From: Laccaria trichodermophora
Taxonomy: Eukaryota; Basidiomycota; Agaricomycetes; Agaricales; Hydnangiaceae
Direction: 5' to 3'
NCBI GenBank assembly: GCA_018417955.1
Contig: JACTVC010000004.1
Span: 806,001 to 870,000, forward strand
DNA: 64,000 bases
The position numbers were made by a program, and so were the translations under genes. The notes under the pieces are model-generated. The model worked only from the letters and a program-made list of their open reading frames with translations. It did not search any database and had not been told where the DNA came from. Position 1 is the stretch's first letter, and each line of letters starts with the position of its first letter. This document shows, one piece after another, positions 1 to 64,000 of this stretch.

Positions 1-864
1 GAGCAATAGGCAGCCTGCATGCATATATCATGGTTTACATAGCCACAGCCTAAAACAGATGTTTATGCACAACCAAAGGCACAAAGTGAAATTTCAGATG
101 TGGTCTATGATTATGCAGTTAGCTGTAATAAAAATCTGTTCCCAATAAAACCTTCCTATACTCCATCGTTTGCACCTGCAAAATTTTGGAAGAATCCCTT
201 GACAGATGAGGTAGAAATTCATGACAGGAGAATGGCATGCCAAACAATGCATTGATGATCATGTGCATCATTAAAGAGATTGATCAACAGGACAGAAGCG
301 TGACTACCAAGGTCAGCAACATGTTATTGTCATTACCTTTGCACTTGTTCACTAACTAATCATATGGAAATGGGGGCCAGAAGTCATGGTCCGTGTTGCA
401 GACTTCCCATTTAGTGATGAAACTTCATGACATCTGCTCCGACAAGGAAAACAGACCACAGCACTTACTACAAGAGGTTCCCTGATCCACATCATTTCAG
501 TAATGCAGTCACAGCTATGCTCAACTCAACCTGAGCAGTGAATGGCAAAGCTACATTTCAGAGGAGAATGCATCTGACATAGATAGTGATGCAGATATGG
601 AACTGAGTTACTAAATCCAACCATAATAGTATATTATGCATCATCTTAAACAACATAGGTTTGTAAATTTCAATGTTTTTCATTCCTACATATCAATTGA
701 AGCCCAATAACACACTTCAGGCAGCAACAAATATGAAGGGCCACACATGTGTAACAAAGCCACTAAAAACTAGAGAATAGACCAAAACCAGTGTTTCTCT
801 AACATATTTGCATGCAATTTCTATGTTTGGTAATGGAAATGTTCATCCATCATATGCTTTGAGC
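1..864. other. No clear gene; AT-rich left edge
   Basis: This stretch is AT-rich and mostly stop-laden in all frames. Apart from the short plus-strand C-terminal exon candidate listed separately at 510-614, I see no domain, repeat boundary or structural RNA that I can support. Confidence 0.5.
510..614 (+). CDS. Possible C-terminal exon of an unrecognised gene
   Basis: A short reading frame with no ATG ends in TAA at 612-614. It encodes an acidic tail (LSSEWQSYISEENASD followed by IDSDADMELSY) whose composition looks like real coding sequence. The stretch just upstream (about 440-530) is also open in a neighbouring frame (FPDPHHFSNAVTAML), so a frameshift or small intron may separate the two. 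An acidic C-terminus of this kind would fit a transposase or BED-type protein, but no catalytic motif is present and I cannot name the family. Its start lies outside what I can define. Confidence 0.25.
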   Translation, partial: HSYAQLNLSSEWQSYISEENASDIDSDADMELSY

Positions 865-1042
865 AAACTTATAATAAAAAAAGGGATCAGTTCCAAAATA
901 TGAATGAATAAATATAATCTGAATACATATTTAGAATTTGCTAAACATCCTCAGCCAAAACTTTGGCAAATTCTGTATATGAATTCAGATCATATTTATT
1001 CATTCATATTTTGGTACTGATCCCTTTTTCTATTATAAGTTT
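865..1042. mobile_element. Hairpin MITE, about 178 bp
   Basis: The first 27 bases (AAACTTATAATAAAAAAAGG onward) are the reverse complement of the last 27 (1,016-1,042) with one mismatch. The inverted match continues inward around the ATGAATGAATAAATAT segment, so almost the whole element folds on itself. It has no coding capacity. I found no convincing target-site duplication. Its right end abuts the first base of the hAT-like element copy 1. Confidence 0.7.
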
Positions 1043-2167
1043 CAATACTTTCCATTCCTCCACTGATTCCTACTGGATTCCGCGGATTCCGGCCGGAATC
1101 CAGGAATTCCAGTAGGAATCCAGGAATTCCGGACAGATTCCAGGAATTCCGGAGGAATCTGACCGGAATCCGCAGGAATCCGACTTGAATAGACAGAAAA
1201 TCTCATTATTTGTATATTCGGCTCTTCTATTTTAAACATATGTTTGTACTTTACCCTCCCCCACATGCTCTGATCAGAGCTGTTCAGAGTTGCTATAACC
1301 AAAACACTGAGCTAAGACTTAATCTGCACTACATCAACTCCTCAATACTCAAAAGTTCTTATAAAATTCACACTTTGGTCACACTCTAGTCAAGTAATAG
1401 ATCTTAATAGATTAAATTTGCATGTACTTTATTGATGACATAAAATCTACATTACTACATACAGTGTATATTGAAAGGGACAAGGAAATGGGGAGGGACA
1501 GGGAAAGGGGTATAAAGAAATGGTGATGGACAGGGTAGGGCAAGGGAAAAGGAAGTGGAGGGACAATGAAATGGGAAGGGGCAAGGAAATGGGGAGGGAC
1601 AGGAAGGGAAGGGACAGGAAGGGAAAGGGGGAGGGAAAAGGAAGGGGGTACATAGAAATGGGGAGGGACAGGAAGGGTGGAGGGAAAGGGAAAGGGGGGA
1701 GGGAAAACCGAGTAGGGAGAGGAAGAGAGAGGGACACGGAAGTGGGAGGTCGTCGTCATCCGTTGACGTGGTGGTGCGTGTCGTCGTGGGCGTGTCGTCT
1801 GTCGGCGTGGCCCTCCGTTGACGTGGCGGGGCGTGTCGTCGTCTGTGGGCGTGGTTGTGTCGTCCACTGACGTGCTCGTTGTCCGTTGATGTCGTCGTCG
1901 TCCGTTGACGTCGTCGTCGTCCGTTGACGTGGGCGTCCGTTGACGCGGTCGTCGTCCATTGACGTGGTGGTGGTGTTGTCGTGGGCGTGTCGTTTGTTGG
2001 CGTGGCCCTCCGTTGTGGTGAGGCGTGTCGTCGTCCGTGGGCGTGGTCGTGGGGGTCGTGCGTTGACGTGGTTGTCCCTCGTCGTGTGCCTGGTGTTAGC
2101 AAGCTGGGTGGGACGACGGGGTGCTCACCTAGGACGACGAACGACGACCTGCGTCGTTCGTCGTCTC

Positions 2168-2198
2168 GTTGCCACGTCGCTATCAGCGACGTGGCAAC
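2168..2198. repeat. Perfect 14-bp hairpin inside hAT-like copy 1
   Basis: GTTGCCACGTCGCT at 2,168-2,181 is the exact reverse complement of 2,185-2,198 around a 3-base loop. The same hairpin is in copy 2 at 20,298-20,328. It may be a structural or protein-binding site of the element; the function is not known. Confidence 0.8.
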
Positions 2199-2394
2199 GT
2201 GTTGCCGCGCTCGTTGACTGGGACTGGTGACGTGGCGTTGGTGTGTCGTTTCCCATGTCGTGGCCGTGGTGAAACGACGACGGACGTCGTCGTTGTGTGC
2301 GTCGTGGTGGCCGTTGGTGACGTGGCGGTGTCGCGAGGTGGGTTGGCGTCGTGGACGATGGTGGTGGTTGAGAGAGAGAGTTGTTTGTTGTGAT

Positions 2395-2442
2395 GACGCC
2401 CAAATCAAGCGTCGGCAAACGCCGACACTCGATTTGGGCGTC
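2395..2442. repeat. Two-tier hairpin inside hAT-like copy 1
   Basis: GACGCCCAAATC (2,395-2,406) pairs exactly with 2,431-2,442. Nested inside, GTCGGC (2,411-2,416) pairs with GCCGAC (2,421-2,426). Copy 2 has it at 20,525-20,572. A conserved nested hairpin near one end of a non-autonomous element suggests a transposase-recognition or replication structure, but that is inference. Confidence 0.8.
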
Positions 2443-2652
2443 AGGAATTCCGTTCCGTGTCATTCCGGGATCATTCCTTCCGGGTGATTCCTGGAACCAT
2501 TCCGGCGGAATTTGAATTCCATCAAAATTCCGCCGGAATGGTTTGATCAATTTGGCAGGGCCCTCTGCCAAATTTGATTCCTCCGGAATTACAGGAATTC
2601 CGCGGATTCCGCCGGATTCCGGCAGGAATCAGTGGAGGACAATAAAGACCTC

Positions 2653-3389
2653 TTGTAATGCCATGCTTTTCTTTCACTTCAGGGCGCGCAAGATAATCAG
2701 CAAGCTTCTTGGTGGTAACATCTTTGCCAATTTCTTGCAAATAAAGGTTGAGATCATTTGCAAGATCTTCGTCGACCAGCATGGATTGATTCCAGTCCCC
2801 ATACTATGCCCTACCAGGACCTCGGCACCCCCGCACAGTCGGCAGTCACAAAACGTCACATTTTTTGGCGGAAGAACGTGACAGATTGTGACTGCCGAAA
2901 TAACAGAACTTCGTCAATTCATCGTTTTTCTGGACGGAGAAAAGCGGAATTAGGTTGGATTAGTCCCAGGAGGCTCTCTCCGACATTATGTGGCAAGAGG
3001 TTTGGCGGAAGGGTTCGAACTCAAAAATGTGCCGACTGAGAGGGGGTGCCGAGGTCCTGGTAGGGCACAGTATGGATTTATTGGGAGGAAGGTACAGTCG
3101 TTAATGAATTGACGTGTTAACACAGCCAGGGTTCGAGCACAATAGACACCTTGTCCCATCAATGTGGCAGCCTGCAGGGCAGAAGCTCCCCATTTTTCGT
3201 AAGTTGAGGAATGTGGTATTGTGAAAAAATTCAGGACACTGATCATCCCTTGGACTTTGCGCTGAATGAAGATGTCAAACTTGGGATCGATGTGGCCGGC
3301 TCCGGTCTTTCAAGGAGGGTCCAATTTTGCTTTCAAATCCCTCAAAGCCTCCTTGGTGACGGCGATTGTAGGTGCCTCCCAAAAAACTC
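2653..3389 (-). pseudogene. C-terminal half of a split TE-type gene
   Basis: Read on the minus strand, this is one frame running from RVFWEAPTIAVTKEALRDLK through GHIDPKFDIFIQRK and KWGASALQAATLMGQGVYC to FLPINPY. It is interrupted by the MITE at 2,804-3,070 and then resumes as GDWNQSMLVDEDLANDLNLY, ending at KHGITR where hAT-like copy 1 begins. I recognise the pattern from a common Agaricomycete transposon-associated family (typical ending: ERHGI then SxxTARRW, then a DDE domain), but I recall this from memory and the DDE part is missing here. One in-frame TGA lies between LDPP and KTGAGH. Its N-terminal half is at 31,786-32,416 on the same strand, and the frames match when the interval between is removed. 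Confidence 0.65.
2804..3070. mobile_element. TA-flanked MITE, 267 bp, in the TE-type gene
   Basis: The ends are long inverted repeats (CTATGCCCTACCAGGACCTC at the left, its near-perfect complement at the right, about 29 bp with one mismatch). TA flanks both sides (2,802-2,803 and 3,071-3,072), as for Tc1/mariner-type insertions. Removing the element and one TA rejoins the minus-strand frame as INPY-GDWNQS. A relative lies at 6,327-6,583 in the opposite orientation. There is no coding capacity. Confidence 0.85.
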
Positions 3390-3391
3390 TA

Positions 3392-3790
3392 TGGATCTCG
3401 ATTAATCAAAGACCTTTTGGATAGAAACTTTTGATTGATCAAACGGCTTGTTTAATCATACCGTAGTTTATGTACATTGTCTGTAAGTAGGTCTATAGGC
3501 GATAATCATGATTAAAGAAAAAAAAATCAACTTGATTGCAAGGGCTGAATTGGATTGACGGAAACATGATTAAAAGAACTTTATCGGAACAAAAGAAAAT
3601 AAACTTGATTGAAAGGCCTGAATCAGATTGACAGAAACATGATTAAAAGAACTTAATCGAAACAAGGATGAACCTTAAGTGAATAAGAAGGGGTAAGTAG
3701 ATGTGAGTTAAACTTGATTCAAAGGATAAACTTGTTTTAATCAATCCGAGATCAATAAATGAACTAATCGGTGATGGGGACATAATCGTA
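3392..3790. repeat. AT-rich subterminal region, left
   Basis: Holds the left inverted repeat and then internal direct repeats of AAACATGATTAAAAGAACTT type (about 3,560-3,660) and a GATAATCATGATTA palindrome. A degraded match to the outer end, TTTTAATCAATCCGAGATCA (about 3,737-3,756), is oriented as an opposite end would be, so this could also be a complete MITE of about 380 bp. There is no gene. Confidence 0.5.
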
Positions 3791-3855
3791 ACCTGGCCTA
3801 GAGTGATAGCCATTCTGTCAACATTTGGTAGAAATGGAGGTATAGAGAGAGACAC

Positions 3856-6800
3856 TCACTTTTTCTTCAAAGGACAGCCATCAGGCCTGACGACTGCAGG
3901 CGCCTTTGCAGCGATGAGGGTCGGAAAGGCATTGGGAGCTTTCCTCTTGCGTGATGGTCGCACCGCAATGGTAGGCGCAGTTCTGGCAGGAGCGCTAACA
4001 GAGCCAGTTGCACTCCTGGAGTCGGTATGGCCGCTAGGATTGGAGATTGAAATAACGGGTGTACTGGGACCTATGATCACGGCTGGGGATGTGCTGGGTT
4101 CGGGGGGGTGGGTAGGACTGGCGGTTGTGACAGGAGATGTTGCGTTCATAATTTGCAGGGATGCGCTTTGTCCTGCATTTTTACCACCATGACCCTTTCA
4201 ACCGCCACGAGTTTTACGAGCTTGAGGATAGCTTCGCCTGGGTTTCAGTATAACACCTACTGATTAGATTGAGTAAGTACATATCATAAACAAAGTAATG
4301 AAGCCTTTTCTTACCTTCATGCTCCGCCGGCACTGTGACATCGTTTGACATCGTAGCTGTGCTAGGGTCCAACACTGCCCTTGCGACACCCAAATTGGCA
4401 ATCTTTGCAATCCCACCATTGTTGCCTCCAACACACATGTTGCCCTCATCAACGCCGCCATCGACACCCTCATTCCCAACATCCTCGCCACCACCCTCAT
4501 TTCCGGTGTCCACTAGTGGCTACCACTTTATTTCTATAACCTAGACCCAAGCCTAGAGGGTCATTTCTATAACTTAGACATAAGCCTAGAGGCCATATCT
4601 ATAATGCTTAGGATTTTTTGAAAGGCATTTCAAATGTAGGCCTGGGTATTTCATAGTGAATTTTCCATAGATACCCAGCGCATTTTCTGCGAAATTTCAA
4701 ATGCAGCCCTGGATATTTCATTGTGATTTTTCAATAGATACCCTGGGTATTTCATTGGGAAATTTTCAAATGTCACCCTTGGTATTTCATTGCGATTTTT
4801 CAATGGATACCTGGCGCATTTCACTGCGAAATTTCAAATGTAGCCCTTGGTATTTCATTGTGATTTTTCAATAGATACCCTGGGTATTTCATTGCAAAAT
4901 TTCAAATGTAGCCCTGGGCATTTCATTGTGATTTTTCAAATGTATCCCTGGATATTTCATTGTGATTTTTCAATAGATACCCTGGGTATTTCATTGCGAT
5001 TTTTCAAATGTATCCCTGGGTATTTCATTGCAAAATTTCAATGGATACCTGGCGCATTTCATTGCGATTTTTCAATAGATATCCTAGGTATTTCATTGCG
5101 ATTTTTCAAATGGAGCCTGGCGCATTTCATTGCGATTTTTCAATAGATACCCTGGGCATTTCATTGCAAAATTTCAAATGTATCCCTGGGTATTTCATTG
5201 CGATTTTTCAAATGGAGCCCTGGGCATTTCATTGCGGTTTTTCAAATGTATCCCACATGTCAGGGTCCATGCAATGGGCTTCCCTGGAGGGTGGTCACAT
5301 GACAAATTACCAAAAATGGTCAAAAGATGAAAGTTGTAGCCCTACACTGTAGCTTCCCGAATCTGTTTGAATTATGTTCTGAAGTGCTCCCATTGTGGAG
5401 ATATGAGGTAAAGGAATTTCAAAAGTGTTGTGTTTTTTTTTTTTTTTGTGTTTTTCTCTATAAAAACAAAACCAAATAACATGATTTCAGTATATTCAGA
5501 AAGCTAAAAGAAAGGGCTACAATTATTGTATCGTGGGAAAAATGACCAAAAAAGGAAGGTGCATCCCCTACTATAAGAATCAGATATAGATTTACTGGTA
5601 GACTACAAAAAAGTTGGACTTAGACTACACAGTTTACTGATACACTATAAAAGACTACAAAAGTTGAACTTTGACTACAAAGTTTACTAATACACTACAA
5701 AAGCATGGACTTAGACTACAAAGTTAGGGTTAGAGTCAAAAGGTTATCTTGACTACAAAGTTTGTAGTGTGCGCTTTTTTATTAGAAAAGTTTGTAGTGT
5801 CCGCTTTTTGAGACTACAAAAGTTTGTAGTGTGCGCTTTTTTAGACTACAAAAGTTTGTAGTGTGTGCTTTTTTATTAGAAGAGTTTGTAGTGTCTGCTT
5901 TTTCATTTGGAAAAGTTTGTAGTTGACATGTAGTTTATGGTGTCCTTGGCCCTATCTATGTTATGGGGATGAGGTTGAAGGATTACCATCATATTGCCAG
6001 TGCTGCAGCATTAGTATTTGACATCATGCACAAGTTGTCTTTCACATTAGGAAAGGCCATTCTATGTCTTTCATATTGATACCTCCTAATTGTAAGCTCA
6101 TATGGGGATATGGCTGAAGGATTGACATGACATTACATATTGCTATTGCCACATCATCAGTTCCTCACATCATGCCCAAGTTGGCTTTCAAGCTAGAGAA
6201 GGCTATTCATGTTGATATTTACTCAATACATGGTCAACTTACAACATGACCTGTCTTAAAGACACCTCAAAGGATGAATCAGCCCATCATCCTACAGCCC
6301 TCAAAGACCTGTATCAAAGTTGACTACTATGCCCTATCAGTACCTCGGCACCCCCTCTCAGTTGGCACATCTTTGAGTTTGAACCCTTCCACCAAATCTC
6401 TTGCCACAAAAATTTATAGAGGTCCTCCTGGGCCTATTTCCGCTTTTCTCCATACACAAAAACGATGAATTGACAAAGTTCTGTTTTTTCGGCAGTCACA
6501 ATCTGTCACGTTCTTCTGCCAAAAAATGTGACGTTTTGTGACTGCTGACTGAGCGGGGGTGCCAAGGTCCTGGTAGGGCATAGTATCTTTGGGACAGGCC
6601 AGTAGCTATCAATGTGAAAGCAGACAGTGTGAAAGCCAAACTTGGTCATGATGTCAAAAACTGGTCATGTCATGTCAATCCTTCAGCCATATCCCCATAT
6701 GAGCTTACAATTAGGAGGTATCAATATGAAAGACATAGAATGGCCTTTCCTAATGTGAAAGACAACTTGTGCATGATGTCAAATACTAATGCTGCAGCAC

Positions 6801-9800
6801 TGGCAATATGATGGTAATCCTTCAACCTCATCCCCATAACATAGATAGGGCCAAGGACACCATAAACTACATGTCAACTACAAACTTTTCCAAATGAAAA
6901 AGCAGACACTACAAACTCTTCTAATAAAAAAGCACACACTACAAACTTTTGTAGTCTAAAAAAGCGCACACTACAAACTTTTGTAGTCTCAAAAAGCGGA
7001 CACTACAAACTTTTCTAATAAAAAAGCGCACACTACAAACTTTGTAGTCAAGATAACCTTTTGACTCTAACCCTAACTTTGTAGTCTAAGTCCATGCTTT
7101 TGTAGTGTATTAGTAAACTTTGTAGTCAAAGTTCAACTTTTGTAGTCTTTTATAGTGTATCAGTAAACTGTGTAGTCTAAGTCCAACTTTTTTGTAGTCT
7201 ACCAGTAAATCTATATCTGATTCTTATAGTAGGGGATGCACCTTCCTTTTTTGGTCATTTTTCCCACGATACAATAATTGTAGCCCTTTCTTTTAGCTTT
7301 CTGAATATACTGAAATCATGTTATTTGGTTTTGTTTTTATAGAGAAAAACACAAAAAAAAAAAAAAACACAACACTTTTGAAATTCCTTTACCTCATATC
7401 TCCACAATGGGAGCACTTCAGAACATAATTCAAACAGATTCGGGAAGCTACAGTGTAGGGCTACAACTTTCATCTTTTGACCATTTTTGGTAATTTGTCA
7501 TGTGACCACCCTCCAGGGAAGCCCATTGCATGGACCCTGACATGTGGGATACATTTGAAAAATTGCAATGAAATATCCAGGGATGCATTTGAAAAACCGC
7601 AATGAAATGCCCAGGGCTCCATTTGAAAAATCGCAATGAAATACCCAGGGATACATTTGAAATTTTGCAATGAAATGCCCAGGGTATCTATTGAAAAATC
7701 GCAATGAAATGCCCCAGGCTCCATTTGAAAAATCGCAATGAAATACCTAGGATATCTATTGAAAAATCGCAATGAAATGCGCCAGGTATCCATTGAAATT
7801 TTGCAATGAAATACCCAGGGATACATTTGAGAAACCGCAATGAAATGCCCAGGGCTCCATTTGAAAAATTGCAATGAAATACCCAGGGATACATTTGAAA
7901 AATTGCAATGAAATGCCCAGGGTATCTATTGAAAAATCGCAATGAAATACCCAGGAATACATTTGAAAAATCGCAATGAAATACCCAGGGATACATTTGA
8001 AAAATCACAATGAAATACCCAGGGATACATTTGAAAAATCACAATGAAATACCAAGGGTATCTATTGAAAAATCACAATGAAATGCGCCAGGTATCCATT
8101 GAAATTTTGCAATGAAATACCCAGGGATACATTTGAAAAATCACAATGAAATGCCCAGGGTATCTATTGAAAAATCACAATGAAATATCCAGGGATACAT
8201 TTGAAAAATCACAATGAAATGCCCAGGGCTACATTTGAAATTTTGCAATGAAATACCCAGGGTATCTATTGAAAAATCACAATGAAATACCAAGGGCTAC
8301 ATTTGAAATTTCGCAGTGAAATGCGCCAGGTATCCATTGAAAAATCGCAATGAAATACCAAGGGTGACATTTGAAAATTTCCCAATGAAATACCCAGGGT
8401 ATCTATTGAAAAATCACAATGAAATATCCAGGGCTGCATTTGAAATTTCGCAGAAAATGCGCTGGGTATCTATGGAAAATTCACTATGAAATACCCAGGC
8501 CTACATTTGAAATGCCTTTCAAAAAATCCTAAGCATTATAGATATGGCCTCTAGGCTTATGTCTAAGTTATAGAAATGACCCTCTAGGCTTAAGTCTAGG
8601 TTATAGATAAAAGTGGTAGCCACCAGTCTGGTGTCATCCTCGCCACCATCACGCTCATGCCCTGCAGCACCACTCCCGGTAGAAGGAATTAGTTGCGGTG
8701 TGGTGCCCTCAACACCCAGCTCTGCGGGGTGGCCTTTGTCGTGCGCTTGCTCCTCGCTAGCAGAGATCCTCTTGAGGATCTCTGACTTTGACCGAAAATG
8801 GAAGGGATTTGGGGAGGATGATGATTGAATAAAAAAGAGGGCAAGGATGTAAAGATTGGGAAGAGTGAGGGTCTGTGGGGCAACCAGGGGGCACGGCAGG
8901 ACGAAGGCCTTGATATCATAGTATGTGTCAGGCGATGTGGAAATATCCGCCCATGGGACGGAAGGCATCTCAGCTTCGAATGGCCATGAGGAGACTGGAA
9001 GATCCGGGGGTTAATATTCATAGAATGCAAGAGATTCCAATGACTACATACCCCAAAGCTCAGTTACGTATGATTTGAGTGTTTCCACGACCATCGGTGG
9101 AGCACTTGTCGTGAGGTCAACATCAGGAAATATTGGCATGCCACTGCCATTGCGCTCCAGATGTACCATAACTGGTTTACCTAGAAAAAATCGTTTAACA
9201 TGATTATAAACGTCAGAAAAAAACGTACGCGGAAGGGTGGCATCTGCGTGCTTGGCCCAAAGTTCATGAACCATCTTGGAATCGTGGGGTTTGGTGTTAA
9301 TTTGGGTACAGGTCTGCACATTGTAGCCAACATAGGAACTAATGTTCAAATTAACTATGTGTAATCGCATGAAAATAGGATGCAAGGATGTACATGCCAC
9401 TTATAATTCCGTCGTCGTCGGAATCACGAAACATGTAGGAGAAACTGATCAGGGTAGAACCCAGGTGGCCAGTCTCAACCAGCTGCTTCATGGCAAGATA
9501 GATAGCTGTGGGAAACTCGCGCTGATTTCTACATTGATATGTTATTTTCAGATGGAAATGAAATGAATGAGAACACGTACTTAGGAACATCGTTTGCAAC
9601 AACTTTGGCTTTGGCGTTCCAATCTTCCTGATTCACTTTGTGCCAAAGCTTCTTGATAGCCTTGTTACGTGCGCCGCCTGCAGGAATGTTGTCTTGTTCT
9701 GAGATTTTCTTATATAGTGTGGTGATTTCCGCTTCGTTCTCGAGAATGAAGAGACTCTTGCCCAAGATATCGAAGTTGAAGAACGACTCGGAAGGTATAG

Positions 9801-10265
9801 GGCAACCCTCAGAAGGCGTTGTACCTGCGGCAAGAGATATGGCCTTTAGGTCCCTTGGCTTCATTTTGTTGTTGGCATGGTTTGTAAAGCGACGCATGAT
9901 AGCCTGCAAGAAAGTGTTTAGCAGAAGTGCAGGGAGACTTGAGATAATTGTTGCACCTCGAGCCAGCCCTTTCGTCCACCCTCTTTCCTCCTTCGAATCA
10001 CTTCCCTCTCCTTCTCGCTGTCGGCAGCTGACTCATCTTCGCTCACATAGTTAGTCTGTTTCTCATCCCACAAGGGCCGAAAGAGGTCAGAGTCCAACAA
10101 GGGACCTGCGATCTCCTGCTTCGCCTTAGTGAGTTCCTTCTGATGCGCTTTCCAGTCAGGATTCAACTGGCGAACTTGCTCTTCGAAGCCAGTAATGTGT
10201 GAATCAATAGCGGACTTTTGCGCATCTGAGAAATTCCAAAGGCTGGCTTTGGCTCCGCGTCCCAT
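3856..10265 (-). CDS. Uncharacterised multi-exon gene, split by fold-back element
   Basis: Starts at ATG 10,265 (MGRGAKASLWNFSDAQKSAI). Splice-consistent exons are 10,265-9,957, 9,903-9,581, 9,528-9,401, 9,354-9,052 and 8,994 onward; all joints keep frame, with introns of 46-57 nt. The fifth exon is acidic and glycine-rich (AGHERDGGEDDT) and is cut by the 4.1 kb palindrome. Coding resumes at 4,510 in the same frame (GNEGGGEDVGNEGVDGG), runs to a donor near 4,317, and continues to a low-complexity Pro/Ser/Thr tail ending GCPLKKK with a GTGAGT donor near 3,859, so a further exon probably follows. A TGA after KTRGG may be a lesion. I do not recognise a catalytic domain; I have the impression of a TE-associated Agaricomycete family. 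Its product cannot be assigned a function. Confidence 0.55.
4505..4510. repeat. 6-bp target-site duplication of the fold-back element
   Basis: GGTGTC at 4,505-4,510 recurs at 8,630-8,635 on the far side of the element. In the host gene these are the GAC ACC codons. Removing the element plus one copy restores a continuous acidic reading frame, which supports the exact boundaries. Confidence 0.75.
4660..5255. repeat. 34-bp minisatellite, left arm
   Basis: Tandem units of the form ATTTCATTGCGATTTTTCAA then ATGTATCCCTGGGT, with substitutions such as GGAGCC for GTATCC and AAAATTTC for GATTTTTC. Because 34 is not a multiple of 3, three units make a 34-codon open repeat in every frame. Confidence 0.85.
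6327..6583. mobile_element. TA-flanked MITE at the palindrome centre
   Basis: Shares ends (CTATGCCCTA, GGTCCTGGTAGGGCATAG) and interior (TCACGTTCTTCTGCC, GATGAATTGAC) with the MITE at 2,804-3,070, in the opposite orientation. TA is present at 6,325-6,326 and 6,584-6,585. It forms most of the spacer between the two arms of the fold-back element. Confidence 0.8.
7550..8500. repeat. 34-bp minisatellite, right arm (inverted, expanded)
   Basis: Inverted counterpart of the array at 4,660-5,255, roughly 1.5 times longer. The difference in copy number between arms shows that the array changes length independently in the two arms of the palindrome. Confidence 0.85.
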
Positions 10266-10801
10266 GATAAAGTAGTTGGCAAGAAAGTGGGTGGAAATAG
10301 TGGAAGAGACAAGTCAACAAAGTTGGGTGGCATTTATTTCAGTCTTGAGGCATCTTAAGTAGGGCAAGGTGGCCAAAGATCGGTGGCCTAATCCGCACAG
10401 GAACCAGTGGTGGCCCTGGCCACTGGCCACTTTGAATGACTTATTATCCGCTTGTAAGCCTCACAGACACATTAGATGATATGGTGGAACATACCTAAGG
10501 GCTCTGTACGTCGATTTGCTCTAATTATTCACGGAATTTAGTCTGGTAGATAGTCGCAGCAATGACTACATAATACAGAAGTATACAATGTTGATATTTA
10601 ATCAGAGTCTTCTATAACTAACACCTCCTTTCCGTCTTCAATGACTTTCTCGTAAATTCTGCAGCGCTTTGAAGTTAGGTTGCTACCTCCCTCTCCGTGA
10701 TCAAGGTTTTGCTTCCTTTTGAGTCCTGGACCTGACCTCTCACTGCACACCTCTCTCTCCTTGCCTTTTGTCTCCTGTGTCGACTTATTTTCATGAAATA
10801 G
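10266..10801. other. Intergenic, no gene seen
   Basis: Upstream region of the minus-strand gene starting at 10,265 and downstream of the gene ending at 10,802. It contains a small GTGGCCA-rich cluster with self-complementary pieces (about 10,375-10,435), but no supported gene. Confidence 0.5.
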
Positions 10802-13571
10802 TCAGCCCAGCAAAGCATAGAGCCCCTTACAGTCCTCATCCTCAAATCCGAGTGGTCGAGTGATTATAGGCGTATCGCCATGAACATCAAATCGGCTCCA
10901 AGTTGGCATGAGAAGGAAATCTTTACGCCAGGAGTCATAGATTGTGAAGGGAGTGTGGGGGAAGTTTGTCAGGTCACGAAATTCGTGATTGATATACGGC
11001 GTGTATGATCCTTGATGTAAGTGTCCTTCAAGCTGGATAGGATCGTCATCCTTCTGTTGGAGGTCAGGCTAGGTCGAAAGAATAATTCGAACAGATGGAC
11101 TGACATCGAGGAAGACAAAGACTACCACTGAGCACCCCCCTGCTTCCAAGTCTCCGGTATCTACAAGTTGATAGTAAGCCATGAATCTAAACACAAACCA
11201 TTGAAATTACTGATAAGCGCAGCTTTTTCATCAAGTCCCTCAATAGCTTCCTTAACTTTCTCCCAGGTTGCACGATCCATGGCCTTAACTTCACCGTTGC
11301 AGCCAGTACTTTACCCTCCTCCATGAGTTCCGGCGGATTCCGCCGGAATCCCACGGAATGTTGGAATTCCACTGGGAATCCGCAGGAATGGTAGGAATGT
11401 ACAATTCCTGTGGATTCCCATGGATTCCCAGTGGAATTCCAGGGAAATTCCATGGAACTTCCAGAATGATTCCATGGATTCCCAGTGGAATTTGAATGGA
11501 AATTCCAGTCAAATTCCCCTTATCCTGATGACTTCCTACTCATATTTCCTTATAAAATTCACATGTAGAAGTCACACAAATTGAGTTGTTATGTATTTGA
11601 AATATATTATTACACACACTACACAGTTTATCTTAAAGGGAGGGGGGAGGGGAGGGACAAGGAAGAGGGAAGAACAAGGCAGGGGAGGGAGGAAGAGGGA
11701 AGGACAAGAAAGAGGGAAGGAAGGGGGAGGGACAAGAAAGAGGGAAGGAAGGGGGAGGGACAAGAAAGAGGGAAGGAAGGGGGAGGGACAAGAAAGAGGG
11801 AAGGAAGGGGGAGGGACAAGAAAGAGGGAAGGAAGGGGGAGGGACAAGAAAGGGGGAAGGGACAAGAAAGAGGGAAGAAGGGGGGAGGGACAAGAAAGAG
11901 GGAAGAAAAGGGGAGGGACAAGAAAGGGGGAAAGGGGGGAGGAGGGAGGGAGGGAATGGTGGAAGGGAGAGGGGTGTAGCTGGAAACTCACCTATCGTCG
12001 TCTCGTGTCGGCGTCGCATCGTCGTGTCCCATTTCGTTGTCACCTCGTCGCGTGTTCGCGTTTTCGTCGCGTGCCGGTGTTTTCGTCGCGTGCCGGTGTT
12101 TTTGCGTGTGGGTGCTGCCTGTTGTCCGTTGGGCGCCGGGTGATATTCGTGGGCGCTGGGGTGTGTGTGTGTTCGTGGGCGGCGTGTGACGTGGCACTGT
12201 GGGCGTCGGCGTTGTCGTTGTCGTGGGCACTGGGGCGTCGTCGTGGGCGGCGTTGGCGTGGACGTGTTGGCGTGGAGCCGTTGTGTGGGCGGTACGTGTT
12301 TTTCGGTGGGCGGCGCGTGTTTTTTGGTGGGCGGTGCATGTTTTTTGGTGGGCGCTCGTGTTTTTCAGTGGCGGTGGGGCGTTTTCGTGGGTGGGGTATG
12401 GTTTTCGTGGGTGCCGGGGCGTTTTCGTGGGCACTTGGTGGTCGTCGTTTGGTGACGTGGCGTGGCCGTGTTGTTGTTGAAGGGCGACGGTGGTGGCGTG
12501 GCGTTGGCGGCGGTGACGAGCATGTGGTGGTGGTGGTGGTGGAAGAAAAGAGTGGCCGTGTTTGGTGAGCATGTTTGCCAAACAAATGATGTTTGTTATC
12601 CATCGAAAATAAACAAGGAATAATACATAACAATGGAATTCCTTGGATTCCATCTGGAATCATTCCCGGAGCCTCCCGGAATCCGACCATTTCCATTGGA
12701 ATTCCTTGGAAAAAAGTGGGAATTTCCATGGAATTGGAAACCAAAATGGCTGATGCTCCAGCCAATTGCTTTCCATAGAAATTCCATGGAATTCCATGGA
12801 ATTCCGACTTTCCAGTGGGAATCCGGCGGAATCCGCAGGAACTCATGGAGGAGAGTAAAGACCTCGTTGCAGCGAACATCCCGAGGGCCCCTGCACTAGT
12901 AATAATTCACATAGTTATCAACAAAGAAAGTACCAAGAAAATCGGTCAACTTACAAACCAAGAGCATTGTCCAAGCTCTCCAGGATATCTCCGCCCCATA
13001 GATAGATTAGAAATGTGATGGTAGTTATTGCGGCACTTGGGAACCACAATTGGAGGGACGATACCGTCGACAATGTGGTAGAGGTTGCTCCTGTTCTTCA
13101 TTGTGGAGATATGAGATAAATGCAATTAGCGAGAGGAGCGCGTGTATGGGTTCTGATTTTATTCGAAATGAGCAACGTTCACCTGAATAAATAGGAAAAT
13201 TGAGTGCCTACAATTGTTTTCCTTCCTTATTATTTGTGCGCTTGAGCCATTACAAAAAGAATAGCTATGCCGGAAACATAATTACTGGCATTGTGAGGGT
13301 GGTGTTAAACAATCATAAGAAAAAGATCTGATATGCTCTGACCTTCATCTCTACAAGAATGTCATACAATAACTATTATCAGGACATCGTGCAGGCCTTC
13401 GATAACTTCATCTATAGAGGGTATAAGTATCGATAAACAAGGTGAATGTTCACTTACAGAGATTTCCTTCATCAGGATAACAGTCATCTTCCTCCTATCA
13501 GCTACAGCTTTGAAATCTAGCAATATTGATGCCAGCCCTTGACGACGTGTACTATGCTGATTGACTCCCAT
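10802..13571 (-). CDS. Uncharacterised gene with one likely membrane segment, split by hAT-like element
   Basis: First exon candidate 13,571 downward (MGVNQHSTRRQGLASILLDF) ends at a GTAAGT donor near 13,460. A clear exon at 13,090-12,959 encodes SSLQLWFPSAAITTITFLIY then LWGGDILESLDNAL, with one hydrophobic stretch of about 15 residues that could span a membrane. It splices (68-nt intron) to 12,890, reads ALGMFAAT, is interrupted by the 11,304-12,865 element, and resumes in frame as GEVKAMDRATWEKVKEAIEG after removing one GTTGCAGC. A further intron leads to DTGDLEAGGCSVVVFVFLDV, then PDLQQKDDDPIQLEGHLHQG and TIYDSWRKDFLLMPTW, ending at TGA 10,804-10,802. An in-frame TAG near 11,070 is either a lesion or an unseen intron. 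I do not recognise the family. Several exons contain no ATG, so a simple ATG-to-stop search misses them. Confidence 0.5.
11304..12865. mobile_element. hAT-like non-autonomous element III (1,562 bp)
   Basis: Flanked by the perfect 8-bp duplication GTTGCAGC (11,296-11,303 and 12,866-12,873). Ends are CAGTACTTTACCC and GTAAAGACCTC, with inverted repeats sharing CTCCTCCATGAGTTCC and GCGGATTCCGCCGGA. The layout matches the 1.61 kb elements although the interior has diverged: an AGAAAGAGGGAAGGAAGGG purine tract (11,635-11,960) and a GTGGGCG/TTTTCGTGGG GT-rich tract (12,000-12,560). There is no transposase. An 8-bp duplication fits hAT-type transposition, presumably in trans. It lies inside an exon of the minus-strand unknown gene. 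Confidence 0.85.
11635..11960 (+). repeat. Homopurine tandem array, about 27-bp period
   Basis: Tandem copies of AGAAAGAGGGAAGGAAGGGG then GAGGGACA, almost pure purine on the plus strand for about 320 bp. Such tracts can form triplexes or G-rich structures. The homologous tract in copies 1 and 2 has a different unit but the same purine bias. Confidence 0.85.
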
Positions 13572-14049
13572 CTAACCCCTTTTTTTTCTTTTTTCTTGAG
13601 GTGTGGACTCGCAAATTATCAATGCGAATGGGTAAGTTGTTGACAATACAAGGCGGTGCGCAGCCCTAGCTGTGGCAACCAACGTCTATTTACAGTACCA
13701 AACATGGAGTCTACTTAGAATATGTACATATGTTAGACAGAGGAAGTATGGAGGGAAAGAAGGGAACGCATCAATGCTGGCTGGTATATATAGCGCCATT
13801 GTTTAGGGCCTGCTCCTACGGCTTTCAGACTTGCCCTAAACTTTAAGCGCTCTTTTACCGGGCTATTGATATATCTGATAATTGTAAACACATGTATGTA
13901 CAATAAGAAAACAATTAGAGGTTCTCATGGTATGGATGGCCCCCACAACGTTATGCAGATCGAAAATAGGGTCGTAATTATCTACAATATGTATAACCTT
14001 CAAATATAATGAAAAAATGTTTGTGAATGCCCGGTCATAGCCCCGCTCA
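13572..14049. other. Intergenic, no gene seen
   Basis: Separates the unknown minus-strand gene from the 3' end of the SPT5-like gene. It has short open frames only and no motif I can support. Confidence 0.45.
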
Positions 14050-17000
14050 AGAAACATCATCCCCATGTTACTACAAGGTCCTTTGTTTGGATTTCGGCAT
14101 CGATCTGTCTCCTATACGACCTCGCTTTCAGCTCAGAGCACCTGCAGACGTCTTGAGTAAAACACTGAATCTTGAATTGACGCCCTTTATGTGGGCCATC
14201 AAAGGCCGTAACCGTTTGCCGTGCCATTTCCGGTCTCTCAGGTATTAAATACTTGAAAGGGACTTCCAACGTTTTGAAGCCGTCTTTGATTTTAACCGCG
14301 TCCCCAACAACCCCTTTAAATTCACCGCACTTGCCTTCATGTGTTCCGCCCAGGAAATCGGGGTATGTGTTAATTAACCGAAGGCTCAGTCTCATCCCAT
14401 TGAAGCAGCTATCCTTGAGCCAATAGGGCAGAGGGGCTGCAACTTATCACATCAGTAAGCACTACTCAATTGTATAAATGTTCTCACCATCATCGCCAGG
14501 GTGAGGGGTACACGAGCTGGGGTTCCAAGCAGGACTTTCAGGTATATCTTGGAGGCTGGGAAGCGGAGTTGCCGGTACTTCAGGTGGTGGAAACGGGTGG
14601 AGCATATGAGGATATGGTACTAGTGAGTGGGTACTTATGTTTAAGGCCATATTTGGTGGGGGGAGATGGCCAGAAGAGGAGCTGGCCACTGGTGCCAGGG
14701 GAAGGGGATCAGGGAAATTTGTCATGAGATTTCTTGGCATCGCTGGAAGGAGCCCTGCATCCATGCTATACATGTGTTCAGCAAACCATTTTTATGACAT
14801 ATACAAAGGCATACTTAAGATGAAGAGAAGAAATATTGAAAGGCTCTGGGCGCTGTAGTTGCGCTTCGAGTTCAACGAGGACCCTTCCATCGCCCATCGT
14901 ACTTTTAATATGGCCTCGATAGGTTTTGAAATTGCCTTGGGTGATGGTCACATGCTTTCCGATGTGGAAGAACGAAAGTTCAACACAGGAGACAGTAATC
15001 GGTCGCCGACCTCGAAAAGCGGGGAGAAAGAAGGGAAGTGGTGAATACGGACAAAGGAGTGGAGTGTGAGAGACTTAGCGTGAAAGCGTGAGATTGCATG
15101 TCGCGACCTTATCAAGTGCGCGTTGTGTCAAGATCGTCGAAGACAACCGTGAGAGTACGTGTAGAGTCGACAATATGCATGGCGTGGGTGTTGTGAAAGC
15201 TTGTTAAGTCGTCTTGAAGAGCGTCGTCGTTAACGAGGTCGAAAAGACGGTGGCGTGCGTAAAAACTTTGAATACTTAAAAATCTTGTGAAGGGAGTTTT
15301 TGAGGGAAAAAGGGAGAATGCTCCATTCGACAGGTGGGAGGTCACCTTTATACAAAAATACAAAAATCACAAGGCATCGCACGCACTCGCGTGCTGCCTG
15401 ACCAAAATAAAAAGAAGGTACTAAAAATAAAAACGAGCCAAAAATAAATGATTCTGTCGTCACCTGCTTCCTCTCTCGGCTAATCCTTCGGGTTGGGAAT
15501 GACTCGGGGAACTGACGACGTGGGGAGAGGTCTATTTCCGTGCGTCACTGCTGCCCTCAGTGCGGACGTCCCCAACGTCGATGCTCAACCCTACCGTCCA
15601 ACCCTCAAGAGAAGCTCCAAGCAGAAAAGGATCTGTTAAAGAAATAAAAAAAATAAAAAAAGACAAAGACACAACGAATAAAAGCAAAAGAGTCAAAAGA
15701 AAAAAAACGCGCGACTCAATTTAAAGTCCCAAATCCCATTCCTTCAAAGCTGCGAGAGTCGACACAAATAGCTGGAAGAGGCACAGCCACCGGTCTTCTT
15801 GAATTAATGTCTTCTGGCGTATTTCCTGATTACACACATCGTCTCGCATTCTCTCGACTTTTAGTAAAGGTGATCGGGTAAAACAAAAAAATAAAAATAA
15901 AATAAAATAAAAGTTAAGACTCAAAATAAGGAGGGCGTCGTGAGTGGAACAATGCGCACTTCCACACCGACGAGATGACTGTTTGAGTCCCCCTTCATTG
16001 CATTTTTTTGTGCTGCCGTCAAAGGAAGGTTACAATCGGGGGCCGCGGTGTTATAATGAAAAGCTGGGGAAAAGAACTCGACCACCCCTGGAGAAACTCC
16101 GGCCTAGGAACCAAGATTATTGATAGAAGGAACTCAAAAAGTTGTGCTTACTTCGTTTCCTGTCCTGTCATCGAAAATGGACACATCGTTGTCATTTTGA
16201 TTCACGACCCACCCAGTAAACCCCTGGTGATCTCCGGATGTTACATGGACTGCATCTCTGACTCTGATGTTTTTCCTCAGCGATGAGAGGCGTAAAGTCG
16301 ACGTGAGTCCCCGCGACGGAAGGAAAAGATCTGCTTCATTCCCCTTGATCTTGATGATCCGTCCAAATAGCCCCTTCCCGTCGCCTTCAACAACTTTCAC
16401 AGCATCCTCCACATGGAAGACGTGGGCGGCCATCTTCGCCATCGTCGCCGTCCTTACCTTGAGTGGAATTTCGGAACAAGCGCTGAATCTCACAAATTCT
16501 TCAAACGTTGGTATACTGTCTTCTGGAGTATACCAATCGGTATCCAAATCTTGTAAAATTGCATATCTGTCTTGATTGTATAAAACCCCCTTGTACAAGA
16601 TGTAGCTGTTTCGCACCTGAAACACCCTTCGAAACCGACGCTTTGCTATTGTCGGATTGAACAACACTTGAGATGGGCGCCCCAATGCTGACGCCCTTTG
16701 CAATAATTCGGAGTTGGGATTGTAACTGGCTGCAAAACATTCGTCCTCTTCTTCGTCTAGAGGATCTTTGTCATCACCGCGCTTTTGGGGCTTTTCATAC
16801 ACCAATCGAGGGACTACGTGGACATTGATGAGCAGGCAGGGACTTATGTGTGTGACAAAAGCGACATCTCCTTTGTAAATTCCACAGCAGAGTCTTACCC
16901 AACCATGCACTTTTGGTTGGAAGGAATCAGGAAGATGGAACAGCATGCGGGGATCGGGGACCGACACCGCGGAAATCTTAGATGGAAAGACATTGGGCAG

Positions 17001-17601
17001 ACCACGACAAAGCCGGGTGACATTGTCTCGCGAAGAAGCCTCAAAAAAGACTCTGCCTGGTTGTGCAGACTGCCCGAAGACAGCTCGTACTTCGAAGTTG
17101 GCAGGAAATCTCACGTCAGTAAGGCGTCGAAAGACGGTAGATTCCTCATAGCCAGGCTGAGCAAGTCAGTGCTAGACAAATGCAAAAAAGGTAAAATTTA
17201 CCTTGACGATTACGCTCCATAATGGGTTTTCCACTTTGTTTCCCTTATCGTCAACAGCTAAATTGGAAACGAAGTCACCAGCTGACTCAGGCTTTGAATC
17301 CCCTTGATTCGATTCTTGTCAGCGACCACCAGAATTCACATGCTGCAAAAAGCCTTCCCAGAACTCATCGTCACTGATTGGGATCAAGGCTTCGCAGAGA
17401 ATATGCCTATGAATTGAATCTGAATCTCCGACGGTTGGAGGCTCTTCATCGTCTATCAGGTCATCTTTTGAGATTAACGTTAGTGCAGCGCCAGACGTTA
17501 ATCGTCTTATACATACCCAGGTCATCCTCCTCCTCATCTCCTTCGCTTTCACCGTCCGAAACTTGAGCCTCAAAATCTATGAACTGGGCAACATTGTCCC
17601 C
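14050..17601 (-). CDS. SPT5-like transcription elongation factor (NGN + KOW), TE-borne
   Basis: Visible exons are 17,601-17,517 (acidic, GDNVAQFIDF... EGDEEEDDL), 17,464-17,202, 17,156-16,152 and 16,103 onward. The acidic start is followed by an NGN domain (PLWSVIVKPGYEESTVFRRL, EVRAVFGQSAQPGRVFFEAS), then KOW-type segments (VEDAVKVVEGDGKGLFGRII; IRVRDAVHVTSGDHQGFTGW) and AGVSPGVVEFFSPAFHYN. Beyond a non-coding gap another KOW appears (about 14,985-14,825, GKHVTITQGNFKTYRGHIKS), then a Pro/Ser tail with a PAWNPSSCTP unit (14,773-14,470) and a last domain (14,395-14,100, GEFKGVVGDAVKIKDGF). Spt5 binds RNA polymerase II through NGN; Agaricomycetes also carry expanded SPT5-like paralogues. In-frame TGA at 17,321-17,319 is a lesion or lies in an unseen intron. 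The true start is upstream of 17,601 and not found. Confidence 0.7.
15050..15920. other. Non-coding block inside the SPT5-like gene
   Basis: Neither strand shows SPT5-like coding here. On the minus strand it is pyrimidine-rich with T-runs, and a TATA-like GTATAAAGG lies near 15,353. It may be an insertion such as a solo LTR, or the promoter of a second SPT5-like gene covering 15,050-14,050. I could not find matching ends or a duplication. Confidence 0.35.
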
Positions 17602-19164
17602 CTGGAAATCGCTAGCTAGTCAATTCTATAGCTACATTTGAAGTTAAGGGAATCCCACCTGAAGTTTTCTCTGTTTTGTTGGCCTTTCTGTAGGCATTTC
17701 TCGGGTTGTGATCTCCTGCTGTTCATATTCATTAGATTATTGCTTGACTACTTTCAACTAAGTATAACATTTACATTAGACATTCGCAATGATATCTACG
17801 CTCAAGTACTTGATTTGTACGAAGGAAGTTCAGAAGGTGTGCATTGGTGCTTCGAGATTATTTTGAACATAATGACTTTAGGGCCGTTGCGCAAAACTTC
17901 ACGTGATGATGTCAAATACAACCAAACTTGAAACTATAACAAAAACGCAAACACTAATTAATTAATGGCAAACTTGAGGCTGGGTAGCGTATGCTACACA
18001 GTTACAAATGTAATTCGAGCTTCTAGGAATGAATGTCTAAAATAAAAAATAGAAAAAGAGAGAGAGGAGGCCTAGGGAGGGCCAGAGAAACTCTGAAGAG
18101 AATCTGTGAGACATGGGGTGTGAGTGATGAACAGAATAATTCTCACGAGCCTTCTTACTATCTGGGAAGCGAAGTCTGAACAAGAGTGGACGTAAGAAAT
18201 GAGGACAACGTCCAATATAGCGGGGGTCTCACCAAGACCAGTATTGCTTAGAGTAGACAATAGGCAGGGCCTACAGCGGGGATAAGGGTTAGTGCGGCGC
18301 ATGAAGATGGAGGGCGCAGAGTGCTTACCTGAGCTGAATAGACATGGCCTGAGAGAAAGCCTGCACCAGAAGAGGGGTACAACACAACTTTGTTTTTTAT
18401 GCCTTGATTGGATGGCCAAGTGGGTATCGGGCTGGAGGTTGAATTAGAGGGACACGATTGCACGAAAAATAGGGCAGGACATACAGTTGGGTGGGTTGCT
18501 ACACCAAAAGCTATCTCCACACCAACCATTTTTGCTTCTTTTTCTCTCTTATTGTACTTGTAGAACCTGATTAATCCTTACTAACATATAGTCAAATGCC
18601 ATGGTAGGTTATATTCTAGATTACATTTCTATGGTATAAGAGCCTATAGCTATGGAAAGGAGGAGACGATGATGGTGGAAGGAGGGAAGGAGGAAAAAGG
18701 AGGAACGGAATGAGATGTGAGCAGGATTACAGAGCAGCTTTAGGGCGTGCCCCTTCGGGACAGCAACTTCCGCCAACAAAGCACGTGCGTTTTTGAAGTG
18801 ACCACCCTAAAGTTGTCAGCATATATACCAACAACCAGTAAGAAAAACGCCTTTCTTCCTTCGACTTTGTTACCTTACATTCTCACGACATATCTCCGTC
18901 CCTTCTTGAGATCCTTCTCCCCTCCTTCCACTCTTTCATAGTTACATTTGTACTTACTATGCGCAGATACTTTGTAGACACACTTATAGAATTACATATC
19001 AGGCGACAGCTTCTCCAAAATGATTGAAGAAAACAAAGGAATAAGTCTGAACTGAGTAAGTACAACGAAGAGTGATCACCCGTCAATGGCTGATTGTGCC
19101 TATCAGCAGGGTATACCCATTCAGGTCGATGTTGATCAGTTTCCAAAGTACAAGAGGGGTGTTG
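17602..19164. other. Divergent intergenic region, no gene supported
   Basis: Lies between the minus-strand SPT5-like gene and the plus-strand KDZ region. The open frames are short with unconvincing composition. Any promoter for the SPT5-like gene should be here, but no core element is clear. Confidence 0.4.
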
Positions 19165-19172
19165 CGCTAAAG
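19165..19172. repeat. 8-bp target-site duplication of hAT-like copy 2
   Basis: CGCTAAAG at 19,165-19,172 recurs at 20,783-20,790. The 8-bp length matches that around element III and supports hAT-type integration. Confidence 0.9.
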
Positions 19173-20782
19173 CAATACTTTCCATTCCTCCACTGATTCC
19201 TACTGGATTCCGCGGATTCCGGCCGGAATCCAGGAATTCCAGTAGGAATCCAGGAATTCCGGACAGATTCCAGGAATTCCGGAGGAATCTGACCGGAATC
19301 CGCAGGAATCCGACTTGAATAGACAGAAAATCTCATTATTTGTATATTCGGCTCTTCTATTTTAAACATATGTTTGTACTTTACCCTCCCCCACATGCTC
19401 TGATCAGAGCTGTTCAGAGTTGCTATAACCAAAACACTGAGCTAAGACTTAATCTGCACTACATCAACTCCTCAATACTCAAAAGTTCTTATAAAATTCA
19501 CACTTTGGTCACACTCTAGTCAAGTAATAGATCTTAATAGATTAAATTTGCATGTACTTTATTGATGACATAAAATCTACATTACTACATACAGTGTATA
19601 TTGAAAGGGACAAGGAAATGGGGAGGGACAGGGAAAGGGGTATAAAGAAATGGTGATGGACAGGGTAGGGCAAGGGAAAAGGAAGTGGAGGGACAATGAA
19701 ATGGGAAGGGGCAAGGAAATGGGGAGGGACAGGAAGGGAAGGGACAGGAAGGGAAAGGGGGAGGGAAAAGGAAGGGGGTACATAGAAATGGGGAGGGACA
19801 GGAAGGGTGGAGGGAAAGGGAAAGGGGGGAGGGAAAACCGAGTAGGGAGAGGAAGAGAGAGGGACACGGAAGTGGGAGGTCGTCGTCATCCGTTGACGTG
19901 GTGGTGCGTGTCGTCGTGGGCGTGTCGTCTGTCGGCGTGGCCCTCCGTTGACGTGGCGGGGCGTGTCGTCGTCTGTGGGCGTGGTTGTGTCGTCCACTGA
20001 CGTGCTCGTTGTCCGTTGATGTCGTCGTCGTCCGTTGACGTCGTCGTCGTCCGTTGACGTGGGCGTCCGTTGACGCGGTCGTCGTCCATTGACGTGGTGG
20101 TGGTGTTGTCGTGGGCGTGTCGTTTGTTGGCGTGGCCCTCCGTTGTGGTGAGGCGTGTCGTCGTCCGTGGGCGTGGTCGTGGGGGTCGTGCGTTGACGTG
20201 GTTGTCCCTCGTCGTGTGCCTGGTGTTAGCAAGCTGGGTGGGACGACGGGGTGCTCACCTAGGACGACGAACGACGACCTGCGTCGTTCGTCGTCTCGTT
20301 GCCACGTCGCTATCAGCGACGTGGCAACGTGTTGCCGCGCTCGTTGACTGGGACTGGTGACGTGGCGTTGGTGTGTCGTTTCCCATGTCGTGGCCGTGGT
20401 GAAACGACGACGGACGTCGTCGTTGTGTGCGTCGTGGTGGCCGTTGGTGACGTGGCGGTGTCGCGAGGTGGGTTGGCGTCGTGGACGATGGTGGTGGTTG
20501 AGAGAGAGAGTTGTTTGTTGTGATGACGCCCAAATCAAGCGTCGGCAAACGCCGACACTCGATTTGGGCGTCAGGAATTCCGTTCCGTGTCATTCCGGGA
20601 TCATTCCTTCCGGGTGATTCCTGGAACCATTCCGGCGGAATTTGAATTCCATCAAAATTCCGCCGGAATGGTTTGATCAATTTGGCAGGGCCCTCTGCCA
20701 AATTTGATTCCTCCGGAATTACAGGAATTCCGCGGATTCCGCCGGATTCCGGCAGGAATCAGTGGAGGACAATAAAGACCTC
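19173..20782. mobile_element. hAT-like non-autonomous element, copy 2 (1,610 bp)
   Basis: Apparently identical to 1,043-2,652, and flanked by the perfect 8-bp duplication CGCTAAAG. Its insertion point falls at an exon/intron-like junction: the duplicated octamer is followed by GTGTGTTTCTTGC, and a related unit downstream has TTGAAG then GTACGTTTCTCGC. The absence of differences from copy 1 implies very recent mobilisation or gene conversion. Internal hairpins lie at 20,298-20,328 and 20,525-20,572. Confidence 0.9.
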
Positions 20783-21388
20783 CGCTAAAGGTGTGTTTCT
20801 TGCTTCAATATCACTCAATCTATCTAATCGAAGCGCTTCCTTGTTGTAGCGCTTACTGCCTTCATTCTTGTGGCCCATGCGAGCCAAGGCTGCTTTCGCA
20901 AATGGGCTCATCACACACGGTCACAGCATCAACACAAGACTCTTGGCAAGATCGGCGGTGGCTACAGGCAGGGCCCTTGGCCATTGCGAGGGCCAATGCT
21001 CAAAATTGGATTCAAAGAGGGGTGCGATGTTGAAGGTACGTTTCTCGCTCTACATGTCAGTGAACCCATCTAATCGAACTGCTTCCTTGTTGTAGATTAT
21101 GCAGCACTTACTCCCTTCCCTCTCTGCGTTGCCCACTAGTCTAGCACCTCGGCATTTTGACCAGCTCCACCGCAACTCCCAGATCCGCTCTGTTGTGGCC
21201 CATGCGAATACCTCGCAAAGTCGGATGGCCACATCAGTTGATGTGTGCTTTGCATTTGCGAGGTGTTATTTCGTGTGGTCCTGAAAAGCCAAAACAACAA
21301 GGCGCAAGGCTAGAAATAGGGCCACCAACCTCGACGTGTTACCACAACATCTCAGTGGCACATCCAACATCCTCTTCCTCCCGCTGCA
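20783..21388 (+). other. 5' region of KDZ gene with a duplicated segment
   Basis: Two related intron-like stretches of about 59 nt are visible: 20,791-20,848 (GTGTGTTTCTTGC... TTCCTTGTTGTAG) and 21,039-21,096 (GTACGTTTCTCGC... TTCCTTGTTGTAG). Each is preceded by a related AAGAGGGGTG segment; for the first this lies left of the hAT-like insertion, at 19,151. This looks like a tandem duplication of an exon-intron unit. No coding frame is firmly supported. Confidence 0.4.
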
Positions 21389-24300
21389 ATGGCACCCAAA
21401 GTGAAACACATCAATTTGAAGAAAAGAAATGCAGTGCTCGCTGGAATCTGGGACGAGGCAAACAGGCACACCACGAAACAATCTCGTCTTGCCACACACA
21501 CCGTTACCACCAACGCAGGATGTGAAACCACGACATTTGCACTCCCAAACGTACCCCAACTCCTTGCTCGACATTCGCCCCAAGATTCGGCGCCACTGCC
21601 TTCCAAGAGCTTACAACCCAACGAAACAAAATCATCCCAGCCAGAGGACGACTTTCCGAAGAAGACACAGGTACTGCATTTTGCTTTGTGAATGGTCGTG
21701 CGGCTCACTCACGATATCAGATTTCAAGTCTCCTAGATGCATTTATTGCTATCATGCCTCGTCTCATTCATAACATTCTCAGTTGTGAGGCAAACCTCGC
21801 TGCCACTGAATCCTGTTCTTGTGGCGCTGGCAAGCGTCTCGTTCAGTGCGACGATTGCACAGCCTACAAGACATCGTGTGCAGAGTGTTTTATTGTTGCA
21901 CACCGTTCTCTCCCTTTTCACTGGGCCCAAGTTTGGAGCAAGGAACAACAGTTTTTTGTTTGTCAAGACATCTCGCGTTTGCGACCTGAAGGTTACCCAC
22001 ATCAGCTTGGTCATCACGGCGAATCTTGCCCCAATCCAGCGAGCCAGAACGACATCCTCTTCCAAGCTATTGATACCAATGGCATCCACGAAACAAAAGT
22101 TCGCTTTTGTTGTTGTGCTGATACGGATCGGGTATACCAGCTCATGCAAGAAGGGCTTTTTCCCGCAACCGTTGAGAGGCCGACTATGGCCTTCACATTT
22201 AACGTCCTCAAGCAGTTCCATATTCATCATTTAGAATCAAAAGAATCCGCATATGATTTTATCGGGGCTTTACGACGATTGACTGACAACGCCTTTGCCC
22301 ATGAAGTCGCGGTGAGTCTCTGCTTCAGTTCTCATAACTTTTTACTCATTTTTTGTACAAACAGAACCCCTACTCCCAGTTTCGTCCCGTGATGCGCATC
22401 TATCACCTCATCACTGCCACCAAACGTCTTGGACAAGCGCATAAGATCAATCGGCTCTTGTGTAATCGTCCTCCTGGGAATCTAATGGTGTACTGCCCAT
22501 CATGTCCAGAGCTTGGGCTTAACATGGAGGTCGGATGGGAAAGAACTCCACCAGAGCTTTGGTAAGACATGCCGTATCAACATAGACTTTCACACTTTAT
22601 TTCAATTAGCCATTTGAATCAAACACAGGATACTGCGGACAGCAACCATCATGCAAACAAGTTTGCGAAAAACACCGATCCCAACGATGTCTCACCTTTT
22701 GCAGGAAAAGCGTATTTTCCCAAGGAAGCAGCATACCAGCAGTACCTACAGGATGTACAAAAGAAGCCCGCTTTACGGGAAGAGGTAATCATTCCTCACT
22801 TCATCGGGAAAACTACTCACCCACATTATAGAAAACTGCTTGCGCTCACCTCAATGCTGTCAACAAACAAAATAGGAAGAAATTCAAGAACATGGATATC
22901 ACTGGTATCGTCAACATCCAATGCCCACATGTTTTCATCAAATCGAGCGTCGACCTCCAACTTGGTGAAAAGTACGTTCTCTTTCAGCAATATATATATC
23001 AGAGGGCTGATCCCCAATGCAGATTTGCGAATACAGATTATGCTCTTGCACACTCTTTACGGCAACATCGAAGTCAGGGCAGCACTGGGAAAGACTCCGA
23101 GTTCCTCAGGAGTCTCGATCACCTTGTCTCTTATGACATATCCTGCGCTTACTGGGTTAACATCATTGATCGTTTTCAGGTTAATTTCCCAGATCTGATT
23201 TCCGACATTGAACGAATCCGCTGGCTGATCCCACTCGTGCATGTCCAAAATCACAAAGACAACTGTATGTATTGTTTCACATAAGTTTACATCGTGAATG
23301 CTGGTCATTTCCATGGTGAAACGGCTGAGCATTACTGGGCTGAGTCGAACCAGCTGGGAGCTCAGATGCGTCAGATGAACAATGGACATCATCAAGATAC
23401 TCTGATTGATCACCATGGTGACTGGAATTGGAAGAAAACCGCGATCATGGGTTCGTAGCCATGTAAGCTTTACTGTACCTGCAAGTCAATCCTGATGTTC
23501 CCTCCAGCCACCTCACTCTACACTGATGTCACGAATGCAAAAGCGCTCTTTATTCAAAAGCGTGATCATTTTCAGAGCCTCTCAATGATCTATTTGGATA
23601 GGGTTCCAGTCTGGAATCAGGAGGACCGTCAGCGTCGATTCTTAAACAAGAAGAAGGAGGTCGAATGTGTTTACCGTCACAACCCAGGTAAAGGTGAGAG
23701 CGCTTGTCAGATTCCTTTTTGTTAAGTAACAATCTTGAATGTCTAGTTCCCTCTCAAGCGGCAATCTATCAGTTCTTGTTAGGAGTAGAAGATGCAAGTG
23801 AAGAGAGAGCAGCGTCTGCTCTGCCCAAATCAGGAGATGAAATTGGTAGCGCCGCGTTCTTGAACGAGGCACTTTATATACAGTCTCTGCAGTAAGTTTC
23901 AAAGCCCTCCTTTCCTCACATCCGCTAACTGTCCGAACTCATAGACGAAAAATACATGCTCTTGTCAAAAAACAACAAGGCCACCTTTCAAAAAGCGAGG
24001 AGAATGATATTTTTGACCGAAGAAAGAAGCTATCGTCACGCATCGACAAATGGCGCTCCATCCAAGCGAAGGTCACACCCCAGGTAGCCGACGATGTCGC
24101 CTGACAATCGATTTTGGGAAAGGCAGCTGATCACCCCGAGGATGCCACTCTCTTCATCCCATCAGATTACGAAGCCCACGCCCTTGTCAAGCTCGATATG
24201 GTGGCCCTGGGACAGATAGAGAGGCAACTGCGAGAGGGCGCCGCTTTTGATGCCATTCAAGCAGTCCAGAACATCGTGAAGACGATAGGTGCCCTCGAGT

Positions 24301-25350
24301 CCGACAAGAAGAAGAATGTCTTTGGCCAGGTCGGTAACACTCGAGCTAGGGCCAAGGTCGCAGAGGCCGAGTTCCGCCGTGACTTAGCAATCTCAAACTA
24401 CAATGCAACAAGAACTGCCATGATCGCCCTTGGTCTACCGAAGGATGACACTGGCTTCCCTCTCTTATCCCTCCATGACACCTTCCGGCGACCCACTCAT
24501 CTCAAGCGCAGAGTTGGAGACTCGAAAACTAGCGATGGGCGCATTTGGACTACCAGAATCAACAGTGGTCGCCACGACACTGTACCTGGCTCGCAAACTG
24601 AGGGAGCGAGCACTCTACCTGTGGCTATGCAGGTATCAAGTCGGAAGCGTGCGCCATTTCTGATGTGAAGTCAATTCATTTGCTAACAATGCTCTACAGG
24701 GAAGGAAGCGAAGGAGGGGTATAGCCGGAAGGGCAAGAAACACCACCTCAAGCAACCGACTCCTCTTTCTGAGCTTCCAACAGCATCAGGTGAGTTCACT
24801 ACATCACGCTACATCATCAGATATGATTGAGAAACAAACCTTTCTTAGCTCCCCTTGATGACGGATGGATTTGGCGCCTTGGTACCATCGGGAAGGTATC
24901 AGAGAAAGATTTGATGGAGTGGGTGGAAGAAGGTCCGTGTCTTCTACTGTTCTTGCATTTGCTCATGTCAGATTGTCAGGAGACCGTGTCCAGTGGTTTC
25001 GTGCTGAGGCTGAAATGCAGCGTTGGCAGGAGGAGTGGGAAAGGAAGCAAGCGGAGTTCATGTGTTGTATCCGGAGCTTCGGGAAAATGAGTGACATTGG
25101 GGCTGAACTTTCCAAGTCAAGTCCAAGCGAAGGTCACGCCCCGTATGCACAGAAAAAATCAGCGATGTTCACGAGAATGAGACAGGTTGCACAGGCAAAG
25201 TTCAATGCAGCTGGGTACGCAAATGGCACCCTTGAAGAAGGGCAAATCCTTGCCAACCTCATTAAAGAAGACCATTGTAAGATGGAAACATCATTCCCCT
25301 CATCTTCCTCATCCCCCTCGTCCCCGTCCCCATCCCCCTCATCCCCCTGA
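21389..25350 (+). pseudogene. KDZ-superfamily transposase (CxC2 cysteine cluster), degenerate
   Basis: ATG at 21,389 (MAPKVKHINLKKRNAVLAGI). Splice-consistent exons: 21,389-21,670, 21,721-22,311, 22,365-22,561, 22,610-22,784, 22,832-22,971, 23,023 onward, all joints in frame. The second exon holds the cysteine cluster (CSCGAGKRLVQCDDC, CAEC, CCCADTDRVYQL). Next come YCPSCPELGLNMEVGWERTP, the AKNTDPNDVS segment, CAHLNAVNKQNRKKFKNMDI with HVFIKSSVDLQLGEK, and the transposase core (SYDISCAYW; GHFHGETAEHYWAESNQL; DTLIDHHGDWNWKK). The C-terminal helical part runs to about 25,260 (DRVQWFRAEAEMQRWQEEWE), then a low-complexity tail. TAA at 23,282-23,284 and TGA at 24,102-24,104 are in frame. KDZ enzymes mobilise large cargo-bearing elements in mushrooms; this one is probably inactive as it stands. 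Confidence 0.8.
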
Positions 25351-25535
25351 CCCTTCGACAACATTGTATCCCTTGTCGTCCTCATCCCCATCGTCTTCTT
25401 CACCTTCCTCATCCCCCTCGCCTTCCTTGTCCCTCTCACCTTCCTTGTACCTCTCGTCTTCCTGGTTGCTTTCCTTGCTATGTATGCGCAATCTGTCCTG
25501 TACCTCTCTCTGGACACTAATTCCCCCTTCCCAGC

Positions 25536-25540
25536 CAGCA
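25536..25540. repeat. 5-bp target-site duplication of gypsy element
   Basis: CAGCA at 25,536-25,540 recurs at 31,344-31,348, exactly outside the two LTRs. Five bases is the usual duplication size for Ty3/gypsy integrases. Confidence 0.95.
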
Positions 25541-25768
25541 TGTAATCATGGATTACCCTTGTTTGGCATCATCTTCCCACATACACATCACGTACACATG
25601 CTTTCGCATCTCTCTTCTTCCCAGAACCACCATCATCTCCATCTTCCCTTCTGTATACCTCTCACTTAGTTTTTCCAGAATCATACACGCGGTCTAGTTC
25701 TATCTGCGTGTTGAGTCGTTTTCTCCGATTTAGTGTAATCTATCCCCCTCATAGGGGATAGATTTCCA
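25541..25768 (+). repeat. 5' LTR
   Basis: Starts TGTAATCATGGATTACCC and ends GATTTCCA, giving TG...CA ends. Near its end is a perfect 11-bp inverted repeat, AATCTATCCCC (25,737-25,747) with GGGGATAGATT (25,754-25,764), repeated in the 3' LTR. Confidence 0.95.
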
Positions 25769-26230
25769 CTTTTTTAGAACTAACACCGTGTTTGTATACG
25801 CTGACGCGTCTTTACACAGTGGTAAACGTTCTCAGAATCATATCACCGTAACCGCCATTCAAAACCGCCCTTTTCCCGTTTTTTCAATCGTGCGTATAGC
25901 GCATATATTCACACCAGATCCCTATAACCGTTAACCGTAGTGGAGGGCCAACCGCCTGTACCACCAACATCGCCGCCCGTCTCTGAACTGTCATCGCCGT
26001 TAACACCTTTATCTGAACCATCACCGGTCTCAGCAACTGCAACAACACGCTTTACGCGTGCAACCGTTGCCACACGCCATCTACCGCTCTTGAACGAACT
26101 CCAGCCGCCCACACGTAAACGCCAGACGCGTTTTCCGCATTCTCCCCAACGTCGTTCTTCATTCACATTATCCACGGACTCGTCTAGTGACGATCAACGC
26201 GCATATATCCCACCAAAAACCACACGAAAC

Positions 26231-29200
26231 ATGTCGAACACCGCTACCGTCGAACCGACCAGTGGCAAGGCTCCCGTCTTAACAAGCGGGGATGTAACTC
26301 CATCCGTCATGATGGAATTTGAGAACGCATGTCTCGATTTTTTTGAGGCAAAATCTGTCCCCAACGACAAGCAGGTAGCTTTCGTCTTGCCTGGTATCCG
26401 GGACCTGCGTATTCGAAACTGGATTGCAGCGGACCGTGCCACTATCGTTGCCCTTCCTTTCGCCGACTTCATGACCCAACTACGCGCCAACTATCTTCAT
26501 CCAGACTGGGAGGATCATGTTTGCGACGAGATTTTGAACTCTCGTCTTGATCCGAACAAGGAATCCTTCTGGGCCTGGTCGCAGAACGTCATCAAATTAA
26601 ATTGCCTCCTCCGCAACACAACCTCAGTCTTCGACGACGCTACTCTTCGCAATCAACTCGATGCCCATCTCGACGATGGTCTAAAAGAGCGCGTCAAGCA
26701 TAGTGAGGCAAAGAAAGAGAAGACTCTGAAAGCCTGGGTCGACGCAGTTCGCCGACTCGACGAAACCCGTATCAGCGAGAACAAACGCCACAGGGAACTC
26801 ATCGAAGAGACGTTCAACAAGCGTCAGGCGAAACGTATCGCCACAGATACCAACAACGCCTTGCGTAACCCTTCTCGTCGATACAATGCAAACGCCTCCG
26901 CTTCTTCTTCTTCCAACTCTACGTCCACCTTTGTTGCCTTACCCTTCCTGCTAGATGCCGAACGGACTCTCCTCAACGAACATGATGGCTGTACCAAGTG
27001 CCGCAAGTTTTACGTGGGCCATCGCTCTCGGGACTGCCCTACCGGTTTCCCCTCAGGCAAGGGGTACAAAACATTGACCCTGGTGGATGCCCTCACAGCT
27101 AAGAAAGGCAAACAACCTTCCACTACGTCTTCCAACAAACCTGCAGCGAAACCCGTCGCGGCCACAGCACCGTCTTCCGACGAGGACGAACCAGATGCCA
27201 TCGCCGCCGTCTTACCATCGGCTAACATATTGGAATCAGATTCGGAGGAAGACGCAGACCTCTCTAAACGTGACATGAGTGCGCCAATGAAATCTAAACA
27301 TCTCATTTGGAAGTGCCAAATTCATGGACTGAAACATGACTTTCCAGTGAAAACTCGTGCATTGATAGATAACGGCGCGCACGTTGTGCTAATCCGCCCA
27401 GAACTCGTCGCTGAATTGAACTTGAAGAAACACCGTCTCTCTGAACCAGAAACCGTAGATGTCGCAATGCAGAATGGGCAGAACTCAAAATCGGACTTGT
27501 ATGAATATGTAAAACTCTCGTTGACCTCTCTAGATGCCGTTTGGACCTCAAAGACCGTTAAAGCGCTTATCGCACCAGGACTGTGTATGCCAGTGATTCT
27601 CGGACTGCCGTTTTTAATTCATAACCACATTGTTACGGACCACGCTTGCAGAACCTGTATAGACAAAACTTCAAATTATGATCTCTTGAACCCTGCTCCT
27701 GTCAGTCCTCCCCCTCCACGAAAACCTCGTGTAAAAGAGCAAATTGCAGAAACGAAAGCAGACAAAAAGTTGGTTTTAGCGGAGCTTATGTTGGTATGCA
27801 ACGACCGATTTAAGAACCACAAACTGCGCCCGCATGTCACAAGCGAATTTAACGTTGCTGGAGCAATACGCGATAGAATAGAAGTTCTGACAACGCAAGA
27901 ACAATTGATGAAATGTGACGCTAAATTGAGAACCGAGTTCAAGCAAGTGTTTGAACCTATTCCACATGTGGATGAACTTCCATCCGAAGTTGTCGCGTCA
28001 ATCAATTTGAAGAACGCTGAGAAAACAATAAAATCGCGCTCGTATCCCTCTCCCAGAAAGTACAAAGAAGCTTGGAGTATTCTAATCCAACAGCATCTAG
28101 ACGCAGGAAGAATTCGTCCCTCTTCATCCCCGTGTGCTTCTCCAGCCTTTATCGTTCCTAAAGCGAATCCAAATGTCCTACCCCGTTGGGTTAATGATTA
28201 CCGACAATTGAATGAAAACACAATCACGGACTCACACCCCATTCCGCGAATAAATGACATTTTATCAGACTGTGCCAAGGGTAAGATCTGGGGGACAATT
28301 GATATGACCAACAGCTTTTTCCAAACGCGTATGCACCCAGATCACATCCATCTGACTGCTGTAAATACACCTTTAGGTCTCTATGAATGGCTGGTCATGC
28401 CTATGGGACTAAAGAACGCACCTGCAATACATCAACGGCGCGTAACATCTGCGTTGAGGCACCTAATCGGTAAAATTTGCCATATTTACTTAGACGACAT
28501 TGTCATCTGGTCGCAATCCCTGGAAGAACATGAGCGGAACGTCCGAGAAGTGTTAAAAGCATTGCGTGACGCTCGACTTTACGTCAACCCGGACAAAACA
28601 CACCTTTTTTGCACAGAAATCAATTTCCTGGGGCATCAAATCAGTGCACGCGGCATCGAAGCCGACAACAAAAAGGCAGAGAAAATTGTGAACTGGCCTA
28701 TACCAAAATCAGCAACAGAGGCGCGGAGTTTTTTAGGACTCGTCAGGTACCTTGCCGATTTCCTACCAAGTCTTGCAGAATATACAGGCATCCTAACGGA
28801 GCTCACCACAAAGGAAGCCGAAAAAGCATTCCCACCGTGGACAAATCGTTACCAATCCGCATTTGACTCCATAAAAAACATTGTCATCAGCCGTGAATGC
28901 TTGACCACGATAGACTTAACTATGCTACCTGAATATAAGATTTTTGTGACGACAGACGCCAGCGACAAGCGCTCGGGGGCGGTATTGTCTTTTGGAAAAT
29001 CTTGGTCGTCTGCACGACCTGTCGCATTTGATTCAATGACCTTTAAGGGTGCCGAATTGAATTACCCGGTGCATGAAAAGGAACTGTTGGCAATTATCAG
29101 GGCCCTAAAGAAATGGCGGATTGATCTTTTAGGTTCACCTTTCTTCGTCTACACGGATCACAAAACTCTTGAAAATTTCAACACACAGAAAGACCTGTCA

Positions 29201-30955
29201 CGCAGACAAGCCAGGTGGATGGAACTAATGTCGCAATATGATGCGAAAATCGTGTATATCAAAGGCGAGGACAATTCTGTGGCGGACGCACTCTCACGCT
29301 TCCCGTGTGAAGAATCAACGGATACCGCCGAGCGAACAGCACAACACCCCTACGATTACTGCGAAGACAAATGCTCTTCCGTCGCTTGCATATTTTCTGG
29401 TTTATCACACACCCCCTGGCAAGCGGCCACTGCACTCGCGGATGGCCCTGAAATTATCTCAGTGAGCGCGACCTTGAACATATCCGCAGATAAACTCTTA
29501 CTGCAACAAATCCGAGATGGCTACACCGTTGATCCTTGGTGCAAAAAGCTACCATCCGCAACCGCAAGCTGGCCTGATTTGCAACTCAAAGACGGTTTGT
29601 GGTATGTCGGGAATCGATTAATTATCCCACGTACAGGTTCACTGCGCGAACTACTGTTCCAACTGGCTCATGATACCCTGGGTCATTTTGGTTTCGACAA
29701 AACGTACGGCTCCCTTCGCTCGGCCTACTATTGGCCGAACATGCGTCGTGACTTGGAGAAGGGCTACGTAGCATCGTGTCCAGAATGCCAGCGGAACAAA
29801 TCTTCAACGTCAAAACCAATAGGTCCACTACACCCGCTACCAATTCCTGACCAACGTGGGGACTCTGTCGCTATTGATTTTATCGGTCCACTACCTGAAG
29901 ATAACGGTTTCAACTGTATCGTCACCTTTACCGACCGACTTGGAAGTGACATCCAGCTGGCGGCAACACGCACGGATATCGATGCAGAGCAACTGGCCTA
30001 TGTTTTTTTTGATAAGTGGTATTGCGAAAACGGCTTACCAACTGACATCGTCTCCGACAGAGACAAATTGTTCATCTCAAAATTCTGGAAGGCCCTTCAC
30101 AAACTGACGGGCGTAAAACTGAAGTTGTCAACGGCATACCACCCTCAAACAGATGGCGCGAGCGAACGAACAAATAAAACAGTAAATCAATGCTTGCGTT
30201 ATCACGTCGAACGAAATCAACAGGGATGGTCTCGAGCGCTTCCGCGCATTCGCTTCCACATCATGAACACCATCAACACCTCCACGGGCTTCACTCCTTT
30301 CCAACTTCGGATGGGGCGGAGCCCGCGTTTAATCCCTCCTTTGATCCCGCCACTACCAACTTCTTCAGAGGAAGAAATCTCTGCACATGAGATTATACAG
30401 AAATTGCAAAACGACGTTTTGGAAGCACAGGACAATCTACTACGCGCGAAAATTTCACAATCTGTGGAGGCTAATAAACACCGCTCGCTCACTTTCCCTT
30501 TTGTTATAGGTTCACGCGTCCGACTCACGACACTTCATCGGCGCAACGAATACAAGGCAAAAGGGGAGAAGCGGGTAGCAAAATTTATGCCTCGTTATGA
30601 TGGACCGTACACGATTGTGGACACAGACGAACAGCATTCTACTGTCACGCTGGAATTACCAAATGCACCTAACATCTTCCCAACCTTTCACACCTCCGAA
30701 GTTCTTCCCTTCATCGAGAATGACCCTGTACTTTTCCCATCACGGAAATTCGAAGAACCTCCCCCAATACTGAACCCAGAAGGCGACGAAGAATTCTTTA
30801 TTGACAAGATTTTAGATCAACGTCGTCGTGGACGCGGTTATCAATACCTGGTTCGTTGGCGCGGGTACGGGCACGAACACGACCGATGGCTACCACGTTC
30901 GGAACTGCAAGACTGTGCCGCACTTGACGATTGGCTGGCGACTAGGGGCGAATAG
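26231..30955 (+). CDS. Gag-Pol polyprotein with C-terminal chromodomain
   Basis: The ATG at 26,231 (MSNTATVEPTSGK, 1,574 residues) is the first good start; the frame is open upstream to 25,940 without ATG. Order: Gag; zinc knuckle at about 254-269 with unusual CX2CX6HX4C spacing; aspartic protease LIDNGAH with D380, Asn where Ser or Thr is usual; reverse transcriptase with YLDD at 753-756; RNase H with D909; integrase zinc finger H1147, H1152, C1183, C1186; catalytic triad D1216, D1276, E1312 (DDX35E); GPY-type module RYDGPYTIV; chromodomain about 1,521-1,572 (YLVRWRGYGHEHDRWLP). Gag and Pol are one frame, so Gag excess cannot come from frameshifting here. The chromodomain is known in this group to steer integration to marked chromatin. 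Confidence 0.95.
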   Translation: MSNTATVEPTSGKAPVLTSGDVTPSVMMEFENACLDFFEAKSVPNDKQVAFVLPGIRDLRIRNWIAADRATIVALPFADFMTQLRANYLHPDWEDHVCDEILNSRLDPNKESFWAWSQNVIKLNCLLRNTTSVFDDATLRNQLDAHLDDGLKERVKHSEAKKEKTLKAWVDAVRRLDETRISENKRHRELIEETFNKRQAKRIATDTNNALRNPSRRYNANASASSSSNSTSTFVALPFLLDAERTLLNEHDGCTKCRKFYVGHRSRDCPTGFPSGKGYKTLTLVDALTAKKGKQPSTTSSNKPAAKPVAATAPSSDEDEPDAIAAVLPSANILESDSEEDADLSKRDMSAPMKSKHLIWKCQIHGLKHDFPVKTRALIDNGAHVVLIRPELVAELNLKKHRLSEPETVDVAMQNGQNSKSDLYEYVKLSLTSLDAVWTSKTVKALIAPGLCMPVILGLPFLIHNHIVTDHACRTCIDKTSNYDLLNPAPVSPPPPRKPRVKEQIAETKADKKLVLAELMLVCNDRFKNHKLRPHVTSEFNVAGAIRDRIEVLTTQEQLMKCDAKLRTEFKQVFEPIPHVDELPSEVVASINLKNAEKTIKSRSYPSPRKYKEAWSILIQQHLDAGRIRPSSSPCASPAFIVPKANPNVLPRWVNDYRQLNENTITDSHPIPRINDILSDCAKGKIWGTIDMTNSFFQTRMHPDHIHLTAVNTPLGLYEWLVMPMGLKNAPAIHQRRVTSALRHLIGKICHIYLDDIVIWSQSLEEHERNVREVLKALRDARLYVNPDKTHLFCTEINFLGHQISARGIEADNKKAEKIVNWPIPKSATEARSFLGLVRYLADFLPSLAEYTGILTELTTKEAEKAFPPWTNRYQSAFDSIKNIVISRECLTTIDLTMLPEYKIFVTTDASDKRSGAVLSFGKSWSSARPVAFDSMTFKGAELNYPVHEKELLAIIRALKKWRIDLLGSPFFVYTDHKTLENFNTQKDLSRRQARWMELMSQYDAKIVYIKGEDNSVADALSRFPCEESTDTAERTAQHPYDYCEDKCSSVACIFSGLSHTPWQAATALADGPEIISVSATLNISADKLLLQQIRDGYTVDPWCKKLPSATASWPDLQLKDGLWYVGNRLIIPRTGSLRELLFQLAHDTLGHFGFDKTYGSLRSAYYWPNMRRDLEKGYVASCPECQRNKSSTSKPIGPLHPLPIPDQRGDSVAIDFIGPLPEDNGFNCIVTFTDRLGSDIQLAATRTDIDAEQLAYVFFDKWYCENGLPTDIVSDRDKLFISKFWKALHKLTGVKLKLSTAYHPQTDGASERTNKTVNQCLRYHVERNQQGWSRALPRIRFHIMNTINTSTGFTPFQLRMGRSPRLIPPLIPPLPTSSEEEISAHEIIQKLQNDVLEAQDNLLRAKISQSVEANKHRSLTFPFVIGSRVRLTTLHRRNEYKAKGEKRVAKFMPRYDGPYTIVDTDEQHSTVTLELPNAPNIFPTFHTSEVLPFIENDPVLFPSRKFEEPPPILNPEGDEEFFIDKILDQRRRGRGYQYLVRWRGYGHEHDRWLPRSELQDCAALDDWLATRGE

Positions 30956-31101
30956 CTTGAATTTAAGTAGCTTTTCATTTTCTCCTCCTCGCCAGCCGGT
31001 AGCTTTTTTCCCACAGGGTTTTGACGCACCCGTGCTTGGATTTTTACTTACCCTTCTCACTGACGATACCTTTTTTCTTTTTTCGGTTGCTTTTTCTTTT
31101 T

Positions 31102-31115
31102 AGAGCGGGGGAGGG
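31102..31115 (+). other. Polypurine tract
   Basis: AGAGCGGGGGAGGG ends directly before the TG of the 3' LTR. It is the expected plus-strand primer site for reverse transcription of the gypsy element. Confidence 0.8.
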
Positions 31116-31343
31116 TGTAATCATGGATTACCCTTGTTTGGCATCATCTTCCCACATACACATCACGTACACATGCTTTCGCATCTCTCTTCTTCCCAGA
31201 ACCACCATCATCTCCATCTTCCCTTCTGTATACCTCTCACTTAGTTTTTCCAGAATCATACACGCGGTCTAGTTCTATCTGCGTGTTGAGTCGTTTTCTC
31301 CGATTTAGTGTAATCTATCCCCCTCATAGGGGATAGATTTCCA
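31116..31343 (+). repeat. 3' LTR
   Basis: 228 bp, matching the 5' LTR base for base by eye, including the inverted repeat at 31,312-31,339. It is followed by the CAGCA duplication. Confidence 0.95.
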
Positions 31344-31348
31344 CAGCA

Positions 31349-31783
31349 ATCCCTAATGTTGTTCAAATTATATATATATTCGTCCTAATCAAGTTCATTA
31401 TGGTGAGTTCATCAGTCTTGTTTGGACAAAGTGATTAATCGAATCAAGATCAGTAGTTTCAGGTGGATAATCATGATCATATAGGTTATCTTCGGATAAA
31501 AACATGTACCAGTACAAAGTAAGTTTATTGATCTTGTTTGGTCAAATCTATACTAATATCTTGATTTATAGCGATTAATCGAGTAGTGTCAGGTGGATAA
31601 TCATGATTATATAGGTTTACTAGTGTCAGTTGGATAATCATGATTATAGCTTTACTAGTGTCAGTTGGATAATCATGATTATATAGGGTTATCTTTGAAG
31701 AAAAACATGTACCAGTAGATTAAACAAACTCCTTTGATTAATCAAAAAAACTATTGAAAAGGTCTTTGATTAATCGAAATCCA
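31349..31783. repeat. AT-rich subterminal region, right
   Basis: Contains three to four direct copies of AGTGTCAGTTGGATAATCAT then GATTATA (31,585-31,685). It ends in the right inverted repeat of the candidate giant element (AAAAGGTCTTTGATTAATCG at 31,757-31,776, then AAATCCA). There is no gene. Confidence 0.6.
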
Positions 31784-31785
31784 TA

Positions 31786-32416
31786 TGATTACGGGCCTCC
31801 CTAAGTTTCCCATCACGGATTATTCCCGGAAAGTCTTTCGTGCGTGAATCTTCTTTGTCAAGGTCTATTCATCTTGGGGAAACTTTCATTGTACAGAGCT
31901 TTGAAGGATGGGACGTATGGTCATCATCGTCATCATTGCACCCCACCTCGTCCAGCCCTTGATTGACTTCATCAGGTGGGTCCCAGGGATATGCGCCTGT
32001 GAAAAAGGACTCATTTTGGGCCGTCGCCGGGATTCTGGGAACCTCTGTTTCCATCTGGCCTTCAGGGGCGAGTATACACTGGAATACACTCATAAAGGGC
32101 TCAGCCCTTTCGTGATTGACATTGTCGTTCTCAAAAATTGGCTGCAACACAGCTCGAGGATCGGTTGGTTGGTAAATTTTTGTTTTAGGTACAGCCAAAG
32201 TCGTGAATGACGCGTTTTTTTGTTTTTCAGGCTCACTCCTGGGTATCCGACACTTTTTACTCAAAGGTAAGTGCACCGTTCGCGTGATATTTGACATACA
32301 CTCACATTTTCTATCTCATTTTCGACCCTCCGCTTTTTCGCTGGCCTTCCAGAACCCTTTGAAGTGCCACTCATGTTGTTTACCCTGGCTATTGTCGCCT
32401 TGGATCGCCGTCCCAT
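31786..32416 (-). pseudogene. N-terminal half of the split TE-type gene
   Basis: ATG at 32,416 gives a basic start (MGRRSKATIARVNNMSGTSK, then a PAKKRR nuclear-signal-like run) and an intron donor GTGAGT near 32,305. Coding resumes near 32,235 (SEPEKQKNASFTTLAVPK) and runs through an acidic DDDDD stretch to KVSPR, a TGA, and on in the same frame as DLDKEDSRTKDFPGIIRDGK and LREARNH. The frame stops at the TA of the giant insertion; codons continue at 3,390 on the same strand. The MGRRSK start fits a nuclear DNA-binding TE protein in my recollection of Agaricomycete families, but no activity can be assigned. Confidence 0.6.
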
Positions 32417-32699
32417 CCCGCCAGTCCGGTAGAGGCGAAAAAAAAGAGATGGGCAGACGTAATCAATCGCGTCGCGGATATTGACGTGACTAACCATCAT
32501 TTTCACTATTTTATCACCAGAAATCTTTCTAGTACTAAATCTATGCCTTTGGGTTGGACAATAGATATCTATGAACAATATGTTGGTTTTATTTAAGCTA
32601 CAAAGTGCCCCCGGAATATCTGAGGCAATTTTTTTCAAAACACAGCTCAGATATGGAAGGTGTCACGCTAATCACGTGACGTTAGTTGGGTATGGATGT
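32417..32699. other. Upstream region of split gene, no gene
   Basis: AT-rich sequence between the start of the split gene and the first segmental-duplication block. Nothing else is supported. Confidence 0.4.
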
Positions 32700-34239
32700 C
32701 CCCTACCTTAGCAGCAGTTTGATCAACACCCTGCCTGCCCCCTATAACCCCTGGGTAAAAGCCCCGTCTGTCGAAGTGAAGGAAGCAGTGCTTGGTAGAG
32801 AACGCACGATTAAACCTATCTCTGGCTTCCTATGTGAGAGGACATCCGAAGAAGGCGGCCAGTGCAATCCAACAACTCGCAGCGGGAAAAGACACATATG
32901 ACCTTGCCGATGATTTGAGAGTGTGCAATAAGGGGTTTCTAGGAGGGAGTCGCGTACATGGCCCGCCTCGGCATCGACAGGTCAAGGGGCTGCCCGTGCT
33001 GCCAACGCCAACGCCAACCAAAACATGGCAAGGCTCGGGTCCAAAATCCTCAGTGGGAACCGGAGATGGGAAGGAGGAGCGCGGGGAGGAGAGAAAGAGA
33101 GAGGGTGGGGTGCAGTGATGAAGCTATAGCGTAGACTCCATTGAGAGGAGAGCGTCTATTGCGCATCTTGTTATCGGTAGGACAAGGGCAAATCAAACAA
33201 CGGGGTTTTTTGCGAACGCCAACCGAATCATGGGCAGCCCCTTGGTAACTCTCTGAACAACAACCTGCCTGGATAGGGCTAAAGAGCTGGGTTTCGGGGT
33301 AAAGAGGAAGCAGAGCGAGCCCGGTTTTGTTCGGTGTACAGGTTGTGCCTAGAACCTCCGAAAAAGAAAGTTGGGGATCTCGACATGCAGAGCGTGACTG
33401 TGAGCCCACGACACTCGTATCACAGCGCCGTCATGGGGAGGCAAGAGAGTTCGGGGTGGTGACCGTCGTTTGATGGTACATGAGTGGCATGTCGGGTCAT
33501 ACGAGGAAGGACGAAGATGGCCCGAACCCTCCTCAACATCGCGAAGGCTTGACTAGCGGGTATACGTTCGTGGAAGAGAAAACCGGATAGGGGTGAACAA
33601 GCGCTCAACGCTGCCGATTAACGGTTGACGCCTTTCCTTGAACCACATCCAAAGATACAACCAAGAAAGAGAAAAAGAAAAAGAAAAAAGAGCAAGAAGA
33701 ACGAATAGAGAAAACACCAACGCACTTTTCAGTCAACATCAACGGCGGCCTCTCCTTCTCTTTCTCCAAGGGCAAACTCATCCTCTGGAACTCCCCATGT
33801 TTCCCTTTCAAAGCCGGGCTCCCCCTCCCCACCGAACTGCTCCTGGACAATCCAGCTCCAAGGTGTACAGACTGCGTACCGCGTGCACTTAAAGACGAGC
33901 GTGCTGCGTTGTTTAGATTCATCGATCTTGAAGTGTAGTAGTCCAAGGTGCAGTCAAGGGAGCAATACGATATGGAGCTTTGTCTCCTCGAGGTTTTTCC
34001 TATGCCTGCCGATGTGCTTGTTGAAAGTGAGGACGCGGATGCGGATGATGATGAGGTGATTGTTCCATCTAGAAGGTGGAGTGGCCGTGGACCGGGTGAG
34101 GCGGGTAGTCGTTTAGATGTGGTTGTTGATGAGTATGATGACGATGGCGACGTTGTGCAAAATGTCTCCGCTTCTGGACCAAACGTTCGCGAACCAACTT
34201 GGGCGAACGAAACGGAACCCTAACCCTCGCTCTCGGTAC

Positions 34240-35120
34240 AACCTCCCTCTTTCTGAAGGCAAATGCCTTCAGCGTAGCCCAAAGCTCTCCAGTTCAAACC
34301 CCAACCCTTTCATCCAGCTGATGAACCACATGAGTCGAACACTGGTTCGCTGAGCTGGCAAAAAAACATTGCCCTTTGGAACAGCGTTTCGTAGTTTTCA
34401 TGATTGGCACGAGGGTGAGACGTAAGGAAAGAGGGAGGGAGTAAACGCCACCACCATTTCATCGACCTTGTTTCTGAAAGAACGGGCTTGAAGACTGAGC
34501 GCTGAGCACTGGCTAGGCTCGAATCGAGGACTGTGGAAACATCTTCCCTTTCGTATGTCACATGCCCATAGAAGTTCAGAACCGCATCCCGAGTCGGAGC
34601 AGCAGATGGTGGAAGTGTGACGTTGGGAGTCTATGCATCAGCTGGGGGAGTTGTGGGGGAGGCGTTAGCGACGTGAAGAAAGTAGACGCGAGGAGGGAAG
34701 AGGGGAGGTGGTGGGGTGGTAAGAAGAGGGGTGGGGAGAAGAGGGAGGTTTGAAAGTCTCCACTCCACTCCGTCCGCTGTGTGCAGGCAACCAGCTCGTC
34801 GATTAAGGAAGAACACACCCATCCCAAACCCTCAAGGCCATATCGCACCCGCCAGTTACGACGATCGAGGTAGGCCGGCCCCAGATTATGAAGGAGTAGT
34901 ACATTCTGCTCTAACTTGAGCTTGAGGGGCCTCGTCTCTGTGCTGGTTAGGGATCGATTGTGACACCACCGGCGTGAACTTGGTGAGGTGTGTACTTTGG
35001 TCTGGTGCGAGTCGCAGTCGTCTTGCTGGTGGTGCAAGCTTCCACCACGCCCGTTGCGTGATATCTCCACCACATTTGTCGCTCGAGCTCCCACCACCGC
35101 ATTGATCCCTAGTCCCTGAT
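34240..35120 (-). pseudogene. WD40 relic, Cdc4/FBXW7-like (block 1)
   Basis: On the minus strand at about 34,866-34,815 one frame gives VVTGGCDMALRVWDG, which matches the Cdc4-type WD repeat SGGCDKVLRVWD. Further along (about 34,655-34,610) the next exon-like piece parallels the conserved CI-HTL-GHTSTIR segment. In an active Cdc4 protein these blades hold phospho-degrons for the SCF ubiquitin ligase. Here the frames are broken repeatedly, so it is a relic. The assignment rests on short motifs and recalled family consensus. Confidence 0.4.
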
Positions 35121-35669
35121 GTCTACTCGACTAGTTCATCGAGAGCGTTAAAATTCGAGGATGGCGAAAGAGCCACAGACGTTAGGCGAGATTGAATTGG
35201 TCCAGTCGCCGTGCTGTGTTTGACTTCCAACTGCCGCTTGACTTCGTTGTTCTCCAGTCGTGACGAGTGATAGCGCCAACCAAGCCTTCATCCTTCCGAT
35301 CGTCTGCCGCTGTCGATACCTCAATCAGCTTTTCCGAAGATGAATAACGCGCCTAAGTGTATGTATATGCCGTCAAGAGGGATCACACAAGAAAGTCGAG
35401 CAGAGATACATACCGACTTTATCAACGAAGCAAATCCTGCGAAATGAGAAGTCAGCAAGACGGATCCAAGTTATGAAGGTGCGGAGAAAGATATCACCTC
35501 TTCGACTTCGAAATTTGTTTTGGATGTCTGGCATCGTATTTCCGTGTTCGCGAAGGTAGCTAATGGATTCATAGAGGGGATGCGTCTGTTGTAGAGGAAC
35601 AATTTTGAGGGGAAGTATGTTGTACATGCTCAAAACGAAGAAAACAGACCTCTGGATAGGGTTAACTGA

Positions 35670-35985
35670 GTCTTGCGCAGAAACGTTTACGCCTCTCTGA
35701 ATCGGGTTTCGAGCGCCCATAGGACAGGTGACAGAAATGTCGAGCTGGTCAACGTATGGAGCGCGTTCGTTGCGTCTAAGTTCTCTTTCTTTCCCACGCA
35801 CATATCTGCTACACTTCCAACGTGTCGCCGACAGGGTAAGTGAAGCTCTCTAATGCCTCTTGTAACAAGTTAATCAATCGGTACTATTTTGCACAGATTA
35901 ATTAAGGACTACATTAGCGCTATCAACAGAACGACATCCAGGCCAGCAATTCAAACCAAACGTACTTATAAAGGAGAGCGGTTGA
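35670..35985 (+). pseudogene. Decayed duplicate of NLR promoter and first exon
   Basis: Reproduces the block found before both NLR genes: CGCAGAAACGTTTACGC, GAGCGCCCATAGGACAGGTG, then the donor-like GTAAGTGAAGCTCTCTAATG (35,838), a CACAG acceptor, and a degraded second exon start (ACTACATTAGCGCTATCAAC). The first exon is lost and the frame after the acceptor is broken. It is an NLR gene birth that died early. Confidence 0.6.
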
Positions 35986-38035
35986 CATTGAGGAAAGAGA
36001 AAGTTAACGCATACGCTGCAAAAACTCTTCCTCGTGCGATCGTAATTCGAGACATCTGGACTCATTTGAGCTATAAAGTGCAGGAGTTGTGCATGTCTGT
36101 TGAATAAGTACTAGTGTTGGTTGGGGGGTTAAGAATGTGGTCAACGAGCAAAATACAAAAGAGAGATATGGCAACAGAAGAACCATATGAGAAAACCGAA
36201 GGTTCTGAGTGATAAGCGTATGGTGAAGTGGAAGCCCGCCGTGGCGTTGATGGACGTGAGGACCCGGTCCTTGGTGAATACGTCGATGACAACCTCCCTC
36301 TGAAAGTCCCCAACTCGATGAGCATGTAGAAAGCGAGCAGGCGGATCTAGCCTTGACCGACATCCTGCCCCCATAACCTCTGAGTGAAAGCCCCATATGT
36401 CGAAGTGAACGAAGCAGTGCCTAGGTAGAGAACGCACGACAAAGCCAATCTCTGGCTTGCTAGGTGAGGGGACATCATGATTCAGAGCTTTCTAGGACAC
36501 CGAATAACTCGCAGCGGGAAGAGCATATGACTTTGCCGATAAACTGAGAGTAGGGCGAAATGGAAGCCCACCTTTAAGTGTGTATGGACCTGATCTGCGG
36601 GCATTCCCCTGATCACAGTCCGCCTCTGAATAGCTCGTGCGGAAAGGGAGGCCATGAGTCTATACCCGCGACTCCTTGGCCGACAACCCCTCCAAGTAGA
36701 AGAATGTTCGCCTCAAAAAATTTATCCCGAGGGTAAAAATTGGCCATGGCTTGGACACCAACTGTCTCACGGGCGGGATGGACGCATATACGAAGCAAAC
36801 CCCTGGTAGTCGGGTGGAAAGACACAGCCGGCCTTTGTTGATAAGACAAATCCAATATTCCGTAATCTCTTCGACGGCAGAGGCTGTCTCGTTGAGTTGA
36901 CTGGTAGGATGGAAGCGAGCCATGGTCTACGGCTCCTTGTCTGTAACTAGCTCCAACTGCCTCCAATAGCGTTGCAAACAGCGCATCAATGCTGAGCCGC
37001 TCGGATCCGATCTTTGATAAACTGCGTGAACGACGGCCACTGGGCGAAGGTGCCAGATAAGTGGGGAATGATGAAGCAGCGAATTTCTGGGAGAGAGTCG
37101 CGTACGATGCCCAAAAGAACGCATACATACATAGCGCGCGTTGGTATCGTATCCATAAGACAGGGACAGGTCGAAGGACTGCCCGTGCTGCCAACGCCAA
37201 AACATGGCAAGGCTCGGGTCAGATCCTTGGTGACAGCCTGCCGTGGCAGACTGTGGTTTCAAGGGGGGTTTTCGGCCTACACCATGCTCCGAAATCCAAA
37301 GAATGAGAGAATCGCATGTGTGACAGGACCGCAGATCGGAAGGAGGAGCGCAAGGAGGAGAAGCGGGGAGAGGGAGTGCAGCGATGAAAGGATATACTGT
37401 GTCGAGAGGAGAGGTACATGCCCCGTCTTAGTATCGATAAGACAAGGGTAGGGCTAAGAACAGGACGTTCTGCGAACGCCAACCGAATCATAGAGAGGGT
37501 GACCGCATAGCCTATAGGGCATGGGTCCGATCCTTGGTAACTCTCTAAACAACGCCTGGATAGCCTCTCAGTCTAAGGAGAAAGATCCAATTTCTAGCTG
37601 GTTGGACTCACCGATCTGCCACGACAACTCAACGCCACGACTTCTCCCCTGTGTCCTTCAACTCGTCCTCGATCTTTTCTTCCACTGTGTGAAGCGCTTC
37701 AGTCTCGTTCTTCAAGCTGTCAACTTGAAGCGCACCTTGTCGGGTCATGAGCTCCGCCAAAAATTGTCGAAATTAGTAGGGCATATCACGTTGGGAAGGA
37801 AACGGTTGGGGATAGTCTGCGTGGATTACCCCGCGGCTGATCGAGGTGAAGGATTGGGCTGGATTGGGGGGCAGTGAGCAGTTGTCAGCACGTTCACATT
37901 GAGCGCGGGGGAGGGGAACGATGGGAGTAGACAGAGTGATGTGATACAGCCAGAGAAGGGAAGAACAAAGAGGGAGCGGTGTGCGAACCAAAACTTCAAG
38001 CGCTTCAAGCTTCATCGATTCAGCTCCGATGATCT

Positions 38036-38222
38036 GCCCTGCACAGAAACGTTTACGCTTCTCTGAACTGGGTTCCGAGCGCCCAGTGGAGCAGGTGACA
38101 AAGAGCTGTGGTGAGCGCTTACCGGCAAAACGCGAACGATGCCTGATGGTCAACGTGTGGCGTTTGTTGCAACTTGCAAGCTGCCGCTTCTTTCCTTCGC
38201 CCACATCTGCCCCACTTCCAAC
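38036..38222 (+). promoter_or_regulatory. Conserved upstream block of NLR copy A
   Basis: GCACAGAAACGTTTACGCTT, then TCCGAGCGCCCAGTGG, GTGAGCGCTTACCGGC and CTTTCCTTCGCCCACATCTG are shared with the block before copy B (56,430-56,605) and, more weakly, with the two decayed copies. Conservation beyond the surrounding sequence suggests promoter or 5' UTR function. No TATA box is obvious. Confidence 0.45.
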
Positions 38223-41200
38223 ATGAGTGAAATCCATATCCTCCAAGGTGCTCAGAATCCCGTTATAACGGGCGGCACATTCATGGCTGCCGAGACTGTA
38301 AGTGAAGCGCTCTAATGCCCTGTTATCGCAAGCTAATCAATTGGTATTTGGCACAGGTAAATTACTACACTAGCGCTAGCAACAAAGCGACATCCGACGC
38401 CGCGATTCCCGTGAAACCAAACTCAAGTATTCGGTTCACGGGACGGACCGACGTTCTCGCAAAACTGAAGAAACATTTTACTGCCAAAAGCAATGATAAA
38501 CTCCGCCGTCGAAAATTCTTTTTGTTGTATGGTATGGGGGGTATTGGGAAGACTCAGATTTGTTTGAGGTTCATTGAGGATATGGCTGACTAGTAAGTAC
38601 CCTAACATATTACTTAGTCCCAGTTTCTGACTGGTTCTCAGCTTTTCCCATGTTTTCTGGATTGATGCATCTTCAGTTGGTACAATCACTCAGGCACTGA
38701 AGGGAATCTGCAACCTTCCTGAGGCCCAGTCTTCTTCCCTGGATGGTTCACCTCAATCTGCTTTACAGTGGATTAGCTCTCTGAGAAGGAACTATGCAAT
38801 GGTCTTTGATAATGCTGATAATCTAACACCTGAGGAACTTGAGCAATATTTTCCATCTGGGCTAGGAGGGAACATTCTGATAACTAGTCGCAACTCTGGC
38901 CTAAAACATCTGACTTTACATGAGAATTCTCTTGAGGTGAAAGTGATGGAAGAAAGTGATGCCATCTCTTTACTCTTAAAGGCTGCTTGCTTGAGTGAGT
39001 CTCAGGAAAACCAAGCTGAGGCTTCCAAGATTGTGAATGAGCTCTTTTGCATTCCTCTGGCTATTGATCAGGCTGGTGCTTTCATTGCTTTTGGGGGCAG
39101 AGACATAAGAGACTATATTGATGAATACTCTCAATACAGAGAGAGACTATTATCTTACCCAGCTTTCAAAGGGGCATCTACATATAACAGAAGTGTCTAT
39201 GGGACCTGGGAGCTATCATTTAAAGAAATTCAGCAGAGAGCCAAAAGTGATGATTCTCAAAGAGCTGAGGCAGCTAAGAGTGCAATGTTTCTGCTGGCAA
39301 TCTTTGCCTTCTTTCATTTTGATGGTATTACAGAAGAAATCTTTTCTTATACTGCTACTCAGGAATATGGAGATAATGAGCAGGGGTCAGCCTTGCCTCT
39401 TGCAACCTCCATAATAGACCGCACACTGCTTCAGCCTCACAACACAGGAAAATGGGATAATTATAAATTCAAAGAGGGAATTAGAGTATTACTGTCTTTT
39501 AGCCTGATCAAACTGGTTTCATCCAAAGGCATCTATACCATGCACCCACTTATTCATGCCTGGGGAAGAGACAGAATGTCCTCAGAAGATAGACAGAAAT
39601 ATTGTTGGATGGCATATGGAATGTTAGCTTGCTCTCTGCCACAAGACTTCAATGACCAGCCATATCAGTTCAGAAGGATTTTGGTCACTCATTTGAGGGC
39701 CAATCTACAGCATAGTGTCATGACAAAGAAGGAAATGCTTGATAAGTACTTTGATGATGCTCATGAAAAATGTGGGAACATGTTGAGGGAACAGGGGTAT
39801 TTCAGTGAGGCAGAGAAGTGTCAGATTCTAGTGCTGGATGCAAGAAGCAGAACCCTGGGTGAGGAGCACCCAGATACAATCAGGGCCATGGGTGCACTTG
39901 CAACTACATACCAGAAGTTAGGAAAATATGCAGATGCAGAAAAACTTGACATGAAGACTCTAGATATGAGAAAAAGACTTCTTGGAGAACATCACATACA
40001 AACAATCTGGTCCATGGCCAATCTTGCAATTACATGTAAGAGGCTAGGAAAATATGCAGATGCAGAGAAACTTGAAATCAAAGTTCTAGATATGAGAAAC
40101 AGACTTCTTGGAGAAGAGCACCCAGGTACAATCTTGGCCATGCATAATCTTGCAAGTACATATAGGGTGATAGGAAAATATGAAGATGCAGAGAAGCTTC
40201 AAATCAAAGTTCTAGATATGAGAAACAGACTTCTTGGAGAAGAGCACCCAGATACAATCTCAGTCATGAGTAATCTTGCAAGTACATATTGAAGTCTAGG
40301 AAAATATGCAGATGCAGAGAAGCATCAAATCAAAGTTCTAGATATGAGTACCAGACTTCTTGGAGAAGAGCACCCAGATACAATCTTAGTCATGAATAAT
40401 CTTGCAAGTACATATTGGAGTCTAGGAAAATATGCAGATGCAGAGAAGCTTCAAATCAAAGTTCTAGATATGAGAAACAGACTTCTCAGAGAAGAGCACC
40501 CAGATACAATCATGGCTATGGGTAATCTCGCAAGTACATATGAGAGTCTAGGAAAATATGCAGATGCAGAGAAGCTTGAAGTCAAAGTTCTAGATATGAG
40601 AAACAGACTTCTTGGAGAAGAGCACCTAGATACAATCATGGCCATGGGTAATCTTGCAGATACATATAGGAGTCTAGGAGAATATGCAGATGCAGAGAAG
40701 CTTGAAATCAAAGTTCTAGAAATGAGAAACAGACTTCTTGGAGAGGAGCACCCACATACAATCACGGCCATGGGTAATCTTGGAATTACATATAGGGTGA
40801 TAGGAAAATATGCAGATGCAGAGAAGCTTGAAATCAAAGTTCTAGATATGAGAAACAGACTTCTTGGAGAAGAGCACCCAGATACAATCTCAGTCATGAG
40901 TAATCTTGCAAGTACATATTGGAGTCTAGGAAAATATGCAGATGCAGAGAAGCTTCAAATCAAAGTTCTAGATATAAGAAACAGACTTCTTGGAGAAGAG
41001 CACCCAGATAAATCATGGCCATGAGTAATCTTGCAATTACATATAGGGTGATAGGAAAATATGCAGATGCAGAGAAGCATCAAATCAAAGTTCTAGATAT
41101 GAGAAACAGATTTCTTGGAGAAGAGCACCCAGATACAATCATGGCCATGGGTAATCTTGCAATTACATATGGGAGTATAGGAAAATATGCAGATGCAGAG

Positions 41201-41338
41201 AAGCTTCAAATCAAAGTTCTAGATATGAGAAACAGACTTCTCAGAGTGGAACATCCAGAAACAGTAACAGCAGCAGCATTACTTGCTGAAATTGGATCAC
41301 AAGCCAACACACATACTCCAGGAACTAAATCAAAGTAA
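38223..41338 (+). pseudogene. NB-ARC/TPR receptor (NLR) copy A, broken
   Basis: Exons 38,223-38,297 (MSEIHILQGAQNPVITGGTF), 38,357-38,592 and 38,642 onward, with GTAAGT donors and introns of 59 and 49 nt exactly as in copy B. It has the P-loop GMGGIGKTQ, Walker B MVFDNADN, LITSRN, and IPLAIDQAGAFI of NB-ARC STAND NTPases. About twelve 42-residue TPR units follow (LGKYADAEKLQIKVLDMRNR, LLGEEHPDTI). Two lesions hit only the array: TGA at 40,290-40,292 where other units have TGG, and loss of one C near 41,010 (GATAAATC for GATACAATC). Read as is, a 653-residue protein with four units would form. Beyond the lesions the frame runs to a natural-looking end (HTPGTKSK). NLRs of fungi act in non-self recognition and cell-death control; this role is inferred. 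Confidence 0.85.
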
Positions 41339-41768
41339 AAAAGTAGGTCCTACCCAATATAGAGTATATTTATTTGACATATTCTTGGTATTAGGTCACC
41401 AGCCTTTCCAAATTGCAAATAGAATTTTAAAGATATTGAAGAGAAAGGTATTGCAATATTCCAACATTTCTCATATTATAGATGCTTAGTTTAATTTTCA
41501 GTAACATGTACAATAGACCTGACTCACACTATTGCAAATTCATCATTGTATAGATCAAGCATGGCATGGTCAACCTGTCCAAATGATGTTGCTTATTACA
41601 TACTTTGAGAATTCAAACAGCTATAGTTGCTGAAAATTACAATGCACATAGAATGGAAGTACACAGTACTGACATCACTGAACTCATTCCTTACAACCCT
41701 GGGCATTTACACCAAGTAGAAAACCAGCTTAGACTCTAATTCAAGGTCTCTTCTCTACTGAGAGGATG
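41339..41768. other. 3' flank of NLR copy A, no gene
   Basis: AT-rich and without supported coding; it ends at the LTR of the truncated copia element. Confidence 0.45.
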
Positions 41769-42005
41769 TGTTGGAAGTATATAGTGCAGTGGTAGTAGAG
41801 GATAAAGATAATTAATTCTATTGAGGGCAGCTTCATCACCCTTATATACTACAAAATGTAACTACTAGAATACACTACTAATCACTAGATACATGTGAAT
41901 TGTTTGGTGATGTTCTTGGACTTAATAATCCATCAATCTTGATCTATCTACAAAGTCCTCAAGATGCATGGAATACTTGACCATATTCCAGGTGTTATTC
42001 CAACA
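41769..42005 (-). repeat. 3' LTR of truncated copia element
   Basis: 237 bp with 8-bp inverted ends TGTTGGAA/TTCCAACA. No partner LTR is present in the window. Confidence 0.85.
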
Positions 42006-43375
42006 CTCCCCCTTGGTCAGGTATTATACCTATCTCATAAGTTAAGCTTGGTGTACAATCTGTGGGAGACCCTTTGTGAATAAATCCACAAGATTGTTGT
42101 GAGTTGATATGTAGATCAAATCTAGGTTTCCTTTTTTGACATGATTGCATAAAAAATGAAGCACAATGTCAATATGCTTTGTCTGAGTGTGAAACTCTGG
42201 ATTATGACCAATAGATATTGCAGCCTGGTTATCTGTGAAAATTGTGGATGTTTTTGGCTGTGGAATTTCAAGTTCATTAAATACAGACCTATGCCAAAGT
42301 ACTTGTTTGGCAGCATGAGTAGCAGAAATATATTCTGCCTCAGCAGTTGAAAGAGCAACAGTATTTTGCTTTTTCGAGCTCCAAGCCACAGCTCCTCCAG
42401 CTATGGTTACTGCATATCCACTGACTGATTTTCTGTCAGCATGTGAAGCCCAATCAGCATTGCAGTAAATATTTATATCTGTATTAGAGTTTGTTCCTCC
42501 ATATGTGAGTACACAATTTCGTGTGCCTTTCAGATAACGAAATATCTGTTTAACAGCTGTCCAATGCTTTGGTTGAGGCTGGCTTGTAAATTGTGCAAGT
42601 CTATTTGTTGTGTATGCAATATCTGGGTGTGTTCCCAATGTGGCACACATCAAAGATCCAATCACTGTTGCATAGATCCCTGACCCTCGTGTGTTGTGAG
42701 TGATGTCATCATCAGATGGCTCATCATCTTGATTTAGATCTACATTTGGATCAAGTGGCATGGTGGGTTTAGGTTTTTGAGATTAAACTTCTTGAGAAGT
42801 TTATCAATGTAATGAGTTTCTGAAAGTTAAATAGTATGGTTTGTAGCATCGTGAGTCACCTTCATGCCTAATAATAATGAAGGTTGGCCCAATGCTTTAA
42901 TATCATATTTTGATATGAGTTCTGCTTTGATGTGATTGCTTTCTGCAGGATTATTGGTGAGTGTGAGTATATCATCCACCCATACCAATAAGATTGCAAA
43001 GTTCTCCCCCTCTCTCCAAATATAACAGCAATAATCTGTTTTCAGCTGCATAAATCCCAGATTTTCCATAGCACCATTGAATTCTCAATTCCATGTGTGT
43101 CCAGCCTGCTTTAATCCATAAAGTGCATGTTGTAATCGACAAATGCATCTGCTGCCATCTGAAAAACCTGAGGGTTGCTTCATATACATTTCCTCTGTGA
43201 GTTTTCCATTTAAATATGCACTTTTCACATCAAGCTGACACATATCCCATTTATTTATTGCAGTGAGTGCAAGCATCATGCGTAGCATCTCGAAGTGCAT
43301 AACAGGTGCAAATGTGCCATTATGGCTAAAATCCACCTGGTTTCTGTGAGAAACCTTGTGTGTTATATTACTCAC
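41769..43375 (-). mobile_element. Truncated Ty1/copia element
   Basis: Minus-strand 3' part of a copia element. The 3' LTR (41,769-42,005, 237 bp) has TGTTGGAA...TTCCAACA ends and is preceded by a polypurine tract (GACCAAGGGGGAG on the minus strand). RNase H and connection sequence (42,761-42,042: NADWASHADRKSVSGYAV, ALSTAEAEYIS, TKHIDIVLHFL) and reverse transcriptase (43,375-42,827: DVKSAYLNGKL, HALYGLKQAGHTWN, LVWVDDIL) are clear. An in-frame TGA and at least one frameshift break it. Gag, protease, integrase and the 5' LTR are missing; the gypsy relic begins at its truncation point. Confidence 0.9.
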
Positions 43376-44031
43376 TGTATCCTGTATATAGTTATCTTAT
43401 CTCTCATTCCCTCTCATCCCTTACATTCACTGATTCCATGTTATTCATTTTACCTTTGTATATTAGCTAAGTAGCGCAGTATATACCCAGTCCAACGTGC
43501 TTATACTCATTCCACGCAATGCGTCTGTTTGGTAATGCTTGGCAAAACAAAGTATAAACAAACAGACACAGACCCAGAACAAGTACATCATAACCACCAG
43601 AAAGTCTTAGAAGGTTCTAACACCTTCTTTAGGAATCTAGAATCATAGGCAGATTATATATAAACATGTCTGTAGAGTAAAGAATACTACTCCCTTTTTA
43701 ACCCATAACTTGTGTGAACTTATTAAGATTAAGTGCAACTTGAATTACTAAGTATTTGATAAAGCTTTGTGCTATCAATTACTTAATTCAGAAATGTTAT
43801 CATCTTAGTACTGACGTATCTGAATACAAGCCGCTTTGTCTACAATAAGTGCACATGACGTCAACATAGGAACTACAACTTGCGTCAAGGATTCACGTGA
43901 CCCTAGGTATACTACCACACACTTGACTCCGTTCTTGACCTCACGACTAGTAAGTACTACTCAGTCTATCCTTTACTAACTCTTGTGTATTCACAGCAAT
44001 ACACCAACATAAGAGTTGAGGAACTCTAACA
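43376..44031 (+). repeat. Possible 5' LTR of gypsy relic
   Basis: The TG...CA ends and position directly before a TTGGTGGAC primer-site-like sequence suggest an LTR of about 656 bp, but no second copy is in the window to confirm it. Confidence 0.4.
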
Positions 44032-47000
44032 TTGGTGGACACATTGGGAAAATTGACCTTGCATTCACAGGAATCTTGCATGATCACTTCGAAGATCTAC
44101 GATCTCAAGCAAGAACAACACTTCTGTTTCCGGCAGAACACACTACGCCCACGCAACACAGTTTATTCGGTTCTCAGCCATTCAAGATCTTAAATCAGTA
44201 AATTTCAAACGCTTCCATCACTGACGTTACCATGGACTACAACAATACAAAGAAATCTACCAGCAGGAAAACTAATAACTTGCAATCGGCAGGTATGAAA
44301 GGTAATACCTCTTCTGAAACAACAACAAATGTGCCTTGTGGAAGGGAGATCATTCTTGACACAAGCATGCAAAACGTTTTCACCCCTGGTACGCCGGATG
44401 TACCTGAACCGTTGGATATGCCTGAGGCACCATCTTTTCAGACAGCATGGGAACATGATCAACAAACACCTATTCTGGAAATGGGTGAGCCTGAACACCC
44501 CAAAATTGAAGATCTTACCAACCTTGGAATGCCTTTCGCTTTTGAAGAGTTACCTGATTGAGGAGCATACAAGGAAGTCTTCATAGAATTCCCTGGTTGT
44601 ATGCCCTTTGATTCGTTTGGGGAAACAGTCACTGATACAGGCTTTGATCAATCAGAAAAGATCTTCACCTTAGCTGGATGACATAGGCATGTGCTACAAT
44701 TAGAAGAGGTCGCCCTGCATCGGCCCATATACAGTTCTTGTGGCAAAGTAATATCCTGGAAAGGACGAAGGGAATTATTCAGGGAAGAACTGGACATTCT
44801 AAAGGAATTATTAACTAACCTGTATCATTTCGACAGTGGAGCCAATCAAGTAGGATTTGCTCTGCAAAAGATAATCCTTGTAAACCTGAATCATAGACTC
44901 AAGCTATGAAGGAAGGATGCTGAAGAGGATCTAATAATCAATGGAGAAGGTTTACCCACGTTACCTAGATGGGGACCAAACAGCAAGGCTGACGAATTTT
45001 TTGAGATCCTAGGAGCCTGCTACCATCAAGAAGTAGAGAACTTCCTGGCATTTTTAGCTGAACACCACGACTTCACTAAAAATAAAGGAATTTGAAAACA
45101 GGATCAATGCACCACCGTTTCAAATATGCCTACCCAAAGAAAGAGCATCATTAATCCCCCAACAATAACCACTGTACGCGATCTTCAGCTGTCATTTGTA
45201 GACAGTGAGCCTGACAGAATCTCTGTTCATCTTAGAAAATCGAAGGCTCATTTCAATCATCCAGTAGCTAACCTGAATGCCTCTACATTTGGACATCCAG
45301 TTCAAAATAGCTCATCGTGTGCCCTGAAGGAATTATTCAGAGTTAGCCAACCAGCAGACGTGATAAGACAAGTAGTCCCTGAAAATTCTCATAAAGCCCA
45401 GACTACTCAATTAGAGGTGGAATCCATTCATGAATCGCAAGGCGAGGATAACGAATTGGATCACTCTCGTTTATGGCAAATCAAGCCCCGAGGAGGAGGA
45501 GGTGATCCTGGAGGCTCCAACAGAGATGACAGCAATGATGGAGGCGGTAGTAACGACCCTCGTAAAGGAGCAAGGAGACCATTTTCACCAAAGGATCCTT
45601 GTAAGAATCTGTTTATGATAAAACTGGAAGAGACCAGTTCTTCTAATCACAAATCTCCATTAGAACCTCAATTCGACAGCAAGCTGAAACTTGAAGCTAT
45701 ACCAGCTTGGGATGGGAATCCTGAAGGTTGGAGACATTGGCTATTGAAGATTAATAGTCTATCTAACCAGTCACCAATTGTATTCAAGCAACTGGGTATG
45801 CTAGTCCCCACGTGATTAACTGGATCGGCAGAAGTTTGGTATTACAGTCAAGGTGTTGAAACATGCAACAGGATCGAACAAGACTCGAATACCCTGCGTA
45901 CCACTATTGGGGAATATTATATGAATCATGTGTTCCTTGATAAGCAGAAGGTGTGCATGAATAAGGCATCTTATCGGGATTCAGGAAATTCTAGAGAAAC
46001 CCCCAGTGAGTTTATCATTCGTAAACTGGAACTACTTCAATTTGTCTACAACTACACTGACAGGGAACTCATTAATGAAATTATAGACGGTGTTCCCTCA
46101 TACTGGGCTCCCATCGTCATGCTGCATCTTTTCCAGATGCTCGAGCAATTCCAACTGTTGGTTAAGTTCCACGAGGACTCCCCGATTAGACTTGGAGGAA
46201 ACAAACATTCCTACAACCGTCAAGGTAATCAGAACTACGTAAGGGAGAATAGGAATCCTCACAACCCATTTAGAAGCGCACACGTCAACCTAGTTGGATG
46301 GTACAAGTCCACTTCCAATCCACAATTCCCTAAAGATGATTTGAATATTTCGCCTCACAGGACACCTGAAGAGAAAGGTGCGTGAGCATGTCGTCATTGC
46401 AGAAGTAGGAAGCATTGGGATAGGGACTGTAAATATGCAAGGAAAGGTGAGAAGTGTGCTAGAGTAAATGCAGTTAATACTATGCCTGAAGATGATCAAG
46501 CTCAAGAAGAATGTGATCAGGCATATTACAAGCGATTCAGCGACGAAGAAGAAGACAACATGGATTTTCAGAATCCCTCTCAGTCGTAAGGGAAGCATCA
46601 AGACTGGGAGGGGTGAGCATTTCTGAAACTTCTCAAACTGGGTTAATGGCTGAATCTTGGCAGAGGAATCTCCTAAATCCCTATTCCAAAGCCCCAACTC
46701 TAAATTCTTCTCCAAGTACGATCTCTTCATCACCTATCATTAATTGTAAAACGAGACGGAAGCTTTCCAAGGAAATCAATAGTGCTTCATTACATGTACA
46801 TCACACCTCAGGGAACAGGACAGAGAAGGCAACTATAGAACTTAAGAAACATCTGGCATGACCAGCCAGATGCTTGTTTCTAGGAGCACGTGCTACTGAA
46901 ACCTTTGCTAGTTTCAACAACCCAAAAGGTGAATTGATACCAGTAATAATTGATTCAGGGTCTGACATAACCCTAATCTCTCAGAAGACCCTGGATCAAA

Positions 47001-47455
47001 TGCCACAGCCGCCAAAGATCAGGACTGGTCAACAGATCAAACTCATACAGGTCACAGGAAACGCCAGTATTACTGGATACATCAACCTGGATCTTTACTT
47101 CAAGACAGAGGAAGGCCCTGTTCTTACGAAAGTAGAAGCATATATCGTCAAGGGAATGTCAGTGCCCTTCATATTCGGAAATGACTTTTCTGACCAATAT
47201 TCCATCTCATTACTTAGGGAGGAAGGGGAAAGCACTCTATTATTCAGGAAATCGGGGCACTCAAGAAAAGTCCATAATTCTGTGACGTCAAGTCTGATCG
47301 ACAAGGATGGACACGCATTCAAAGTACGAGTATGCCCTGACATTATGTCCAGGATAAACAAAGCTAAGGTGCATAGGAAGTCACAGAAAGCGAAACATCG
47401 ACAGAATCAACGACAAGAGGACAATCATGTCCGCATGGTAACCGAGCGGCTCTAA
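43376..47455 (+). mobile_element. Ty3/gypsy-type gag-protease relic
   Basis: A possible 5' LTR covers 43,376-44,031 (TGTATCC...CTCTAACA), followed by TTGGTGGACAC. Gag-like frames run 44,232-46,385 (TTVRDLQLSFVDS, IPAWDGNPEGWRHWLLKI, VYNYTDRELINEIIDGVP), then a canonical CX2CX4HX4C knuckle (CRHCRSRKHWDRDC, about 46,391-46,432). The protease frame is 46,874-47,455, with VIIDSGSDITLI. Reverse transcriptase and everything after are missing. The main Gag frame is interrupted six times between 44,559 and 46,385, each time by TGA in a place where CGA would be expected. Confidence 0.8.
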
Positions 47456-47611
47456 CGTTTCGCAATCAGCTGTATTGCGGAAGACGGCGACAGGTCCGGG
47501 GTGGCATTTTGATGGCGCTTGCTGAATTGTCTTGGCGTTGATCCTGACAGTCGGAGTTCGATTTTTCGACTTTTCTCAAATCCACTCCCTTTCCTTCCTC
47601 AGAGTCGAGAA

Positions 47612-48876
47612 ATGGTCTTGCTTCAGCTCCCAATAGAGCTACTGACCGACATTTTTGCACGTCTTTGGGACAATCACCAAGCATTTTGCGCCTGTGCCCT
47701 CGCATGTCGTTGCCTGCAGCCTGTATGCAAAAAGCCCTCTTCTTCCAGATTACTTTGGACATGGCAACACCCCGGTCAGAATTGCACATCGACCCAATCT
47801 CTCGAGTCCACCGATTGCCTTTCAAGAGGTCGCTGCGCCTCGCGTCATATGTGGTTCGCCTCGACCTCAGGATTATAGGCCCACTATATCACTGGCCTAA
47901 GCCATTAGGGTCTTTTATGACTTGCGCGGCTGCACTTCGAAACTTGACATGTCTACGTGACCTGCGTATACTCGGATCTTCAAGGGCACAGATATCTTGA
48001 AAAGAGTTGTTCTGCCGATTGCGAATCTCGATTATGAAAGTACCCCTTACAAGGGTCTGCCTCACAAATATCACGGGTATGCCAACGGCGCTTTTTCTTG
48101 ACTCATCTGTTCGCCAGCTTTCCCTCTCCTCTGTATCGTGGAACGACGCACAGGCTTCTGAAAGTGCCGCCGTCAAGACACCGATCCTTCAGTCAGTCAA
48201 CATCACACTTAAAGATACTCAGGATTTACCCTCCACAATCAACCATCTTCTGTCTGAAAATTCACACTTCGACCTGAGCGAGCTTCAGTCCCTGCATATC
48301 CCAGTCCAATTTAACATCCGAAGCAAGGATCACCTCACAAAAATCCGGAAACTGTTGAGCCAGGTTGCGGGGACACTCAAACATCTATGGATCCACTGCA
48401 ACCTGGAAGGTTAGTTGCATATGCCAATAAAAGTCGTACTCCCTTCTGACTTGCTCCGGATAACTGGCCGACTTTCCCAACTTTGAATTACAACGTTATC
48501 CCATGTTACAAACCTTCGGTAGACGGTTCACCATTTGGTTTAACAGCGACGGCTTTATCGAACTAGACCCACTTCCCTTCCTGCTGAAGATGATACCAAA
48601 TGCAGGATCATCCTCCACCACTCTCGAATTTCATTTGATTCTCTAGCTCAGCGTTTTCATGCATCATCCGTGCTGCCCACTTGACGCGCCGGGAGCGTGG
48701 ACCCAGCTGGCTCAGGCGTTAGCGCCTCCTGTCGACTAACGATATCGATTTGGTCGCATTACGAACCCCGCATTCCGGAGCTTGTTTCTTTGATTGAGAG
48801 TCAATTTTCGGAGATGCACGCTCAGGGCCGTTTGTTGGTGGTAAACATGGGTTCTTACTGCATCGAAGAGAGCTAA
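47612..48876 (+). pseudogene. Broken F-box protein gene
   Basis: ATG at 47,612 opens a clear F-box (LQLPIELLTDIFARLWDNHQ, then CACALACRCLQPVCKK). A single-base shift near 47,730 moves the coding to another frame (ALFFQITLDMATPRSELHID, YVVRLDLRIIGPLYHW). After a stop at 47,998 it continues as LTNITGMPTALFLDSSVRQL and LSSVSWNDAQ to a GTTAGT donor at 48,412, then FPNFELQRYPMLQTFG and GFIELDPLPFLLKMIPNAGS, ending NMGSYCIEES and TAA at 48,874-48,876. F-box proteins join substrates to SCF ubiquitin ligases through Skp1. With several frame breaks this copy is unlikely to work. Confidence 0.7.
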
Positions 48877-49227
48877 AATTTTTATATGCCTGATGAATGG
48901 AGAGGAATATATCTATACGGTCCAGATGTGATGTGGGTACTCAATATCTCTCTGTGTATATGCGGAAAGCGACTCAATGCATAACAAAAATTGGGAAGCC
49001 CCTCGAAACATCTCAGCGGGGTCGTTCCTCTACCCGCGCTGAAAGAACTGTCGATCTGACAGTGTCTCCTCCCTCTTTTTCCACTGCCTTTCCCCTTGTG
49101 TTTGTCCATTTCCCTTTCCATCACCATCATACAATGGAGATTGTTTTACAGCCAGTTTCCCGGTTTCAATTTCTCCTTTTTTCTTCATGAATCTCGGCGC
49201 TTACTTTCTCATATGACATTACTCTAG

Positions 49228-49509
49228 CGTAAACCCAAGCCCGGAGAAGAGGTGACTGACGCGCGACTAGGGCCCGACCTCTCCATCCCGGTTTGGCCTG
49301 GTGATGTGAACGATTGCTATGCGTTTAATTTTGTAAACGGTCAAGGCCAGTACATCTGCACACCCGAGGACATCGAGATCTGGTCTATGCCCTCCGGAGT
49401 GGGCCTGTCTGCTCCCTTTTGGTCCATCGAGGCGTCGGTAGGGTTCGTAGCGACCCCCTTCTTCAATCTAGACATTAACAAGTGCAAGTACAAACCTGAT
49501 TTGAATTAG
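49228..49509 (+). CDS. Unrecognised last exon
   Basis: After a plausible acceptor (CATTACTCTAG) an open frame reads RKPKPGEEVTDARLGPDLSI, PVWPGDVNDCYAFNF, and IEIWSMPSGVGLSAPFW, ending TAG at 49,507-49,509. The composition looks coding. No upstream exon or domain is recognised. Confidence 0.35.
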   Translation, partial: RKPKPGEEVTDARLGPDLSIPVWPGDVNDCYAFNFVNGQGQYICTPEDIEIWSMPSGVGLSAPFWSIEASVGFVATPFFNLDINKCKYKPDLN

Positions 49510-50439
49510 GAGACCTACATATGTTATCCCCCAAGGAACCACCCTCCGTATCATGCAACGCGGACATGAAGATCGCTTTCTTGCAATACCTTCACGAGTC
49601 ATGAATCCCGCCAACGTCCTTGTTCTCCAGCCTTGGGCACCTATGCGAGACTGATCAGTCTGGTTTGCGCTCGCATGCGGACGCTTTCGTGAGCCTCTTG
49701 TTTTTCTTCGTACCTCTTGGTATTCCGGCGTGGATGTTTTATACCTGCGGCGGCTAAGCGTTCTTGCCCTTGAATTTTATTGGTTTTTTAACCGTCGCAA
49801 CGCGTCCAACTTCAATTGTTATTGCCGGTGTACAACAGTGCTCATATACCTTGTTGTCCCATAAATGCTGGGTACATTTTGAGTTGTCATAATGTCGGAG
49901 CGGAAGTTGAAGGCGTGACATGGAATATAGAGATGAGTGTGAGGAGTGTTCAGCTGTGGTGTCTGTTGTAAACTATGCTCATGTTGGAAATACAACGGTT
50001 TCTTGAAGTTTCTCAATCATGGTATTCTGTATACCATCTACTTGCATATTGGTGCAGAGCGGAATAAAAATTAACATTCAGTACTCCGTCCCAAGCATCA
50101 TATTGATGTTGAGCCGATATCAAATCAAAGGGCCTCGGCGGTAACCTATACATCGGGGGGAAACCTATATGATCTTTGTGTGCTTTGTAGACCTAGGTAG
50201 GTCTCGACCGTTTTCCTGATCACGAAGAACGTTGATTAGATATTCATATCATGGTCCTTCCTCTACAAACCTTGACGCCAATCGCCCTTGGATATATGAT
50301 GCGTGGGGTTCAAAGTCTCCGTCATTCCGGCTTTGGTCATCGTAATGTTGAGTGCAGATTCATCCATGAGGACGTCTGAGCGGTGGGAGGTAAGGAAAGG
50401 TCGATAAAATCATGACCGAGGCACCGATGCGAGCGAGGG
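49510..50439. other. Intergenic, no gene seen
   Basis: Follows the broken F-box region and ends where the second segmental block begins. It has short open frames without supporting motifs. Confidence 0.45.
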
Positions 50440-52739
50440 TTATGTAGAAAGCGACCAGGCCATGGCTCTAGCCTCGCAACAGCTTGACCGACATCCTGCC
50501 CACATAACCTCTGAATGAAAGCCCTGTATGTCGAAGTGAAGGAAGTAATGTCTTGGTAGGGAACGGCGAAGCGGAAACCCCCTTGACGTCTGTATGGATT
50601 TGGTCTTCGACCATTCCCCTCCCTGATCACAGCCCACCTCTGAATAGCTCTGCTGTGATGGCCGTGCGGAAAGAGAGGAGGCCATGAGTGTATACCCGCG
50701 ACTCCTTGGCCGACAACCTGCTCGTAACTCTGAGTGGAAGAGCCACATATGTTCGCCTCAGGAGATGTACTCCCAGGCGTGGAGGGTAAAAACAGGCCAT
50801 GTCTTGGGACACCGAGTGATTCAGGGACGGGATGGACGCATATACGAAGCATACCCCTGGTGGTTGAGTGGAAAGGACATGGCGCCTTTGTCAACAAGAC
50901 AAATCCAACCTTCGGTAATCAATTCGACGGCAGCCTGTCTTGGTGAGTCGATAGGATGGAAGCGAGCCATCTATGGCTCCTCGTCATACAACCAGCCCCC
51001 AATACCCTCCAGTAGCGTTGAAAAGTGCATCAACGCTGAACAACTCGGAGCCGATCCTTGATAAACTCCATGAACGACGACCTGCCTCCGCCGCCACTGG
51101 GTCAAGGGTGTCAGATAAGTGGGGAGGAGGATGTGGCGCCTGGTTTCTAGGAGAGAGTCGCGTACAATGCCCTGACGAAATGCATATAGAACCCGCTTCG
51201 GTACCGATACGACAGGGACAGGTCAAAGAACTGCGCGTGCTGGCAAAACCAAAACGGGTCTGATCCTTGGTAACTCCCCAGGCGACAACCTGCCATGGCA
51301 GACTCTGGTTCAAGGGGGTTTCTCGGCCTACACCACGCTCCCAAATCCAAAGATAAGAGTATGGCATGTGTGACAGGGTAACCGGAGACGGGAAGGTGGA
51401 GCGCAAGGAGGAGAAGCGGAGAGAGGGTGGGTTGCAGCGATGAAGCTATAACACATACTGTATTGAGAGGAGAGCGGATACTGCCCCGTCTTGGTATCGG
51501 TAAGAAAAGAGCAAAAGAACGGGGCATTCTGCCAACGCCAACCAAATCATGGGTAAGGTGAGCGCGTAGGGCACGCGTCCGATCCTTGGTAACGATCTAA
51601 ACGACAACCTGCCTCGATAGCCTCTCAATCAAGGGGGCTAAATAGCTGGGTTGGGGGGTAAAGGAAAAGGAGAACCCGGGATTCTTGGGCATGCAAGTTG
51701 CTCCTAGGACCTCCAGAGAAGAAAGTCGCGGATGAGGCATTGTACACTAGAGAGAACGCATATTTGCCCTTCCTTGGTGAGGCAAGGATTAGAGCAAATG
51801 GCTCTAGACACCAATCCGAATGCACGGGTCGGATAACCGCGTAACGAGGGTAGGCTCTGCCTTTGGAGGGGGGCCATCTACAACGCAATCTCGACATGCA
51901 GAGCGTGACTTCGAGCCCACGAAAATTGAACCAGAGCGACGTTATGGGGAGGGAAGAGAGTTGAGGCTTGATAACCTTCGTTTGATAATTCATAAGTGGC
52001 TTGTCAGGTCATACGAGGAACGGCAAAGATGGCGCGATTCCTCATCAACATCGTGAAGGCTTGACCAGCAGGTATAGGTTCGTGGACAATAGTCTTGAGA
52101 AAAACCGGACAAGGGCCCATAAGGTGAACGAGCGCTCAACGTCGATGAGTGCTTGACGATTGCCCTTCATCCACACCCAAAAATACGATGATATGCGTGG
52201 TGCAAGCAAGATCCAAGGAAAGGGGGGGAAAGTGTGAGACCAGCGAACAAAAACCAAAAGTTCAGCCAACGTCAACGGCAGCCTCCCCTTCTCCTTCTCC
52301 AAAGGCAAACTCATCCTCTGAATCTCTCCATTTCTCCCATTTAAAGCGGGGCTCCCCTTCCCCACCGAACTTCTCCTGGACAATCCAGCTCCAACATGTC
52401 CAGACTGCGTACCGCGTGCACTTGAAGGCGAGCGTGCCGCATTGTTTACATTTATCAAGCTTGAATGAAGTGTAGTAGTCCGGGGTCGGGTCAGGGAAGG
52501 AATATGATATACAGCTTTGTCTCCTCGAGGCTCTTCCTATGCTTGCAGATGCGCTTGGTGAGAGTGAGGAAGCGAATGCGGATGATGATGTGATTGTTCC
52601 ATCTAGAAGGTGGAGTGATCGTGGACCGGGTGAGGCGGGTAGTCGTTTAGATGTGGTTGTTGATGAGTATGATGACGATGGCGACGTTGTGCAGAATGTC
52701 TTCGCTTCTGGGCCAAACGTTCGCGAACCGGAACCCTAA

Positions 52740-53600
52740 CCCTCGTCTCTCGGTACAACCTCCCTCTTTCTGAAGGCAAATGCCTTCAGCGTAGCCCGAA
52801 GCTCTCCAGTTCCAACCCCAACCCTTTCATCCAGCTGAGGAACCAACTCATCAGCCGAACACTGGTTGGTTGAGCTCGCACAAAACATTGCCCTATGGAA
52901 CCGCGTTTCGTGATTTTGATAAATGCCATAAGGGTGACACGTAAGGAGGGAGGGAGTCACTGCCACCACCATTCCATCCTCGACCTTGTTCTTGGAAGAA
53001 CGGGCTTGAAGACTGAGCAGCGGCACGGCTCGGATCGAGGACGTGCAAACACCTTTCCTTTTGTATGCCACATGCCCGTAGAGACGCGTCCCGAGACCCG
53101 ATCGGAGCAGCAGATGGTGGACGTGTAACGTTGGGAGTGTATATGCATCAGCTGGGGGAAGTTGTGGAGAAGGAGCGTTAGCGACGTGAAGAAGAGAATT
53201 CGAAGGTAGACACGAGGAAGGAAGAGGGGAGGAGGCGGGGAGGGAAGAAAGGGATGGCAAGAAGAGGGGGTTGAAAAGATTCCACTCTACTCCACCCGCT
53301 TCGTGGAGGCAACCAACTCCACAATCCAAAAAACTCGCCCATCCCAAGCCCTCAAACTTCAAGACCTTGTCGCATCCACCAGTTATAACGACTGAGCTAA
53401 GTCGGCCCCAGATAATGAAGGAGTAGCACTTGAGCTTGAGGGGCCCGTCTCTGAGTTGGTTGAGGGATCGACGGTGACGCCACCGACGTGAAGATGCGGT
53501 GTGTAGTTTGGTCTGAGTCGTCTTGCCGGTGATGCAAGCCTCCCCCACGCTCGTTGCGTGAACCTCCACCACGTTTGTGGTTCGAGCTCCCGCCACCGCA
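52740..53600 (-). pseudogene. WD40 relic, Cdc4/FBXW7-like (block 2)
   Basis: Minus-strand frame near 53,390-53,335 gives SVVITGGCDKVLKFEGLGW, matching the SGGCDKVLRVWD repeat with a decayed end. After an intron-like pyrimidine stretch (AACTTCCCCCAG) comes a piece parallel to HTSTI (about 53,140-53,100). Stops and shifts show it is not functional. Confidence 0.45.
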
Positions 53601-54044
53601 TCGATCCCTAGTTCCTGATGTATACTCGCCTAGTCCATCGACGGCGCTGAAATTCGGGGACGAAGAGCCGCGACGTTAGGCGAGACTGAATTGGTCTTGC
53701 CGCTGCACCTAAGTGTGTGTATACATTGTCAGGAGGGATCACAGACAAAAAATCAAATTAAAGATACATACTAACATTATTGACAACGCAAATTCCTACG
53801 AAATGAGAAGTTAGCAAAAAAGATCCAAGTTATAAAGATGCGGAGAGAAGAAGATCACCTCTTCGGCATTGAAACTTGTTTTAGGCTTTTGGCATGGTAT
53901 TTCCGTGTCCGCGAAGAGCTAACGGGTTCATTGAAGAGATGTGTCCGTTGTGGAGGAGCTGTTTTGAGGGGAAGTATGTTGAGGGGTGGTCTTGCACGCC
54001 CAAAACGAAGAAAACTGACCTCTGGATAGGGCTAACTGAGTCTT

Positions 54045-54375
54045 GCGCAGGAACGTATAAGTACGCCTCTCTGAACCAAGTTCCGAGCGCCCATGGGACA
54101 GGTGACAGAAATGTCGAGCTGGTCAACGTGTGGAGCGCGAAGTTCATTGCACCCACGTTCTCTTCCTTCCCACGCACATACTATCTGCTACACTTCCAAC
54201 CAAATGTCTTTCAGGGCGCTCAAAACGTTGTTATCAATGTCGCCGATAGGGTAAGTGAAGCTCTCTAATGCCTCTTGTCACAAGCTAATCAATCGGTATT
54301 TTACACAGATCAATTAAGGACTACATTAGCGCTATCAACAGAACGACATCCGGTCCAGCAATTCAAGTTCCCGTA
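54045..54375 (+). pseudogene. Decayed duplicate of NLR promoter and exons 1-2
   Basis: Retains the upstream block, a degenerate first exon (NVFQGAQNVVINVADR in place of HIFQGARNFVIRGGTF), a GTAAGTGAAG donor at 54,250, the 3' end of intron 1 (ATCAATCGGTATTTTACACA), and the start of exon 2 (GACTACATTAGCGCTATCAA). The start codon and frame are decayed, and the NB-ARC exon is absent. Confidence 0.65.
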
Positions 54376-56429
54376 AACCAAACGTATTTATAAAGGGGAG
54401 CGGTTGACATTAAGGAAAGAGAAAGTTAATACATACGCTGCAAAAACTCCTCGTGAACAGCCAACCGCGATCGTCATTCGAGACAGCTGGACTCTTTTGA
54501 GCGATAAAGTGCAGGAGTTTTGCGTGTCTGTCGAGTAAGTGTTAGTTAGGGGGTTAGGAATGAGATCAACGAGCAAAATACAAAAGAGAGATAGCGCAAC
54601 AGAAGAGCCGTATAAGAAAACCGAAGGTTTGAGCGTATGGTGAAGTGGAAGACTGCCATGGCGTTGATGGACGTGAGGACCCGGTCCTCGGTGAATACGT
54701 CGATGACGACCTCCCTGTGAAAGCCCCAACTCGATGAGTATGTAGAAAGCGAGCAGGCCATGGATCTAGCCTCGACCGACATCCTGCCCCCATAACCTCT
54801 GGGTGAAAGCCCCGTATGTCGAAGTGAATGAAGGAGTGCCATGGTAGAGAACGCACAACAAAGCCAATCTCTGGCTTGCTAGGTGAGAGCACATCGTGAT
54901 TTAAAGCTTTCTGGTACACCAAATAACTCGGAGCGTGAAGAGGCACATATGACTTGGCCATAGGGCGAAATGGAAGCCCGCCTTGAGGTGTGTATGAACC
55001 TGCTCTTCGGCCATTCCCCTGATCACAGCCCGCCTCTGAATAGCTTGAGCGCAAAGGGACGAAGCCATGAGTCAATACCCGCGACCCCTTGGCCAACAAC
55101 CCGCTCGTAACCTCCGAGTAGAGTCACATATGTACGTTCGCCTCAGGAAATGTGTCCCGAGGGTAAAAATCGCCCATGGCTTGGACATCAACTGATCCAC
55201 GGGCGGGATGGACGCATATATGAAGCACTGATAAAACAAAGACAGATCCGAACTTCGGTAATCTCTTCGACGGCAGCCCCCCTGAGGCCGTCTTGTTGAG
55301 TTGACTAATAGGAAGGAAGCGCCGAGCCAAGGTCTACGGCTCCTCGTCATGCAACCAGCCCCAATACCCCCCAGTAGCGTTGTAAACAGCGCATCAACGC
55401 TGAGCCGCTCAGATCCAATCCTTATTAAACTGCCTGAACGACGACCTGCGTTGGCTGCCACTAGGAAAGGGTGCCAGATGAGTCGGGAAGGATGGAGCAC
55501 CGAGTCTCTGGGATAAAGTCGCGTACGATGTCCCAAAAAGAACGCATACATAACGCGCGTCGGTATCGTTTCCACAAGACAGGGACAAGTCAAAGGACTG
55601 CCCGTGCTGCAAACTCCAAAACATGGCGAGCCTCGGGTCAGATCCTTGGTGACAACCTGCCGTGACAGACTCTGGTTTCAAGGGAGTTTTTTCGGCCTAC
55701 ACCATGCTCCCAAATCCAAAGAAGAGAATGGCATGTGTGACAGGACCGCAGATCAGAAGGAGGAGCGCGAGGATGAGAAGTGGAGAGTTGGTGGTGCAGT
55801 AATGGAACCATAGCATATACTGGATTGAGAGGAGAGCGTTTACTGCCCCGTCTTAGTATCGATAAGACAAGGGCAAGTCAGAGAACGGGGCGTTCTGCGA
55901 ACGCCAACCGTATCATGGGCAGGGTGAACGCATAACCTATAGGGTGTCCGATCCTTGGTAACTCTGTAAACAACGCCATGATAGCGTCTCAATCTAACGA
56001 CAAAGAGTGAGTCAGATCCAATTTCTGGCTGGTTGGACTCACCGGTCTGCCACGCCAACTCAACACCAGGACTTTTTCCTGCCTCCTTCAACTCGTCCTC
56101 CATCTGTTTCTTCCACTATGTGAAACGCTTCATTCTCGTTTTTCACATTGTCAACTTGAAGCTCACCTAGTCGGGTCATGAGCTCCGCCAAAAATTATCG
56201 GACTTAGTAGGGCGGATCGCGTTGGGAAGGAAACGGTCGGACACGCTCTGCGTGGAGTCCCCGCGGCTGTTCGAGGTGAGGGCGGCAGGTGGAGACGGAA
56301 GAGTTGATTGGCTGTTCCAAAGTTGTTAGCACGTTCTCATTGAGCGCGGGGGAGGGGAACGATGGGAGTAGACAGAGTGGTGCGAACCAAAACTTCAAGT
56401 TTCATCGAAGCCTCATCTCTGATGGTTTG

Positions 56430-56605
56430 CCCCTGCGCAGAAACGTTTACGCTTCTCTGAACCGAGTTCCGAGCGCCCAGTGGGACAGGTGACAAAGAGC
56501 TGTGGTGAGCGCTTACCGGCAAAACGCGAACAATGATGGTCAACGTGTGGCGTTTGTTCCAAGTTGTCGCTTCTTTCCTTCGCCCACATCTGCTACACTT
56601 CAAAC
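56430..56605 (+). promoter_or_regulatory. Conserved upstream block of NLR copy B
   Basis: Shared with copy A: GCGCAGAAACGTTTACGCTT, GAGTTCCGAGCGCCCAGTGG, GTGAGCGCTTACCGGCAAAA and TTTCCTTCGCCCACATCTGC directly before the start codon. The role is inferred from conservation and position. Confidence 0.45.
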
Positions 56606-59600
56606 ATGAGTGAAAACCATATCTTCCAAGGTGCTCGGAATTTCGTTATAAGAGGGGGCACATTCGTGGCTGGCGATAATGTAAGTGAAGCGCTCTGATG
56701 CGCTCTTATCGCAAACTAATCAATTGGTATTTTGCACAGATCAATTACAACGCTAGCGCTGGCAACAAAACGACATCCGACGCAGCGATTCCCGTGAAAC
56801 CAAACTCAAGTATTCGGTTCACGGGACGGACCGACGTTCTCGCGAAATTGAAAGAACATTTTACCGCCGAAAGCAACGATAAACTCCGCACTCGAAAATT
56901 CTTTTTGTTGTATGGCATGGGGGGTATCGGGAAGACCCAGATTTGTTTGAGGTTTATTGAGGATATAGCTGACTAGTAAGTACCCCACCATATTACTTAG
57001 TCTTTATTTCTGATTGGTCCCCAGCTTTTCCCATGTTTTCTGGATTGATGCCTCTTCAGTTGGTACAATCACTCAGGGACTGAAGGGAATCTGCAACCTT
57101 CCTGAGGCTCAATTTTCTGCTCTGGATGGTTCACCTCAATCTGCTTTACAGTGGATTAGCTCTCTGAGAGGAAACTATGCCATGGTCTTTGACAATGCTG
57201 ATAATCTGACACCTGAGGAACTTGAGCAATATTTTCCATCTGGGCTAGGGGGGAATATTCTGATAACTAGTCGCAACTCTGGTCTGAAACATCTGACTTC
57301 ACATGAGAGTTTTCTTGAGGTGAAAGAGATGGAGGAAAGTGATGCCATCTCTTTACTCTTAAAGGCTGCCTGCTTGGGTGTGTCTCAGGAAAACTTACAA
57401 GCTGAGGCTTCCAAGATTGTGAATGAGCTCTTTTGCATTCCTCTGGCTATTGATCAGGCTGGTGCTTTCATTGCTTTTGGGGGCAGAGACATAAGAGACT
57501 ATCTTGATGAATACTCTCAATACAGGGAGAGACTATTATCTTACCCAGCTTTCAAAGGGGCATCTAAGTATAACAGAACTGTGTATGGGACTTGGGAGCT
57601 ATCATTTAAAGAAATTCAGGCAAGAGCTAAAAGTGATGATTCTCAAGAAGCTGAGGCAGCTAAGAGTGCAATGTTTCTTCTGGCAATCTTTGCCTTCTTT
57701 CATTTTGATGGCATTACAGAAGAGATTTTTTCTTATGCTGCTACTCGGGAATGTGGAGATAATGAGCAGGGGTCAGCCTTGCCTCTTGCAAGCTCCATAA
57801 TAGACTGCACACTGCTTCAGCTTCACAACACAGGAAAATGGGATAACTTTATCTTCAAAGAGGGAGTTCGAGTATTACTGTCTTTTAGCCTGATTAAACT
57901 AGTTTCATCCAAAGGCATGTATACTATGCACCCACTTATTCATGCATGGGGAAGAGACAGAATGTCATCAGAAGATAGACAGAAATACTGTTTGATGGCA
58001 TATGGAATGTTAGCTTGCTCACTGCCAGAAGACTTTGATGAGCAGCCATATCAGTTCAGAAGGAGTTTGGTCACTCATTTGAGGGCCAATATACAGCACA
58101 GTGTAATGGCAAAGAAAGAACTGGCTGATAGATACTTTGATGATGCTCATGAAAAGTTTGGGAGACTGATGAGTGAACAAGGGTATTTCAGTGAGGCAGA
58201 GAAGTTTCAAAGGGTAGTGCTGGATGCAAGGAGGAGATCTCTTGGTGAGGAGCATCCAGAGACAATCACAGCCATGGGTGAGCTTTCCAGTACATACCAG
58301 AAATTAGGAAAATATGCAGATGCAGAGAAGCTTGACATGAAAGCTCTAGAGATGAGAAAGAGACTTCTTGGAGAAGATCACATAGCTACAATCTGGTCCA
58401 TGGCTAATCTTGCAATTACATATGCGAGGCTAGGAAAATATGCAGATGCAGAGAAGCTTGAAATCAATGTTCTAGATATCAGAAACAGACTTCTTGGAGA
58501 AGAGCACCCAAGCACAATCTGGGCCATGAGTAATCTTGCAAGTACATATAATGATCTAGGAAAATATGCATATGCAGAGAAGCTTAAAAGTAAAGTTTTA
58601 GATATGAGAAACAGACTTCTTGGAGAAGAGCATCCAGATACAATCTTGGCCATGAATAGTCTTGCAAATATATATCAGAGTCTAGGACAACATGCAGATG
58701 CAGAGAAGCTTGAAATCAAAGTCCTTGATATGAGAAATAGACTTCTTGGAGAAGAGCACCCGGATACAATCTCAGCCATGGGTAATCTTGCAACTACATA
58801 TAGTCATCCAGGAAAATATGCAGATGCAGAGAAGCTTGAAATCAAAGTTCTAGGTATGAGAAACAGACTTCTTGGAGAAGAGCACCCAGATACAATCTCT
58901 GCCATGGGTAATCTTGCAAGTACATATAGTGATCTAGGAAAATATGCAGATGCAGAGAAGCTTCAAAACAAAGTTCTGGATATAAGAAACAGACTTCTTG
59001 GAGAAGAGCACCCACATACAATCTTGGCCATGAATAATCTTGCAAAAACATATGGGAGGCTAGGAAAATATGCAAATGCAGAGAAGCTTGAAATCAAAGT
59101 TCTAGATATGAGAAACAGACTTCTTGGAGAAGAGCACCCAAGCACAATCTGGGCCATGAGTAATCTTGCAATTACATATAGTAGTCTAGGAAAATATGTA
59201 GATGCAGAGAAGCTTGAAATCAAAGTTCTAGATATGAGAAACAGACTTCTTGGAGAAGAGCACCCAGATACACTCTCAGCCATGGGTAATCTTGCAAATA
59301 CATATAAGAGTCTAGGAAAAGATGCAGATGCAGAGAAGCTTGAAATCAAAGTTCTAGAAATGAGAAACAGACTTCTTGGAGAAGAGCACTCACAAACAAT
59401 TTCAGCCATGGGTCATCTTGCAATTACATATAGTGGTCTAGGAAAATATGTAGATGCAGAGAAGCTTCAGAGCAGAGTTCTAGATATGAGAAACAGACTT
59501 TCTGGAGAAGAACACCCTCTCCTTCTCCTTCTCCAAGGGCAAACTCATCCTCTGAATCTCCCCATGTCTCCCCTTCAAAGCCGGGCTCCCCCTCCCCACC

Positions 59601-59653
59601 GAACTACTCCTGGACAATCCAGCTCCAGCATGTTGTGTACCACGCGCACTTAG
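56606..59653 (+). CDS. NB-ARC/TPR receptor (NLR) copy B, 979 aa
   Basis: Three exons: 56,606-56,680, 56,740-56,975 and 57,025-59,653; GT...AG introns of 59 and 49 nt keep frame. Residues 1-25 carry the short motif HIFQGARNFVIRGGTFVAGD. The NB-ARC STAND module follows: P-loop G84-T91 (GMGGIGKT, K90), Walker B MVFDNAD at 157-163, LITSR at 183-187, PLAIDQAGA from 243, and a winged-helix-like region to about 480. From about 488 there are ten complete 42-residue TPR units and a cut eleventh, nearly identical apart from a few positions. At about residue 934 (59,515) the array stops and the last 45 residues are translated repeat-block sequence (QGQTHPLNLPMSPLQ). In fungi such proteins oligomerise on ligand binding and trigger incompatibility or immune-like cell death; the ligand is unknown. 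Confidence 0.85.
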
Positions 59654-61668
59654 AGGCGAGCGTGCTGCGTTGTTGAAGTTTATTGAGCTTGAAGTATAGT
59701 AGTCCGGAGTCCGGTCAGGGGCGTAATACGATATAGAAGTTTGTCTCCTGGATGTTTTTGAGGACGTGCTTGGTGAGTGCAAGGGTGAGGACGCGGATGT
59801 GGACGACGAGGTGATTGTTCCATCTACGAGGTGTAGTGGTCGTGGACCAGGTGAGGCGGGTGGTAGTATGGCTAGAGAGTTTCGTTAAGATTTGGTTGTT
59901 GATGAGCTTGAGGGAACGGGGTAGTATCACGATGGCGCCGTTGTGCATGTGGGCTTGCTCTAGAACTCGCGGATGTTGCGCGGATGGTATTGTTGACGTA
60001 TGAGCGTGACACTGAGGACCACCACGGAAAGTAAGCACTTGGTATGATCTTGCTGCAAAGTTGATAGCGTGGTCCAAGCAAACACAGATTGTCTTGACCG
60101 GTGGAGTAAGTAGGTGACCTACGTCCACCAGATGACGTTCCAAAACTCACCTGCCTTCGGTTCCTCAACGTTCAACGTTTACACTTACTTACTGGTAGCG
60201 TCCACGTATGTCTCCTGAAAAGCACCATATTTCAGATGATACAGATGAGGTGGACGTCCGAGTAAATTTGTTGATGTCGTATAGTGTATCTACTACCACT
60301 ATAAACTAGGTTACAACCATGACAACTAGCTGCCCATGGATGGCAATCCTAACCCTGCCTCTTTCCGAAAGCAATTCCCTTCAGCGCAGCCCGAAGCTCT
60401 CCATTTCCAACCCCAGCCCTTGCATCCAGCTGAGGGGCCGGCTCATCCTGGTTGGCTGAGCTCACACAAAACATTCCCTTTTGGAACAGCGTTTCGGGGT
60501 TTTGATAATCGTCACGAGGGTGACACGCAGGGAGGCAGTCAACCACAATTTCATCCTCGACCTTGTCTTTAAAAGAACGTAGTTTAAGACTGAGCACCGG
60601 CTGCACTCGAATCGAGGACTGGAACGGCACATACCGCAGAGACGCGTCGCGAGACCCGATAGGACGTTTGTCGGGAGGGGCAGATGGTGGACGTGACCTT
60701 GGTAGTGTATTTGTATCAGCTGGGGAGGTTGGGGGGAAGAGGCGTTAGCGACGCGAAGAAGAGAATTGGATAGCAGCGGGGTGAAAGTATACGGGAGGAG
60801 GGGAGGAGGCGGGGAGGGAAGAAGGGGAGGATTTGAAGAGAGAGGGATGATAAGAAGAGGGGTGGAGGGGTTAAAAAGACACCACACCATTCCACCCGCT
60901 TTCTGGAAGCAACCCAACTCGCAAGGAAAAATCCGAAAAAACTCACCCAATCTCAGCATCCCAAACCCTCAAAACCTTATCGCACCAGTTAGGACGATCG
61001 AGGTAGGCGGGGCCCAGCCAACGAAGGAGTAGCCTGCTTCGACTTGAGCTTGAGGGGCTTCGTCTCCCTGTTGGTTTAGGGATCGACTGTGACGCCATCG
61101 ACGTGAAGGTGCGATGTATGGTTTGTCTGGTGTGAGTCCCGGCTGTCTTCCTGGTGGTGCAAGCTTGCCCTTGCGCGGATCTCCACCACGTTTGTGGCTC
61201 GAGCTCCCACCACCGCGTCGATCCTTCGTTCCTGATGTCTACCCACCTAGTCTATCAACGGCGTTTAAATTCGGGGATGGCGAAGGGCCGCAGACGTTAG
61301 GGGAGGTTGGGTTAGTCGCGCCGCTGTGCTACGTATAGCTTCCAACTGCCGCTTGACGTCGTTGTTACGAGTAATAGCGCCAACCAAGACTTCATCCTTC
61401 CGATCGTCTGCCCTGTCGATACCCCAATCAGCTTTCCCAACGAAGGAGTAGCCTGCTTTGACTTGAGCTTGATGGCCTCGTCTCTCTGTTGGTTTAGGGA
61501 TCGACTGTGACGCCATCGACGTGAAGGTGCAATGCATAGTTTGGTCTGGTGTGAGCCGAAGTCGAGTAACGCGCACACTGTCAGGAGGGATCACACACAA
61601 AAAAAATCAAATCAAAGATACATACCAACATTATTGACGAAGGAAATCCTACAAAATGAGAAGTTAGC
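59515..61668. repeat. Segmental duplication block 3 (partial)
   Basis: Begins inside the coding frame of NLR copy B with CCTCTCCTTCTCCTTCTCCA, the CT-rich segment found at 33,745 and 52,290, and follows the same order up to AAATGAGAAGTTAGC. It lacks the NLR gene. From about 61,440 a short internal stretch repeats sequence seen at about 61,015 (AACGAAGGAGTAGCCTGCTT). Confidence 0.7.
60460..61200 (-). pseudogene. WD40 relic, Cdc4/FBXW7-like (block 3)
   Basis: Clearest exon end of the four relics: minus-strand 60,990-60,940 reads NWCDKVLRVWDAEIG followed by a GTGAGT donor. Upstream is the segment HVDGVTVDPLTNREMKP-like with frame breaks (about 61,110-61,050). The acceptor CCTCCCCAG near 60,722 leads to a TGA-containing start shared by all four relics, so inactivation may predate the duplications. 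Confidence 0.45.
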
Positions 61669-64000
61669 CGCCTTGGCATCGGTAAGAGGAGGGCAGGTCA
61701 AAGAACGCGGCGTTCTGCGAACGCCGATAGAATCATGGGGCGGACGCAAGGGCACGCATCCGATCCTTAAACCTGCCTCGATCGGCTCTCAATCAAGCGG
61801 GCTAAAGAGCTTGGTTTGGGGGTAAAGGGAAAGGCGAGCCCGGAATTCTTGGGCGTGCAAGTTGCTCCTGGGACCTCCAGAGAAGAAATTCGTGTATGAG
61901 GCATTGAGAACGCATACATGCCCTTCCTTGGTGAGGCAAGGATTAGAGCGAACAACTCTGGACACCAACCCGAATGCAAGGGTCGGATAACCGCGTACAT
62001 GAGGTGGTAGGCTCTGCCTCTAGAAGCGGGCCATATACAACGCAATCTCGACATGCAGAGCGTGACTTCGAGCCCATGAAAATTGAACCAGAGCGACGTA
62101 TGGGGAGGGAGGAGAGTTGAGGCTTGATGACCTTCGTTTGATAGTTTACAAGTGGCTTGTCGCGTCATACGAGAAAGGGCAATGATGCCTCAACATCGCG
62201 AAAATTTGACCAAAGGGTATACGTCCGTGGAAGTCTTGCAAAAGCTGGACAGGGGCCTATCAGGCGAACGAGTGCTCAACGCTGCCATTAACATTGACGC
62301 CGTTCTTGATCCACATCCAGTAACACGACGATATGCGTGGTACAAGCAAAGATCCAAGGAAAGGGGGGGAAAGTGTGAGACCAACGAACAAAAACCAAAA
62401 GAGAAAATTCCAACTCACTATTCAGCCAACGTCGACGGCGACCTCTCCTCCTCCTTCTCCAAGTGCAAACTTATCCTCTGAATCTCTCCGTGTCTCCCCT
62501 TCAACGCCAGGCTCCCCCTCCCCACCGAACTGCTCCTACAATCCAGCTTCAAGATGTGCTGACTGCGTACCGCGTTCACTTGAAGGCGAGCGTGCCGCGT
62601 TGTTTACATTTATTGAGCTTGAAGTGTAGTAGTTCAGGGCGTGGTCAGAAGAGCAATACGATATAGAGCTTTGTAGGTTCTTCTTATGCTTGCAGATGTG
62701 CCTGGTGAGGGTGAGGATGCGGATGCGGATGCGGATGATAATGAGGTGATTGTCCCATATAGGAGGTGGAGTGGTCGTGGACTGGGTGAGGCGGGTAGTA
62801 TGTACAGAGAGTGTCGTTTAGATGATGACGATGACGCCTTTGTGGATGTGGCTGAAATTCTCCGCTTCAGGACCAAGCGTTCGCGAAACAACTTGGGCGA
62901 ACGCCCCAAACGAAACCCTAACGTTTAACCCTCGTCTGTGGCTGTTGTCCAACTAGCTTGCCCATTTCCCAACCTAGCCTCTTTCCGGAAAGAATTCCCT
63001 TCAGAGCAGCCCGGAGCTCTAGAGTTCCAACCCCAACCCCTGCACCCAGCTGAGGAACCAGCTCAGCAGTCGAACACTGGGCAGCTGAGCTCGCACAAAA
63101 GATTCCCCCTTGGAACAGCGTTTCGTGGGTTTGATAATTGGCATTAGGGTGACTCGTAAGAAGGGAGGGAGGGATCTTGTTCTTGGAAGACGAGGCTTGA
63201 AGACTGAGCACCGGGTAGGCTCGAATTGAGGACAGTGCAAACGCCTTCCTTCTTGTATGTCACATACCCGTCGAGTCGCATCCAGAGAGCCGATAGAACG
63301 TTTGTACAGGAGATAGGAGGAGCGGATAGTGGACGTGCGTGTATATGCATCAGCTGGGCGAGGCGTTAGCGACATGAAAGAAGAAATTTGGATAGAAGGA
63401 GATTGAAAGTAGACGGGAGAGGGAAGAGGAGGGCTGGAAGAGGAGGAGGATCGAAAGAGAAGAGGGTTGGAGAGAAGAGGGGGATTGGAATCATTCTACC
63501 GGGCCCACAGTAACCCAACTTCCCAACTCGCCTATCAAGGAACAACCAGAAAAAACTCACCCAATCTCAACCAACATCCCAAGCGCTTAGGAGTAGCACA
63601 TTGTGCTCTGACTTGAGGTTGAGGGACCTCGTCTCCCTGTTGGTTTAGAGATCGACTCGACGTGAAGGGGCGCTGTGTAGTTTGGTCTGGTGCGAGTCCC
63701 AGTAGTCTTGCTAGTGGAGCAAGCTTCCACCGCGCCCGTTGCGTGAATCTCCACCACATTGTCGTTCAAGGTCCCACCACCGCATTGATCCCTAGTTCCT
63801 GATGTCTACTCGCCTAGCCCATCGACGGTGTTGAGATCCAAAGACGCCGAAGAGCCGCAGACGTTGGGCGAGATTGAATTGAAGCTGCAGCTAAGCCTAA
63901 GTGTACGTATACATTGTCAGGAGGGATCACACAAAAGAAAAGTCGAGCTAAAGATACATACGAACACTATTGACGACGCAAATCCTACGAAATGAGAAGT
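61669..64000. repeat. Segmental duplication block 4 (runs off the window)
   Basis: Starts at GCCTTGGCATCGGTAAGAGG, homologous to 51,495, and follows the order of block 2 until AAATGAGAAGT at the window end. If colinearity continues, another NLR promoter relic or gene would lie just beyond 64,000. Confidence 0.65.
62930..63790 (-). pseudogene. WD40 relic, Cdc4/FBXW7-like (block 4)
   Basis: At about 63,290-63,230 on the minus strand the frame reads RSIGSLDATRRVCDIQEGRR, parallel to the Cdc4-type RPIAVSGSRDATLRVWDIQRG. The preceding repeat is shortened (ALGMLVEIG then GTGAGT near 63,555). It is broken by stops and deletions. Confidence 0.45.

Follow-up and report, generated by a model that had tools for sequence, protein, structure and literature searches.

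The question raised by this locus is how one reading frame comes to stop and then resume some 28.4 kb away, and what kind of DNA lies between its two halves. The window, by which we mean the whole stretch of 64,000 nucleotides from Laccaria trichodermophora analysed here, had been read in a preliminary description as carrying a candidate giant cargo transposon that splits a single gene. Our analysis, which gives positions at this locus in window numbering and searched for ends and copies in the genome that the window comes from (59.0 Mb, 77 contigs), supports the core of that reading and changes much of its detail: with a probability of about 0.9, positions 3381-31794 represent one member of a low-copy family of KDZ-superfamily DNA transposons; it carries three further genes and lies within a repeated host gene. 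Confidence is high for the element, its ends, its target-site duplication and its empty site.

Ends of the element and its empty site

The features that delimit this copy, E1 (28,414 bp), are the following.

3067..3373, minus strand: downstream portion of the interrupted gene (PTIAVTKEALRDLKAK...)
3374..3380: target-site duplication, copy 1, GCCTCCC on the plus strand; present as a single copy in the uninterrupted paralogue L066
3381..3389: outermost 9 bp, AAAAAACTC end ('right' end), identical in E1-E5
3390..3457, plus strand: inverted repeat of one end, about 66-70 bp, with one GATTAATC palindrome
31716..31785, minus strand: inverted repeat of the opposite end, with a pair of GATTAATC palindromes 32 bp apart
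31786..31794: outermost 9 bp, CYGTAAYCA end ('left' end), here CCGTAATCA on the minus strand; common to E1-E4
31795..31801: target-site duplication, copy 2, GCCTCCC on the plus strand
31802..31868, minus strand: upstream portion of the interrupted gene (...FPGIIRDGKLREA)

At 3390 and 31785 the inverted ends are present as first placed, and they recur elsewhere in the genome well beyond what chance would give. An 18-base end pattern matched 17 sites at two or fewer mismatches, eight of which, at zero or one mismatch, form four inverted pairs, and the reversed-pattern control matched 0 sites. A 121-bp end query gave nine matches, corresponding to the eight ends of E1-E4 and to a lone end, E5, whose left end this query did not find. 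Further intervals bounded by the same ends therefore exist beside E1, and the ends are not independent MITEs; they pair up and bound copies that are colinear by blastn.

E2, C34:2840248-2855167: 14.9 kb, nearly free of later insertions
E3, C9:818430-829361: 10.9 kb
E4, C20:629517-682511: 53 kb
E5, C14:348876: lone end ('right' end)

The TA dinucleotide that had been taken for the target-site duplication belongs to the element, because each of the nine ends (both ends of E1-E4 and the one of E5) carries one of two 9-bp tails outside it. CYGTAAYCA occupies four of the nine, at one end of E1-E4, and AAAAAACTC the other five, at the opposite end of E1-E5; the two kinds of tail do not form an inverted repeat with one another. 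The inverted repeat proper, about 66 bp long (range about 66-70 bp), begins at the TA and contains GATTAATC, a palindrome that lies at positions 11 and 43-44 counted from the TA at both ends of E2-E4, one of the four palindromes being altered in E1. Just outside the tails lie perfect 7-bp direct repeats in E1 (GGGAGGC), E3 (GCAGTGC) and E4 (GACTTGG); no duplication was found at E2, where two of the seven flanking bases match. In E1 this duplication, read on the plus strand at 3374-3380 and 31795-31801, sets the limits of the element at 3381-31794.

That a single gene is split by the 28.4-kb interval is borne out by the frame, which is kept on either side, and by an intact paralogue that joins both halves in one gene, so the halves do not come from different genes. 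The spliced reading first proposed holds as regards the gene and fails as regards the residues RNH|RVFW, which belong to the element; KLREA-PTIAV is the reading of the uninterrupted paralogue. The empty site is exact: a paralogue aligned across the E1 junction matches at 194 of 200 positions with zero gaps and contains one GGGAGGC, with neither the TA nor the outer 9-bp bases of the element. A second empty-site paralogue, C23, matches the joined flanks at 158 of 198 DNA positions. The protein joined from the E1 flanks has 13 matching places in the genome, two of which are the E1 flanks themselves, and the best match (C67:1594796-1595173), the paralogue that gives the 194/200 alignment, shares 94% identity over residues 1-126 with no stop. 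The interrupted gene thus belongs to a repeated gene family, and the parts of it that were scanned gave no Pfam match. Shared flanks were considered as a sign of a common target gene, on the strength of the 9 bp in common outside the TA, and rejected: the flanks of the copies diverge past those 9 bp, and a pattern search for the join as first described found only two sites with three mismatches each, as many as its reversed control.

These data bear directly on the proposal that the interval is an element of TA-duplicating type, either Tc1/mariner-like or a giant MITE, and that a separate KDZ unit entered it later. A version of this had been offered in the preliminary description, which suggested an element of a new, TA-flanked type or a KDZ unit in a TA-MITE. 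Both inverted repeats do start at the TA, and a TA can remain in the reading frame. Nevertheless, the tails lie outside the TA at every end, the alignment across the empty site, which lacks both TA and tail bases, refutes a TA duplication, and each of the four full copies, E3 included, has a KDZ gene at the equivalent position. We consider this proposal very improbable and retain a KDZ element with a 7-bp duplication.

Gene content and classification

Between its ends, E1 contains four genes and five insertions.

3879..10265, minus strand: gene D, starting MGRGAKASLW, interrupted by N1, present in E1-E5; 3' limit approximate, transferred from E2 by alignment
10598..13101, minus strand: gene C, interrupted by N2
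14057..17576, minus strand: SPT5-like gene (NGN and KOW domains), interrupted by N3; approximate limits
21389..25350, plus strand: CxC2-KDZ transposase gene; approximate limits
4510..8632: N1, foldback-like; 8-bp direct repeat CGCCACCA near, not at, its edges
11303..12867: N2; adjacent direct repeat CGTTGCAGC
14962..15967: N3; no clear duplication
19172..20783: N4; adjacent direct repeat CGCTAAAG
25541..31343 (about 25540-31346), plus strand: N5, Ty3/Gypsy chromodomain LTR element; adjacent direct repeat CAGCA

Relative to E2, the five insertions sum to about 14.1 kb and have inflated E1 from about 14.3 to 28.4 kb; the earlier estimate that some 15 kb would be left after removal of nested insertions thus agrees with our figure, which is near the 14.9 kb of E2. 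N4 is 100% identical over 1610 bp to window positions 1043-2652, outside the element, and the 229-bp terminal repeats of N5 are 100% identical to each other. The surroundings of N1 are repetitive DNA and show no clean duplication.

The KDZ gene, the SPT5-like gene and two further genes are all present, as had been described, though not all as cargo: the predicted CxC2-KDZ transposase is the element's own enzyme, because a KDZ gene sits between the same ends in four of four full copies. Genes C and D likewise occur in all four full copies, and the SPT5-like gene is found in E1, E2, E4 and E5 and absent from E3. In a Pfam scan the E2 transposase gave KDZ (PF18758, E 1.1e-28) with CxC2 (PF18803, E 1e-12) N-terminal to it; E1 and E3 are among the genome matches listed for the KDZ domain, and E4 was assigned by alignment to E2. 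KDZ sequences account for at least 182 matches in the genome among the best candidates, which were those scored. The C-terminal transposase exon is far more restricted, with 61-100% identity in the five copies only and 34% for the next best of its 65 matches; stop codons lie within the matches of E1, E3, E4 and E5. Public databases yielded 212 transposase homologues, of which 120 were listed; among these the best two cover 100% of the query at 48% identity and 79% of it at 53%, and shorter ones reach 60% over 48% of its length. Inspection by eye recognised CxC2 in 117 of these 120, and the organisms named among them are, we presume, all Agaricomycetes. In a tree of 113 tips, 109 of them public homologues that carry no subgroup labels (Kyakuja, Dileera, Zisupton), E1-E4 form an exclusive clade with support 1.0 under midpoint rooting.

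The scanned pieces of genes C and D gave no Pfam match; a 219-residue piece of gene D matched only E1-E5 in the genome (10 matches) and gene D had only three public homologues. By the Nei-Gojobori method with stop codons dropped, dN/dS was below 0.5 in nearly all pairs for the exons of the transposase, SPT5-like gene, C and D. Gene C gave 0.29-0.38 among E1, E2 and E4, with dS saturated against E3. Among the same three copies, two exons of gene D lie at 0.17-0.24 and a third at 0.24-0.42, and pairs that include E3 give 0.08-0.23; the exon 2 values of gene D use the frame of the gene model, a first frame that we take to be wrong having given values near or above 1. For the transposase, E1-E2 gave 0.41-0.71 and other pairs 0.03-0.35, two pairs being saturated. 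The exons of the element's gene set thus look constrained.

The name KDZ reportedly goes back to Iyer in 2014. Three features of the superfamily are found here, namely PF18758, a CxC-type cluster and a 7-bp duplication (in E1, E3 and E4, not in E2), which falls within the 4-8 bp reported for such elements, and we file E1 as a KDZ-superfamily element, new by its ends and cargo, with the subgroup left unspecified. KDZ1-KDZ3 of Cryptococcus neoformans are described as elements of about 9-11 kb with 139-241-bp terminal inverted repeats (TIRs), CxC1 domains and duplications of 8 bp (KDZ1) or 4-8 bp (KDZ2/3) (PMC12810828). The E1 family has in common with these a KDZ transposase with a cysteine cluster and inverted repeats, whereas its repeat, of about 66 bp, begins only 9 bp in from each end, its cluster is CxC2, and it carries C, D and, in most copies, the SPT5-like gene. 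Two TET-positive Kyakuja families of Laccaria bicolor are described with 7-bp duplications, CA..TG ends and no TIRs (Kojima 2025, PMC12730594). The likeness to these lies in the superfamily, the 7-bp duplications and an extra gene besides the transposase, and the difference in the CY..TT ends and subterminal inverted repeats of the E1 family (PMC12730594); no TET/JBP domain was detected in the ORF pieces scanned. Since the CA..TG/no-TIR trait is reported for two Laccaria families, it may not define Kyakuja. Zisupton and Dileera belong to the same superfamily, and TIRs are described for Zisupton, though the duplications reported are 8 bp as against 7 bp here (PMC12730594).

Size and cargo genes also recall Starships, large fungal transposons with cargo genes, which have a tyrosine-recombinase captain and are usually much larger (PMC13066641). 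Here, however, 20 ORF pieces of E1 and E2 contained no DUF3435/YR domain by Pfam, and every full copy has a KDZ gene, so that a Starship-type giant element has next to no likelihood and a KDZ element is the reading carried forward.

The SPT5-like gene

The window copy of the SPT5-like gene gave NGN, KOW, KOW2 and KOW4 above the Pfam cut-off, with KOW5 in a later exon of E2, and the window exon matched solved SPT5 chains, the best being 7nky (E 4.1e-20, residues 24-342) among 15 sequences at E 0.01 or better. The weakest of these 15 (9.2e-4) is the plant protein RNA-directed DNA methylation 3. Public homologues of the protein include at least one, a Coemansia SPT5, among 7991 candidates. Within the genome, 77 SPT5-like matches were merged by hand to 58 loci, most of which lie outside this element family. 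A general linkage of KDZ and SPT5 in the genome was considered and rejected: no enrichment was seen between 54 of these hand-merged loci outside the family and 150 listed KDZ places, with 0 of 54 within 5 kb (1.4 expected), two within 10 kb (about 2.7) and three within 15 kb (4.0). A gene model of Agrocybe pediades (P0021), one of the 120 listed of the 212 transposase homologues, fuses an SPT5-like part (23% identity over 201 residues) to a CxC2-KDZ protein; this is suggestive, no more, and the model may have arisen when annotation joined two genes that are adjacent by chance. Open-licence literature gave no description of SPT5-like cargo in a KDZ element.

Whether the SPT5-like block is an accessory gene of the element or a passenger is a closer matter. 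It could be a second transposon that jumped into the ancestor of E1, E2, E4 and E5, a serious possibility whose odds we put somewhat below even. E3 is without the block, and a 4.3-kb span (E2 5643-9942, script numbering) is colinear with related SPT5-like loci of a repeated unit, L068 and four more loci at 82-97% identity over 6.1 kb, in which the four other copies end at L068:6090-6091, 10 bp short of the query end. Weighing on the other side, the block in E2 showed no flanking inverted repeats or duplication, bar E2's own small insertion, and its coding exons show dN/dS of 0.15-0.41 among E1, E2 and E4. The corresponding place in E3 has no homology in the intergenic DNA, which tests neither way. 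The L068-type loci also carry WD40-like exons, which score below the Pfam cut-off, and none of the listed KDZ places lies within 15 kb of them. Judging from divergence, transfer of the SPT5 block from the L068-type unit, or to it, may have occurred at about dS 0.3-0.4.

Mosaic copies and their meaning

Comparison of the copies suggests that they are mosaics whose halves are related to different copies, and our confidence in this pattern is high. In 500-bp bins, the transposase half of E2 (301-3300) is 83-90% identical to E3 and 71-84% to E4; bins from 3301-4800 are 73-77% identical to E3 and 80-83% to E4, and from 10801 on, where both align, the values are 66-86% and 87-94%. Counts restricted to sites at which E2, E3 and E4 all align follow the same course.

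E2 301-3300: E2=E3 414, E2=E4 126, E3=E4 76
E2 3301-4900: E2=E3 121, E2=E4 213, E3=E4 103
E2 10801-15220 (cargo half): E2=E3 78, E2=E4 551, E3=E4 53

The chi-square of 490 was computed as if sites were independent and serves as a guide only. E1 and E2 are 95.6%, 91.6% and 96.7% identical by the three segments.

Conflicting similarities could in principle also arise without exchange between copies, through loss or through rates of evolution that differ. The full copies number just four, some comparisons have saturated dS, and the catalytic-exon proteins are close (E2-E3 88%, E2-E4 85%), so that the mosaic case in that exon rests on silent sites. Against this, the transposase C-terminal and catalytic exons give dS of 0.30 and 0.41 for E2-E3, with 1.29 or saturation for E2-E4, and the order is reversed in three gene D exons (0.17-0.27 for E2-E4, 1.27-2.28 for E2-E3) and already in the transposase N-terminal exon (0.85 for E2-E3, 0.52 for E2-E4). 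The trees conflict as well, the transposase C-terminal and catalytic exons grouping E1, E2 and E3 (support 0.888) and gene D (seven sequences, 111 residues) grouping E1, E2 and E4 (support 0.989). We therefore hold rates or loss to be improbable; recombination or gene conversion between copies is the simplest reading, with moderate confidence in the mechanism.

A mode of action can be proposed on the basis of these features. The KDZ protein would bind the GATTAATC palindromes in the inverted repeats and move the element by cut-and-paste with 7-bp staggered cuts, and genes C and D would aid transposition or maintenance. By analogy with TET/JBP genes, which have been proposed to act so in other KDZ elements, the SPT5-like protein might influence the element's transcription or counter its silencing. 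The wider proposal, that a KDZ lineage swaps transposase and cargo halves between deep lineages within one genome and has kept an SPT5 relative to drive or de-silence transcription, is speculative and in our judgement unlikely to hold in full.

KDZ elements are abundant in mushroom-type genomes (at least 182 matches here), and work on Marasmius oreades called them understudied (PMC8290104). In the family reported here the ends and the empty site are defined exactly, and the exons of the gene set look constrained. Our findings highlight that genes besides TET/JBP travel with KDZ transposases, including a relative of a general transcription elongation factor, and that chimera-like copies matter for trees or consensus sequences made from whole elements of this kind.

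Insertions in and beside the KDZ-superfamily copies

The 1.6-kb insertion present in two copies, one just outside E1 (the KDZ-superfamily transposon copy in the window; insertion at window 1043-2652) and one within it (window 19172-20783), is probably a small element that moved recently, as the two sequences are 100% identical across 1610 bp. A direct repeat of 8 bp adjoins the copy inside E1. A large foldback-like insertion at window 4510-8632 consists of two halves that are inverted copies, made up of internal repeats and matching at ~91-95% in the longest pairs. In E2, the 14.9-kb copy, a small insertion with inverted ends of 26 bp lies at approximately C34:2850222-2850601 and is missing from E1.

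SPT5-like genes outside the E1-E5 family

An SPT5-like gene is carried together with WD40-like exons by the repeated L068-type unit, in which no transposase and no left end were found; four other copies end at L068:6090-6091, 10 bp short of the query end.

Copies of the L068-type unit
C34:2859200-2865300, L068
C23:3249662, copy
C34:2207244, copy
C4:624730, copy
C76:147320/157459, copy

At C2:297-308 kb, C7:5-16 kb and C12:4-15 kb, a Plavaka match, the SPT5-upstream region as an inverted copy and a distant SPT5-like gene follow a common order with similar spacing, close to the contig starts on C7 and C12. Four SPT5-like copies that score alike at 388.4 bits (C29:10748, C37:331888, C73:21832 and C11:1179346) are perhaps recent duplicates.
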